A DNA stretch of 64,000 nt, from positions 310,001 through 374,000 of the forward strand of contig JAOTOL010001436.1 of the NCBI GenBank assembly GCA_034440575.1, read 5' to 3'. The stretch is from Imbricaverruca yamaguchii (lineage: Eukaryota; Arthropoda; Thecostraca; Neoverrucidae). Position numbers and translations under genes: made by a program. Shown here one piece after another: positions 1-64,000 of this stretch. Each line of letters begins with the position of its first letter. Position 1 is the first letter of the stretch. The notes below the pieces were generated by a model. The model was not told where the DNA came from. It was given only the letters and a program-made list of their open reading frames with translations, and ran no database searches.

Positions 1-630
1 CACCTGAAACTGCATGAGCTTGAACATCTTGTGCATTGCGTAATAGTCAGCATATGGCTGCACAAAATTCAACAACATAATCAATACATTAGAAGGCTAG
101 ATCCTGGGAGCAAAACAAAATGGCAGAATTCAACGTACGGAAATGGTGCTGATTCAAAGATCAAGTGAGACTGTATCATTATTATACTATGATAAGACGT
201 ATGAGTTAAGCACTCCAGCAGCGTGTCTTACCTTCCAAGGGTCTTGAATGTCACTTCTTTGATTTTGTTGAATGGATGAGGACTGCTATTGATGCCACGC
301 TTGACTATGGTGTGACTGAGTTCTGCTGCGTGCAGTATTTCATGGTATTTCACTAGAGGCAGAGATGAACCTGCAGATCAAAACCTATGAGACAAAAAGT
401 AATATCAAACCATCCGAAATGTCCTCTCCGACAAGACGCTGTGTTGAGAATGCTCAGTCGTCACTGTTCTTAAGCTGCCTGTAGGCTGTGAGATGCAAAA
501 ATAATGAACAAAAAAAAATGTTTTCGTAATCCAGGAAGTTATCTTGTCCCGGAAAATATCCTGTCCTCTTTTCTCTCTGGGATATTGAAGATGATGCTTG
601 GTAGTGCAAGTTTGTTGATTTTAATTTTTT
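1..630. other. unassigned AT-rich DNA
   Basis: No exon, repeat or RNA gene could be supported here. Short open frames lack codon structure or family motifs. Confidence 0.5.
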
Positions 631-631
631 A

Positions 632-1005
632 ATGGCGAGGCCTGTACACATTCAAAGTGGAACATCAACTGCAGTAATAGTATACAGGGGCGTAGCATTA
701 TCCAGGATCAGGTATTCTCAGGGGGCATTCGTCCGAAGGGGCACCACTGCAAAAGCCTCGGGAGAGGTGCCTTCGGCTGAAAATCCGTTAAGCAGGGGGG
801 CCGATTTGAGTATGCTGAAGGGCCGCGCCTTGTTCTCTCAATGCCTATGCCTTTGTGAGGGGTGCCTTTTGGTTGAAAAGTCCATTCAGTGAAGATGCAA
901 TCAAGATTCCCGAAGGGTGTAGGCTTGTTGATCTTCTTTTTTATGACAAGGCCTGTACACTCTCATAGACAGACTACAACTGCAGTCATGGTATACCGCG
1001 CCGGA
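632..1005 (+). repeat. diverged direct repeat, two copies
   Basis: The block starting AGGCCTGTACAC near 638 recurs near 949. Both copies are followed by an AACTGCAGT core and a GTATAC end, about 310 bases apart. Open frames crossing it are short and unrecognised. It is probably mobile-element debris. Confidence 0.45.
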
Positions 1006-1029
1006 TCCAGTCATTTTTTAGGTCAGAAA

Positions 1030-1830
1030 GGTGCCACCTTTGGGGGCGGATTCCGCCCCCCTCCCATAAGATCTCGGCTCCTATTAAAGCCGGAGTAACG
1101 AAATCCGTAGGGTGGATGGGCACGGTAGCGAACTCTATTGTGTAGAGATTCTATGACCTTCGGTCATTATCATCACGGTCCAATAAGGTCACATCCGTCA
1201 ATTTTGTTTTTGTTTTGCGATGCTTGGCTTGTCATGGATCGTTGTGATTGTGTTAAAATGTTCCAAAATGGGTATCAATGATAGTTTGGACATTGCTAAT
1301 GATGGAATAAAGATGCTAGACTCAGCATTTCACCTCATATCACCTGTGTAGCAGCACTTTATCAGGTCATTACCTGCTCCAGCTACCGGAACCGGGCCAC
1401 CCACCCGACTGCTCCGTCGAGCGGCTCGGCGCAATCGGCTTCGCGAAGACGAGAGTGAAGTGCATGAATAAACTATGGAAACACTTTGGTACATAATGAC
1501 AGTAGTTTTCAGGATGTGTAGGAAGTAGCATGCAAGATGACATCAATCGCATTATAGTCATCAGCATTTATGACAACATTCCATTTTCCCAATATACAGG
1601 AAGCGCATCAGCGTATATTTTTGTGGTCAGGCACTACGACTTCTTTTTACTTTCACGGCCCCTACCTCAAAATACGTTCTGCCAATTTTCCTTTTTCCTG
1701 CTTTAGACAACGCGATGGTCATTTCTAAGCAGGTACTAAAAAATCCCGTATATCGACCGGTAAAATATGTAGTTATGTACGAAAACCGGAAGGGTTGGCT
1801 GATTCCTCCCCTCCAGGACACATGTTAAAG
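1030..1830 (+). repeat. dispersed repeat R1, copy A
   Basis: This block is homologous along its length to 26985-27950 on the same strand. Shared landmarks are a GGGGG...CCGCCCCC block, CGGCTCCTATTAAAGC, a TGACCTT...GGTCA segment, GGACATT.CTAATGAT, GTTATGTACGAAAA and a G-rich GGGTTGG end. No protein is apparent. It is probably a non-autonomous transposable element or a decayed copy of one. Confidence 0.7.
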
Positions 1831-2109
1831 GGGTTGGTTCCATGCACACATACTTAGCATAGATTATCATCCCATCGGGCATTAATTATAACTCTAGAGC
1901 GAGACTTTCCATCCTAATAAACTGTTGGAGAGAAGGAATTTGGGTGGGGATAAGCAGCAAAGAACAATGAAGCCATATTATAAAAACCTAGCCTGATAAA
2001 ACCTGCTGATGTTTGGGATTGTCTAAAACCTGCCAATGCTGGATAGCATAAAGCCTAATTATGTTGGATCACCTAAAACCTAGGGAGGTTGGATTGCCTA
2101 AAACCTCAG

Positions 2110-2285
2110 ATGTTCGATTTGATTGTGGCTTTTCAACACACTCAGCAGTGTAGGCCATATGGTGTCACCTGCTTCTCACCATGGCATGAAGAGCGAGCAT
2201 TGTGGGGAATCGAACCCTGTACCTCTGCCGTGCCAGATGCTCTGCTTAACCACAGAGCTACAGATGCCCAACCCCCAATGTTGAA
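2110..2285 (-). mobile_element. tRNA-derived SINE, old copy
   Basis: Read on the minus strand it begins GGGCATCTGTAGCTCTGTGG, an A-box-like tRNA start. About 50 bases on follows GGGTTCGATTCCC, a strong B box. The downstream body (GAGAAGCAGGTGACACC..., ending GTGTTGAAAA) resembles the 3' part of the SINEs at 6220 and 31602 at low identity. It is a pol III SINE head rather than a functional tRNA, because the acceptor stem is not intact. Confidence 0.65.
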
Positions 2286-2289
2286 TGAT

Positions 2290-3900
2290 CTAAAATTTGC
2301 ATGTCATATAGTCTAAGACCTCTGTATGTAGCATATTGGTAGTGGTTAATGTGCACATGAGCACATTTATCACAACTCACCATTTGTGGTAGCACACAGT
2401 GATCATAAAATAAGTATACAATGGAGATGTTTCTGAGAAAAAAAATTGCAACAACACTGCAAATAGAACCACCTTACAGCCAAACAACTTACATGAGCTT
2501 TCACTAGGCAGTTGGTGATTGCCTAAATAAGAAGGAAATGGTGGAGTTCTGTAGTACTGCACAAGGGGTAGAAAAATATTTAATGTATATTTAATTCAGA
2601 AGTGTAGCATATGTAAACATTGTGAATCTATCACTAATATGTTAACTATATCATTCAATAAACAAAATGTCATGACCTTTTTCTCAAAATACACCAGACA
2701 TAAATTCTTCTTATTAACTAGAGAGTAACATGTCAATCAATCATGTTACCAAAACAGTCAGTTTGTCTGCTGAATTGACAGTAAGTGGAATTATTGTAAA
2801 GTGAATATCTTGTTTGTATGTAATTTCACAAACTATAGAGGAAGAAGTTGCTAGGTAAACTCCAACAAGTCCAGTCCATACATTTTGTCCTGAATTGTGC
2901 TCAGCAGCTTCCTTTATATGAATGTTCAAAAAGAATGCAAGGTAGCATGTTTAAAACAACAATATTATGCTGTATAATACCAATAGGATGAACAATTTGC
3001 ATCATGCCCATTTTCACTTCCTGTTTCATCATTAATACTTGGCATGCCATTACACATTGCTAAATAAACTGAAGAAAACAATAAATAGATAAACACATAA
3101 TCTCAACATTTGGGAATTGCAGCATACCTTGACATGATATACAAATAGCCAAAAGTAAGGATAGTTTCAAAACTTGTTTTGAAGACATCACCCAAGATCT
3201 TCTTTGACCAAAACTAGTTGATATCAAACATCTTCACTGCTGCCTGAAATGGAGAGATACAATTAATACATCAAAACATGACAATTTGGCATGGTCATGT
3301 GTAGTTTGGACTTACAGGTGAACCAACTTGAGTCAGTATCATTCAACATTAGGGTATCTACAAGACAAGTTTTACAGACATTCTACTCCTGTGAAGCAAA
3401 CACAGGGCTTATGGTTGGTTAGGTTAGGTTATGTTAGGCTTTTCCTTAAATTTTGTTTACCTGGTTTTTTATTACTTTTGTACTACACATTTCATGCTTG
3501 GTCAGATTACATTAGTTGACAGAATTGTATTGCTTTTATTTATTTAAGAAAAAATTAAAACTATGATTTTGTATTGTTTTCTTATATGGAAGGTTAGGCT
3601 AGGTTTTTACCTTTATTTTTCTTATACATTATCCATCTCCAATTCCTTTTTTACTATTTTGACTGTCAACTGAAAAGCATGCATTTTCAGAGAAAAAGAG
3701 TGGCCACATGTTAAACATATCTATAACCATTGCATTAGAAGCATTAGATCAAAGAGTTAAAATATTACCATAAATGCAAATTGTCTGGTGAATTAAGTGG
3801 GTTCTTGCAGCTGATGCAGAATATTCTATTCTGTGTGACATGTAGAATATGTTGTCTGGGTGTTCACAACAGGTCAATATTTGCTTACAATCAGTGTATG
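2290..3900. other. unassigned AT-rich DNA
   Basis: No supported gene. A GGTTAGGTTAGGTT string at 3417-3430 is telomere-like but only two to three units long. Confidence 0.5.
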
Positions 3901-3904
3901 GGGC

Positions 3905-4760
3905 AGGGATGGGCAAGTGGTTAACCCGCACCATCTTTCCGGTTAAATTCTCACACCCTGTCTCAGTGGTGGTTGAAGGCCCCCCTCTAAAATCCAAACT
4001 AAGCATCGCATGAAAACGAGAGGTGTCATCGGAAAGTGCTCGACGAGGAGGGCCCGGGTCCACCCTCCAAAAAAAATTCCCCAAAAGTGATGTCACCAGG
4101 GGGGGCTGGATTTTCATACTTTTCACAACTTACATTATGCTTTGACTCTGGGGGAATTCATTTTGGGGGATATATGAAAAAGCAAAATGTATTTGGAATG
4201 AGAAATGGACAGCGAAATCGACCAGGGCTATAATTCATTTTGGTCCCCCCCCCCCCCACCCCAATTTTTTTTTCAATTTCAAAATTTTGAGCTTTCGTTT
4301 TCTTTAATTTTCCTTTTCCAATGGGTAGAGCAGACTGAGAAACGTTGTTGGAAGTCAACTTGCCCTAATAAAAAATGCGTACTTTAGCCAGAATCCTGTA
4401 CTTGATCTGCAATTTGGCAAATACTCAAAATGTATATGTAGTTAAAAACAAAATAAAATGACAAATTCAACTCATACGCTTTATTGCATCTGTAAAGATA
4501 AGCAAACACTGAAAGTTTTATTAAAATATCTGTATCCATTAAAGTGTGACAACTGATTGAACTATTTTGGAGGTGACCTCACTTGACCTTGACTAACTCT
4601 TTGACCCTAGATGACCTGACCTAAGAATTTTGAGTCAGCATGTCAAATTGATGTGGGAACAGGTATGCCAAATTTGAGCATACTGTGGCTCACCGTTCGT
4701 CCGCTATCTGGGAAAAACCTGAGGGGGGCAGTTGAAGACCCCCCAAAGATGGGACGGGTT
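3905..4760 (+). repeat. dispersed repeat R2, copy A
   Basis: This repeat has an inverted homologue at 38640-39460. Shared order: TTAACCCGC, TTGAAGGCCCCCCTCTAAAAT, a GAGAGGTGTCATCG block, a GTGA(T/C)GTCAC block, ATATATCCCCCAAAATGAA in reverse, a poly-C tract (4246-4259), ACGTT in a GAGCAGACTGAGAAACG block, a TGACCT-rich block and a CGTCCGCTATC...GAAGACCCCC end. A GTTGAAG(G/A)CCCCC motif lies near both ends. No coding potential; probably a non-autonomous transposon. Confidence 0.7.
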
Positions 4761-4922
4761 AAGGTGTTGGGCTCTGGGTACCAAGGGTCCTGGGTTCGGC
4801 ACTCCCACCTTTCTGAACATTTCCCAATCCTGCAGCCCACTGGAAAGTGTTGGTGGTGCCATTAGCCGTGAATGTGCATAAAGTGAGTGGTGAATCACCC
4901 AAAAAACAAACAAACAAACAAA
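4752..4922 (+). mobile_element. tRNA-like SINE with (ACAA)n tail
   Basis: A GTTAAGGTGTTGGGCTC segment followed by GGGTTCGGCACTCCC looks like a degenerate A/B-box tRNA head. The body ends in ACCCAAAAAACAAACAAACA, a simple-repeat 3' tail typical of SINEs. Its body differs from the 31602 SINE, so it is a second SINE type. Confidence 0.5.
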
Positions 4923-4929
4923 CAATCAT

Positions 4930-5420
4930 TCTACATTATTGACAATAATTGTGCAGACAAGACAAATTACAGAATTAGACAATTGCATAATAACACAGAA
5001 TAGCACAATAAATGATAACACAAAATAGGCAATGATACTCCTCTGTAAATATGGTGAGAAATGTACTCCCTCAAAACCATAATTTCAACCATGATTTTAT
5101 ATTCTAACTCTGAAATCAGCTTTGAGATACCGCATTATAAAACAAGTTCATCTTACTCTGTAACCTGTACAACCAATGGGCATTTTTTAAACACATTCAA
5201 TAGTCATAAATTATTTGTAAAATAGGGTAAAATATGACTTTCTGAGCACTGAATAGACATCCCTTCCAAGGACATATTAATATGTTTGCTGATGTGTGCA
5301 TATGCTGCCTCCATGACTCATTCCTAAGACTATTTTGTGCACAAGTAACATGTTTATGTCCACCACTACAGATTGATCACATAAAAAATATTTTTTACAG
5401 AATCCCAGATACAGATTAAC
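4930..5420. other. unassigned AT-rich DNA
   Basis: Nothing supported. Confidence 0.5.
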
Positions 5421-5421
5421 T

Positions 5422-5470
5422 ATTATGGAGTTTAGGGGTGCATCAACTGCATCTCTCATGCAGCACCCAT
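5422..5470 (-). mobile_element. mini-hairpin element M1
   Basis: A copy of the short hairpin family (orientation given as the SINE-tail sense strand). The stem is GGGTGC (5436-5441) with GCACCC (5463-5468), flanked by GGAGTTTAG and CCAT. Both stem strands differ from the family GGGCGC/GCGCCC in a compensating way. No clear target duplication, so it is probably an older insertion. Confidence 0.7.
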
Positions 5471-6200
5471 GAACCTGTAATAATTATCATTAGCATAGGC
5501 ATCCATAGATTAGGTGTCTAAAAAATTAAACCAATAACATGGACTGATGAGTACACTATTCACTCAAATGTATATTGAAGCAGATATTTTCAGTGGCATG
5601 CTATCATGACAGATTTCCACATCCTACTGTTTTTGTTTTGACATCTCACATCTGATTTAAAATAATCATCTTAGCACTGATTCAACAAGATCATTGGCAC
5701 TATATGTCCTATGCATGTGATGCATCCTAAGCCCAAATAGCCACCAACAAGCTGTCATCACCATGAGGTGGATTGCCTCTGCACTAGTGAGATGGTTGGT
5801 GGGATACTGTTTTAGAACTTCACATTGGAATGTTGGCTTAAATGCAATACCATACATAGATGACCTTCCAGTGAATTTGCAGATGAAGGTAATTTCTGAT
5901 TACTTGGAATTCACTTTTTGAATACATTTATTGATTTCCTGAACATGTGATCACTAATTTCCTCTGCAACTGTATGCTGTTCAGTTGTGAGATAAAATAG
6001 CACCCAAAAGGGGGCTTGGAGTTGGGTAATATATGAATAAAAGCAATGTTAAACAAATAAAAACAGATGGAACATAGCCTTACCTAACCCAGCCTTACTT
6101 ACTCTCTAAGAAATTGTTTTTATGAAAACTTTGAAACAATCAAAAATTTCCCAAAAATTTGAATGAAAAAATGGAACATAACAATGAAGTGCTCATAATA
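5471..6200. other. unassigned AT-rich DNA
   Basis: Nothing supported. Confidence 0.5.
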
Positions 6201-6219
6201 ATGAAATTAGTTGTTGGTT

Positions 6220-6376
6220 GTCAGTTTCATGACACATCGACCATTGGGTCATATAGCATCACCAACATCTCACTCTGATTGGTTGCAGGCAAAGAGTAGC
6301 AACAGAACAGGCAAGACTCAAACCCACAACCTTTTGATTGTGAGACGAGCAACTTACTGCTAGGCTACTCATCCCC
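6220..6376 (-). mobile_element. tRNA-derived SINE with target duplication
   Basis: On the minus strand it starts GGGATGAGTAGCCTAGCAGT (A-box-like), carries GTGGGTTTGAGTC (B-box-like), an ACCAATCAGAGTGAGA core and the ATATGACC...GGTCGATGTGTCATG tail hairpin. A 19-bp target duplication with one mismatch flanks it (6201-6219 and 6377-6395, ATGAAATTAGTTGTTGGTT/...AGTT). It is the same family as the copy at 31602. Confidence 0.85.
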
Positions 6377-6395
6377 ATGAAATTAGTTGTTAGTT

Positions 6396-7640
6396 ACCTA
6401 TGTGGGCTCAATGGCACTGGTCAGAGCTCATCATTCACACAATATAATAAAACAACCATTCAAATAAAACATGAACTAACCTAGCCTAAGGTGGCATACA
6501 CTGGTCTTTTAACCTTAAAATGTCTTTGACTTGCCACAAAAGCCTAACATAGTTCAACCAAGCCTAATCCATTTGCCCTTTGAATAATTTATGGAAGTCA
6601 AATGTGGGTAAAACACATCTCGCGGCTTCCTTAAACTGCAATAATAACGACCTTTCAACAGTGCTTAACCCTACCTAGATATGTCCGATTTCCCTTCATT
6701 CAGATATAGCTCTCAACGATCAATTAATCGACGAACAACTCGGGAATGGTTCGTTTCCCCACTTAATCTAGCGAGGTTCACATTCAGAAATATTGCGCCA
6801 TTTGTGTATAACTTGAACTCAAGGCAAGAAAAACACATTCGTCAAATTAGCGAGAGGTTCATATTGACCAAGGTAACAAGAGACTACAGGTAACAGGTAC
6901 TCCAAACAACAGGTACTCCAAAGTTGGCTGTTCTGGTATAGTTAGTTTAAACTAAACAAAACCTACGGAAAGTGACGTCATATACCAGAAGTGTTTTCTT
7001 TGCTCCAGAATACTGCTGAATTATATTCTAGTTTTGGACTATACCAATAAATCTACTAAATATGGTGCTTTCATTTTAGCACAATTATGGCGCTTTTCTC
7101 ACGATTAGTTCCCCGTTCGTTGTAAAGCATATCAGTCATTCATTGAAGCTTCAATGTTCTATCTTATTTTGCTAACGTGCCGGTGGATTTGGACTGAAAG
7201 GCACCATCCACAGAAATAATTTATCCATGGCGTGGTTGATATTGAGAACACACACCTCAGACAATTTATGCGAGTTAAGGCCTTATACCCACAATGTCAA
7301 CTTGGTCAGCATGTCATTGATGCAATCTGGTGATTAATCTTAGCATGTGCGTTGGTCCCCTGTCAGTTATCATATTGTTCCTGTGTGCTATATGTAATCA
7401 TGGCATACTGTGCCATTCACCAACTTGTGGACAATTTGGTTATTGCTTGCCCATTGCTTCATGGCTGGGCAGTAGTGGTAGTAGGGTAAGTGGGAGTTTC
7501 CAAACACTTAATGCATGCAACAAATTGCTCTACTGCTGCTTTTGTGTGGCCAAACCAGTAATTATACTGTTTACTGAATTTAAAAAATGAACAAGGTATC
7601 TATATTCAGATGGTTGATAGATACCAATAAGGTATCTATC
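6396..7640. other. unassigned DNA
   Basis: No supported feature. A 70-codon open frame at 6681-6893 has no recognisable domain. Confidence 0.45.
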
Positions 7641-7649
7641 AAGGTGATC

Positions 7650-8295
7650 TAACCACTCACATAGAGTTGGTGTGGGTTGTCATGTTGGACTGCATGCTGT
7701 AAATGTCCTGGCATATGCTGATGACATTGTTCTGCTGGCCCCCACTAGAGCAGGACTTTAGGTGCTAGTTAGGATGTGCAAGACCTTTGCAGCCTCTGAT
7801 GTGTAGCCAAGGGCCACAAGTACTCCTCTGTAGAAAACTGCTTACGTGGGTCCAAAAGTTCAGATATCTGGGGCACGAAATTGAGTGCAACATGAGTGAT
7901 TGTGCAGATATGCAAAGGACCAGACATGCACTGTAATACCAGGTAAACATGCTCTGTGCTACATTGTGCTATGCAGACAAGCTCATGCTAGTTAGGCTGT
8001 TTAAGATATACTGTCCCCTTTATGGGTGTGAGTTGTGGAACACTGGGTGTGAAACGAGCTTTCAACGAAGTCTGTATAGCCTATCACTCCTGCTTGAAAA
8101 GGCTAGTCAATGTTCCTAGGTTCTCTCACAATCATGAACTGTGTCAAAAGTTTGGAATGCTGCCATGCCACATGCTGGTGGCAAGTAGACAGCTTTTATT
8201 TGTGTGTAGCCTCATGGACAGTAGCAATGCCATCATAAAATCACTGCGTGAGAGTGATGTAGCTCGGTTGCGTATTATTGCACAAAATCATGCTT
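7650..8295 (+). pseudogene. LINE reverse transcriptase relic
   Basis: A YADDIVLLAP catalytic-motif segment lies at about 7712-7744. Downstream are decayed thumb and connection regions with a YLGHEI-like step near 7865, CPLYGCELW near 8010, and a relatively intact stretch at 8041-8295 containing ...YHSCLKRLVNVPRF. Frameshifts and stops separate the pieces. It is the C-terminal part of a non-LTR retrotransposon polymerase and is not functional. Confidence 0.75.
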
Positions 8296-8299
8296 GAAT

Positions 8300-9830
8300 T
8301 AGGTATGAATATGAACTTGTATCTATGGATTTATCGGTGGCCAGTAAGGCTGACATCAAACACATTTAGGTCACAGCTGGAACAAATTGTACTGGAAAGA
8401 GCTGATCAGGCTCATGTTCATGACCCAGGGTAGAATGGAGCAGATCCTGGCACAGTGCTTGCTGTCTCAGTTTGGTTGTGTTGCTGGTCTGTATGCATAT
8501 TCTTATTTATAGTGTTTGTGTTATTATAGTGTATAGTGTTTTGCCAATATTCTTAACATGAAAGTAGTTGTGCAGGATTACATCACTGTAGCTGTTGTGG
8601 TACCAATTATTAGTAGCCACTGAAAATACTGGTGTAATTGCAAAAAATATCAGACCTCAAAATACATTTTCAGGGAAATCTGTACTTTCTAGTTCATATT
8701 TGAATTCTTGACATGCCTTTTCAATGCAAAGTTGATTGATGTGGTTCAAATGTGACCACTCTCACCTGTACTGTATGAGATGTAATGTAAGAGTTCATTG
8801 TTGCAGTTTTGAGTGTTTACAAGTGACGTTTTACACATTTTTACCTAGGCAAAGCTAAAATGAGGTTGGGATAAGTTAGGCATTTCTTTAGCATCCTCAA
8901 TTTTCAGATGAAATTGTTCATGAATATGATTTTTTTTTATTGGAAGCTAATTTATGTTCTCTTCTGAAAAGATGCCAGGCTGAAGCTGTGTGAGGTTTTT
9001 ACAATTGCACCCGCAGAAGAAGATTTGCATTTTAGTTGAGGTGGAATTTCAAGAAAAAATTGTACATGCATGTTTCTGAATGTCATTAAGATGATATGAC
9101 CATTATATTCCATGTTTTTTCAGTTCGTAAGTGAAGTAATGCGAAATTTGTTGCTTTGAGTGGGGTAATTGGTAATAAAGGTTAATGTTACATGTAAGAA
9201 CAGTGCATCCAAACCAATGTCATCCATTGAATATCTTTGATATCATATATGCAATAATGTTGGTTGAGTTATCACCACAATCCTTCCCCAGTCCAAACCT
9301 AACCTACCTCTTTTTCAGGAAACACATTGTGTTGTTTCTATTATATCCTCCAATTTCCAAAAACCTTGGTATTTATATGCAAGAAGCCCCAATGAAGACA
9401 ATTTTTTTAGACAAATGCATGAACTGAACTTCTTGAAGCTTACTAGCAACTTCTACCCAGCATCCTAAAAATAATTTTCCATAAACTGTGTTGAATGAAG
9501 AACAAGGCTACTTGGGAGTAGTGAAAGATCAGAAGAAGAAAGGATAGGCAGTCATGCACGAAAAGCCAAAACCAATTTTAATTATACCGAAAAATGAATA
9601 CATATATATATTTGCATATGGTTATTTGCAACATTTTCATCATGTTATTCCAGCAGAGTAATGGCCAGCCCTTTCTACATCCATTTCTACGTATGCTTCC
9701 ATTAACTGAGTTTCCATGTCACGGAGTTAATTAATATACGGTGCACAATTGATGCGAGTGTGTAATTAAGGTGCAATGGATCCACCATTTCCTTCGTGAA
9801 TCATGTTCAACATCTGTAAGGAGGCTTACA
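8300..9830. other. unassigned AT-rich DNA
   Basis: Nothing supported. The base composition changes sharply to GC-rich near 9900, where the LTR-element region begins. Confidence 0.5.
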
Positions 9831-9899
9831 TTTTTCGGCACCATAATATCTTTCCTATCCGAACAGGCCGCCAGACATCCAGTCAGATCCTGACCGTCT

Positions 9900-10556
9900 T
9901 ACCCGTCCCTTACAAACATTTGCCCGGAAAGCGGACGCGTGTGGCGCCGGCGCCTACATCAAAGCGGCGGTTCCGTCAACAAGCGGCACATGCGAGTGGC
10001 GCCGGCGCCCAAGATCAAACGGGCGGTCCGACAACGACAGACGGCGAGCGCAAGTAACGGTTCGGCCCCGCGAACAGCTGGCTGCCGGAGGTGCAAACAC
10101 CATCTGGAGCCCCCCGGAAGAAGGGACATCGGCCCGTGAGGTCGGTGCCCTGACCTGGATCCGTCACCACCCAAAATCTAGAACGCCATGCAGGCCCCAG
10201 GCGGCAAAGCCAACGGCACATTCCACCAATCAAAAGCGCGAGCTCACTCCGAAGCCCTGGGAGTGGACTACAGAAAAAGAGGCGTGGCTACGGAAAATGG
10301 CTACAAAAAGGGCTACAGAAGAACGCGCTCAGAATCTCTCCGGAGGGACCCAGAGTGTCCGAGGCGGTCGAGAAGATAGAGACGACGACGCACCCAAACC
10401 ACCGGCAAAATGTGAGTGTAGCCGATCGACGCCTCCCCTTCATTTTCTGGCTGTCCCATGGACCTTACTCCGCGAAAACCGCCCAGGCTCTCCCCGCCCG
10501 GCGTCGTCGCCCCAACCCACGAGGGTACCACCAGGCCATTCATTGGGTGATTAGCC
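9900..10556 (+). mobile_element. probable internal 3' region of an LTR element
   Basis: A GC-rich, mostly open region sits upstream of a polypurine tract and LTR-like sequence. It includes a two-copy repeat of about 55 bp (GTGGCGCCGGCGCC near 9940 and 9995) encoding similar Arg/Pro-rich peptides. No diagnostic polymerase or integrase motif was found, so the assignment rests on position and composition only. Confidence 0.35.
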
Positions 10557-10565
10557 GGGGAGGGA
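10557..10565 (+). other. candidate polypurine tract
   Basis: GGGGAGGGA immediately precedes TGTGCGAAC at 10566. This is the usual arrangement at the upstream edge of a 3' LTR. Confidence 0.45.
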
Positions 10566-11310
10566 TGTGCGAACGGACCAGTGGGGTAACTTCGCACGTC
10601 TACTATAGAAGGGTATGGTAGGTACATATGTATGGGAGGAGGGTTGGATGGAGAATGCGTGTGACGGGACTGCGCTCCAACCCTGTTGTCGAACCCTGTA
10701 AAGATATGTAAATATACTACCTTGCGTGATGGAAACGTTTAAGTGACCAGTCGGCACAGGGAACGATTGCCAAGCTGTCGACGAGCATAGCTTGGGCTGA
10801 CGAGCGGGAATACTCGCCACAAACCGGATCCCAATATCCGTAATTATCAGGTCCCCGGACACGGGTGGGCCTTGAAAAGGGCTTTCTCCCGTTCCGTATG
10901 CCATTCGCTGAGAACAAGTTTGTGCAATATCATCATTATCAGGTCCCCGGACACGGGTGGGCCTTGAAAAGGGCTTTCTCCCTTTCCGTATGTCATACGC
11001 TGAGAACGCGTTTGTGCAATTTCCATCATTATCAGGTCCCCGGACACGGGTGGGCCTTGAAAATGGCTTTCTCCCGTTCCGTATGTCATTCGCTGAGAAC
11101 GCGTTTGTGCAATATCCGTCATTGTCAGGACCCCGGACACAGGTGGGCCTTGAAAAGGGCTATCTCTCGTTCCGGTTTTGCCACGCGTCGTAAGACCATT
11201 GTCTCTCCCACTCTCCTCGTCCTAAGCATTCGACCCGCACTTTAACCGGAGCCAAATAAATGATATTATAGCCTAACGTCTCACCGTGGTGCAAACCAAT
11301 TCAAGATCCA
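10566..11310 (+). repeat. candidate LTR
   Basis: Begins TGTGCGAAC after a polypurine tract. It carries an early hairpin (GTGCGAA 10567-10573 with TTCGCAC 10591-10597), an internal 92-bp tandem array that could act as a U3 enhancer, and an AATAAA at about 11255-11260. The 3' boundary is uncertain: TCA near 11283 or ATTCA near 11312. A second LTR copy was not found in the window. Confidence 0.4.
10846..11195 (+). repeat. 92-93 bp tandem array, 3.7 copies
   Basis: Units start at 10846, 10938, 11031 and 11124 with (A/G)TCAGG(T/A)CCCCGGACAC. They are followed by GGTGGGCCTTGAAAA and GCTGAGAACGCGTTTGTGCAA. Units one to three are near-identical; the fourth is more diverged and truncated. Open frames through it are repeat artefacts. 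Confidence 0.9.
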
Positions 11311-11340
11311 GCAACTCTTGGGGCGCCCTCCAGCTACGCG

Positions 11341-11646
11341 TTGAGTGGCGAGACCTTCTGGATAAACAAGAGGGCATTGACGTCCAAAGCCAATGGCCGA
11401 GTCCGAGACCCTCCTTGGGGACCAGCAGCAATGGATGACGTCAGAACTACGACCCTCTCGAAACGGTGCCCGCGTAGTAAATACCTCAGCGACCCGCTGG
11501 ACGGAGGGGAGACTAGTTACGTCAAAAACCGAATAATGATCCGTGCTACGGGGCTGATGAGCATGTGCCGCGATGTTTCTCAGCGGGGTGGTTCCCTGTT
11601 GTCCCTATGTACCTGCGGGGACGGCGCGAATATATGCACAGTGTAA
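11341..11646 (+). other. unrecognised open frame downstream of the LTR
   Basis: 101 codons from ATG to TAA, GC-balanced. It could be the start of an LTR-element gag if the upstream block is a 5' LTR, but no motif supports this. Confidence 0.2.
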
Positions 11647-11696
11647 TACGGACACTTGCTAGCCAGACTCATCCTCCGCCTTGTGCTTTTTTTGTT

Positions 11697-12110
<414 letters not shown>

Positions 12111-12256
12111 TACGGTCATGTCGTCGCTCTCTCTCTCTCTCTCTCAATCGGCTCACACCACACACCGCACCCCCCTTATCTTCGCCCCGGCACATCTTCC
12201 GGCACCCAGAACTGCCGACGTGGCGATAGAAGAACGTATCCTCAGATAGTATTTTA

Positions 12257-12735
12257 TTAACGTCCTAAGTGTACCCGGAAACGGGTCTGTAGCCGAGTGA
12301 GGCTACGCCTCACCCGAGAGGGAAATGCTCCCAGGTGGAGCGCACACATTTCTTCAAGGAGGGGGCGGAGCTGCGCCAGCCGTTGAGCGGCCCCGACCAC
12401 CGATGGGGTGGAACCGCTAACGCCCGGCGGGAGGATAGGGGCCGCCCTCGCAGACGGTGCGACGGCGACCAAGGGGGCGGCGGGGCTCTCCGGGACCGCG
12501 CTCCGGCCAGCCATCAGGTCTCTCAGCAGGGCCGCGAGGGCACCCTCGCGCATCAAAGGGGCCAGGCGAGTCGCCCGGTCTTCCGGCAACAGCCACGCGG
12601 CACGCGCCGCCGCCCGCACAAGGGCGCTGTCGGGCAGGGGCGGGAGCGGCGACACGTCGGGGGCGTAACCCCGCCAGACGGCGTACGCCCCCCAAAAAAA
12701 AATCGTCCAGAAAGGACGCAGCTCGGTTGACGTCC
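12257..12735 (-). pseudogene. J-domain-like gene, last exon (frameshifted)
   Basis: The exon starts after a good 3' splice site (branch-like GCTAAC, pyrimidine stretch, CTGCAG at 12736-12741). In phase with the upstream exon the first codons read RDVNRAASFLDDF, which fits the last J-domain helix. The long downstream open frame (ending RFRVHLGR, stop 12257-12259) is in another phase. Removing one base in the T9/G6 homopolymer (12688-12702 on the plus strand) joins them. The tail is Ala/Leu/Arg-rich (RAAARAAWLLPEDRATRL) with no known domain. The TAA stop is part of TAATAAAA, so stop codon and poly(A) signal overlap. It may be a pseudogene or an assembly indel. Confidence 0.55.
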
Positions 12736-13003
12736 CTGCAGCAGGATCAATCGGTTAGCAAAAACTAGAAGGGCCAACGTGACCCCTCCCCCTCCCGTCA
12801 AGCCGTAGTGAAACTCGGTATTGGCAATCAAGATCTCGCGCCAGGATAAATGACGCCATCATGGTTTAAGCAACGAGAAGAAAGCAACAGAGGTTGGGTG
12901 AAGGCAAATACAACATTTCAGTTCACCCCAAAGGAAAGGACGCTGGACGGGTTCCGAATTCTTGAACAATCCATGGGAACATCCGAAGGGGGAGGGGACT
13001 TAC

Positions 13004-13173
13004 CGCAGGGCCGTTGCGTGACGGTCTCCGTGCCGGTCGGGGTGAAAGGCTCCACCCAGCCGTCTCCGCCTCCGGGCCACCACCTCTCGGAGCTGGGCAA
13101 TGCCCTTAAAGTCGTCGGGCCCGAGGTCCAAAACTACCTCAAGCAAAAACTGAGGGATGACCTTCGGGTCTAT
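13004..13173 (-). CDS. J-domain-like gene, penultimate exon
   Basis: The frame reads ...FLLEVVLDLGPDDFKGIAQ, then REVVARRRRRLGGAFHPDRH, then GDRHATAL. It ends in a consensus donor (CG|GTAAGTCC, 13003 down). The HPD tripeptide after an Arg-rich helix is the hallmark of J domains, which stimulate Hsp70 ATPase. The preceding residues fit helix I and II spacing loosely. The exon's 5' edge, CTTTCAG|ATAGACC at 13173, lies exactly where LINE-derived sequence ends, so the true upstream exons may be lost. The Hsp70-cochaperone role is inferred from the HPD context only. Confidence 0.5.
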
Positions 13174-13612
13174 CTGAAAGCCACAACTCTATCCATTTTA
13201 AGATGTTACCTGCAATATCATGGGACTGAAGCTGTATCATTAACCGTTTATTGGGTACCTTGTCAAAGGCCTTACTAAAGTCAAGATATGCTACATCAAC
13301 CTGATTTCCCTGATCAAATTGTTCTGTGGCGAAGTTCAAAAAGTCCAAGAGGTTTGTGAGACACGATCGTCCTTTTCTAAACCCATGTTGAGTATCTTCT
13401 AATCAATCTGCTACCTTCCAGATAACTAACTTTTCTATCCTTGATAATTGATTCCAGTACCTTGCAGACTAGGGATGTGAGACTTACTGGCCTATAGTTT
13501 TCAACTTTCCCTCTTTCTCCTTTCTTGAAAATAGGAACTACATTTGCCCTTTTCCAATCGGTTGGAATTTCATTTTGTGAAACTGATCTACTAAATATTA
13601 TACTAAGTGGAA
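13173..13612 (-). mobile_element. internal slice of a CR1-like LINE
   Basis: Near-identical to 48841-49257. It encodes part of the reverse transcriptase ([48 protein letters not shown]). It is truncated inside the coding region at both ends, unlike a normal LINE insertion, which keeps its 3' end. Relative to the 48-49 kb copy it keeps about 20 extra bases near 13425-13445. Confidence 0.9.
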
Positions 13613-13614
13613 TA

Positions 13615-14640
13615 GGATATATAGGGTATAGGCAAAACACTGCCCGGTGGTTTGTCCACCCCCGAACTCTGCACGTGGGCACGGTTGGTGCAGAGATTCG
13701 AGGGACATGATGGATCGGTTTGGCATGCCATAAGACCCCAGGCTAAAGAGGTAGGGCCGGCTAGGTTATAAAGACGACCAGGTACGTACCCAACGTGGTA
13801 GGGATACGTGCCCGCCCGTGAAATACGTCAGTCCTGGTCGCAAGTGTACGACGAATAAGGCCCGGCGCGGGATCGACCGAACTTAAGGCTAGGTATGTCG
13901 GTCAAAGACACAGAGAGCACTTGTATCAGCCCTGGGAGTCAGTACGATGAGCCCCCTCGTTGCAGTTAAGACTTTGTCCAGGCGAGAAACGCTGTCAATA
14001 ATGGCTAGGCCACCCATGATTGGTAGTGAAAGGTTTACTTGTTCGGCCCGGTAATACCATCAAAATTAGAGCATTGGTCTGTCGATCTATGTGTTTGTGT
14101 GCCGCTGAAGGGGTGGGGGTCAGGAGCTGAACTTGGGGACCAAGCAATTCATTAATTATTAAGGAGAGCATGAATGGGGCGAGCGAATGTGAAATGAGTG
14201 AGGGGAATGAACGTGAGTAGGTAGATTTAAGGATCAGCGGAAGCCGCTTGGGGCTTAACACAGGCACCTATTTCGTGCGGAACATTGCACAAAATTATAC
14301 TATTACTAGCGTCCAAAAAGTCCAAACACGGACATGTCATTCAAACCGATGACAAATTTAATTGTCATCAATTTTCTCATACAACGTATTAATTATAATC
14401 TAGCTAAAGACTCTCACTTACCTATATGGTGTTCCCAAAACTTTGACTTCGCACATATATAAATTCGTGTTAGGAACGGCAACTCAAACCAACATCACGA
14501 CGGCTGGGGTTTGGGGATGTGTGGTGGAATTGGAGGTGAAAAACAACATAATACACCACTGACATAGCCACAATGAACAAAGGGGTGAGTTAGGTCAAGC
14601 CCCCAATAAGGCGGTTCAAGTAGTTCAATCAGTTCCATTC
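13615..14640. other. unassigned DNA
   Basis: No supported feature. GC content is moderate and open frames are short. Confidence 0.45.
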
Positions 14641-14960
14641 GAGTTTAGGCTGCATCAAGAATACATTGTACACACCCACTTCGCACACCCATTCCAGTTT
14701 CAGTTTAGTTTAGGCAATATCTAAAATACATTTCACACACCCATACCACTCAGTCGAGTTTAAGTGAGGTTAGCAACAGCTAAAACACACAGTTTACACA
14801 CGTGCACATTCCACTCACCCACACATAATTCATACGCCCCCACCCCACTCACCACACCCACCCCACTCACACCCCGCACACTCACACCCCCACTACACCC
14901 CCCCCCCCGCACCTACACCCGTCACCACCCCGGACACCCCACCTACGGCAGAGTCGCCAC
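14640..14960 (+). repeat. diverged tandem units grading into CA/C-rich DNA
   Basis: Three loose units of about 70 bp contain GTTTAGGC or GTTTAAG, ACACACCCA and AGTTTA (about 14640-14800). They run into (CACC)-rich sequence with a C10 tract near 14900. No coding evidence. Confidence 0.5.
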
Positions 14961-16280
14961 CCCTACACATCCAGCATACAATATTAGTAGGTTTTGGATG
15001 ACCGAGCATGAGTGTTTTAGGAGGTCCAAAATCAGTTAGTTAGGTTAGTTTCAGTTAGGATATTTTTGTAATTTGACATCAGTGTTCTTTGTTAGCCACC
15101 AAAAACCACATTTCCCCACACTTTCCATATTTATATGGCGTGGGGGATAGCATGTACTGTCATTGTCAAAATTAGAGTTTTTTTCCTAGTGTTTGAAAAA
15201 TATTAGTTGAACGATATTAATATTATTTTTGGGTGAAATTACTTTTTTTCTTGATATCAGCACATGAACTTGAACTACCGATTTGCTGAGTTTCCATTTC
15301 CCATAGAAATGAATATCAGCTTCCTTCAAATCACATCAGATAATGGTGTGAATTGAAGGAATGTTAAATGCTAAGCGTGGCGGTGGGTGGGGGGAATGAT
15401 GTGTGGCCTGGTCCATGGGCAGAAAGAAACCAGCGGACCGATCGCTGGGCACCCATTTGCGTATCCCGAAGACGAACCACGATAAGCGTTTTGGACTCGC
15501 CCCCTAAGCCTTAGCGGTTCCCACCGAGGAATTATTCCACACATTCATAGAGATGGATGCAGCGTTTTGTGTTCACCATGCCCAAGAACCCAACAATCTC
15601 AGCAGACATCCAAAGGTCATTGAAAGTTTCCGCCAGGTGTTTGAAATAAGATTGAATTCCACAGATAAAATACAATTAAGTGCTTTGCGAGGATCCGGAC
15701 ATTTATTCATCTCGGGCTGGTGAGCAAGGTGAACGTCGCCAAGCTCGCAAAGCGGAAGCAGCGGAAAGCCGAGTAGTTTGCTCAGTGACTGCGAAGTATG
15801 GGCCGCACTTTGGCGACACTTCACATTCAGATCAGTGTTCAAATCATTCATTATTTGGACGCATAGGTGCATCACCTGCCATTGATCATATAGCGGCATA
15901 TCAGGACTTTCTACACAAATATTACACGAGACTAAACGTACGTGTTGCAGTTGCACCGAGTGTATGTCAAGCTCAACAACTGATATGTGCCTGTGTTTGT
16001 GAAGTCGGTAGAGCGTAGCCTGTAGGTCTACGCGTACTCATCGTCCCGCTACGGTGCTCGTGAGTAGTCTGTGTATGTATGCATTTCGAGTTGTTCTCAG
16101 CCACAGATGTCACGATGAAGATGTTCCATCTATTCTTGCCAGTTCGTCCGATTTTATAAGGTGTCAGATATGTACGTACTGTAATGTTAGGTATTGTAAT
16201 GTATTGACGCAATGTAATCTCCTTAAGTAACGTGGCTTATCTGCACCTGCTACCAATAACCTCTTATGTCACGCGTTTGG
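14960..16280. other. unassigned DNA
   Basis: Overlapping open frames on both strands at 15573-16018 have no recognisable motifs and were not called genes. Confidence 0.4.
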
Positions 16281-16281
16281 T

Positions 16282-16438
16282 GGAGCCGCGGTAGCTTAGT
16301 CGGTAGGGTGTTGGGCTCTTGACCGCAAGATTATGGGTCCGAGTCCCGCAACCAGCGGAATTACCGAGTCCACCCGCGACCAATCGGTTTGAGAAGTTGA
16401 CGACGCTATATGACCTAGCATTTAATTACGTTGTAAAG
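16282..16438 (+). mobile_element. tRNA-derived SINE
   Basis: The tRNA-like head is GGAGCCGCGGTAGCTTAGTC with GGTAGGGTGTTGGGCTC, and the B box is GGGTCCGAGTCCC. The core CGCGACCAATCGGTTTGAGA matches the core of the 31602 SINE. The tail (GACGCTATATGACC...) is diverged and lacks the terminal stem partner. No clear target duplication. Confidence 0.75.
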
Positions 16439-16545
16439 GAACCCAAGGTTCCTTTTCTGCTTCATGTGTTTGCTTCTCCCAATATATGTCTTGTGTTGTG
16501 CTTCCTCGATATATCGTTTAAATACGCACTCTGTTGGGCGCCAGA

Positions 16546-16550
16546 ATATA

Positions 16551-16614
<64 letters not shown>
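16546..16614. repeat. AT dinucleotide microsatellite
   Basis: About 65 bases of near-pure (AT)n. Tyr-Ile open frames across it are artefacts. Confidence 0.97.
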
Positions 16615-16616
<2 letters not shown>

Positions 16617-16619
16617 ACG

Positions 16620-18315
16620 TGCGCAAAATGACGAAAGCAGTCCATGCGCCCAAAATGCTCATTCACTTCAACCACAGAGTACGCAACCGAGAAACAATCG
16701 GCAGTGGGAGTGAGGGCCTTCTTCAATCTTGGCAGTCTCGTTTTCCCCAGATGTATGCTCCTCGTATTAAAGTCTGATTGATAAATAACTTTTGTTGCCG
16801 TATTTATGTCGTGCTGTACTGCAAAATGCGTGATATTTCAGGTTACACGACGCGAATAAAGAAATCATATTTTAAAAGGAAAATATTTTCTTTAGTCAAA
16901 AATAGAACACATTTAATTAAAAAGATGTATGGCATTACGTGGTAATTTTATATTCCAACCACAAATTAAGGTGTTATTAAAGTTGCTTCCGAGCAGGTCT
17001 GGCATTGAAATTGCTGTTGCCCCTGCATTATTACATGCATGACAGAAGTTTGATTCACATGGCTTCAGCGACGCAGCCAATTCATTTCGACTGAAAATAC
17101 CGAATAACGGTATGCGAACATGGGCACGGTGGGGAATGAACGGGGATGCTTCCCCAATCTTGGCAAGTTCCGCGTTAAGCATTTGACAATGCATGATAAT
17201 CGAACTGAAATCCTCATGCGGGCATCTAAAATCCGTCTTAGCGCTTACGGGTTCCACAAGGTTGTTGCCGAATCTAAATCGAGCCTTGATGGTACGAAAA
17301 GCGTGATTTTTTTATGTTGCGCCGGCCCTCCAGAAAGTTCAGGATTGTCACCTAAATATTTTAGCCAAAATTTTTTAGTCTGCTCCTGTCAAAGCAATGC
17401 TTGTCGCAGTCCTGGTGGCGTGTGTTCGCCGTGTATCGTAAGAGGCGTGGAGCGGAGCTTACAACTGGCATCGCTCTGTCTCCAGCACGGGTCAAATCAT
17501 TTGACTGTTCGGCAGCATGCACAATTGTTGGTATTGTCACCTTGATAATCATGTACTGTTAGATGCACACCTCGAGGAGCAGGGACTAATGTTGGTCGGC
17601 GTGTACTGGTGGGAGGGGAAAGGGCAACCGTTAGTTTTTAGCTCAATATTTGCGATGCACTGCCGTAGTGCCACAGATGATTAAATTCAGGGGGTCCTGT
17701 CTCCTGTCCCACCCCCGATGGTCCGCCGCCCGTGTCAGTAAGGGACAGTAGGCCTGGACACTGCCATAAGCGGTGACGTGTTCCGTAGTTCCTATGCCTG
17801 GCTGATTTGACCATAAAGTTAAGGTGGCAGAACCCCAGCCTTGCAGAATATCTGCGTATTTCCCTTCACTTTATGAAAAAGATCGTCCCATGTGAACAGT
17901 GTCTTAATTCACTGTCGCTTATTAGAAGGACTTCCCACAACGCACACAAAAAGCTGCCGGCCCCCAGGCTCCAACCAGCTTCCTCCGAGTCGTCAAACCG
18001 ACGCGCTACGAACTGCGCTACCCACACCGAACTACTCTGCCCGCTTAAGTTAAGTAGTGTTGATGGATATGGCATGGGTCTAAATAACACCATTTTACAC
18101 AATAACTAAGACGTTCATGTGAAAGCCTCCCATGATTATCGAAATAGCATGAAACAAGCTTTCAGATGACGTATAATTTATACCACTCACTTATACTTGT
18201 TACTCAGGAACGTACGCGGAAAAGTACCATTTCTCGCTGTCGTGATAACCTGCTGAACCCAAATCAGCGCCCAGATGACGTCCCCGGCTGCCAATAAACA
18301 TTGACAGTGCCCGCA
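16620..18315. other. unassigned DNA with unrecognised open frames
   Basis: Opposed open frames at 16913-17257 (minus) and 17120-17545 (plus) overlap. Neither shows a known motif or splice-consistent extension. Confidence 0.4.
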
Positions 18316-18320
18316 TGCAT

Positions 18321-18395
18321 GATATTTTTTCCAAATACGCGGAGGCCACAGGGCGCATTTGATTGGTTGATGGGCCTGCGGCGTGACGTCATCAG
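18321..18395 (+). repeat. left arm of a 75-bp inverted repeat
   Basis: Reverse complement of 19362-19436 with few mismatches. The core is GCGCATTTGATTGGTTGATG followed by GGCCTGCGGCGTGACGTCATC. The arms are about 970 bases apart, which suggests terminal inverted repeats of a non-autonomous DNA transposon about 1.1 kb long, or two opposed solo copies. Confidence 0.8.
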
Positions 18396-19361
18396 TCGGA
18401 ACGCAGCGATATAGAGGTGCCAATTTTTAGCAATCATCATGGTACACATGTATAGATGCAAATATGCAGGTGGCCCACAATAACGGGCGTTATCCAGACA
18501 ATAACGTCCTTGTATAGTACTCTCTCGGCATAACCCTCGCCCTACGACATTTTCGAATCACACGACCTATGAGGGGATCGGTGTAACCCCCTGGCCCCTA
18601 ATTGCGCTAGTTACGAAACAAAATCAAGCGCGTCGAGCGCGACAAGAGAAAACCAAATATTCCCGTTGTGATGGCAGCAGGTCAATAGGCGACCTCCCAG
18701 GTCAGGTCAATGATCGCCGGCCAGTAAAAAATTTAAGCTCTTCCGCCAGATAGCATGCAGCTTGCGCTCCAGACTGCGACAAAAAGTTAGCTAAAATGTT
18801 CCTCTGGAAATTTTGCATGGATTGGTGCCAGTTGCATGACCGTAGCTGTCTTAGGTCACGATATATAAAGGTAATCTTACTCTATATCAGGTAAAAAGAG
18901 GTCAAAGTTCACACCATACTATGGCCAGCCACCCCAGAGGTCAGGGGCGGATTTAGGGCTGCCATTTTATATCGGTTTGGGTTGTAGGCATGGTTAGGTT
19001 TGGTTTGGTTATGATACATAAGGGAAATATTCTGTAAAGATTAGTATTCTTTTCAAAGGATGAAATACCCGAGGCTTGCTAACCGACGGCTTACAAGTGT
19101 TGGTGAAGCAGATATGAACAAAAAGCATACCTTTCTGGCATATAATGGAATGTTTCAATCCAGGACTTCAGCAAAGTTTGATTTTAGCACCTCGGATTTT
19201 GAACAATTACACTGGCTTCTTCCAAGTCTCCTCTCGCAATTCAGTCCCTTACAGCTTCAAAGGAACTCAGGCCTTACGCATCCGTTGCTAAACGAGACGA
19301 ATTCAAATTTCCGCCGACGCGACGAATGAAGCTAACAGATGATGCATTATGGGTACCATAG

Positions 19362-19436
19362 ATGATGACGTCACGCCGCAGGCCCATCAACCAATCAAAT
19401 GCGCCCTGTAGCTTCCGCGTATTGGTAAAAAATACC
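19362..19436 (-). repeat. right arm of a 75-bp inverted repeat
   Basis: Partner of the arm at 18321-18395. The inner edge carries the palindrome TGACGTCA, as does the left arm. No transposase reading frame lies between the arms. Confidence 0.8.
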
Positions 19437-19439
19437 ACG

Positions 19440-21020
19440 CTGGCCGCATATGGACGGTGAGTTTGATCTTCGCCGGATATCGAAAAGGGTAGACCCTTCA
19501 GATTACCTTCAAAATTGGTCTACGGGTAGTATTTGATGCACTGATGACCATAAGCATAAAGTTAAGACGGGCATTCATGAACAGTTTGGTTATTCAAGGT
19601 GAAAGTCCAGTGTCGTTGAGGTCGAACTCTTCAGATTCCCCTTAAAATTGGTACACGGGCACTGGCTGACCCAGGAATGGGCCATTCCGTTCATGAGCTC
19701 CTCCCCCCTACGAAGCGCTTAGAAGGGGCCATCGTGTCTTTTAGTCAGTGTTGAAAATAATTATTTCTGGTTAGGTGTGAGATGTCGAAATCGCCATACA
19801 AATAATGCTATAAAGATTTGTAGTCTTGCTCAACCAAATTTCGGACAATTGCACACGTATCACTGTTTCCAATTGGCGTGTATCGGGATGTACCTAAGTT
19901 GGCCACACCGATATCAGCAACAACGAAACAAATAACCATACTGCAAACTGGTATTGTATAACATAACACATGATAGGTAATCCATCCATCCGAAATTGCG
20001 CAACTGGATGATCGTTATCATGATCCGGATTCGTTATGGTGAGCATAAGCATGCAACTTGCAAAACGAGGAATGAAGAATACAGCTAGATACAGCTGGAA
20101 ACGAGGAATGAAGAATTTACAAGCACGCACCAAGACGCACGATGTCGATACTCCTTTTGGTAGGATGCAGATTCAGTGCTCAATAAGTGATACATTCCAC
20201 CATTTTCGCAAATGATTGATCACGGCTATTGCCCCCCCCAGAAACCAACAGAAGTGAACTATATTTAAATGCTGTTACCTTTGCCGAGGTATAAAAAATA
20301 GTGTTTGGATGAAAGAATCCACAATTTTCAAGGTATTTTTTTAGTAATTGTTTCGAAGCCCACGTGCACGACACACATCCAGGGTTTCATGCCTTTCAAG
20401 TTCTGTTTACGGCAAGAGTTGACAAAATCGGATCCGCCAGTGTGTACACGTGCACGAACGTTGACGTGATACATGACGTTGAGCGTGAACGTGAATCTGG
20501 TTTTTGCTCATGTTTACCTTGCTAGTAAACAAGAACAAAAATCCGGGAACTAAAAATTGTAGAAGTAGGCCCATACACAGGAAATTGTTATTTTTTAATG
20601 GGCCACTTTGCCAAGTAATGGTCGAAATCCGGTGCTTTTAAACCAAAAATAGTGGAAGGATGGGCACCCTCCAAATCCGTTCGACCCCTCCCCTGATGTA
20701 ATTCCTAGGTACGCCACCGGGGACGGGTTGGGCTGACGCCGAAAACCAAAAATTTGCTCCCACTCCCCACCCCCAACCGGTAGGTTAGATCCGCCAGTGT
20801 ACAAGGGTAGTAATCGATGCAGATTATCAGGAACATAAAAGCTAACAGGGGCGGTATTAAACAGCTAGATTATTTTGGTCATAACTTCTCCCGGTGTGCA
20901 TATACAGCGATTGAAAGTTTGAAACGAATATCATTCTGCGTGGCAAGCTATATTGATATTCCATTCTCACATGTAGAACAGTATGCTCGTATATGCAGTG
21001 TGCAGTATTGTATGTTCGTT
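19440..21020. other. unassigned DNA downstream of the lipase gene
   Basis: No supported gene. A block at about 20595-20800 with several runs of C/G and CCTAGGTACGCCACCGG looks like repeat debris but has no second copy in the window. Confidence 0.4.
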
Positions 21021-21024
21021 TTCG

Positions 21025-21090
21025 CATCAGCAGGGTGTGGCAGTCCCCCATCAGCAGGATGTGGCAGTCCCCCATCAGCAGGGTGTGAAG
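21025..21090. repeat. three-copy 22-23 bp repeat at the lipase stop codon
   Basis: CATCAGCAGGGTGTGGCAGTC recurs three times with a CCCC join. The innermost copy encodes the lipase C-terminal Pro-Cys and stop (minus strand CACCCTGCTGATGG). The other two lie in the 3' untranslated region. Confidence 0.85.
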
Positions 21091-21351
21091 GTGGCCGTCT
21101 GTTTGTCTGCTATCGGAGCTCCGTCAGAGCACATCAGCTGACTGCTCGTCTTCAGCTGGTGATTGACGGTGCGCACAGTGAGTCGAGTCGCCGCCAGTCG
21201 GCGCTGCTGCGGGCCGTGCTGGTCGTGGTAGGTGAGCTGCACCGACTGCAGCTGGCCCAGGTCGGCGGGCACGTGCAGAGTTGTGTGTAGGCGCGCCCCG
21301 GCCTGCAGCTCGGTGTGGTCACTGCCGGCATACGTCGGTCGGGGTGAGACG
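21075..21351 (-). CDS. lipase exon 9 (PLAT end, stop)
   Basis: The acceptor, ACGAG|C at 21351, is the weakest in the gene but is the only one seen that keeps phase 2. The exon encodes [30 protein letters not shown] and TRLTVRTV, ending TFTPC and TGA. The alternation of strands fits PLAT. Confidence 0.85.
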
Positions 21352-24300
21352 CTCGTTGTTCAGTCTGATATTGAAGCAAGGTGTAGTGTCATTTGCCGCA
21401 TGATATCACCTCATATAGCTCCTGGTAGATGTAGATGTGATCGTCGGTAGCTTGTTATATCCAGAATAGGCAGACTTTTATCATGCATTGCCACATGCTA
21501 CGACGCTGTCAATAAGGGCTGACATAGCGTCATTAGGCACGATGTTATGTACATGCCGGCAAATGCAGTCACCAAGGGCTGAGAACACGTTGGTATGCGT
21601 TGACTTAAACAGCAGTGCTGAACCAATCATAAATCATGAGGGAATGACATAGCAATAGCATGGCTAGGGCAGCATCAGAAGGGACTGAAAAACATGAATA
21701 TGTGTGGAAGTAACGGCAGTATAGTACCATGTAACGCAAACTGAATAATAATGCCCCACCAGTTTGGGTAACGCCTTGTAGCATGGGCTGAAATAGCATC
21801 GATGTGGGGACTTGTAGCGTTAGTATGGAATTAACGACGCCAACATGCTCTGGTATAATTTCAATAATTAGACGGATGTAATGTCAATGTTCATTAGCGT
21901 GGCATCGACGTGGGCTGATGTAATATCATTGCGAGCCGAGATAATGTAACCATGATTACATAATGTGAGCATTGAGTGAGATAACTCCGGTGCTGATGCA
22001 GATATAGCTGATGCAGCATATATGTGGGATAATATGCTGCTAAAATGAATGTCGACAAACCAGGAATATTACGTCATTGCGTTTCAATGTATCGCCAACG
22101 TCGTGGGACCTGGCGCCAATGCGGTGCAAGGCCCTGTTGAACAGCAACGCGCTGTTAGTGGCGGTAATTGGAGCCCTGGTGACGTCAGTGCAGGCAGATG
22201 TCTCACCTCCAGCCGGGGAGCCTTTCCGAACTGTTGCTGGCGCCGTTCAGCACAAACACCATGTTGCCCCGACTGTCCTCCTGGCCGGCATCGAGCTCGA
22301 TGCATAGCTCGAAATAAAACACTGAAACGGACGAAGCGGTATGGCAGCAATGTCGAAAATATGCGATGCCTACCTTCCAAACGGAGGTGGCCCAGTGGGA
22401 TGCGCCGAGCTTCTCGACCGTGAACCGTAGGATAAATAGTGTTGAAAGCACTACGTTGTGCAGTGTGTAAATAACTGCTAAGTTTCTGTGAGGGGGTTTT
22501 AAAAAAAACTGCTCATGCTGGGTACCTGAGCGAAGACAGTTGATCTGAATTAAGATGATCTCTGCACCCAGAGCACTAGAATGTATCTATGGGCTAAAAG
22601 GTGTTTACAAACTGAAAGGTATATTATCTAAAATGTATTCATGAAATGCATTCTGGATGTATAAATGCATATAACCAGGTGAGGTTTGGTGTGTGATGCT
22701 TTGTGAACAAATGCAGCCACAGCATTTTCGTAGGTTCGTAAAGACGGGCGGACATGCAAGTGATGCAGGAAAGCGGATGCATCACATAATTATGCAGGTA
22801 TTCATAATTTTATGACACTTCAAAGGCGACACAAAATGCTTCGTTTTTCCGGATTGTAAATAACAGATGCCTCGCCGAAACAATAGTTTCGATCAAATAA
22901 CATTTTGGGCGCATAATCCAACGAAAAAAAATGATAGGTTCCTGCAAGCAGCTTCGGCAAGACTTCATTACAATCGGAATATTGCAAAGACCGGTAAGAA
23001 TGACGATTCAGCACGAACTGAGCCAGAGCTGGAAGCTCCAGCTATCAAGCTAGCGAGACTCACCACAGAACGATTCTGAGTTGGCCGACGTCTGCAGATA
23101 ATATGAGCCGTTCAAGTTATAGTTGACACTGTCCATGCCCATTAGACCCAACGTGACGTCGTCCATGTGCTGACACGATGTCGACAGGTACTCGTCATAG
23201 TCGGTGCAGCGGAACGCCACCAGAGGGCAGGCCTGTTGTCGCAGCGACTCCAGGAATAGCTGGTGGGAACGGTCGTGGGAGCACCCAAGCAGCCCCTCGA
23301 GCGCTGCCGACGGCACGCCACGGTCAGACGAGGTCAGCGAGCGTGGGTGGTGTGCACGCACATCGTACGCAATGTCGTGGCATGTCGGAGCTCGTAACGG
23401 CAGTCAGAGAGAACGAACGCAAACGTGCACATCTCTGTAGAAACGCATAGAACAGACAGAGAAGCAACTGGAATCAGACTGACAAGAGCTAAACGATGAA
23501 TAGAATGGAACAGGGACACAGCCATGATTTCTTAAGGGACCCAAACAAAGAAAAATGTCATGAAACAGAGACTGCTTTAGGTGCACGAAGCACGCCGAAA
23601 ATGTTTGGTTCTGTGTGGTGAAAATTTCAAATTGTTTTTATCTGATCTGGTGTATTTTCCCTCCTAAGTTCCCCCCCCCCCCCTTCCACCCCGCAGGCTG
23701 TGTCTCTTGGATGGAAGGTTCGGATTTCAGCGGCATATTGGATGACATTTTACCGGTTGGATGTTCGGGATTGTCACACTTTACAGGTCCAAAAAGAGCA
23801 TATTTGGCCGGGAAGCAGGCTTCAATTATCTGGGTAACGGATTTATGGTTTGCCTGTTTGTCATAATAACACTGGATAACGGGTACGATGTGTACCGGAA
23901 ACATGTGTGCTCTGCAATGAACACCATACTCTTGCATTATCGGACTCCCGAGTATCCATAAAGCATACCCATACAATGTGTCCCTCGAGAGAAACTTAAG
24001 ACCCCACGTAAACTACTGCCAGGCGCAAGATGTTGTTACTTCACATTTGACACGAACAATGTATCACTAGGTCGCAATTTACCTCGTTCAACTCAGGCTA
24101 CTTACTGCTATCCTAGCCCAAAAATCAACCACTCCTATTCTACTTCTACTTGCGATCTATATCAACTGCATCGCTGTTCCAAATATTGTGCACCACTCCA
24201 TGTTCACTATCTCAAGAGCGTATGATTTTCCTGCGACGCACGCAGCTGAATAGGCCATGCAGCGTCGCCACGGTTACACCGAATGGGCCCTGTGAAGCTG

Positions 24301-27300
24301 GAATCCCAAACAGCTAGCAAGAATAGAGAACAACAACTAAGGGCTACGAGACAAGCGGCGTACCTGCTGGGCTGCCGACTGCATTCAGCCATCACCGACC
24401 ATGCTTCTGTTGCCAGCTTATGAGATGTATCAACGTGTCGAGAGAATAGCTTAGACGAGCACCAGTAGTACTGGAGCCTGACACCAGTCAGCTTGGGACC
24501 AAGATCGAACGAGTGATTCGGCCAGTGGGCAATGAGTACGGGCATCTGACATCGAAACGTCCAATGCTATTCGTGCCTACCCGCCATTTCAGTCAATAGG
24601 GCCATTTTCTTAATTATCCCAGCAGTGATTATGAGCGCAAACAACCACGTTATTATTGTACCGTTGTACGCCTAAACTATAACTGTACCTAACAGTTGGC
24701 TGTGAGACCGTGGATGTGGAACTGGTGTGGGGGTTTGGGGACTGAACAGGGGCGGATCCAGTGGGGCCAGAGACCATTCCTCCCCCAGAGTCAGACTTTT
24801 TTCTTTTCTTTTTAATTCCCCTGCCCATTAATAGATACGCAGGAGTGCCCTTCCATACCCTTGCGACCTAATCACGTTAAATTCCAAGGGTGAGAGGTAG
24901 GTCGTGGTAAACAAATCAAGGCAGGTCACACCATTCCCCGCTCCTGTTTCTTGCTGGACAGATCCCGCCACCAGATATTAGTAAAAGATGTTCCTGAAGC
25001 CCTCTCAGACGATTAGCAATGCTAGTAACGTCTTCGAGGACTCCAGGAAAATAACTGCTATAGGTGTTAATGAGGAAATAATACAAAATCATAATCTCAC
25101 ACATGCATTTCATAAACTACTGCTACACTAAGAAGAAAGGACGAACCAAGTATGAAGAAGAAGCAGGAAAAGAAAACATGATTCTTAAACTAAAATGTCT
25201 GAATAATACCAGATCACCATGCATAGCACATTACCATTACCAACATTCATTGAAAAAGTTCATATTTTATAGTAGTGTATTGTCTGATGTGTTTCTTCAA
25301 GATGATTTTACTCCTAGGTACATCGTCAATCTTGTGGAAGTGAGAGCAGATTATTTTATTACAGGCTTTTAGTGCAATAAAGGGTAATGAAAACATTCTA
25401 TAATTCATAGAAGAGGGTATTTGAAAGTGTTGTCTAACGCTGAGGCCACCTTGTTCATGAAGTTGAAACATATTAGAGAGGTGCTAGTAATTATTGATTT
25501 AGAAAACCTAGCATGATGTAAATACATTGCTCATCAACTATGTCCAGAAACTTTAGAACTTTATGTTTGATAAACAATTCATTTGTATGGTATAAGTAAG
25601 GTATTTTATCAACAATCCTAATAACACGTTTCTGCAGCTTAATAATCTTGTGGAGCTTAGAGTGGTACGTACTTCCCCAGACAACAGCACAGTAATTTAG
25701 ATATGGCAATATTAAAGAATTGTACAGAAGAAGCAATTCACAAGTTGATAAAAAGTACATAGTCCTGCCTATAATTCCAATATTCCTGCTAAGTTTTGAA
25801 GAGATGGCATTTACGTGGCTTTTCCATGTCATGTCTTCATCAATAAATACACTTAGATATTTTATACAGCTATGCCTTGCAATATTGGAAGTATTTATTT
25901 TAACATAAAGGTCATCATATGGCTCCCTTGAGAGAAAAAAAATGATATCCAGTCTTCTCAGCATTAATAGATAATCTGTTGGTATAAAACCATGCAATTA
26001 TTTTGGGTATTACCTCATTTACTTTACTTTGTAATTCAGAATGATCATTAGCTGTAATAGTTACGGCAGTGTCGTCTGCAAATAGGTAAAAGCTAGCCAA
26101 ATTGGAAACATTGCAGAGATCGTTAATGTATAGAGTAAATAGCAGGGGTCCAAGAATCGAAATGTTGGGAAGTGTTGGGTGCTCACCGAGGAAATCTAGC
26201 GTCTCCAGGTCCCAGATGATGCCTGCGACCTCCGCCTCGAAATCACCACAGCCGGGCTGGTTCTTGCCATCATTGGGGAAGAAGTCCACATCGCCGTTGG
26301 CCTTGGAAGCAAATACATCTGGTCGCTATGCACAGCATTGTACCAATTACCTCAGATTTGGGGGCGAACCCATCCTGAGCTCGTCCCTCGCTATGCAGCA
26401 CCCATAATATTAATGCTGAAACTATTCCAAGGTTCTAGGGGCAGTTGCTCCTTTGTCCAAACTTATTCCCGCGTCATTGGCCATACACGATCGTCAATGT
26501 CCAGGACATGATGGGCATCCTTCGACTGATTGCTCAGACTCTATGTGTACCACACGCCGTGTGCCAGTGGTCATGTCATGATCCAACCAGACCAAGATAG
26601 GACTAGGACAGGATAGGATAAGATAGGACGTCGACTGGAGAGGAGTGAATACACTGATGGCAATTATTGATATGAGAAAACACGTTTGTTAAAAGAAAAA
26701 CACGTTCCAAATAATGCGAATACGATGGTGGACGCATTTGTTCAGTCTGAAAGGACCGTTCACTATTTTACCTCAAGAACGTGTTAGTGTGACATCACGT
26801 GATACATGATGGTGCTATAAAATGCGTCAGATGATCAGGTAGCATACATCATCAACAGCTATCATGGAGCCGATAATCACAGCCCATTTTCTGTAGGATG
26901 CACTAGGTACCGAGGACCTTCTGCCATTGCACCTAAAATTTGTCCCCATGCTTTGAACTTAACATGCGCTCTGGAGGGCCTCTGAAAATTGCGTGCACTG
27001 GAGGGGGAGAATTCCGCCCCCATAAGATATCGGCTCCTATTAAAGCTGGATCAACGAAATTCGCAGGGTGGATGTGTTCGGTAGTGAACTCTATTGTATG
27101 CAAATTGCGTGACCTTAGGTCAATATCTTAAAGGTCAAATAAGGTCAAAATATCAACATTTTCTGGTTTTGCGTGGCTGGGCTTGTCATTGTTATGGATC
27201 GCTGTATTTGTGTTTAGATGCTCCAAAGTGAGCATCAATGATGTTTCGGACATTACTAATGATCCAAGACAGATGCTAGGTCCGGCATTTGGCCTCAGGT

Positions 27301-30300
27301 AACCTATATAGCAGCACTTTATCAAGTCATTACCCGCCCCAGTTACCGGAACCAGGTCGCCCGCCCGACTACTCCGTTGGGCGGCTTGGCGCAATCGGCT
27401 TCGGGAAGAAAGGAGTGAAGTATATGAATAAAGTATGGAAAGGCTTCGGTACACAATGACAAACAGTAGTTTTCAGGATGTGTAGAGAGTAACATGCAAA
27501 GTGATATCAATCACATGAGTCATTTGCATGTATGACAACATACCAGTTGACCAAGCTTGGTTCAATTAACCCGTCATGAACTTGACCTGACTTAACCTCG
27601 GTGACCTAACATGACTGAAACTATATAGCAGAACAACATACATCAAGCAAGTCGCTAGTGTTCCTAAGAACACTTCCCTTTTGCCAATATACGGGAAGCG
27701 CATCGTGGCCGATTTCTGTGGTCCGGCGCTGGATTTTGTTCTTACTTTAGCGGACCCTAACTCGAAAAAAAACTTTCGCCCGATGTCCGTTTTTCTTGCT
27801 TTAAACTACGCACCGATCATTTGTAAGCAGGTATGCAAAAAAACTGGCGTACATCGACGGTTAAAATCTGGAGTTATGTACGAAAAGCCGGAGGGTTGGG
27901 CGGATTTCACCCCCCACCCCCTCTCCAAGGCGCGTTTTAAACTGTTTACTAAACAAATAGTACATTTCGGTACATTTTGGACCCCAATCCCGACAATACT
28001 TTGGTAAGTTCCCTATGATAGTACACATAATATATATGATAATACAAATGATAATATACATATGATAATGCGACATAATACACTACAATAACATTATAAT
28101 ACTTCGCCCCTCAGGTGCGCGTGTTAACAGGAGAACCGGGAGGGCAGAATCCGCTCAGTCTCCTGTTTTCGACGATACCTCATAAACGGGCTGGGATATT
28201 TCCATGTCATATTGTGACTTTGTTGATAATTATTCAGCGCAATGCAAACAACGTTTGCGATCCATTGGTAAATCTAGGAACTACGGGGTTGCAAAGTCTG
28301 CCGACCTTCAGCCATCCTTCGAAATCACAAAGGTTTCGACGGTGTGGTGCGTCGGTCGACCTTGACCTCATTTTGCTCTGATTGTATCGACCTATGGATC
28401 ACAAAATTGATATCAGGAAGTTCACTACAGCTATAATTTACCCTCCAAATTATGTGCTTCTAACTTCAGTAGCTTCCGAGATCTTAGGGGGCCGAATCGC
28501 CCCCATCCTTCGGACCGAGTTATGCAAGAGGTCCTCTGGAGCGCGTGAATTAACCAGAACGGTATGCTCACGTGTTTGAAGCCGACGCCGAGGAACAGGA
28601 TGTCTCGACCGTCGGTGTGGATGACGTCAACGTAGTCAGCATCAGTAGGGTCCAGGTGCACCACCGCCTGGGTTCCCTCAAAGTATGGTTGTGCAGGATC
28701 CAGACCTGTTCTTCATCAGGCATCACCGTGACCATCACCTTCATCAGGCATCATCACCATCATGTCGGGTCCGGATCATGACATTGCTACTCTCAGAGAT
28801 TTAGACCGGTTAGGGCTAGCTCGGTTCAGTTCAAGATTAAGTCAAAACTCCAGGAATATCTTCCATTTTTCAATGGGAGAGTTGATGATATTGTCTTCCA
28901 TGTAGTGGTTAGATAATACGGATTGTTTTCTCTTTCATGACAATATGGCAAAATTCCACCCAACTTAGCATTGCCTTAGATGTGTCTCATCCTATTCTGC
29001 TTAGATTAGATTCGTTATGATCAGGGAGAAGACATCAGCTTTGAGGAACTTTGCAACCTTTGGTAAAAAAAAGTGCATCATGAATATGACAGCAATGGGC
29101 ATGTTTTGGTTGGCAATGGGTATGTTTCGCTCTAGGATTGATTGGAATCAAACTTAGCGTTTGCACTCCCCTGGTGTTGAAGAAGGAAAAAGCAGACACG
29201 CTGCTCTCTCATATACCATGGATCTTTGAGATAAAATTATTGTTTTTTCAAGGGATTGTCGGCAAGCTGGACCAGAATTTAAAGTAATTCGGTCACCATC
29301 GTGTTTTATATCGTGCCATCGTATTACCGTCGGATTATTGCCCATTCTTGTCTATTGGATTATTGCCATTCCCTTTGAGCGCCACTGTGCATTAGGACAG
29401 GCAATGACTCGCCAGTGAAGACTCGCCTGTGATCCGGGCCAAGCCAGCGATTCGATCCCCGGCGTAGCCGCAGGAGTGAGCGCCAAGCGAGTGGCCGACC
29501 AAATGGAAGTCGGCGGCGGTGGCGCCCTCTCTGTCGATCAGAGCACTGACCAGCAGCGCCATCTGCCTGCCCACCAGCTGCGAGTTCGCCGTGGCCTGCA
29601 GGTATGGAATCGCCGCTCCTGCAGTCCAGTCGACGATGATCACGTTGTAGTCACCCTGTCGACACAAGTCAGTGCCAGGTCAGCAGTGCTCTGAGCCAGG
29701 CCCAGAAGGGTCGCTGGGGCCTCCGACAGAGCCAAGTTAGGCCAGTATCAGTCCATCTCGTGCTGGCGGAGTTACACTCAATATACATCATTGGGAAAGT
29801 GATTCATTGTAATTTACACCATGTTTACGGTGAGTAAGCTGTACTTTGGTTGGATGAATACTAAGACATCATTTTCAACACATGGACATTGCTTTATATA
29901 CGAAGATGCAGTCGATGTGGAGGTATTGCAACAAACGTTTCCTTTTAAACGTCACCTATTTAACGTTACACCTAATTAGCTAGGACAACTTCTCCCAAAT
30001 ATAGCAAGTAAACGTTCGTATATCTATTCAAATATTTCATCAAAGGAAGTCCCACGATATGATACAAATATCACTAAGCGTTAATCACTATGACCCAGGG
30101 GCGGGTCAAAAGCATGGTTTGGCGTGGACAATTTAAAAACATTCTCCTATTTCGAAAAAGCAACCGCAATTTAAGAGTTAAAATTGGTCGTGTCTGTTAA
30201 GACCATATCTATATCATCAAATATTCTTAGACTTCCAGAACATTTTAGCATAACATGTCCGCGGAAAATCCCTTCTTGGTAGGGAGGTCATAGACCTTGT

Positions 30301-32283
30301 GCCTTCAACCCCGATCCGCCCATGATATTACTGGGCGCACCGACAAGATCCCAACAGTCCCAATGAAATCTCAAAATAGAAACCTTCTGCAGAAGTAAAT
30401 CTTTTGACTCTATCAGCCAATCAGCTGTTCCGGCATCATTGAATCCGTGAGTCAGAATGATCGTCTTCCGTTCTGAAGAAAAGTCCCCGAAGTCGGTACT
30501 GTTATATTGCACATCCTTCTCCGTGGAATTTCTGTAAATGCAGAAACAGAAGACGGTGAGACAAAGGGAGCTAAGCAGACATGTCGATCGGACAAAAGTT
30601 GGTGATTGTCGAAAAGCGCACCTTTCCACTCATCTTCATTTACACGCTGGGAAACTGGTAACTGTATTGCGTCTCGGTGACAGCGTCGAACGACACCTGA
30701 AAGCCATGCATTTCACAAATGATTGCAGAGTGAAGGAAGCGGCCATTAAGTTGAGACACCTATTAACTGAACATCTGTTATAGCAAGAAGTGCTGCCTTC
30801 CACACTCGCCGCTGTACAGTGGATAGTCTAGAACCGCAGACTGTCCACTGTACTCTTCCAAACTATCCGTGGAAACTCGGCACAGTGGCGTACAGCGTAC
30901 AGCGTTCAGCGTACAGCCCACAACCCCCAATTCCACATTCGACACAAGTCTACAACCAGGGGCGCAGCTAGGACTTTCTCAGGGGAGGTGGCCAAAAAAA
31001 AAACGGAGCAAAGGTCGCTTTCGGTGCGCGAAGTGTGTCGAAAATGTTTGCAGTCGCGAGGTAAAAATCTCAACCTGTTTTCTTTCATCTAGTTTGATCC
31101 AGCCCGGGCCCCCGCCCCGTTCTCCTGGCTGCCCCCCTGTGCACGACCCACAGCCGGCGCATTCCCCACAGTCGCCACGCCTGCACTCGCCACAATCCAC
31201 GGTCGGCTCACCTGGTGTACAGCCGAAACACCGTCTGAATCTTCTCCGGAGGATTGGGCAGGTTGGGGAGCGGTCTCATCAAATCGCTCCAGGGATACTT
31301 GGTGGTGAAACACCCCACATCGTCATAGCACACGTCGCCTGGGGGACGTAGCCAGTCACTTCGTTGTAGCCAGTCGTTGTTGTAGGTGTTCCAAGGCAGG
31401 GATGTTGTGCCAAGGCTGGTACACCATCACGTACAAACTGCATGTCTTCATCATGTGCAAGCTTCATAGTGCAAACTTCATGTGGACATGAAGCTTGTAG
31501 TCGTCAACTGAATGCATGTGTTACCACCGATTCATTATAGAGCTCACATCGTGTGATATTCGACAGGCCAGACGAAACATGCTGCCCCACCAGTTGCCGG
31601 CGGGGACGAGTAGTCTAGGGGTAAGTTGCTCGTCTCACAATCGAAAGGTGGTGGGTTCGAATCTCACCTATCCTACTCTTCGTCCGCGACCAATCGGCGT
31701 GAGAGATCGGCGACGCTACATGACTCAACGGTCGATGTGTCGTTAAAAAAAAACAATAACCAACCAACTAGTTGCCGGCTATGTAGTGTTTAACGTTAGC
31801 CATGCTACTGTATAAAGGAGCGATAAGATTGGATCGGGTTGGGTCGGGTCGGATCGGATCAGCTCCCCCACCCATCTTATTAAAATGTGATGTTTCTTCG
31901 TACCCGATTGGCTTGTGATTGTGAACGCAATCGACTTCGTCAGCTTTCGGCGTTCAAGGAAATTTTTCGTCGAGTTCAAGATTCAAATATTTTCCAAGCC
32001 ACGGCAAAGTTCAAATATTCGCCACTATGACAAATACACGAGACAAGACTATTCATCGAACTGCTGGAACTGTTGCACACCTCCGTGAAAAAGCGCTGTC
32101 TGGCAAATGTATCAGTGCATCGCAGCAAAAACAGGATCTAAGTGACCAAGTGTCAGGTGTGACCAGATCTGATCTGGTCTGGTCGGATTGGTTGAAATTT
32201 CACACCAGACAGCTTATTTTCGAGTACTAACCGGCAAGCGAAGAGCCGAGCTGGAGGAGGCAACAGAACGCGGCGAGCTTCAT
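21075..32283 (-). CDS. pancreatic-type triacylglycerol lipase with PLAT domain, 9 exons
   Basis: A secreted alpha/beta-hydrolase that splits ester bonds of triacylglycerols or phospholipids. The spliced CDS (32232-32283, 31212-31338, 30384-30531, 29427-29655, 28572-28705, 26187-26301, 23064-23303, 22207-22321, 21075-21351) totals 1437 nt, 478 residues, and every splice phase agrees. Residues 1-17 form a signal peptide. Mature-type start [10 protein letters not shown]; oxyanion-side HGF at about 83; nucleophile Ser165 in GHSLG; Asp188 in LDPAQPYF; lid between Cys248 and Cys276; His278 in CSHDRS; PLAT from about 349, ending FTPC like vertebrate pancreatic lipases. The full lid favours a true lipase over a lidless phospholipase. 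Length matches the family (about 450-480). Introns hold a LINE, an R1 repeat and other debris, but the reading frame is intact. Confidence 0.93.
22207..22321 (-). CDS. lipase exon 8 (PLAT start)
   Basis: Acceptor CCGTTTCAG|TG; reads [19 protein letters not shown] and then a VFVLNG strand, ending in phase 2 with donor GGAG|GTGAGA. This is the first part of the beta-sandwich PLAT domain that binds lipid or colipase-like partners. Confidence 0.88.
23064..23303 (-). CDS. lipase exon 7 (catalytic His)
   Basis: Acceptor CGGCAG|CG; reads [17 protein letters not shown] with catalytic His278, then a Cys-containing loop and the linker towards PLAT, ending SESFC in phase 1 with donor TGTG|GTGAGT. Confidence 0.92.
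23640..25235. other. lipase intron 6 sequence
   Basis: Intron between exons 6 and 7. It holds a C11 tract at about 23671-23682 and scattered repeat-like blocks without a second copy here. Confidence 0.5.
25240..26162 (-). mobile_element. 5'-truncated LINE in a lipase intron
   Basis: The minus-strand frame starts at [15 protein letters not shown] and continues [10 protein letters not shown] (catalytic Asp pair intact), [20 protein letters not shown] and a C-terminal [12 protein letters not shown] end, with at least two frame changes. It covers the palm, thumb and tail of a non-LTR reverse transcriptase of the Jockey/CR1 broad group. It has no 5' half and is not autonomous. Confidence 0.88.
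26187..26301 (-). CDS. lipase exon 6 (lid start)
   Basis: Acceptor TTCCAAG|GCC; reads [18 protein letters not shown] and most of the lid, ending DFL in phase 1. The donor is CTCG|GTGAGC. A LINE relic begins about 25 bases beyond this donor. Confidence 0.93.
26985..27950 (+). repeat. dispersed repeat R1, copy B
   Basis: Collinear with 1030-1830 on the same strand and lies inside the lipase intron between exons 5 and 6, opposite to transcription. Divergence from copy A is substantial, with several indels. Confidence 0.7.
28105..28335 (-). repeat. dispersed repeat R3, copy A
   Basis: The inverse of 41830-42005. The shared core is TTTTCGACGATA(C/T)CTC(A/G)TAAACGGG(C), plus a GGAGGG...AATCCGC block. 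The block also resembles the G-rich end of R1, so R1 and R3 may share a terminal module. Confidence 0.6.
28572..28705 (-). CDS. lipase exon 5 (catalytic Asp)
   Basis: Acceptor GAACAG|GT; reads [19 protein letters not shown] and [10 protein letters not shown], with catalytic Asp188 in LDPA. It ends GVGFKH in phase 0 with donor CAC|GTGAGC. Confidence 0.93.
28780..29390. other. lipase intron 4 sequence
   Basis: AT-rich intron; nothing else supported. Confidence 0.5.
29427..29655 (-). CDS. lipase exon 4 (nucleophile elbow)
   Basis: Encodes [10 protein letters not shown]... and [10 protein letters not shown] with the catalytic Ser165, ending ARIT plus one base. The donor is ACAG|GCGAGT, a GC donor; only this junction gives the conserved ITG-LDPA sequence with exon 5. 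Confidence 0.93.
29720..30350. other. lipase intron 3 sequence
   Basis: Unassigned intronic DNA; a GAGGGG...CACAGTC-type block is absent and no repeat copy was found. Confidence 0.5.
30384..30531 (-). CDS. lipase exon 3
   Basis: Acceptor TTTACAG|A completes Arg60. The exon encodes an Asn-rich loop and then [12 protein letters not shown], the HGF motif of the oxyanion region. It ends DLLLQK in phase 0 with a weak donor AAG|GTTTCT. Confidence 0.9.
31212..31338 (-). CDS. lipase exon 2
   Basis: Encodes the N-terminal [16 protein letters not shown] segment and ...VFRLYT(R). Acceptor CCCCCAG|GC, donor CCAG|GTGAGC. The two early cysteines match the first disulfide of pancreatic lipases. Confidence 0.93.
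31602..31769 (+). mobile_element. full-length tRNA-derived SINE
   Basis: The reference copy for the family. Head GGGGACGAGTAGTCTAGGGG (A box), B box GGGTTCGAATC, conserved core CGCGACCAATCGGCGTGAGA, tail hairpin GACGCTACATGACTC...GGTCGATGTGTC, then A9 and CAATAACCAACCAA. An exact 10-bp duplication AGTTGCCGGC (31592-31601 and 31770-31779) flanks it. It lies in the first lipase intron, opposite to transcription. Confidence 0.9.
32232..32283 (-). CDS. lipase exon 1 (signal peptide)
   Basis: ATG at 32283-32281, then [17 protein letters not shown], a classic secretion signal. The donor is G|GTTAGT and the exon ends in phase 1. Joining to exon 2 gives SLAG-DVCYDD, where signal cleavage is expected. 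Confidence 0.9.
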
Positions 32284-32289
32284 GGCGAT

Positions 32290-32700
32290 CAATGAACCCT
32301 TAGCGTCGGGTGAAGTTCTACTGCCACACACATCGCCAGATACCACCATATCGTGAGAACCTGAGGCAAACCGCAGGTGCCACAGATAATTTCATCAGTT
32401 GGCATTGCAAAAGCCTTTTCCGGAGTGCTGGGACGAGAAAGAAAGTGTCCCGACAATAGAGTTTATTGGAATTATTTGGAATTACTCCGCTGTTCAGGGC
32501 AATTCATCAATCTATTATCCATACCCAAGGACCTGAAGGTCCTTAAAACCAATTAACAATGGCGTCAAGTGAGTCGTGCGTGCTGCGTTGCCGTGTTCGA
32601 CCAGTCTGCCACCTTGTTTGTGATTTCGGCTATTGCTGTGTGTTGTGGTCAGTAATCTTGCAGGTTGTTTTGTAATCTGTGACGGGTGTGTAGCTGTACA
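32290..32700. other. region upstream of the lipase start codon
   Basis: Probable 5' untranslated region and promoter of the lipase, read on the minus strand. No convincing TATA box or initiator was seen, so no promoter is called. Confidence 0.3.
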
Positions 32701-35300
32701 AGTCTAAGAGCTAAAACAAGGTAGGGCAAAGAGTGCTGAGTTGAGGATGGTAGGCGAGAAAGGAATAGTAGAGGTGAGTTGGAGAAAGTCTACCGGAAAC
32801 GATGCTGAATGGTGTCTTCAAGATAGTAGGCGAGTAGAGATGAATGAGCAGAACTAGTTCTGAGTTGTAGATTTGTTGAGTCAGTAGATGATTGGGTGTA
32901 GGTAGGTTGCCAGTTCGGACTGTGCCGGTTAGGTGTATGGGGTGTAGAGGGCGAGCTGGGAACGGGTCATCGCACTTCTCATTTCCATTGAACATTCAAA
33001 AACAGGTTATACTCTCTTGGAATGTCGTTTTTTTCATCCTGCATGTTTTGTATGTTTTCCGTGTGCGTTTTCGGGCAAGTATTTGTTTAACTTGTATTAT
33101 GCTCTATTCCATTTTCTTTTCAATTTTTTATTCGTGTTTTCATTTACTATTTTAACGTATGTTTCTAATTTTTTCCTTCCCGTTTTATTTCTAATGTTGC
33201 AGTTCATGAATAATGCGTGTAGTTGGGAGAAAGTGGAAGAGATGTTCATGTAATTTTAGGTTGTCGTTGTTAAGGTGAGTGGTGACGTTTAGCGGAATTA
33301 TGGTCGTGGACGTTTTAGTATGAGGCACGAGTGAGCGAGTTTGGTGTGTCCGATGCCTACGCTTATAAATAAGCGTTTATTGTGTCTGTTGTATTGCCTG
33401 GTAGTGTTAGTGTTCATATTCTAGATGTATTTCATATAGTTATGTTTGTACGATGTCCCACGCTTGCTGAATGTGTGTGTTGATTGCCGGTTGTATTCTT
33501 GGGTAGTTGTCTGATTGTGAGCAGGGTCAGTGTGTGGTCTGCTGCAGTGTCGTGGCTATGTTTGCTTCTCTGTCTGCGTGCTTGTTGCCGTATACGTTTT
33601 TGTGACTCGGTAGTCAAAGGGGAAGTGGCTGTTGATGTGTGACTAATTTGTTATGTATGCGTAGTGTTTTTGGCATGATGGGATATTTGAAAGTCGTGTC
33701 GAGTGTTACGCTTTGTGTGGCTGGTTTTGCTTCAGTTGCGATGATGTTGCGTTTTGTTATAATTTCATATAATGTTTTGGGTCGTAAACGGTTGTGCATG
33801 CCAAAGAGATTGTGCAGAGCTTTGCGGTGTATGTGTATCCTGTGTCAGACAGACGAGCAAGTAAGATGACCCGGGGTGGTGCCGCCGCTATGCAAGTCTG
33901 CTGTGGTCGATGTGATTTGGAGTCTAGGGCGTATAGTATGATATAATTTCGGCGATGTGAAGTGAAGTGCCGAAAGCGATGCGGTATTTATATGCCTGTG
34001 CAGGTGTGCCTTGGCTTGTTTATAGGAAATTGTGTTGTGTGTGTTTTGTGTCTCCACCAGACAACGGCTGGCGGGAGTGTCTGTGTGATGGGAAGTGATG
34101 TGTAGGCCATTTGCGTGTAGGTGTAGGTACGCGGCATCACATTGTTATCTTGGGTGGTGATGCTTTGATGAGTTGGTGTTTGTGTCTGGTGCGTACTTTC
34201 AGTGTCTGAGTGCATGGGTGTTGTGTTGTCTAATGAATTGTGTTTTATAGTGGTACTTAAGAAGTGCTTCTGTACGCCTGCGCTGTAGTCATTGCATGGA
34301 GTTGTAAACGTGAAGTGCTTTTGTTGGTGATGTCATATATGCTCATGGGGAGCTTTTGAGACATGGACTTTGAATTGTGTCGAGAATTTGGTTGGAAAGT
34401 TGTCGGAGCAATGGTTTTGAAAGTTGGGATCAGTATTCTATAAATGGCCAAATGATTGATTTCTATAGTATTATAAGCGTATTTCCATCAGATCCACATT
34501 TTTTACCTGATGGTGCCCGTAGAAAGTTTTCAATTGTTGATGTTAGTTTCTGAATATTTAAAATATGTGTGCCGAAACGTAAGTTGTGAGTCTAGCGCAA
34601 TGCCTCATAATTTTTTTCAGTGGTAACCAATGTGTGTAAACAGAACAGAATTTCAGTTGGTGTGTGATCTATTTTAAGTGGTTGTAGGTAAGTCTGTGTG
34701 CCGTTTGTAGCCGAGAATGATCGCCTGGATTTATTTGGCGCAATGTGCGGATTGATGAATGCTAATTTGTTGCGTAGTTTTGCAAACGCGAGTTGTATGT
34801 GTTAATAGTGCGTAGTTCCTAGTGGCTATAGTTTGTTTTGTGTGATGTTCATAGCACAATGTCTTGTGCGTGTAGTGCAATTTTTGCCGAGACTCTCTGT
34901 GATGACAGACTAGACCGGGAATGAAAAGGAGAGGGCTAAGAGCAGAACCTTGCATTAAACCAGGGGTGCAGAATTCAGTGTGCAAGGTGTGAAGGTCAAT
35001 TTTGACTTTAAACAATCGATTTAGTAACTAGAAATGGAGATGCTGTGATAGCCGTTCCTGTGTCGTTATGCTATGAAGTGTTTTAGCAGTGTTGTTATGT
35101 TGGTGTTAGCACAGGTGTGCTTGAGGTCCAGGAAGACGGCGGCCCCTGAACATTTCCTTGCCGCCCCTTCCTGGATGTGTGTGGTGAGATAGGTAAAGAT
35201 GTCGAGTCAAAATCTGCCAAGGATACCTGATTGGAAGGGAGATACTTTTTGTGATTCGGTAACATGAAGGAGGCGTTTTACTTTGCCTTCGTTCGTGAGT
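32700..35300 (-). pseudogene. LINE relic with reverse transcriptase and RNase H traces
   Basis: Broken minus-strand frames include GLMQGSALSPLLF (reverse transcriptase motif B, about 34960-34920), a thumb-like PMSIYDITNKS segment near 34340, and PSHKNVYGNKHADREANIAT at about 33600-33543, which fits the last RNase H motif (GN..AD). RNase H places it near the I/Loa-type LINEs. Many stops; not functional. Confidence 0.65.
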
Positions 35301-35309
35301 TCGGTACTG

Positions 35310-36400
35310 GTGGGAAATTCCCAGGATGGTTAAGGTGATGCAGGCTATGTCAATTTGCCTCTCAAGTTTTCTGGTGCATCCTGCAACATGTCATATAACA
35401 TTGCGAAGCGAACACGATATATCGGCAGACGATACAAGCATTTCTTAGTTGCAAAGCTAAAAGAGCATGGTAACAATAATATGCATCTAAAAAGTTAGCA
35501 AGTGGGCGACAAATTATAAGTTAAGTGTGAATCCCATACATTTTTTACTTTTGCTCCAAAAATGTGCCACATTGTCACCATTCCGAATCCGCGGGTTGAA
35601 CAGACTTTCGTTTTTTTTTTTTGCCGCGAGAAGAGGCTGCCAGTAGCAACATGCGTGATGGCCATGCAACCAGCTTCATGCTTTTGGAGAAAGTGCTGAT
35701 GATCAACCATCCCGTGTATCAACTAGACCCGGTCTACCCTATAGCACCCATCGGTCGCTGCCAGCCGGGAACGGCCGGGGCAGGACGTGTGAGCGTGCTG
35801 CGAGTCGGCCATTTAGTTGGCATAGTAGGTTGCAGAGGCCAATTATCGGCGTACGGGCGCTTCATCGGTTTTCGTCCAGCCGGCTGCTCCAGCTGCACGC
35901 CGGTGCCGACACCTCACCATGGTCACTTGCCAGCCGACCAGAGTGCGCGCCGACTGCGACTACAAATTGCACAACTAGGGTTGTAGAGCTGTTCTCTCTT
36001 TACCTCCCAACTACACCAATGCCGTCTCTATCTTCCGTCACAAACCTTTTCTGTCTTCTTCCACACCCCTACCTGGTGCAGGGCAACCTCAACGCCTATC
36101 GCCAGGCATGGGACTGCCATATCGCCTGCCCACGCGATCACCACATTGAAACACTTCTCAAGCAGGGGCACAACCAATGGGGTGTCCTCTCCTCATTAAC
36201 AAGCAAAAATACACTAGATCAAACAGGAAATTTTGAGATTTTCATCGCACCAAACAGAAGATTTTCCCCACGCCTTGCGCACCGAATGCGTCCTCTATTT
36301 CATGATTTCTCAGCCATCCCCCCCCCCCCCTCCCCCTCTTGCGAAAATCTTGACTGCGCCACTGTTCTCTACATATACAGCATAGCATTCTCAAATGAAC
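35310..36400. other. unassigned DNA between LINE relics
   Basis: Overlapping open frames at 35621-35986 and 35830-36444 are not recognised. A C13 tract lies at about 36320. Confidence 0.4.
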
Positions 36401-36429
36401 AAACACCCAATTTATACGCCGACTCAGCA

Positions 36430-37500
36430 CGGTGCTGCCATTGATCTCTCCCTTGCTTCGGTTTCCATTTCTTTTCTCTCTTCGTAGCCCGTCCAACCTG
36501 ACCCACTTTTTAGCGATCCCTTCCACATTCACTTATCACTTGAACGCTCAGCCCAGGCTAATGATTACTCATGTTTACCACGCTGAAACGTTCGCAAAGG
36601 AAAATGGCCGTCATTCACCCAGGAAACTGACACTGTCTGCCATTCAAATCCCACCCCTAACTTCGGCATACCTCCATGCTATTTTACTTGTTCCAGAAAC
36701 ACACATACCCATACTCGTCCCCAGGCGTAAACAAGTGCCGTAATGGGACGGCGAATGTCAACGCACCTTCGCTCTGCGGCGGCGGGCTGAGCGGGCATTT
36801 CATCAAAATCTCACCATACAAAATATGTTAGAAGACTGCAAGGCCAAAAACATCTGCAACTTACCATTGGGACCAAAAACAAAGCTGACAATAATATTCA
36901 ACTATTTTAATATATTTACCCCATCGATCAACTTTAATAAATTCGCTCATTTTACAATGGCAAAACCCCACACCGCACATTTACACAACTGACTATTAGC
37001 CAACGCCCATCGCAGAACCTAGAGCCGTTGCGGACTACTTCACTACTATTACGCTGTCTCCTCAAACACCCGGCCCTCCCACATTAGTTGGTTATTGGAG
37101 TTTAGGGGCGCATCGACTGCGTCAGTCATTCAGCGCCCGGCACTCCCACATTATTTGATCACACCCTTGTCGCTTGACTGGCTCAGGAAAATCCGAACCC
37201 ACAACGCCCTCTATGAACTAAGCGTATCTCTATCAATGGTAACTAGCACTGCTGTTGGCTCCTACCAACTTGCATACTCTTTCCAAAATCTTTCTCCGAT
37301 AAAGTCAACCTTCCGGCGCTAAATAAACTATGGCCCGACGGTACTCCCCCCCCCCCCCCCACCCCCACACACACACACACTCTTCGTCTACAAGCACTAT
37401 CATTCCCATCGCTAAACATTCCAAACCACAGCACCTACTTTCCAGCCATCGCTCTCACTAGTTATCTCCAACATTTTTGACAGCATTGTCACTAGGGTGT
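36430..37500 (+). pseudogene. LINE linker and fingers relic, plus strand
   Basis: Contains VP-stop-WDGECQRTFALRRRA at about 36734, the typical VPWW..EC..A...R spacer after a LINE endonuclease, here with a stop replacing one Trp. Near 37420-37495 is LSLVISNIFDSIVTR, the start of reverse transcriptase. Opposite in orientation to the relic at 32.7-35.3 kb and interrupted by element M2. Confidence 0.6.
37087..37137 (-). mobile_element. mini-hairpin element M2
   Basis: Stem GGGCGC (37106-37111) with GCGCCC (37133-37138), inner GAC...GTC pairing, and GTTGGTTATTGGAGTTTAG outside. A 16-bp target duplication CGGC(C/A)CTCCCACATTA (37071-37086, 37138-37153) flanks it with one mismatch. It inserted into an already decayed LINE. 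Confidence 0.88.
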
Positions 37501-38190
37501 CCCCCCCCCCCCAAAAAAAAAAACTTTCTGGCCGTGCAAGCTGCCCAACCAAAACGGGGTGCCCTTTTACACAAAGACTAAGCTGACCAAATTTGGTCCC
37601 TCTCCTTTAAGTTTTGGTCCCCCCAGCCCCTCAAAGTTCAGTGACCCCACCCCAATGGGATGGAAAATCAATTTCATCGCACAGACCTGGGAGTGGGCTT
37701 ATTTAAAAGCTTTCATTGAGCAGAACAAACTTTAATTCCGACAAAATGTTCGAATAACAATATTTATTGTTCTATGCGGCCATTTCAGATCCAACGCAAC
37801 CGGAAATAACGGCCGGTTATCAGGGTAAGGCATTGCAGTGATCGCCGTGACTTGGTCTGTGAAGAAATGTATTTAAAAATGATAGAAGGGTTGTTTCGAG
37901 ACAGTAACATATTATTTTCAGTTCAGTCAATTATTTTGACCTATTAACATATACCTACTGACATATATTTGACCTATTGACAACTCACAGTGGCACATCA
38001 ACATCAGTATGCTAATCAACATCACTATGTTAGATACAGGTCGAACTGTGAGAGAGTGCACAATGACAGTGAAGTAGATGCACATTTAACGCGATAAGGT
38101 GCAATGCTATGGCAAAACAATCCGTTTCTCATCTGCGCTTCATCTGTGCCAGCCACGTTGCACTGTCTACTCAGTCGTAGTCTCATGCCG
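37500..38190. other. unassigned DNA
   Basis: Begins with a C12A10 block at 37501-37522. Nothing else supported. Confidence 0.45.
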
Positions 38191-38194
38191 TCAC

Positions 38195-38570
38195 CATGCA
38201 CGATGCACAGCCAGCTCACTTTTCCGCATTGACGGGACCGCAGCCAGGTGTGAACTCGCCACTGCGATCATACGACTTCTAACTCTGCCGTCTCTAACCA
38301 CGTCTGCGTACTCGGTAATGTCCTTAATACCACGTTCGGCTGCGTCATTCACGACTGACAACTGCTGCATTTCATTCTCAATTCGAACATACTCATCGTC
38401 ATCTACCCACTGGCTGGGATGGTTTTTCAACCAAGCCCCACTGTTGTTCAGCAGGCTGAACATCAGCCAAGATCTTGGCCCCACGCCCTCCCTCCTGGAG
38501 GCGTCACATGATCTAGCACCATTCGTGGGGCCAGTGGTGAGACGCGACACCGCCGATAACCAGATCGGAA
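38195..38570 (-). pseudogene. fragment of a transposon-like VVNDxAERG protein
   Basis: The minus frame reads SLLNNSGAWLKNHPSQW, then MQQLSVVNDAAERGIKDI and a basic tail. The motif VVND(S/A)AERG recurs in many invertebrate transposon-like proteins of unknown transposase class, usually near the C-terminus. Only about 120 residues remain, without start or splice context, so it is probably a dead fragment. Confidence 0.55.
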
Positions 38571-38639
38571 TTTTCGACGCCATGCACGGCGGTTTCGCGA
38601 GAAGTTGAAACAATAATATTTTTCCAGGTTTTCCGTCTC

Positions 38640-39460
38640 GGGGGTCTTCAACCCCCCCCCCCCTTCAGGTTTTTCGCGGATAGCGGACGAACGACGCGCG
38701 GAAGCGCGCCCAAATTTGGCATACCTTTTCCCACATCAATTTGACATGCTGATTACAAAATTTTAAGTCAGGTCATCTATGGTGAAAGAGTTAGTCAAGG
38801 TCAAGTGAGGTCACCTCCAAAACAGTTCAACCAGTCGTCACGCTTTAACGGATAGATATTTTAATGAAACTTTCAGCGTTTGCTATCTTTACGGATGCAA
38901 CAAAATGTACAAGTTGAATTTTTCATTTTTTCCGTTTTTGACTACCTATAAATTTTGCGTACTTGCCAAATTGCAGATAAAATGCAGGATTCTGACTAAA
39001 GTAAGCATTTTGTGTTCGGGCAAGTTGACTTCCAACGTTTCTCAGTCTGCTCTACCCATTGGAAAAGGAAAATTAAAGAAAACTAGAAGACTCAAAATTG
39101 TTATATTTAAAAAAATAAAATGTTTACTTTTGGGGGGTCAAAAAAATATAGCCCTGGTCGATTTCGCTGTCCTTTTCTCATTCTAAATAAAAAATTCATA
39201 TATCCCCCAAAATGAACCCCCCAGTCAAAAACGAAATGTAAGTCGTGAAAAGTGAGAAATCTAGCCCCTGGTGACGTCACTTTTTGGGGGAATGTTTCGG
39301 GGGGTTGACCCGGACCCTACTCGTCGAGCGCTCTTCGATGACACCTCTTACGTTTTCGTGCGATGCTTATATTTAATTTTAGAAGGGGGTCTTCAATCGC
39401 CCCCCCGAGACGGGGTGGGAGGATTTGACAGGAAAGACGGCGCGGGTTAATAACGTGCAC
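38640..39460 (-). repeat. dispersed repeat R2, copy B
   Basis: Inverse of 3905-4760. Its edges here show CCGTCTCGGGGG at one end and CCCCCGAGACGG at the other, a 12-bp inverted repeat, with TTGAAGACCCCC next to both. The second end is followed directly by a C13 tract at about 38651. Confidence 0.7.
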
Positions 39461-39554
39461 GGTCCTGCCCTTTTAGTTAGAGCATACCGAATTGATATCA
39501 GGGGAAGAATGGTGACGTTTATCGTCAAATTCTCGAGACCGCTCTTTCACCATC

Positions 39555-40140
39555 CGCTGCGGCGAAGTCCATTCCCGGACCCACTCTCGACTGAGGCGTC
39601 CCGCAAGGCAGCGTTCTATCCCCAACCCTGTATATTCCTTATTTTGATGAACAATGTATTGGACTAAAACTTCCCCAGATTGTCCCTTGCCTAAGATCAG
39701 ATGTGCAGCCAAGATGGGACCTGAGCCTTCTACCCACCCCTTCCATAGCAACCAAAAATGCAGATATAACAATGCATTTAGAATTTACCATGCAAATCCA
39801 ATAATTTTCGGCTCGCTTCGCGCACTGAAAGCGTTTTTCATCTTTCGGTTGGACCCCTTAAGAAAATTATTGCCTAAAATATTCCCTTACGCCGAGGATT
39901 TGGCCAATTGGTGCACCCATCTATCGATAGTTGAAGCAAACCATTTTTTTTTGCAACCACATTAATTATTGGTGCTCCATCGGGAGTTATAGATCTGCTA
40001 GATAAATCCGTCTGACTGGTCATTATCGGCTTGTCACATATATTCTTCATACACACGGTTCCGCTATCGCGAACAAATTGTTCCCCTCCAAACCATTTTC
40101 ACATGCCTCGGAATTGTCCTCGACAAATATGTGACTGTGG
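39555..40140 (+). pseudogene. LINE reverse transcriptase relic
   Basis: VPQGSVLSPTLY at 39600-39635, YAEDLANW (decayed YADD) at about 39890 and LGIVLDKY at about 40115 lie in order on the plus strand but in different frames. Possibly the continuation of the 36.4-37.5 kb relic, separated by R2 and other insertions. Confidence 0.7.
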
Positions 40141-40268
40141 GTGCCGGTGAACCGGCCGTCCAGTTCCGACTGTACGCGCTGGTGGTGCGGCGGCTCGCTG
40201 GGCGTCGCACTCCAGCACTACTGCGTGGAGCAGCCGTCCGACGTTACCGGCTGGGACGCCACACCTTG

Positions 40269-40322
40269 GTTGGTTATTTGGGCTTTCGGGCGCATCGACT
40301 GCGTTGGTCATACAGCGCCCAT
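40269..40322 (-). mobile_element. mini-hairpin element M3
   Basis: Stem GGGCGC (40288-40293) with GCGCCC (40315-40320); GTTGGTTATTTGGGCTTTC outside. An exact 14-bp duplication GACGCCACACCTTG (40255-40268, 40323-40336) flanks it. A perfect duplication indicates a fairly recent insertion. Confidence 0.92.
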
Positions 40323-40743
40323 GACGCCACACCTTGTCTGGTGTCGCCTCGTCTTTGCTTCTAAAACCCACTCGTTTATAAGACGGAGCAAATGACCTCA
40401 ATACACCGGCACAGCTCAAAACACATCCTCTCCCCTGTTTTCCATGATGAATTACTACGCATCATGCTCTTTGGTGAAGAAGCGGCACGTGGGACTCCAC
40501 TCAAGTCTGTCTGCAGTGAACGAATGATATTCAACTGAATCATCTAGATTGTATATGTGAAGCATGCCTTATTGGTGCCACCGTACGGGCTCAAGTTGAA
40601 TACTACCGGTACAGGATAGCTCGGCAAGGGCAGCGAAGATTTCGGAAAAGGTTGCAAGTCAACACCCGGGTAGGTTTTCAGCTTTTCAAAGATGACACGT
40701 CTATTCAATTACAGAAATATGCACAATCTGGTAAACCGCGATA

Positions 40744-40800
40744 GGAAATTCCGGGGAGTTTCCGGTCACCTATATAAGAGGAGGGGACCGGTGGCAGAGG
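40744..40800 (+). promoter_or_regulatory. compact kappaB/TATA promoter-like block
   Basis: GGAAATTCC (40744-40752) and GGGGAGTTTCC (40753-40763), both good Rel/NF-kappaB site matches, abut TATATAAG (40771-40778). A start near 40800 would be expected. No gene follows closely, so this could be an LTR promoter of a decayed retroelement or the promoter of an undetected transcript. Confidence 0.5.
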
Positions 40801-41820
40801 AGGCAGGGCCTCTCTTTCACCTTGAACTAGCTTAGCACTCACCAATTTAGCTTTTTCCTGTAAGGAAAGGAGTCCCTTGGGAAGAAAGATGCCCGCCCCC
40901 AGGAAGGCCCCTTTAATTTTCAGTTAGAGGCTTTCAGCCCAGATACCTTCGCAGTGTAGCCCCTCCGGAGATGTCTCCACTCTCCCCCCCCCCCCACAAC
41001 ATGGTAATTCTTATATCTGCTCCTGTTCACCCGTCTTCACGAATAACAGCCTGGAAGAAACCGACACCCCACCCAACATTGTAGTACAACGTGGGTAAAC
41101 AATGTGTGTCATGGCTTGGCATGTATTCGTGATTTGGGCTCAGTAGCGTACCACCTGTGGTGTTCACACGGCGACCATGCGGGCACTTATGCACGTATCA
41201 CACATCACTCTATAGAGGGAGGAGACGACTGACGGTTACACTGTACATACTCAACGCTGCCAGCATACCGTTCGTGGAGAGGTGGAACAGCGAATCGCCT
41301 GAATGAGGAGCTAAAGATGGAAGGAAGGCACGTTGTAGTCAAGTGCAAGCGTTTATATTTAATTATAAGACTTCTATCTGTGTCTTGAAACATGTTCCAA
41401 AGCTGGAGACAAAAAGTGTCATAAAGAAGCATTTAGAAAAAGGGTCCGGAGGACAGTCTCCAAAGACAAAAACGAGCATAAAAGTTTCCCACAATCTTTG
41501 TGAAACATGGAACAATAGCATAGAACGTTGTACTATGCAGCGCTTCAAATACTAATTATACTAAGCATCTGCTGAACCGAGGCATAACTCGACCGAGCCC
41601 TGTTCAACTGAACTGATGATGACTGCACCGTATTCGGTCACAGGTCACAGTCAGGGTCAAGGCCATGACCGGCACAGCACGTCCGGATCGCGGCACCGGC
41701 ACGTCTCTTGACCACTGTGCCGGTTCCTGTACCGGACCTACGCGGGTCAGACCCACGGTCGGGATTTTCGTGTGGGACGAACACCGTGTCCGGCACATAA
41801 ACGCAGCCCATTAAACCTTT
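40800..41820. other. unassigned DNA downstream of the TATA block
   Basis: No open frame of note. A C11 tract lies at 40985-40996. If the TATA block is an LTR, its R-U5 and primer-site region would fall here, but no paired LTR was found. Confidence 0.35.
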
Positions 41821-41829
41821 GTGATCATG

Positions 41830-42005
41830 AACGCTCAGCGACCGGTCAAACTTCACATTATATTTGCATTGGATGAGCTCCTCAGTCTTAAATGTCTTAA
41901 AATTGCATTGCAATATTCCTGCCCGTTTACGAGATATCGTCGAAAAAAACTGGAGTGTTGGGCGGATTCCGGATCCCTCCCCCCCCCCCCCAGATGCACG
42001 CGTTA
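41830..42005 (+). repeat. dispersed repeat R3, copy B
   Basis: See 28105-28335. Ends in a C14 tract (about 41977-41991) and AGATGCACGCGTTAA, comparable with GGTGCGCGTGTTAAC inverted in copy A. Confidence 0.6.
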
Positions 42006-42059
42006 AGCCACAAGCAGCATGGCGTGACGTCGCACTCACGATGAGACCCTGACGAACTG

Positions 42060-43000
42060 TTCACACTGGGTGGGCGCCAGATTGGCACGCAGCCCATGGG
42101 AGCTGATTGGCACGCGGCCCGTGGGACCCAGTCGCACACGGCCAACTGGCGACACCGGGCAACGTCGGCCGGTGATGTCGCACACAGCGCGTACACAAGG
42201 TCACAAGGTGCGATGTACAGGTGCGGCTGTACCGCGGGCGGTCGCCAAGTTCCTGGGCCAGGGCTCCTTCGGTAGGAGGCCGTGGATGACTTTCCCTTAG
42301 TCCCCTTGGCTAAGTGTGCGGCAGTGTCTATCATGCAGATCCGAGTCAATAGCGAGCTACTCAGACAGGTTCCGGGTCTGTAACAACGGGTCCCTGGCAA
42401 CAAGGCTGGAGACCTCTCACCAGACCAGGGGGGGCAAAGTCCTTATTTGCAGGACATTTTGGGATTGAATACTGAAAATTATAAATGAATATTTGCAGGG
42501 TACCAAACCATGGGTCCGGACCCCGACCCACCCGGGATCTCCAGTCACATCTGACGCACTTGGAGTTTGTAACGGGGTCCTCTGGCCTACCATGGGTTGG
42601 CGACATATATCCCTCTGATATATCACGTGTCTATGGCGGAGTACTTCCGACATGCTCCGGGTCTGTGACTGAGTTACTCCGGCAAGTTCTGAATGTGCGA
42701 CGTGGTCTCCCATGCAGGACCCACGCCTGTGACGGAGTATCCGGCGGACCCCGGATATACAATGGCTGGCCCTCTCCCCTGTAACAAGTATGATCCCACA
42801 ACGAATCGATGTGGCTTTCGCACAAAAAGCTGAGGGCCAGCACTACCTCGCAATTACACGCCTGAGCCAAGCCTCTAGCTCGTCCAATGCAGAAAGACAG
42901 TCTATCACGGTCGATGTTCGAGCTTATTGGCCGTACAACAATATGCACCCAGATGATCCTCGCTGTGATATTCAGTTGTTTTCACTGGCGTTATTGAGCT
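42060..43000. other. GC-rich unassigned DNA with degenerate repeats
   Basis: Loose recurrences of CCGGGTCTGT, GACGGAGTA and GGACCCC suggest an old minisatellite (about 42360-42770). Overlapping open frames on both strands look like composition artefacts. Confidence 0.4.
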
Positions 43001-43059
43001 GACCATGTTCTGATTGAAGACATTCCTCCCGACGTCAGCTAATTTGTCCTGACGGGCGT

Positions 43060-43860
<801 letters not shown>

Positions 43861-43984
43861 CTGTGGCTGTCATAAGGAGCCTTCTGTCTATTATTTTTCA
43901 GCTGGGTGTCTCCTGGAAGATGAGGGTGAACGGCGGAAGACTGCTGTCTGGTGCCAGTTCAAACATCATCGGTAGCTCTGTGGG

Positions 43985-44290
43985 CACACAGCATCCGGGT
44001 CAGGTTTTTGTGGTCACGACACGGGTCACCAGAGTTGGGTCATTGGGGATACCTCGTCAAAAATAGCATGTGCAAGATCACTGGGTTTGCAACATCACAG
44101 CACAGGTCGCCTGGGTCAGGTGACTGGGGTTACCATAGTATGGGTCACCCAGGGCAGATCACTGTGGTTACCACATCACAGCATGGGTCAACTTGGTCAG
44201 ATCGCTGGGCTTACCACATCACAGCATAGGTCACCCAGGTCAGGTCACCGGATTTACCACAGCACAGTTCACCATGGTCAGATCACTAGG
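43985..44290 (+). repeat. tandem units of about 43-45 bp
   Basis: Six to seven diverged units built on GGGTCACC(C)AGG, (C)AGATCACTG and GGTTACCACATCACAGCA. Confidence 0.85.
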
Positions 44291-44450
44291 CAGCATGCCG
44301 ACTTCATAATTTGCCATCCCTCAAGGATATCGCCTAGATGGCATCGATGGAAATTAACTCGGTCACAGCTCTATATTTTTCAGACGTCGAAATATCTCAG
44401 GATTCTCAGATTGCCCCAATTGTATAAAGTCCGATAAGAATAGTGCTTAC

Positions 44451-44730
44451 TGCGCTTAGGGTTGCGGCCCTCGCTGACTACAGCAAACCTAACGGCAGGC
44501 TGCGAATTCATTGGTGTTGTGCTTGGACAACGGATGGCGTGGCCAACATCGGAATCGGCGGCCTGTGAACCAGTGTCGATATGTGAGTAAAACGATGCAA
44601 GGCTGCCGCGCTTCTCCAATCCGGTCAGTGCATCTAAACCTGGCATTGCGAGGCTAAGACAACCATCGTCAACAACGCTTCCCACAGTTACCGCATTTGC
44701 CAAAGTACTTGATAATTTAGCTCACACAAC
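44451..44730 (-). CDS. possible further exon of the zinc-finger/FAR1-like gene
   Basis: The open minus frame reads ...LSLAMPGLDALTGLEKRG, then AADSDVGHAIRC and SQPAVRFAVVSEGRNPKR. It ends in a good donor CGCA|GTAAGC at 44451. The 5' edge is unclear: acceptors at GGAG or AGAAG near 44614 would keep phase 0 with the previous exon but are weak. A Gln..ArgPhe...Lys/Arg end would suit the C-terminus of this family. Confidence 0.4.
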
Positions 44731-44929
44731 ATGCATCACATTAACTCGATACCAGTCTCTCCCTGGCGAAACGGCCAAATTGCCAGGGTTAGATTTGTAC
44801 TTTGCAATCCTGGAGGTAGATAGGAAGTTTGGGGCAATCGAATATGGAGAATAGGTTTGTCTTCAAACCTGACATCAGAATATTAGTTCGCACTTGCCAG
44901 CGAATCTTGATCACCTTATTACACAGCAG

Positions 44930-45552
44930 AATCACCACCTTGTCAACACCACCACGCGATCACCACCCTGACAACACCACCACCCCATCACTGCCTTGCC
45001 AGCACCACCACCCGATCACCACCTTCTTAACACCACCACTACCCCATCACTACCTTGTCAACACCACCACCCGATCACTACCTTGTCAACACCATCACCC
45101 GATCACCACCTTGTCAACACCACCACCACCCCATCACTACCTTGCCAACACCACCACCTGGTCAACACCACCGCCCGATCACCACCTTGTCACCACCACC
45201 ACCACCCCATCACTACCTTGTCAACACCACCACCCGATCACCACCTTGTCAACACCACCACCCGATCACCACCTTGTCAACACTACCACCTGATCACCAC
45301 CTTGTCAACACTACCACCTGATCACCACCTTGTCAACACCACCACCTGATCACCACCTTGTCAACACCACCACCCGATCACCACCTTGTCAACACTACCA
45401 CCTGATCACCACCGTCAACACCACCACCCGATCACCACCTTGTCAACACCACCACCCGATCACCACCTTGTCAACACCACCACCCGATCACCACCTTGTC
45501 AACACCACCACCCGATCACCACCTTGTCAACACTACCACCTGATCACCACCC
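44930..45552 (+). repeat. 28-bp minisatellite, about 22 copies
   Basis: Unit CACCACCTTGTCAACACCAC + CACCCGAT. Because 28 is not a multiple of three, all three frames stay open and give Thr/Pro/His-rich false proteins. Confidence 0.95.
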
Positions 45553-45559
45553 ACCGCGT

Positions 45560-45780
45560 GCTCGGCGGCCGGCCGTCGCCGCGTCTCCGGCAGGAAGACC
45601 CGGGCCGGTCGGCAGCTCCGCCGGGCCCGCCCGGTCGGTCCCACCGTCCTTTCGAGGGTCGTGCCCTGAGGCCGGGTCAGCCGCGGGCCGTCGGACGGCC
45701 GGCCACCACCTTCAGTCTGTGGAGCGGAGTCGGCGTTGTACCGGCACGGTGACGGATCCCGTTGTACGGGGACGGACTGG
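45560..45780. other. GC-rich spacer between minisatellites
   Basis: Very GC-rich, open in several frames, no recognised motif. It may be an unrecognised exon or a CpG-rich spacer. Confidence 0.3.
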
Positions 45781-45785
45781 GGCGA

Positions 45786-46110
45786 AAAGTGACACTAACA
45801 CAGTGCAGGTACTGTATTGACGTAACTCCTGTTCCCGTTGTATGAAGCTGGTCTGAAGTCGCACTAGCACAGTACAGGTACTGCATTGACGTGGCACTGG
45901 TTCCCGTTGTATGAAGATGGACTGAAGTGACACTAACACAGTCCCGGTGCTGTATTGACGTGGCAAGTTGTATGAAGCTGGACTAAAGTGACACTAACAC
46001 AGTGCAGGTGCTGTATTGACATGGCATTAGTTCCCGTTGTGAGGCCGGGCTGAAGTGACACCAACACAGTACAGGTACTGTGTTGACTTTTGCTGGTTCT
46101 ATTTGCATGA
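45786..46110 (+). repeat. 60-70 bp minisatellite, five copies
   Basis: Units starting ACACTAACACAGTGCAGG lie at about 45792, 45861, 45931, 45991 and 46059, followed by TACTGTATTGACGT and GTTCCCGTTGTATGAAG. Confidence 0.9.
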
Positions 46111-46119
46111 AGCCAGGCT

Positions 46120-46860
46120 GTGCTGAAGGGTGACACAGATAATACATTGACACACACGACACACAAACTGCAGCCATATGATGTCATTGCGTCAGAGGGT
46201 GCACATGCCAGCAAGGTGGGAAAAGAAGACTGATCTTTGATTTTCTGCAACAAAAATATCAGTTCGCCTGAAAATTGCCCTCTTGTTTTCTCCCGGTAAG
46301 GCTGTTCTCGGGAAGGCTGAATGGCTTCGAAAAAGTTTCAAAAACCTACAGGTTGGCTGGTTGGAAATTTGGACTCAGGGGGGCATGGAGTGAGATGGTC
46401 ACACAGCGCCCACCAAAAACCTACAGAAAAGTACAAAAAGTAGCTTCTGATGTCACAGACAGAAACCCATCCGATTGAATGGCGAAAACCAATTCTTTCT
46501 AAAGCAAAGCTTCCAAAGCATGAAGTCAACCTTCCATGGTGGGAATGCTGCTCAGCACGTTTGCTTAGCTACTCACAAACTCGTGCTCATGCGTTGGTAT
46601 CGTTGATATGGTTGAAAAGCTTGCTGTTATGCACCATGTCTATTGTGTTTTATCAATCCTTTCCCAAGTCGTCTATACCAGCATTGATATTTCACACTGT
46701 ACACCAGAAACACTTAGCTCAGCAAGTGAAAACAGCTTCCCTCCGTTCACTGCACATAACTGAGGTGCATATGTGCACTCTAAAATCAACATGGAAAGTT
46801 CACGACGCTATTTCAAGTAAAATAATACAAAAACTTACGACCATTATCACCAGTCATTAA
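46120..46860. other. intronic or intergenic DNA
   Basis: Nothing supported downstream of exon 7 of the zinc-finger gene until the minisatellites. Confidence 0.45.
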
Positions 46861-46867
46861 CCCTTAC

Positions 46868-47416
46868 CACGGTGTCGCTGGCATTCTCTGACGAGTGCTC
46901 TCCACACCCTTCAGAGGTCTCAGCTCCTAGACTCCTGTTCCGGTCCGGCACACCACGAGCGCTTCGGACGGCACCCTCGCCAGCCGGCCGGAGACCAGCT
47001 TGGTCGGAGGCGTCGGCTGTTCCGACAGTAGCCGTCTGCGTCGTCACCGCCACCTGCTGGTCGGCCAGTGGCCCCTGGTCTCCACCGGCCGCAGGCGGCG
47101 CCGCCAAGGCGCCGGTGCTGACCGCTGCCCGCTGTTCGGCCACCCCCGCTCCGCCTAGCTGGCCGCCCACGTCCAACGCTGCCAGCTCGTCCACCGTGAC
47201 GTCAGTCTCGCCAGCACGGGCGCCGGCCGCCCGGTCAGCCAACTCCCCGCCACCTGTGTCGGCCGGCCGAGCGGCGGGTTCGTCGGCACCGTCGTCGGTG
47301 CCATCGTCGGCCCGCTCCGTCGGCACCGCCCCGGACGGCGCGACGGTCGACCGATCCGGCAGCACCGTCAGCAGGCACGAGAACCGCGTCTCAGCCCGCA
47401 GCAGGTCCGCCTCCGC
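46868..47416 (-). CDS. zinc-finger gene exon G (disordered tail)
   Basis: 183 codons, phase 0 to 0. Acceptor CCGGCAG|GCG (an alternative at CACAG upstream changes phase); reads [20 protein letters not shown], then a long Ala/Gly/Thr/Asp-rich stretch, ending SENASDTV; donor GTG|GTAAGG. Strongly GC-rich; no domain after the first 25 residues. Confidence 0.68.
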
Positions 47417-50400
47417 CTGCCGGGCCGAGGACGTGTGCCTGTGATCGGACACTCAGACACTAGGCTGTGGTGCTTCGAGGTTTAACACATCGCTAAACCG
47501 TGCGTGCACCGCAAGCCAATCAAATCTTCGGCAGCGGTCCACGAGGTGAAGCATCCGGTGGTTAGCCCGCGACCAGGCATGACTACTCGCTATACTTCAG
47601 CTCATCCCTGGATATCCTCGCTGTCCCGTAACGTAAATGGACCACATGCTCCAGTCTACCCAACGTGTCTGTTAAATAGCATGCAAGTCTTCATCTCCAA
47701 CCTCCGTAAGACATTGGCTTCACAAATCGCCACTAACTCCGCAGTATGTAGCCATGTATGACATATAAAGACATAAAAGACATAAAAGATTAGTGCAACT
47801 ATGAGCCACAGGGGCCCTTCTTGGTTGCACTCTGTACACTGAACCAGGTGCCCACCAAAACTGTCAATCAGCCCTCCCTGTAATACTGAAAAGCAAGCCC
47901 TATATTCTTATGATTGTCTATGCTGATTTTAAAGATGTTCAATGTGCTGCTACTGACGATGTTTTCTGGCAGCTGGTTCCAGTGTTCCACTACCCTGTTG
48001 GTGAAGAAAGTTTGCCTTAACCTTGTTCTGCTGTGGTTAATTTTAATTTTGAATTTATGACCTCTAATTGCATCATTTCTGTTAAATTCAAACATTTCCC
48101 CAAGGTATCCCCTCTCCAGACCATTGACAAATTTAAAGACCTCGATGTGATCTCCTCTCAGCCTTCTATATCTAAGTGAAAACATTCAATTTCTTCAATC
48201 TTTCCTCATATGCCAGGTTGCTTATGCCATTAACCATTTTTGTAGCCCTCTTTTGTACTCTCTCCAAAAGCCAACAATCTTTTTCATAGCTAGGAGACCA
48301 AGCTTGGATGCAGTATTCCAAATGTGGCCTGACATATGCACAGTAAAGCTTCCTGATCACTTCCTCACTTCTGTATGATACATTCCTATTTATTGCCCCG
48401 AGCATTCTCAGTGCCTTCTTCCTGGCTTTCTTGGTCTGTTCTGATGCCCCCAGTTTTGTGTTTAGAATAACACCTAAATCCTTCTCCTGTTGAGTCACTG
48501 ATAGCACTTGGCCACCCATCAAGTATGGAGCCTTCATATGCTGCTTACCTACATGCATGATTTTGCACTTATCAAAGTTAAATTTCATTTGCCATTCTTC
48601 GGACCACTTCACAAGTTCGTCTAAGTCTTTTTGCAGCGAGATATGCTCATCCTGACCTGTTATTGCCCTAAAGACCTTCAAATCATCCGCAAATTTCAAA
48701 ACTTTACTGCTTAGGCCACTTTCAATGTTATTTACAAATATAATGAACAGTAATGGCCCTAGTACTGATCCCTGGGGGACTCCACTAAGAACATTTTGCC
48801 ATGATGACTTTGTACCATTTAGCATCACTCTTTGCTGTCTATCTGAAAGCCACAACTCTATCCATTTTAAGATGCTACCTGCAATACCATGGGACTGAAG
48901 CTGTATCATTAACCGTTTATGGGGTACCTTGTCAAAGGCCTTACTAAAGTCAAAATATGCTACATCAACCTGATTTCCCTGATCAAATTGTTCTGTGGCG
49001 AAGTTAAAAAAGTCCAAGAGGTTTGTGAGACACGATCGTCCTTTTCTAAACCCATGTTGAGTATTTTGAATCAATCTGCTACCTTCCAGATAAAATTGAT
49101 TCGAGTACCTTGCATACTAGGGATGTGAGACTTATTGGCCTATAGTTTTCAACTTTCCCTCTTTCTCCTTTCTTGAAAATAGGAACTACATTTGCCCTTT
49201 TCCAATCGGTTGGAATTTCATTATGTGAAACTGATCTACAAAATATTATACTAAGTGGAAATGCCAGTTCCTTTTCAGTTTCCCGCAACACCCTAGCATA
49301 AATTTCATCAGGTCCTGCTGCCTTATTTTGCTTTATTTTCCTGATATGATTGTAAACAACATCACTATCAATGAAATCAACATCATTTGTCAGATCCCAT
49401 GTCACTGAACTATGGTGTATGGTCGGCAGATTGGTAATATCTTCCAATGTAAACACTGATTTGAACTGCTTGCTCAGCTCCTCAACCATCTCACTATCCT
49501 CACCCAATGTAGTCCCGTTTACTTCCAGTGGACCAATTGTGCTAGAAACTTTACTCAGCTTGTAGAAACTAAAGAACTTTTTACTGTCCCCATTACAGTT
49601 TCTAGCTAAATCCAGTTCTTTTGCTCGCTTTGCTGCTCTGGTTTTTTGCTTCACAGTGTCTCTAGCTTTTCGATACGCCTTTAGATTAACGACATTTGAG
49701 GCTTCTTTAAAAACTCTAAATGCAGTTTTCTTAGCCTTAATTGCTTTTATCACGTCTGGTGTAAGCCATGCTGGCTTTCCTACCCTTCTTTTGCGTCTTT
49801 GCTTTTGGGGGACATGTCTAATCTGAGTTTCCTTCAAGTAAGATTTGAACTTATGAACTTAGTAAGATGTATGGTGGTAAAGTAATGTTGTTGTGGTTGT
49901 CCCACGTATCAATTCAGAACACGGTCCACTGCCAGTATTTGACCCGCCTGTGCAATTTCGTGAGTAGTATCGACATCAACCTATTTGTTTCAAGACCTTT
50001 GTTTTAAGAAGCTCTGGGACCATGCTTCTTTCCCGGCAGTTGCAAAGAATGCATCGACTATTGTTGAGATGATCTCACATGGTAGCATTCGCAGGCGGTT
50101 CATCCTCGCGACGTCCCACAGTCCGATACGAGCCTTTTGGAAGTGTAAACATACTCTGACGCAGAAAGGCCGTAGTCTGTGCCCCCTTTTCCGGCTAATC
50201 ATCGATACCATACCATGAAGGAAAACGGTGTTGCATAAGAGAAGCCCTGGAAATTATTTCCACCTCAATGCGTACCCGGCTTGTCCCATGGCGCCTTATA
50301 CGAGTTCGAACTCAGTTAGAATATATGACTCCAGAATAGCCAAGGGTGCCACAGTAATCCCCAGCTTGTCACAGATGCCTGCACAAAGCATACCGATAAT

Positions 50401-53400
50401 CGCTTTGTTTGATTTGTTTCCTCGAATACAATATGCATTGCTGCTCAGCGTCCTTTCATTGAGAGCACGACATATTCCCATCGATATTTGCACCAAGTTG
50501 AGCACGGTTGACAGACATTATCCAGGCACAATATGCGTTAGCACAATACGCATAACAATTATGGAGGGCCGGCCTGCATGCGCGTAAAACATGGCGCCAG
50601 ATAATTGCACAGAGTAGGTCAGAAATTGGTAATATAGAGTACTAGAAATATAGAAATTGGTAGTTCGTGAAATTGGTACGTTCGTACACAACAGAAACAT
50701 GAAGGCAACGAAATCGCATGTAATGCAACCATATTAAAGTGAATCATTTGCCACAATCTGAGCAGACGAGACCACGAAAGATTACAAAGAGTCAAGCAGC
50801 TAGGACCGCGAGAGTGCCGAGACCTCGCTAACCTGCAGACTGTTGGCCCGCTCGGCTACGGAGCTGGCAGCCGTCTCCTCCATGGCCGAGAGACACTGCT
50901 CCCAGATGCCGACCGCGCTGGTGTCCAGCGTACTGATCCGCCCCAGCGCCGAGTACATGCGCTGGCGCAGTCGCTCCTTGCGCGGCAGATACCTGTCGGC
51001 CGGCTCCTGGCGACCAGTCACGAGGAAACGTCACACCGGCCACTCTCCATGGACGCGGTCTCGTGAGACGGGAGAGAGATAACGTTTTTGTATTGGATTT
51101 TGTATTGTATTGGATGCCCCAGCCCGGTATGCACGGGAAACGCACGCTTTTTCTTTACTTGCGTCCATGTCCAGTTTACCTCTTTATGAGATATGTTATC
51201 TCCAGATCTCATGCCCTTCACCTACAGAACAACGTATCACATGCTAAACTCAGTTGCTATTTTGGTCCTCGAGTCAGACCCTCACCTCGGCAGAACAGTG
51301 TCATACACCCTGCCACATCTGGGGTGTGATACCACCGACATGCGACTATGTAGTGCATACCAGATCAGGTCAGGGAAGAACACTGCCACTCCATATTGCA
51401 CTGCACATCTCCTCCGCCACTGACCACCGGCAGTTCACACGTCACCTCCACCACTGACCACCGGCAGCTCACACGTCACCTCCACCACTGACCACCGATA
51501 GCTCACACGTCACCACCACTGACCACCGGCAGCTCACACATCTCCTCCACCACTGACCACCGGCAGCTCACACAGCACCTCCACCACTAACCACCGGCAG
51601 CTCACACGTCACCTCCACCACCGACCACCAGCAGCTCACACAGCACCTCCACCACTGACCACCGGCAACTCACGCAGCACCTCCACCACTGACCACCGGC
51701 AACTCACACATCTCCTCCACCACTGACCATCGGCAGCTCACGCAGCACCTCCACCACTGACCACCGGCAGCTCACACATCTCCTCCACCACTGACCACCG
51801 GCAGCTCACACAGCACCTCCACCACTGACCACCGGCAGCTCACACGTCACCTCCACCACCGACCACCAGCAGCTCACACAGCACCTCCACCACTGACCAC
51901 CGGCAGCTCACACAGCACCTCCACCACTGACCACCGGCAGCTCACACATCTCCTCCACCACTGACCACCGGCAGCTCACACAGCACCTCCGCCACTGACC
52001 ACCGGCAACTCACACGTCACCTCCACCACTGACCACCGGCAGCTCACACAGCACCTCCGCCACTGACCATCGGCAGCTCACACAGCACCTCCGCCACTGA
52101 CCACCGGCAGCTCACATAGCATCTCCACCACTGACCACCGGCAGCTCACACATCTCCTCCACCACTGACCATCGGCAACTCACACAGCACCTCCACCACT
52201 GACCACCGGCAGCTCACACGTCACCTCCGCCACTGACCACCGGCAGCTCACACAGCACCTCCGCCACTGACCACCGGCAACTCACACGTCACCTCCACCA
52301 CTGACCACCGGCAGCTCACACGTCACCTCCACCACTGACCACCGGCAGCTCACACAGCACCTCCACCACTAACCACCGGCAGCTCACACAGCACCTCCGC
52401 CACTGACCATCGGCAGCTCACACGTCACCTCCATCACTGACCACCGGCAGCTCACACAGCACCTCCACCACTGACCACCGGCAGCTCACACAGCACCTCC
52501 ACCACTGACCACCGGCAACTCACACATCTCCTCCACCACTGACCACCGGCAGCTCACACAGCACCTCCGCCACTGACCACCGGCAGCTCACACGTCACCT
52601 CTACCACTGACCATCAGCAGCTCACACGTCACCTCCACCACTGACCACCGGCAGCTCACACAGCACCTCCGCCACTGACCACCGGCAACTCACACATCTC
52701 CTCCACCACTGACCATCGGCAGCTCACACGTCACCTCCATCACTGACCACCGGCAGCTCACACGTCACCTCCACCACTGACCATCGGCAGCTCACACAGC
52801 ACCTCCACCACTGACCACCGGCAACTCACACATCTCCTCCACCACTGACCACCGGCAGCTCACACAGCACCTCCACCACTGACCACCGGCAACTCACACA
52901 TCTCCTCCACCACTGACCACCGGCAGCTCACACAGCACCTCCGCCACTGACCACCGGCAGCTCACATAGCATCTCCACCACTGACCACCGGCAGCTCACA
53001 CAGCACCTCCACCACTGACCACCGGCAGCTCACACAGCACCTCCGCCACTGACCACCGGCAGCTCACATAGCATCTCCACCACTGACCACCGGCAACTCA
53101 CACAGCACCTCCACCACTGACCACCGGCAGCTCACACAGCAACTCCACCACTGACCACCGGCAGCTCACACAGCACCTCCACCACTGACCACCGGCAGCT
53201 CACACAGCACCTCCACCACTGACCACCGGCAGCTCACACAGCACCTCCGCCACTGACCACCGGCAGCTCACACATCACCACCATCGCTGACCACTAGGTA
53301 TGCTCATTTTGTCAAAGTGTTAGCAGTTATAGCTTCAACAGGTTTATTGCATTATTGTAGCTATTTGCAATACATTGGCACCAACATTGATAGCTTCTTA

Positions 53401-56400
53401 ATGTGCATCTATGGGCCGCACACCAAGCCTACAAATGTTTTATTCAGGCTACTTTGGTACCTCGAGAATTAATAAAGATAACTATATCAACCTGCACCAG
53501 CTATGAACTGCTTAAATGATAATAAAGTATACTTGAAAATGTGTGGTGAAACCACAAGAATTTCCCATTTGTACCACTATGTGTACCCAGCTGCCATGTG
53601 TCTATTGCTGATGGACTTAGTACTTGGAGTGGATAGATCACTTTGGATGCTTCATAAGATAGTAAGTCATGAATACACAAAGGAATAATGACAAGGTTAT
53701 TTTTGTGGAAAAAAAATGAGCAAACCAGTGATCCATTGGATGGTTTGATGGTTGGTTGGTTGGTTGGTTGGTTGGTTGATTGGTTGGTTGGTTGATTGGT
53801 TGGTTACTTAGGCTTGAGTGTGCAACAACCATGATGACCATATTGCGCCATTACCAGTAAATAAGTGATTAAAAATAAATGCGACATTTTCTGCAAATAT
53901 GAATCAGGTGCATTATGTGTGTGAAACGTAACTGGTGTGGACATAAAGTTTGAAAGCATAGCTCACATGCACGCAGGTTCCAAAACTGAAGCAGAATTTC
54001 AGATGATATAGAATATGAAATGATTCAGATTATCACATCATGTTCCTGTCTCACTTGATTACATGATGATCGTAACACCTCATAACTATACATCGTGTAC
54101 AATGTATGCAATATCTACTCTGCATGCCAACATTTTATTAACTTGATTAACGTGCTGTAAGGTACGGCGATGGCTATAGGCTGAGAAAGGCCAACATACA
54201 TAGTTTCAAAATGAGCAAAACGTTTAACCTAGAGGTCAGCTCGGTTTAATTTTGGCATGATGCAACTTCACCCATAGTGACAGCCTAGAAAAAAATGCAG
54301 GTTGATGTAATTATCTAGATTCGTTTCTGATAATATGAAATAACCTAAACCATTCTTAATTGCGCCATGCGCGACCATGGAACATTTTGAATGTTTAATA
54401 CAACGAAGAATGGCCCTTAGATGCTCCTGGGATTTAGACATTGCGTGAGAAGAAGTATACGACCTTCAATGTACCAGGAGGTGCTGAGTTTACATCAAAA
54501 GTAACGTTAAGGATTATACTGCATTACTCAAATATAGTAAAGTAATACAGTATGAGTAATACAGTATAATCATTAACGTTACTTTTAATGTAAACTCAGC
54601 ACCTCCTGGTATATTGAAGGTCGTAATTTTTTTTATCACGCAACATTTGTAATGTGTACATTGATGCACCAATGGGCTCAAAATGGCTGAAAGCTACGAT
54701 TAAAGTTGAAGCTATAACTTTTAAGTTTTATCAAAATGTCTGGCCACCGTCAGCACATCGCCTCCGCCAGTAACCATCGGCAGCTCAAATATCACCTTTT
54801 TCACATCCCACTCATGGACGTGAGAGGAGGGTGATGTACGACGTACGGGTAAGATGAGAAGTACGGTCATGGGCGCTAAAGGACAACGCACTCAACGCGA
54901 CCGAATACCCACGCAATCAAACAAAGGTAGTGGTGGTTGGCTCATAAACAACCAATTGAGATTAAATCGTCGCAGGTCAGGCGTCATTTAATATCACATG
55001 AATCAATAGCATTACACGTTTTAATCGTGATTAAATGGCGTCTACACACAGGGACCACTGGCAGTCAGATTAAATGTCAGTCAGAAGGAAAATAAGCACG
55101 AATAATCCTCTAGATGTCATTCAACATGAATTGTCAAACAATTAAGAAGGGCTTACTACTTACAACTGATCAACAATTACATCTACATAAGGTCAAGGCC
55201 GATGAGCTGTGCCATCGAACCAAGCCTGTTTTCCACTCAAGAGGGACAGGGATTGTCCAGCATATCATTCTCCTAACCCCGCTCCACCACCAATCCATAA
55301 GAACGAGGACATCAGCATAATATGCAGAGCACCATAGAGGCGATGGGCTATAATTGTAAACCAAACGTTGCGAAGTAAATTTAAGAAGTTATACTAGGTC
55401 GTCACGCTTTAGTCGATCACTGCTATATAATGGCACTAACCCAGCGCAGACCACCTACCCCGGATGGAACCCGACGGGCCTCGACGCCGTCGTCGGCCGA
55501 CGGCGGGGTCAGAATGTCATCTGCGTCTGCGTCTGCGTCGATATCGCCGCCGCTGCGCACGCCGCACACTCCGGCGCGCTGGGCGGCGTTACGCAGGTCC
55601 TGCCTGTTGAGCAGCAGGGTGCGGGCGGGCGCGCGCTCCGGAGCCTCGCACCGCCGCACTCCGCTCATGATGGCGTCGAAACTGACGCCGGTCACCACCT
55701 TGTCTGTAGGAACGTAGATTGATTGATTGATTATTTGGGTTTTGGGGCGCATCAACGGCTACTGGTTATGTAGCGTCCACTGTGGGAACGTAGAGGAGGG
55801 GGTCACCGCACACCCGTGCGTGACATGGACGAGGTAGAGCATCCTCATGGGGTGACAAGGAGATGTACCAGATGGATGGATGAACCGTCAATATTTGGAT
55901 AGATGTGAGAACCACTTGAGTGGTTGGCTTCAGACAAAGCAACGAGGTTCAAAGCCAAGGAGTGGATCAAGTGGGAGGGCGGCAGCATTATGAAGCAGAA
56001 TTTCATTGCAACGCAGCTTCGAATGGGACACAACACGAAAAATGGCAGCCAAATTATTACTGCCTGACCTGAACCGACTGATGGATTGCTTTAGCCGCAG
56101 CCGAGCACTGATCAGTGAAACCACTAGCAAGCCAAATCCTCCCTGGCCACAACCATGCCATCCGCGATCATGGTCCAACCGTCCCTGATCCTCCAGACCC
56201 TCGTGACCAGACAGACCCTAGCAGTCAAGATTCATCCTGACAACAGAGGCCCCATATAATCAGAAAACCCTTTGTTGGCAGGGTATGATTTATGTTTTGT
56301 TGGAAATGTTGATTTGGAGATAAAAATGTGAGCCAACCAAATTCTGGGCGGGTAATTGTAGTATTGTGTGGCGACGTCTAGGTAGAGGACACAGCACGTG

Positions 56401-59400
56401 AAATATGGAGTGACACTGCCAGAGCGGGGGCCGTGGGATTGGCGGGTACTCTTCGCGTGAAACTCGCGGCGCGCAGTTGTGCAAGTCCCGCTGCACGCGG
56501 CCGAAGCGTGATGCTCCCGAGTGACCAATGTTCGGAACGTGAAGTTGCCATGCGTTCGGTTAAATGCATCAATACAGTACAACAAATTACTGTACTGTCT
56601 TTATGTATTTAGCCGAAGGCGTGACAACTTTGCGTCAGGGACTCGCACAACCGAGCGCGCCACGGGACTCACACGAAGAGCACCCGCTGATCCCTCGGCC
56701 GCCGCTCTGGCGGTGTCACTCCATATTTCACGTGCTGTGTCCGCTACCTAGATGTCGATAAATCCCTTGACGTGGTGCACTGTGAAGGAGTAATTTACCA
56801 ATCGACACACCCACCAACCGAGAAATACGCATCCCCGCCCTGTAGATTCCTCGTGACGTCATCAGAGTCTTAGTGTGAGTCCGCGGTGCGCGGTTGTGAG
56901 TCCCGCTGCGCGCGGTCGGTTTCTGGTACCAGCAGATCTGCAGACACGACTGGTGGAACTTGCCCACGAGGGGCATCAAGGTATAGTTCGCACCAAGCAG
57001 ACTGCGTGAACTGTACTAGCGGCCTGGTATGGATCAGGCAGTGGAACAGAATGTCGAGGACTGCAAGGTATGTTCGGTGGCAAATAAGACGGCGGCGCCT
57101 AGGCCCGCGCCTCTGCAGCCTGTCCCACTACCTGATGAGCCATGGTCTAAGCTCGAGATTGATTTCATCGGTCCCATGGCAGGTAGTCGCCCTGGACAGA
57201 GATTTGCGATCGTTGCCATCGACTACTTCTCGAAGAGGATTGAGGTTGTGTTTTGTGAACACCCAACATCTGGCGTGGTCGTGCAGTTAATTGAGAAGCT
57301 CGCGTGTCGAGAGGGTTGCCCGAAAGAAATAGTGTCAGGTTGAGGATCGGCTCTCAGGTCTGAACGATTTGCTTCGACCGCGCGCAGCGGGACTCACACA
57401 ACCGCGCACCGCGGGACTCACACGAAGAGTACCCGCCAATCCCACGGCCGCCGCTCTGGCGGTGTCACTCCATATTTCACGTGATGTGTCTGCTACATAG
57501 ATATCACTACACAACACTATAGTAACTATCTTCCTGTTCCTGACATTGGAAGTTCATTTTTACACTGTCCATTCATTTTCTGACATGTATATTGAAATGT
57601 GGTCATTTCAAACAGCATCATCCCATCTTTCCCAAAGAACACAAGAGGACAACTTCCTGAAGATACTAATATTCTGGGTAGCAAAAATCCCGGACTAGGC
57701 CGTTTTGCAACCCTGCTCACCCGTCAGTCGTTTCCGGTCCATGCTGGACAGTCGGATCTTATCCAGGTCGAGGCCGTGGCCGTAGTGCTGCAGACAGCAG
57801 GTGACGGTGATGCGTCCGTCGGGCTGGTGACGCGCGCGCAGGTAGGCCGTGCACAGGCGGCCAGTGGCAACCGGACCAGAGCGGCGGGCGCGCCGCCGCC
57901 GCTCCGCCTCGTCCACCGCCCGGTGCGTGCCCGACCGGTTACACATGTAGTGCTGGACACCCTCTGTGGTGGAGACAAGACCGTCTGTCGATAGGGGCTC
58001 CACTGAGCATCAATTGCGCGTGGGTACTGTGGTAGGTTTCGGATCTCTCTAATCTGTAGTATCAGGTGAAATTCTCCGTCTGCAGGATGCCTTGAGATTA
58101 CACTTCCAAATGTATCACCACATTGCACATATGCACTGCAGCTTGGAAAGAACTGGCAATTGTTCCCTCATATCATTGGAATCCAGGGTTGCTAGAGCCA
58201 TCCGCACAGCATGACAACTTCATATTATGGATCATAAATAACTGCCTACGCCCAGAAACAACAGGCACCCGATTGCCACCGCCCAGTACCAGCAAACGCT
58301 CCAGTCCCCCCCCCCCCCGACACGTACGGGCATTGTCGATGCAGGCAGCCTTGAAGCGAACGTCTGTGTTGTGCTCCAGCTGTTCCCGCCACTGCCGAAA
58401 CGCTGAAACACAGAGCTCGCCGTCACTGCTGACGGTGGATTGAGCTGGCTTCAGGGGCACAGTGAAATTAGAGCCGCCGGGCGCCAGAACAGCTAGAACG
58501 TTGGCGACAGCAGTGGCAGCTTATGGTGGATAGTTCCCAGGTGCCATGTATGATAGTGGATACATTGGTGTCGCGAATGTAAGTGTGTAAGGGTGTCGCG
58601 AATGCGGATGTAAGTGCTTATGTCACAAATTGCATCGAAAGGCGCCGCATTTGTCTGCTCGCATCAGTAGATTTGTCTAGTGCCTTCGATTGCGTGTCTC
58701 ATAGCCGACTCTTAACCAAATTAGAGTGGTATGGCATCGACAGCTCTTGGTTTAGATCTTACCTTTCAAATCGCAGACAGGTAGTTCGGCCTGGAAGACT
58801 TGTATGCAACGTATCCTGTGGTGTTCCACAAGGAAGTTTGTGCGGTCCAATTTTGTTTTTGTTGTACACAAATGATCTTCTCTCGCACATAGGTGATGTC
58901 TTTAAAGTCGTTGCTTACGCTTACGACACACAGGCGATGTTGTCATTGACATTGGAGGACATCATTTATGCAAAACGTCGTCTCGAATCGTGCTTGGAAA
59001 CTATGAGCTCGTGGTACTGTGTAAATCTTCTCAAGCTCAACCCATCTAAAACGCAATTTGTGATTTTTGGTTCTCGCCAGATGATCGCGCGGCTACCTAG
59101 CATCAGCCTCTCTGTTCTTGGATCGGATATTTCACGAGTCTCATCTATCAAGAACCTGGGTGTGACCAAGGACGAATCGTTAACATGGAGTGAACAAATT
59201 GGCGATATTGCTAAGAAATGTAACCGCATTATCTTTCCTCTAGCCAAGCATGTACGTTCTCTTACTGAAGAAACGCTGTCGAAGTTAGTGCTCGCACTGG
59301 TTTTCCCCCATGTAATGTACTGTTGCACAATCTGGTCTGGTGCATGTGACACCGAGCGCGTGCGAATCAAAAGCCATAATGAGGGCAGCTAGGATCATAA

Positions 59401-61737
59401 CTAGGACCTCTCGCTATGGTCATATATCGCATTATTGAGCGGTTAGGCTGGCCTAGCTTTCAACGCGTAGTCGACATTAGGAATTGCTCACTGGTCCATC
59501 TTGCAGTGCATCACTCGGGAGCACCTGAAACCCTGCGTGATCTTGTGACATTGAGAAGTGATGTCAGCTCTCGATCTACATGATCAACACCGTTTTCAGT
59601 AGAGCGCCCACGCCTGAAAACTTCTTTTGCGCAACGCTCTTTCATGTACCGTGCTGCAGTTCTTTGGAACAAACTCCCCGAGGAAGTTAGGGCCGAAAAT
59701 ATGCGACGGGCTTTTTAGTTTAAACTGAAGGAGGCGCTGAGAAGAGCTGTACGTGAGAATGTTTGAGTATTGTATGCATGTGTTTCTTAATGTTTTAGTA
59801 GCCTTTTGTCGCACCCTTTTTTAAGCGTTTTTGACATTTGATGCCGAGTATCCTTGGTACCAATACAAGGATTTAATTGAATATTGGTGCTGTGACTTTG
59901 CGCGCCCTTGGGCGGGATTGATGTCGGAGTCGCGAGTTCGTTCCAAACCACGTGTTTTAGAAACGTCGTTGACACACGCCACCATGGCTCTAAGCTACCG
60001 CTTTTGTGATAATATGCCTAACCAGCAAGTATCCCTGTACTTTCTGCCGAGTTAAGTGAAGAATAAGGATATTTTTACATCGATCGAAATAAATTCTATC
60101 TATAAAAATATCAAACACCAAACGTGAAACTACACCACAATAGCTTTCACAATGCATGAATATAGAAATTGGAACTTTCGACCCGCCTGAAAACCCAGAC
60201 TCATCACTCACCCAGACATGCATGTTTATCAGATGTCCCTCAGAGACCATTCGTGAAGGAAATTATATATATATTTAATCACCATCCGATTCGGTTGCTG
60301 CCAAACTATGCGCTCGTCACATGAAAAAGCAGTACACCGATAGCACTTACCACTGCAGTGCTGTCTAATTGGTACTGTAATGAAGTTCGTTTTCGTTTTT
60401 CGTACGTTTTTGGTTCCCTCATTTAAACGCATTTGGCTCGCATGGATCCTGTGGAGGTATCATGTCGGTACCTGCACGTCAACGCCGACGAAAGCGGTCT
60501 CTGACGCGGTCGTCACACGCTGGTGATGCTTCGATCGGATGCAGCATGTGATGGCATGGCGATCAGTCGTGGTCGCCCCTCTGGCCAATAGCAGTGAACA
60601 GCTACATAATAAGGTGTTGGCTGGATGGTCGCATGGTTGGGCGGTGGACCAGGCTTTGACGCGCTCATACGAACCGACCCCCGCTGACGAGACATTCGGC
60701 TCGGAACTTTCGGTACGGCCGAACGTACGTGGTAAGGTGGCGGTTGTATTTTTGTTACCGTTCGTATTACTAACTTCCTGAAACCGTTGGATGTCACAGT
60801 ATAATTGCTATTTAATTGCTTAATATATAAGGGCTCTGATAACGGTGGCTTTGAAGGACGGCCCTCGGATTTGAGAGAGGAGGCATTGAACGAACAAACG
60901 AGGTATCGCGAAACCGAGAAAAAGTTAGACTATCACTGCCAGGCAACAGGGACTTGCCAGGGACACAGCTTTCGGTTAAATTTCCATTAAACACAGCTTT
61001 TCGGTTAACACAGCTAATTGGTACTGCCTGGGCGTGCAATACTCCAATAGCACTTACCACTCTAACTGTCCAATTGGCGCCAATCCAATGGATACAGCCT
61101 GCACAGGCAGTATTCTGATAGCACTTACCACTCCAACTGTCCAATTGGTACCGCTCCAATGGAAATGTGTATCCATGGCAGGACTGAAGGTGGATCCGCA
61201 GATCGCTGGTCTTCACAGCGCGGAAATCGCAGCCAGACTCCACACATACCTACCGGTGGTGGACATCAGGTTAGATCTCGTCAACTGTGAGACATGGCAA
61301 TTGATGCATGGCATTAATCGACATTTTCATTCTCATCGACATCATTTTCATTCACATGCATATAAGCTTGAATGCACGAGGACCACCACAAAAAACGCAT
61401 GCCCCAACGACGGAAATTCTATCTGGACCCTGCTCGTAAACCATCTCCAGAACGGTCAACACTCCAATCCCGCAATACTCTCTTACCCTTTTGCACCAAT
61501 CCCGCAATACTCTCTACACTAAAAAACGTGCTGATTCGAGAGATATATATATGGGTGCGGCATAGCAAGGGTCTAGGCACATCTACACCCAACCCAGTCA
61601 CATACCGCCCTAGGTTGGACACCCCTTCTGGGTGTGGTGGTGACAACTGTGTCGCGGTGTTTGTTGCTGACGTGTGTGCGCAGGGACCGGTCGTTCTTGA
61701 GCGATCGGTCGCAGTGTGGACAATGAACCCGCTGCTC
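46868..61737 (-). CDS. C2H2 zinc finger / FAR1-like DNA-binding gene (5' and 3' ends incomplete)
   Basis: Seven exons (61606-61737, 61129-61249, 58328-58402, 57721-57963, 55459-55703, 50833-51006, 46868-47416) join with consistent phases 0,1,1,1,0,0 and give about 513 residues. In order: a C2H2 finger (CPHC...H....H), a second C2H2-like finger (CVESGC...H....H), an [13 protein letters not shown] helix, a Cys/His domain ([21 protein letters not shown]) of the FAR1/WRKY-GCM1 type, an LNRQDLRNA segment, a helical [13 protein letters not shown] segment and a disordered Ala/Gly/Asp-rich tail. This order matches a large invertebrate family derived from MULE-type transposases, normally with a catalytic and SWIM part; no catalytic exon is seen. 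Probably a nuclear DNA-binding protein; start codon and end were not found. Confidence 0.75.
47765..49850 (-). mobile_element. CR1-like LINE, 5'-truncated, nearly intact reverse transcriptase
   Basis: Minus frames 49837-49079, 49074-48172 and 48185-47868 encode the linker, [64 protein letters not shown] (catalytic pair intact) and a C-terminal [11 protein letters not shown] tail. Two frameshifts separate the pieces: a deletion of about 20 bases near 49090 and one near 48180. The 3' end carries TTTTATGTC-type short repeats, usual for CR1. It lies in the same orientation as the host gene, in the intron between exons F and G. Confidence 0.93.
49860..50830. other. intronic DNA
   Basis: Intron of the zinc-finger gene; open frames unrecognised. 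Confidence 0.45.
50833..51006 (-). CDS. zinc-finger gene exon F
   Basis: 58 codons exactly, phase 0 to 0. Acceptor TCGCCAG|GAG; reads [20 protein letters not shown], then predicted helices ending [10 protein letters not shown]; donor CAG|GTTAGC. Resembles the helical segment near the C-terminus of family members. Confidence 0.72.
51405..53290 (+). repeat. 34-bp minisatellite, about 55 copies
   Basis: Unit CACCTCCACCACTGACCACC + GGCAGCTCACACGT. Three interspersed variants differ at the unit join: CACGTCACC, CACAGCACC and CACATCTCC, plus Cys-codon-neutral G/A and C/T changes. Lies in the intron between exons E and F. Confidence 0.97.
53742..53806 (+). repeat. (GGTT)n microsatellite
   Basis: About 15 units of GGTT with occasional GATT. 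Confidence 0.93.
54439..54645. repeat. hairpin MITE-like inverted repeat
   Basis: Arms of about 80-95 bases are near-perfect reverse complements: GCGTGA...ACGACCTTCAATGTACC...GGAGGTGCTGAGTTTACAT...AGTAACGTTAA on the left, and the mirror on the right, ending TTGAAGGTCGTA...TCACGC. The loop is about 15-20 bases around 54535. No coding content; a foldback MITE. Confidence 0.93.
54741..54800 (+). repeat. isolated diverged unit of the 34-bp minisatellite
   Basis: GCACATCGCCTCCGCCAGTA and ACCATCGGCAGCTCA match the 51.4-53.3 kb unit about 1.45 kb beyond the array. Confidence 0.75.
55459..55703 (-). CDS. zinc-finger gene exon E
   Basis: Acceptor CGTTCCTACAG|AC; reads [36 protein letters not shown], then an acidic Asp-Ala repeat ([10 protein letters not shown]). 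GVS...IM and the INRQD-like motif follow the FAR1-like domain in family members. Donor TCCGGG|GTAGGT, phase 0. Confidence 0.8.
55719..55780 (-). mobile_element. mini-hairpin element M4 at a splice acceptor
   Basis: Stem GGGCGC (55745-55750) with GCGTCC (55773-55778, one G-T pair). The inner pair is AAC...GTT instead of the usual GAC...GTC. Flanking duplication TGTAGGAACGTAGA (55705-55718) and TGTGGGAACGTAGA (55781-55794). The duplicated target contains the acceptor of exon E. Confidence 0.9.
55800..56360. other. intronic DNA
   Basis: Nothing else supported in this part of the intron. Confidence 0.45.
56366..56495 (-). repeat. LTR-like fragment, inverted copy
   Basis: Inverse of the blocks at 56640-56757 and 57388-57505. 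Shared: GCCGCCGCTCTGGCGGTGTC-type, CACTCCATATTTCACGTG and GTGTCCGCTACCTAGA segments. Confidence 0.7.
56640..56757 (+). repeat. LTR-like fragment, copy 2
   Basis: GACTCACACGAAGAGCACCC, GGCCGCCGCTCTGGCGGTGT and CACTCCATATTTCACGTGCT in order; matches copy 3. Confidence 0.75.
56930..57345 (+). pseudogene. Ty3/Gypsy-type integrase fragment
   Basis: [19 protein letters not shown] (His-x3-His part of the zinc finger) is followed, after a frameshift and stop, by the CKVC half and a long open frame with [11 protein letters not shown] (first catalytic Asp), [13 protein letters not shown] (second region) and a truncated end. It belongs to the retroviral-type integrase core of Gypsy elements; the last catalytic Glu is missing. 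Flanked by LTR-like fragments. Confidence 0.85.
57376..57510 (+). repeat. LTR-like fragment, copy 3
   Basis: GCGCAGCGGGACTCACAC followed by the same block as copy 2. Its first part is also present inverted at 56876-56918, so the integrase fragment sits between inverted pieces. Confidence 0.75.
57721..57963 (-). CDS. zinc-finger gene exon D (FAR1/WRKY-GCM1-like domain)
   Basis: Acceptor CACCACAG|AG; reads [16 protein letters not shown], then an Arg-rich loop, [32 protein letters not shown] and [11 protein letters not shown]. The C...C...H-x2-H arrangement suits a zinc-binding DNA-recognition fold. Donor ACGG|GTGAGC. Confidence 0.82.
58328..58402 (-). CDS. zinc-finger gene exon C
   Basis: Short 75-nt exon. 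Acceptor TGTGTTTCAG|CG; reads [17 protein letters not shown] and KAACIDNA; donor GCCC|GTACGT. The F..W(K/R)..(L/I)E..T pattern precedes the FAR1-like domain in family members. Confidence 0.75.
58590..59775 (+). mobile_element. LINE reverse transcriptase, intronic, decayed
   Basis: An open frame at 58583-59392 encodes [62 protein letters not shown] and SLTWSEQIG. The remainder, [13 protein letters not shown], lies at about 59645-59690 after frameshifts near 59375. The catalytic YADD has become YAYD, so the enzyme would be dead even if translated. Opposite to the host gene, in the intron between exons B and C. Confidence 0.88.
59780..61030. other. intronic DNA
   Basis: Apart from the donor-like copy at 60338-60378 nothing is supported. 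Confidence 0.45.
60338..60378 (-). repeat. third copy of the exon B donor block
   Basis: GATAGCACTTACCACT...TGTCTAATTGGTACTG matches the 3' edge of exon B and its GTGGTAAGTGCTATC donor. Confidence 0.65.
61031..61125 (-). repeat. tandem copy of the exon B end and donor
   Basis: AATAGCACTTACCACTCTAA, CTGTCCAATTGG and CCAATGGATACA repeat the sequence at 61119-61175 about 85 bases away, including the donor. Confidence 0.85.
61129..61249 (-). CDS. zinc-finger gene exon B (finger 2)
   Basis: Acceptor CCGGTAG|GTA; reads [20 protein letters not shown] and [12 protein letters not shown], a C-x4-C-x12-H-x4-H finger with the KTSDLR signature of this family. Donor AGTG|GTAAGT, phase 1. The exon end and donor are duplicated downstream. 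Confidence 0.78.
61606..61737 (-). CDS. zinc-finger gene exon A (C2H2 finger 1)
   Basis: Acceptor TCTCTGACAG|GAG; reads [20 protein letters not shown] and THVSNKH, a textbook C-x2-C-x12-H-x4-H finger. Donor GCG|GTATGT, phase 0. The acceptor lies directly next to mini-hairpin element M5. No start codon here; at least one upstream exon is missing. Confidence 0.8.
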
Positions 61738-61750
61738 CTGTCAGAGATGA

Positions 61751-61808
61751 TTGGTTGGTTATTTGAGTTTTTGGGTGCATCGACCAGGTTTGGTCATTTA
61801 GCACCCAT
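61751..61808 (-). mobile_element. mini-hairpin element M5 at a splice acceptor
   Basis: Stem GGGTGC (61773-61778) with GCACCC (61801-61806); inner GACCA...TGGTC pairs perfectly; GGTTGGTTATTTGAGTTT outside. The flanking sequence on both sides looks like a diverged copy of the exon A acceptor (minus strand TCATCTCTGACAG and TGATCTTTCAGCAG). Confidence 0.8.
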
Positions 61809-61894
61809 CTGCTGAAAGATCACTGCTACTGACTGCTGCTGACACAGGCACTAGATACTGACACACAGTAACTCCTGATGCATGAATGCATATG

Positions 61895-61948
61895 TGTGAG
61901 TGATGGTGGTTTTAGGGCACATCGACCATGGCTGGTCATTTAGTGCCC
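61895..61948 (-). mobile_element. mini-hairpin element M6
   Basis: Stem GGGCAC (61915-61920) with GTGCCC (61943-61948); inner GACCA...TGGTC. An exact 17-bp duplication ATGCATGAATGCATATG (61878-61894, 61949-61965) flanks it. Confidence 0.92.
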
Positions 61949-61969
61949 ATGCATGAATGCATATGCAAA

Positions 61970-62670
61970 CTGTCACACTTCATTAGTAATTTGGGCTTGA
62001 CAGTGCATTAAACTGTCACACTTTACACACATTGTAAATTGTCCGCATAACATATTTGTTGAGCAATCACCTGAATTGCACTTTAGAGCAATAAATATAG
62101 CATTGATGGCTTTACTAAATCAATCAATTAATGGTTATCCATCTTAAATTTACCTCCAGGTGCCCATGTGATGGCTAGTGCCAACATAGCACAACAGTAT
62201 TTCTTGTGATAGTTCCACTGCTACCTACCCCATGAGTGTCACCATGGATGACAGGGCTAGTGCTGGGATTCCCCCCCCCCCCCATCCAGTGCTTCCAAAA
62301 ACTTAGCATTATGTCATGACATAACATGAATAAAATACATCTAAGTGTTCTCATTCTTCCTATCCAACATCCATAGCAATGTCCATGCTATCACTTTACC
62401 TGAACAAAGCAGAGGCTGGAGTCCAGCAGAACAATCCTTGTACTAGCTTCTCCATTACCTAAAGTGCACTGTGAATCTGAGCTGTGAGGCATTTTGCAAT
62501 ACTTTGGTTTCATGTCTTCATCCATGCTAGAAGCAAACATCATTTTCAAAATACTTCTGATGAGCAATTACTTGAGTGTTTAAAATGCCAACACAACTCA
62601 GGAGTATGTGTGGAAATAGATTTTGTGCAGAACTAACATGAAAATATGAAAATATGAAAATACTAACATG
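61970..62670. other. unassigned AT-rich DNA
   Basis: No exon could be linked to the zinc-finger gene here although its start should lie upstream. A C11 tract lies near 62271. Confidence 0.45.
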
Positions 62671-62682
62671 AACTAACATGAG

Positions 62683-63192
62683 GTTTTAGTCATAGGGGAT
62701 TCCCGGGTTCGGTACATGGATCGAACATTTTGTAGCAAGAACCCCAGCAGACGGATGTGTGTTTGCTACCCGGGAGCGCAGGTGAAAGATGTTAGGGATA
62801 GGCTGGAGGGAGTAATGAGGGGAAGTGGAGAGGGTGCAACGGTAATTGTGCAGGTTGGAGTTAACGATGTAGGAAAAAATAATACAGAGGAAACAATGAA
62901 GGCCTATAGGGCTTTGATAGGTAGTTTAGCAGGAAGTAGGAAAAGAGGAGTGGTGACATCCATCCTCCCTATGGTCCATGCAAGCATGGAGTGGTATTCG
63001 AGGGCCATTGGGCTCAATACCAGGGTGGCCAACATTTGTAAGGAGCTTGGGGTGCAGTTCTTGGATTTGTGGGGGGAGTTTTGGGGGAGGACGGAGATGT
63101 TTGCTTTAGATGGATTACATCTGAGCAAGAGAGGAGTAGAATTGCTCAGCAATAGGTATGAGGAGGCTCTCAACAGGAAACAGGGAAACTAG
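62683..63192 (+). CDS. LINE ORF1 SGNH-esterase domain (N-terminally truncated)
   Basis: Frame VLVIGDSRVRYMDRTF, VGVNDVGKN and DGLHLSKRGVELLSNRY: block I Ser in GDSR, block III Asn in GVND, and block V Asp and His in DGLH. This is the lipase-like esterase found in CR1 ORF1 proteins, thought to aid membrane or RNP interactions. It ends at a TAG at 63190-63192. The upstream coiled-coil part is absent. Confidence 0.88.
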   Translation, partial: VLVIGDSRVRYMDRTFCSKNPSRRMCVCYPGAQVKDVRDRLEGVMRGSGEGATVIVQVGVNDVGKNNTEETMKAYRALIGSLAGSRKRGVVTSILPMVHASMEWYSRAIGLNTRVANICKELGVQFLDLWGEFWGRTEMFALDGLHLSKRGVELLSNRYEEALNRKQGN

Positions 63193-63254
63193 GCAGGACA
63201 TGGGGGGATGTAGCTGATAAAGAGAGAAGCATAGCAAGCAATGGAAGGAATAAT

Positions 63255-64000
63255 TTATCATGTTTTTATGTCAATGCCAGAAGTGTTAGGAACAAAATTG
63301 GGGAACTGCATGCATATATGTTGTCTGAACAGCTAGATTTGGTGTGCATAACAGAAGCATGGGTTAACGAAAGCATGTTTGGAGACAACTTGCAAGAATT
63401 TGAATTGACAGGCAATACAATACAACATGCATGCCTATCAAAGAGAGGCAAGGATAGGAGGTGGCATTCTCTTGTATGTTAGGCAAGTAATGAAATGTCA
63501 TTACATAGAGGATGGAGTACATAGTGCAGGAGTAGAATCTTTGTGGTTAGATATAATTATGAAGAATGGAACAAAATTTAGGATTGGGGCATTCTATAGA
63601 CCTCCAGACCAGAATGAAAACACTGACAGGCTGATGCAGGAAGAGATAAGTAGGAGAGTACAGGAGAGAACTATTTTGTTGGGGGATTTCAACATAGCAG
63701 GATTGGGAAACAAAACAATAGGTGTAAGCAAATCAGAAAGATGTTGGTGGTGTGTTGGAGTTTAGGGGCGCGTCGACATCTATGGTCATTTTGCGCCCAT
63801 AATCAGAAAGATGTTTCATGGCTTGTTTTGAGGACAATTTCTTCTTTCAAATGATACACGAGCCTACAAGGGAAAATAAAATATTAGATCTAGTGCTTAC
63901 TAATGAGGAAAATTTTGTGCAAACTGTTAACGTAGGAGAGACCTTTGGTAATAGTGATCACAACATTATACGCTTCTCATTATATGTTGGAAGGGTAGCA
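63255..64000 (+). pseudogene. LINE apurinic-type endonuclease, interrupted
   Basis: SCFYVNARSVRNKIGELHAY, DLVCITEAWVNESMF (catalytic Glu region), GGILLYVR, IGAFYRPPDQ and LLGDFNIAG (catalytic Asp/Asn region) are followed, after element M7, by IHEPTRENKILDLVLTNE and GNSDHNIIRFSL (SDH catalytic motif). A frameshift near 63420 and the M7 insertion at 63746 break the frame. Confidence 0.88.
63746..63800 (-). mobile_element. mini-hairpin element M7 inside a LINE
   Basis: Stem GGGCGC (63766-63771) with GCGCCC (63793-63798). An exact 15-bp duplication AATCAGAAAGATGTT (63731-63745, 63801-63815) flanks it. Removing the element and one duplicate restores continuity of the LINE, which shows the empty-site state directly. 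Confidence 0.95.

Follow-up and report, generated by a model that had tools for sequence, protein, structure and literature searches.

Several LINE families in this genome often leave behind a scrap of about 55 letters, mostly from the foot of a hairpin, rather than longer copies. The minimal insert is 49 to 67 nt long, about 55, and carries a target duplication of 10 to 17 bp. Its tail originates from a LINE, it was inserted with a duplication of the target, copies of three tail families favour a single starting point, and intermediate lengths are few. By their sequence, these elements are the 3' ends of LINEs and not the tails of SINEs. As to why they start where they do, we lean towards an account in which the template is a fragment of LINE RNA that has its 5' end at the hairpin base and is copied by the LINE machinery; this would yield promoterless retroposons of about 55 nt. 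Among retroposons that have target duplications and start at a fixed point, we know of none shorter.

Minimal hairpin elements in the window

The window, by which we mean the whole 64-kb stretch of DNA analysed, holds seven elements, M1 to M7, which are alike in their two-stem hairpin, their repeat tail and their left edge, and which all lie on the minus strand (Table 1). A sequence-only reading had listed these seven, and all were found in place in the window sequence, as were the target duplications it had reported in five of them, three exact (M3, M6 and M7) and two with one mismatch each (M2 and M4). It had also given the family a fixed left edge and a common type of end. The left edge stands and is best set at the T of TGGGCGC, the preceding base being mostly target; the single 3' end gave way to several tail classes. 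Throughout, a conserved 3' stem-loop is followed by short tandem repeats, with tails of (AC)n, (AATC)n and (AACC)n.

Table 1. Hairpin elements and comparison SINEs, in window positions.
Feature	Positions	Strand	Description
M1	5415..5470	-	Hairpin and degenerate tail; without clear duplication
M2	37084..37140	-	Duplication 37069-37085 / 37136-37152, 17 bp (length read by eye), 1 mismatch, overlaps the element's GGG
M3	40269..40322	-	Exact 14-bp duplication 40255-40268 / 40323-40336
M4	55719..55779	-	Duplication 55704-55718 / 55780-55794, 15 bp, 1 mismatch
M5	61751..61808	-	Hairpin and tail; without clear duplication
M6	61895..61950	-	Exact 17-bp duplication 61878-61894 / 61949-61965, 2 bp in common with the element end
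M7	63746..63800	-	Exact 15-bp duplication 63731-63745 / 63801-63815; inside a LINE ORF
Eighth clean minimal copy	46352..46413	-	Exact 13-bp duplication CTGTAGGTTTTTG in the tail sense
Old hairpin copy	5693..5749	+	Starts at the same edge as M1-M7; 7-bp repeat CAACAAG only
Old hairpin copy	16617..16675	+	Without clear duplication
Hairpin copy with long (CCAA)n tail	53735..53851	-	Without clear duplication
Old hairpin copy	54869..54924	+	Start at ATGGGCGC; without clear duplication
Full tRNA-headed SINE (comparison)	31597..31770	+	tRNA-like head 31604-31675; related but different hairpin
Second full tRNA-headed SINE (comparison)	6207..6376	-	

Beyond these seven, the window has five more hairpins without a SINE head, among them an eighth clean minimal copy that was absent from the earlier list. 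M7 sits in and breaks an ORF with the motif GDFN, which we take to be of the endonuclease type. Excision in silico of M7 together with one copy of its duplication gave a 91-codon open frame that runs through this ORF and reaches the end of the window.

Fourteen hairpins were first detected with an nhmmer profile of M1 to M7 (E 2e-17 to 0.35) and served to train a covariance model, from which a 15th profile match, at 35401 (E 0.16), was excluded. The model's 14 window matches at E <1e-7 are its own training rows, namely M1 to M7, the five further hairpins and two SINE tails; the next match in the window reached only E 0.07. The pairing is backed by pair changes, with 85.5% of cells paired in the 14 sequences, against 30 to 46% when the partners in the same sequences were slid by 1 to 3 columns. 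A further pairing, between GTTA of the LINE and the TAAA that follows the hairpin, is predicted, but only in certain LINE contexts.

A preferred starting point in tail families a, b and c

Three tail words have 733, 897 and 462 exact occurrences in the 767-Mb assembly that contains the window. We drew 114 distinct copies by tail alone, using exact tail words in contig order, a sample that for this reason favours young copies. Seventy-seven of them start at the base of the hairpin: 40 of 49 in family b, 28 of 46 in family a and 9 of 19 in family c. As for the remainder, 17 extend into the LINE, 16 start inside the hairpin (in its arm) and 4 start slightly outside. Family c is less one-sided, with 7 copies that extend into the LINE and 3 internal starts beside its 9 at the base. 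The sequence-only reading had held that the elements are not random truncations, and the common start bears this out. Random starts inside longer SINEs, which it had named as the outcome that would speak against it, were looked for among these 114 copies and not found.

For 58 of the 77 base-start copies the duplication ends between -3 and +2 nt from the hairpin base (pooled offsets: 2 copies at -3, 4 at -2, 10 at -1, 26 at 0, 11 at +1 and 5 at +2). At random places an exact repeat of at least 10 bp ending within this interval is expected in 0.8%. The other 19 have no duplication that satisfies both score and interval, so their edge is placed by homology alone. Duplication lengths vary from 10 to 17 bp. 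In 10 copies a single extra base separates the duplication from the T, and in 8 of these that base is the A of the LINE. One copy (L138) seems to have been cut short some 64 nt upstream, with a duplication, AGTACATGAG, identified by eye, so intermediate ends exist.

LINE parentage

Long copies end in the same hairpin and tail as the short ones. A long family-a copy, the one in which RNase H (PF00075) was demonstrated, has an ORF that carries this domain and ends 81 nt before the hairpin. The family-b LINE resembles it by eye, and its stop codon lies 66 nt before the hairpin. Among the best 7996 candidates, the named matches closest to the LINE-a ORF are barnacle proteins, from Amphibalanus amphitrite (55%) and Pollicipes pollicipes (53%), and closer matches stand among the same candidates; a host resembling barnacles among the crustaceans is therefore likely.

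Short copies occur in each of families a, b and c. Pairs of loop and tail markers of family a are present in long copies, which are few, and in short ones alike, while L031 and L091 keep TCTGTTA of LINE-b and L089 keeps ACAGTTA of LINE-a, in each case 7 nt of upstream sequence. That short copies bear the markers of their own LINE family, three of them with these 7 nt as well, suggests that they arose from LINE RNA repeatedly.

The earlier reading had understood the tails in a SINE sense and the elements as self-contained. The first idea had to be given up, for the hairpin type with this stem belongs to the 3' end of LINEs and the tails of the genome's own tRNA SINEs keep their bodies: 34 of the 35 read do so (20 of 20, and 14 of 15 in the window and loci), on which ground we reject a SINE origin for the minimal elements. 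Nor is "self-contained" supported in the sense of self-propagating, given the family markers just described and a search that found no tRNA-type head. The elements have the 3' tail in common with a LINE, as a SINE would, and no tRNA-derived or other pol III head was found on them. Rfam at gathering score gave a single match in the window, the SINE head at 31604-31675, and none on the minimal elements; ARAGORN gave no genes in the window. Upstream of the short copies we found no common body beyond duplicate loci. The one body-less SINE tail (L115) sits behind a LINE-a tail and may be a hairpin-only SINE copy, and another SINE (L151) is, by eye, truncated inside its head.

How the edge may arise

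On the account we lean towards, each element would represent the terminal part of a LINE, its 3' hairpin with the repeat tail, inserted through the LINE machinery by target-primed reverse transcription. The template would be a LINE RNA fragment already ending 5' at the hairpin foot, on the U that precedes the GGGCGC stem or a base beyond it. Cleavage could make such an end, as could trimming that halts at a hairpin bound by protein. The enzyme would copy this fragment to its end and so leave a promoterless insert with a target duplication. That the RNA rather than the enzyme ends at the hairpin base is something we infer, as is the way the RNA end arises; we count the LINE's A as the single extra base (8 of 10) as run-off support for an RNA fragment. 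The numbers in family b, with 733 tails to 50 LINE junctions, and the SINE tails that keep their bodies also speak for this account. When a hairpin halts a 5'-to-3' exonuclease, several bases are usually left over, which suits three copies at -7/-8 better than it does the main edge. Another conceivable roadblock, a ribosome sitting on the stop codon, we are inclined to reject because the stop lies 66 to 81 nt upstream of the hairpin.

Alternatively, the RNA was long, and the reverse transcriptase, held by the hairpin that it unwinds during copying, would lose this hold at the 5' foot and leave the template there. The edge does coincide with the hairpin end in all three families. Past the base many copies extend for hundreds of nucleotides (32 of the 50 LINE junctions of family b contain, in addition, a word located 468 nt upstream), much like two processivity states, and of the 42 copies with an edge at 0 or above, 16 have a first element base that agrees with the target too (38%, somewhat more than a quarter). 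We nevertheless think such an exit unlikely, if worth keeping in view, for the tRNA SINE, with the same hairpin architecture and tail type, continues beyond the base in 20 of 20 and 14 of 15 cases, although the stem of its hairpin differs and its partner LINE may be a different one, so that the templates compared are not identical.

It is improbable, in our judgement, that the minimal elements form an independent family of tiny RNAs, made from a few source loci with their own or a borrowed promoter, that parasitises the LINE through its tail. The tRNA-type search found no head on them, each family has its own short copies, with family-a markers common to the few long ones, and three short copies retain 7 nt of upstream sequence from their own LINE; in favour of such a family are the preferred 5' end, the excess of tails over LINE junctions in family b (733 against 50) and the near-identical young copies, which are partly expected from exact-word sampling. 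That SINEs or LINEs simply lost their 5' parts at random, with the constant edge a matter of chance or a selection effect, would suit the 16 internal and 4 slightly longer copies, the apparent cut 64 nt upstream in L138 and the by-eye cut inside the head in L151. Yet 77 of 114 copies start at one place despite sampling by tail only, and 58 have a duplication ending there, against 0.8% at random places, so we give this explanation very little credence.

Returning to the RNA-fragment account, a broader form of it strikes us as about evenly balanced: that a main substrate of several LINE families is not whole LINE RNA or a SINE but a defined 3' LINE RNA fragment, produced by a cut at the base of the hairpin used for recognition. 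The resulting retroposons, promoterless and about 55 nt long, would number perhaps 100,000 with old copies included, a rough extrapolation from the 12 in a 64-kb window chosen for them.

These scraps are a natural record of the template used by the LINE copying machinery. If the fragment account is true, natural insertions would show that hairpin and tail suffice for a LINE to insert an RNA, and thousands of precise junctions could reveal the RNA ends that LINE enzymes use and bear on why most LINE copies are incomplete. For repeat annotation there may be a warning here, as 55-bp units can miss length cut-offs and pass for noise or for scraps of SINEs.

Relation to known elements

LINE truncation in general yields many lengths. 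Like 5'-truncated LINE copies, the minimal elements have a LINE 3' end and a target duplication, but the truncation points are not spread: of the 114 copies, 77 start at the base, 17 are long and 20 start elsewhere near the base. For Bov-B, an excerpt of one report describes many copies of <1 kb (PMC13295347). The tRNA-derived SINEs, including those of this genome, have a related hairpin and a CCAA-type tail, and differ in the head and body that the minimal elements lack. MITEs and other hairpin-forming DNA elements are short, partly palindromic and flanked by duplications. We rejected a MITE identity, having found neither terminal inverted repeats nor a fixed-length duplication: the palindrome lies at one end only, variable tandem repeats form the 3' end, and the duplications run from 10 to 17 bp.

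The hairpin pattern had no matches in viral and prokaryotic collections, and the literal element words had none in papers. Among the matches listed from the open-licence literature, at the level of titles and abstract openings, hairpin-only LINE copies with a fixed start are undescribed, which is weak evidence of novelty.

In the zebrafish ZfL2-1 and ZfL2-2 and eel UnaL2 pairs, LINE and SINE likewise have in common a 3' stem-loop and short repeats that the LINE protein recognises, and the protein of a stringent-type LINE such as ZfL2 binds its own 3' stem-loop and requires it for retroposition, according to the excerpted text of one study (PMC4176376). By this precedent, binding of the stem-loop by the protein of the present LINEs is a candidate step. 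Unlike those pairs, the LINE-a ORF here carries RNase H, and the form most often sampled in families a and b is the tail alone, which has neither SINE head nor LINE body and shows a single preferred 5' edge.

Minimal hairpin elements in the window

The sequence-only reading had picked out seven ultra-short hairpin elements, M1–M7, and their positions were confirmed, all on the minus strand. Read in the sense of the tail, each shows, after one free base, TGGGCGC or a sequence much like it, then a loop that contains an inner stem, and GCGCCC or something close to it; a short linker leads on to a tail of CCAA-, CAAT- or CACC-type repeats. Target duplications had been claimed for five of the seven, three of them exact, and this held: M3 (14 bp), M6 (17 bp) and M7 (15 bp) are exact, M2 (17 bp) and M4 (15 bp) carry one mismatch each, and in M1 and M5 the duplication is not clear. 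M7 breaks an ORF with GDFN; excising it with one copy of its duplication restores a 91-codon open frame through that ORF, up to the window's edge.

An nhmmer profile of M1–M7 and a covariance model brought in five more hairpins without a SINE head. Covariance-model scores of the window hairpins are high by construction because the model was built on the same rows; the informative fact is the gap to the next match, at E 0.07. Among 14 sequences, 85.5% of cells are paired and 7 of the 10 pairs show changes on both sides. In 500 shuffles neither the proportion of paired cells nor the covariation score was equalled, and sliding the partners drops pairing to 30–46%.

Features of the window
Feature	Position	Strand	Observation
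M1	5422	-	
M2	37087	-	
M3	40269	-	
M4	55719	-	
M5	61751	-	
M6	61895	-	
M7	63746	-	
Further hairpin	46352-46413		exact 13-bp duplication
Further hairpin, older	5693		no clear duplication
Further hairpin, older	16617		no clear duplication
Further hairpin, older	53851		no clear duplication
Further hairpin, older	54869		no clear duplication
Full tRNA-headed SINE	31597-31770		tRNA-like head by Rfam
Full tRNA-headed SINE	6376-6207		
Third SINE, decayed	16291-16415		
LINE, presumably CR1-like	62716-64000	+	ORF with GDSL-lipase domain (PF13472), then GDFN ORF split by M7
Second LINE	48172-49837	-	in two ORF pieces; reverse transcriptase (PF00078) in one of them
Long array	51404-53294		34-bp unit, about 56 copies
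Long TC dinucleotide runs	11696-12084, 43188-43464		spurious Leu-Ser ORFs

The parents are LINEs

Three tail families of these hairpins, a, b and c, were followed into the genome, and the parents of the short copies are LINEs. One long family-a copy has a 466-aa open stretch upstream of its hairpin with RNase H (PF00075, E 3.7e-9); family b resembles it by eye, several copies having frame breaks. From the last ORF stop to the hairpin is 81 nt in family a and 66 nt in family b. Family c was read only about 180 nt upstream, where five copies have one version of the sequence in common and two another. With few exceptions GTTA stands directly before the hairpin in long copies of all three families, as it does before 9 of 50 non-SINE hairpins met incidentally in the window and loci. 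Among the best candidates scored, the closest proteins that carry a name belong to barnacles, at 53–55% identity; a barnacle genome paper states that no comprehensive repeat library for barnacles is available (PMC8917513).

A preferred left edge

So that the edge did not guide the choice, sampling went by tail word and followed the order of the contigs: family b contributed 50 of its 733 copies, family a 50 of 897 and family c 20 of 462 (loci L031–L150). Removing six near-duplicates (L086, L103, L116, L118, L119 and L134) left 114. The start lies at the hairpin base, the T of TGGGCGC, in 77 (b 40/49, a 28/46, c 9/19). Seventeen run on into the LINE (b 3, a 7, c 7), 16 were classed as starting inside the arm (b 4, a 9, c 3), some of these being diverged, not truncated, and four were classed as slightly longer, among them L069, which matches by chance. 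Of the 77 base-start copies, 58 (36 in b, 15 in a, 7 in c) have a duplication scoring at least 9 that ends between -3 and +2 from that T (2, 4, 10, 26, 11 and 5 copies at -3, -2, -1, 0, +1 and +2); the other 19 have an edge from homology alone.

In a larger set that overlaps this one, 93 distinct copies carrying the arm, 54 had exact repeats of at least 10 bp outside tandem contexts, and 45 of these end at -3 to +2, as do 0.8% of 1500 random places. These 45 duplications measure 10–17 bp (37 being 12–15 bp) and enclose inserts of 49–67 nt. The base before T is unconstrained when it derives from the target (A19, C10, G7, T6; n=42), and where a single extra base separates the duplication from T, 8 of 10 copies have the LINE's A there; the insert therefore starts mostly at T and sometimes one base earlier. 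T itself also matches the target in 16 of 42, somewhat above a quarter.

For family b, exact words gave 50 LINE junctions (27-base word) against 733 tails (25-base word), which places the end of most copies no more than about 22 nt from the base. A word 468 nt upstream is also present in 32 of the 50, so at least 64% of copies passing the base extend some 445 nt further. Intermediate ends occur. Two family-c copies, L138 and L146, have just 64 nt in common upstream of the hairpin, and L138 has by eye a 10-bp repeat at that point, which may be another preferred start in a LINE 3' region. Numerous truncated copies under 1 kb are described for Bov-B (PMC13295347).

The tRNA SINE as comparison, and how the edge might arise

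The window SINEs have the same hairpin architecture and kind of tail as the LINE-type minimal elements, but their outer stem is another one: the first has CGACGC/GTGTCG where the minimal elements have GGGCGC/GCGCCC. Twenty tails were read out of 59 exact copies of one tail-word version. No start falls at the hairpin base, and 18 pass the tRNA-box test; one (L151) is by eye a SINE cut off inside its head. Base starts in 77/114 LINE tails against 0/20 make a strong contrast (Fisher P 4e-9), for a SINE whose stem differs and whose partner LINE may too. The window and loci (354 kb) contain 15 distinct SINE-type tails, of which 14 have both body and tRNA box. The fifteenth, at L115, lacks a body and directly follows the hairpin and tail of a LINE-a; it may be a SINE copy made of the hairpin only, a nested insertion or a template switch.

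The short copies, then, carry a LINE tail, are inserted, share a preferred edge and differ in that edge from the SINE. From this we infer an RNA that ends at the hairpin base, and the manner of its making. A LINE RNA fragment would end there, its stem preceded by U or A-U, and remain bound to the LINE protein, which would nick the target, prime there and copy the fragment up to its end. Stringent-type LINE proteins bind and require their own 3' stem-loop (PMC4176376). Alternatively, the reverse transcriptase might leave its template at the hairpin foot, which we consider rather unlikely: against a hairpin that stops the enzyme, all 20 SINE tails keep their body, though the SINE stem differs and the partner LINE may too.

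Are the short copies born again and again from LINE RNA? They are present in all three families. In L031 and L091 LINE-b TCTGTTA stands between duplication and T, and in L089 LINE-a ACAGTTA plus one more base. Family-a marker pairs, readable in 35 of 46 copies, of which few are long, divide as TTG with G (1 long, 19 short), TAG with A (3 long, 5 short), TCG with G (1 long, 2 short), TCG with A (3 short) and TGG with G (1 short). An independent small transcript as source of the short copies seems to us less probable still than early exit of the enzyme. Judged by title and abstract opening, no paper among the open-licence matches listed describes LINE copies that consist of the hairpin alone and have a fixed start.

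Copy number

The assembly (767,457,503 bases, 1430 contigs) holds 1816 exact matches to the 17-mer ATGGGCGCTAAATGACC, and none to its reversed control. The three tail words, which exclude the left arm, match exactly 733 (b), 897 (a) and 462 (c) times, 2092 places together, again with reversed controls at 0; some of these places are a second assembly of a locus already counted (6 among the 120 that were read). At L025:1700-2250 several hairpin copies are repeated along with flanking sequence, apparently a minimal copy caught up in a tandem repeat. In its 64 kb the window has 12 such hairpins, most of them old, so a genome total of the order of 100,000 is possible, extrapolated as it is from a stretch chosen because it contains them.
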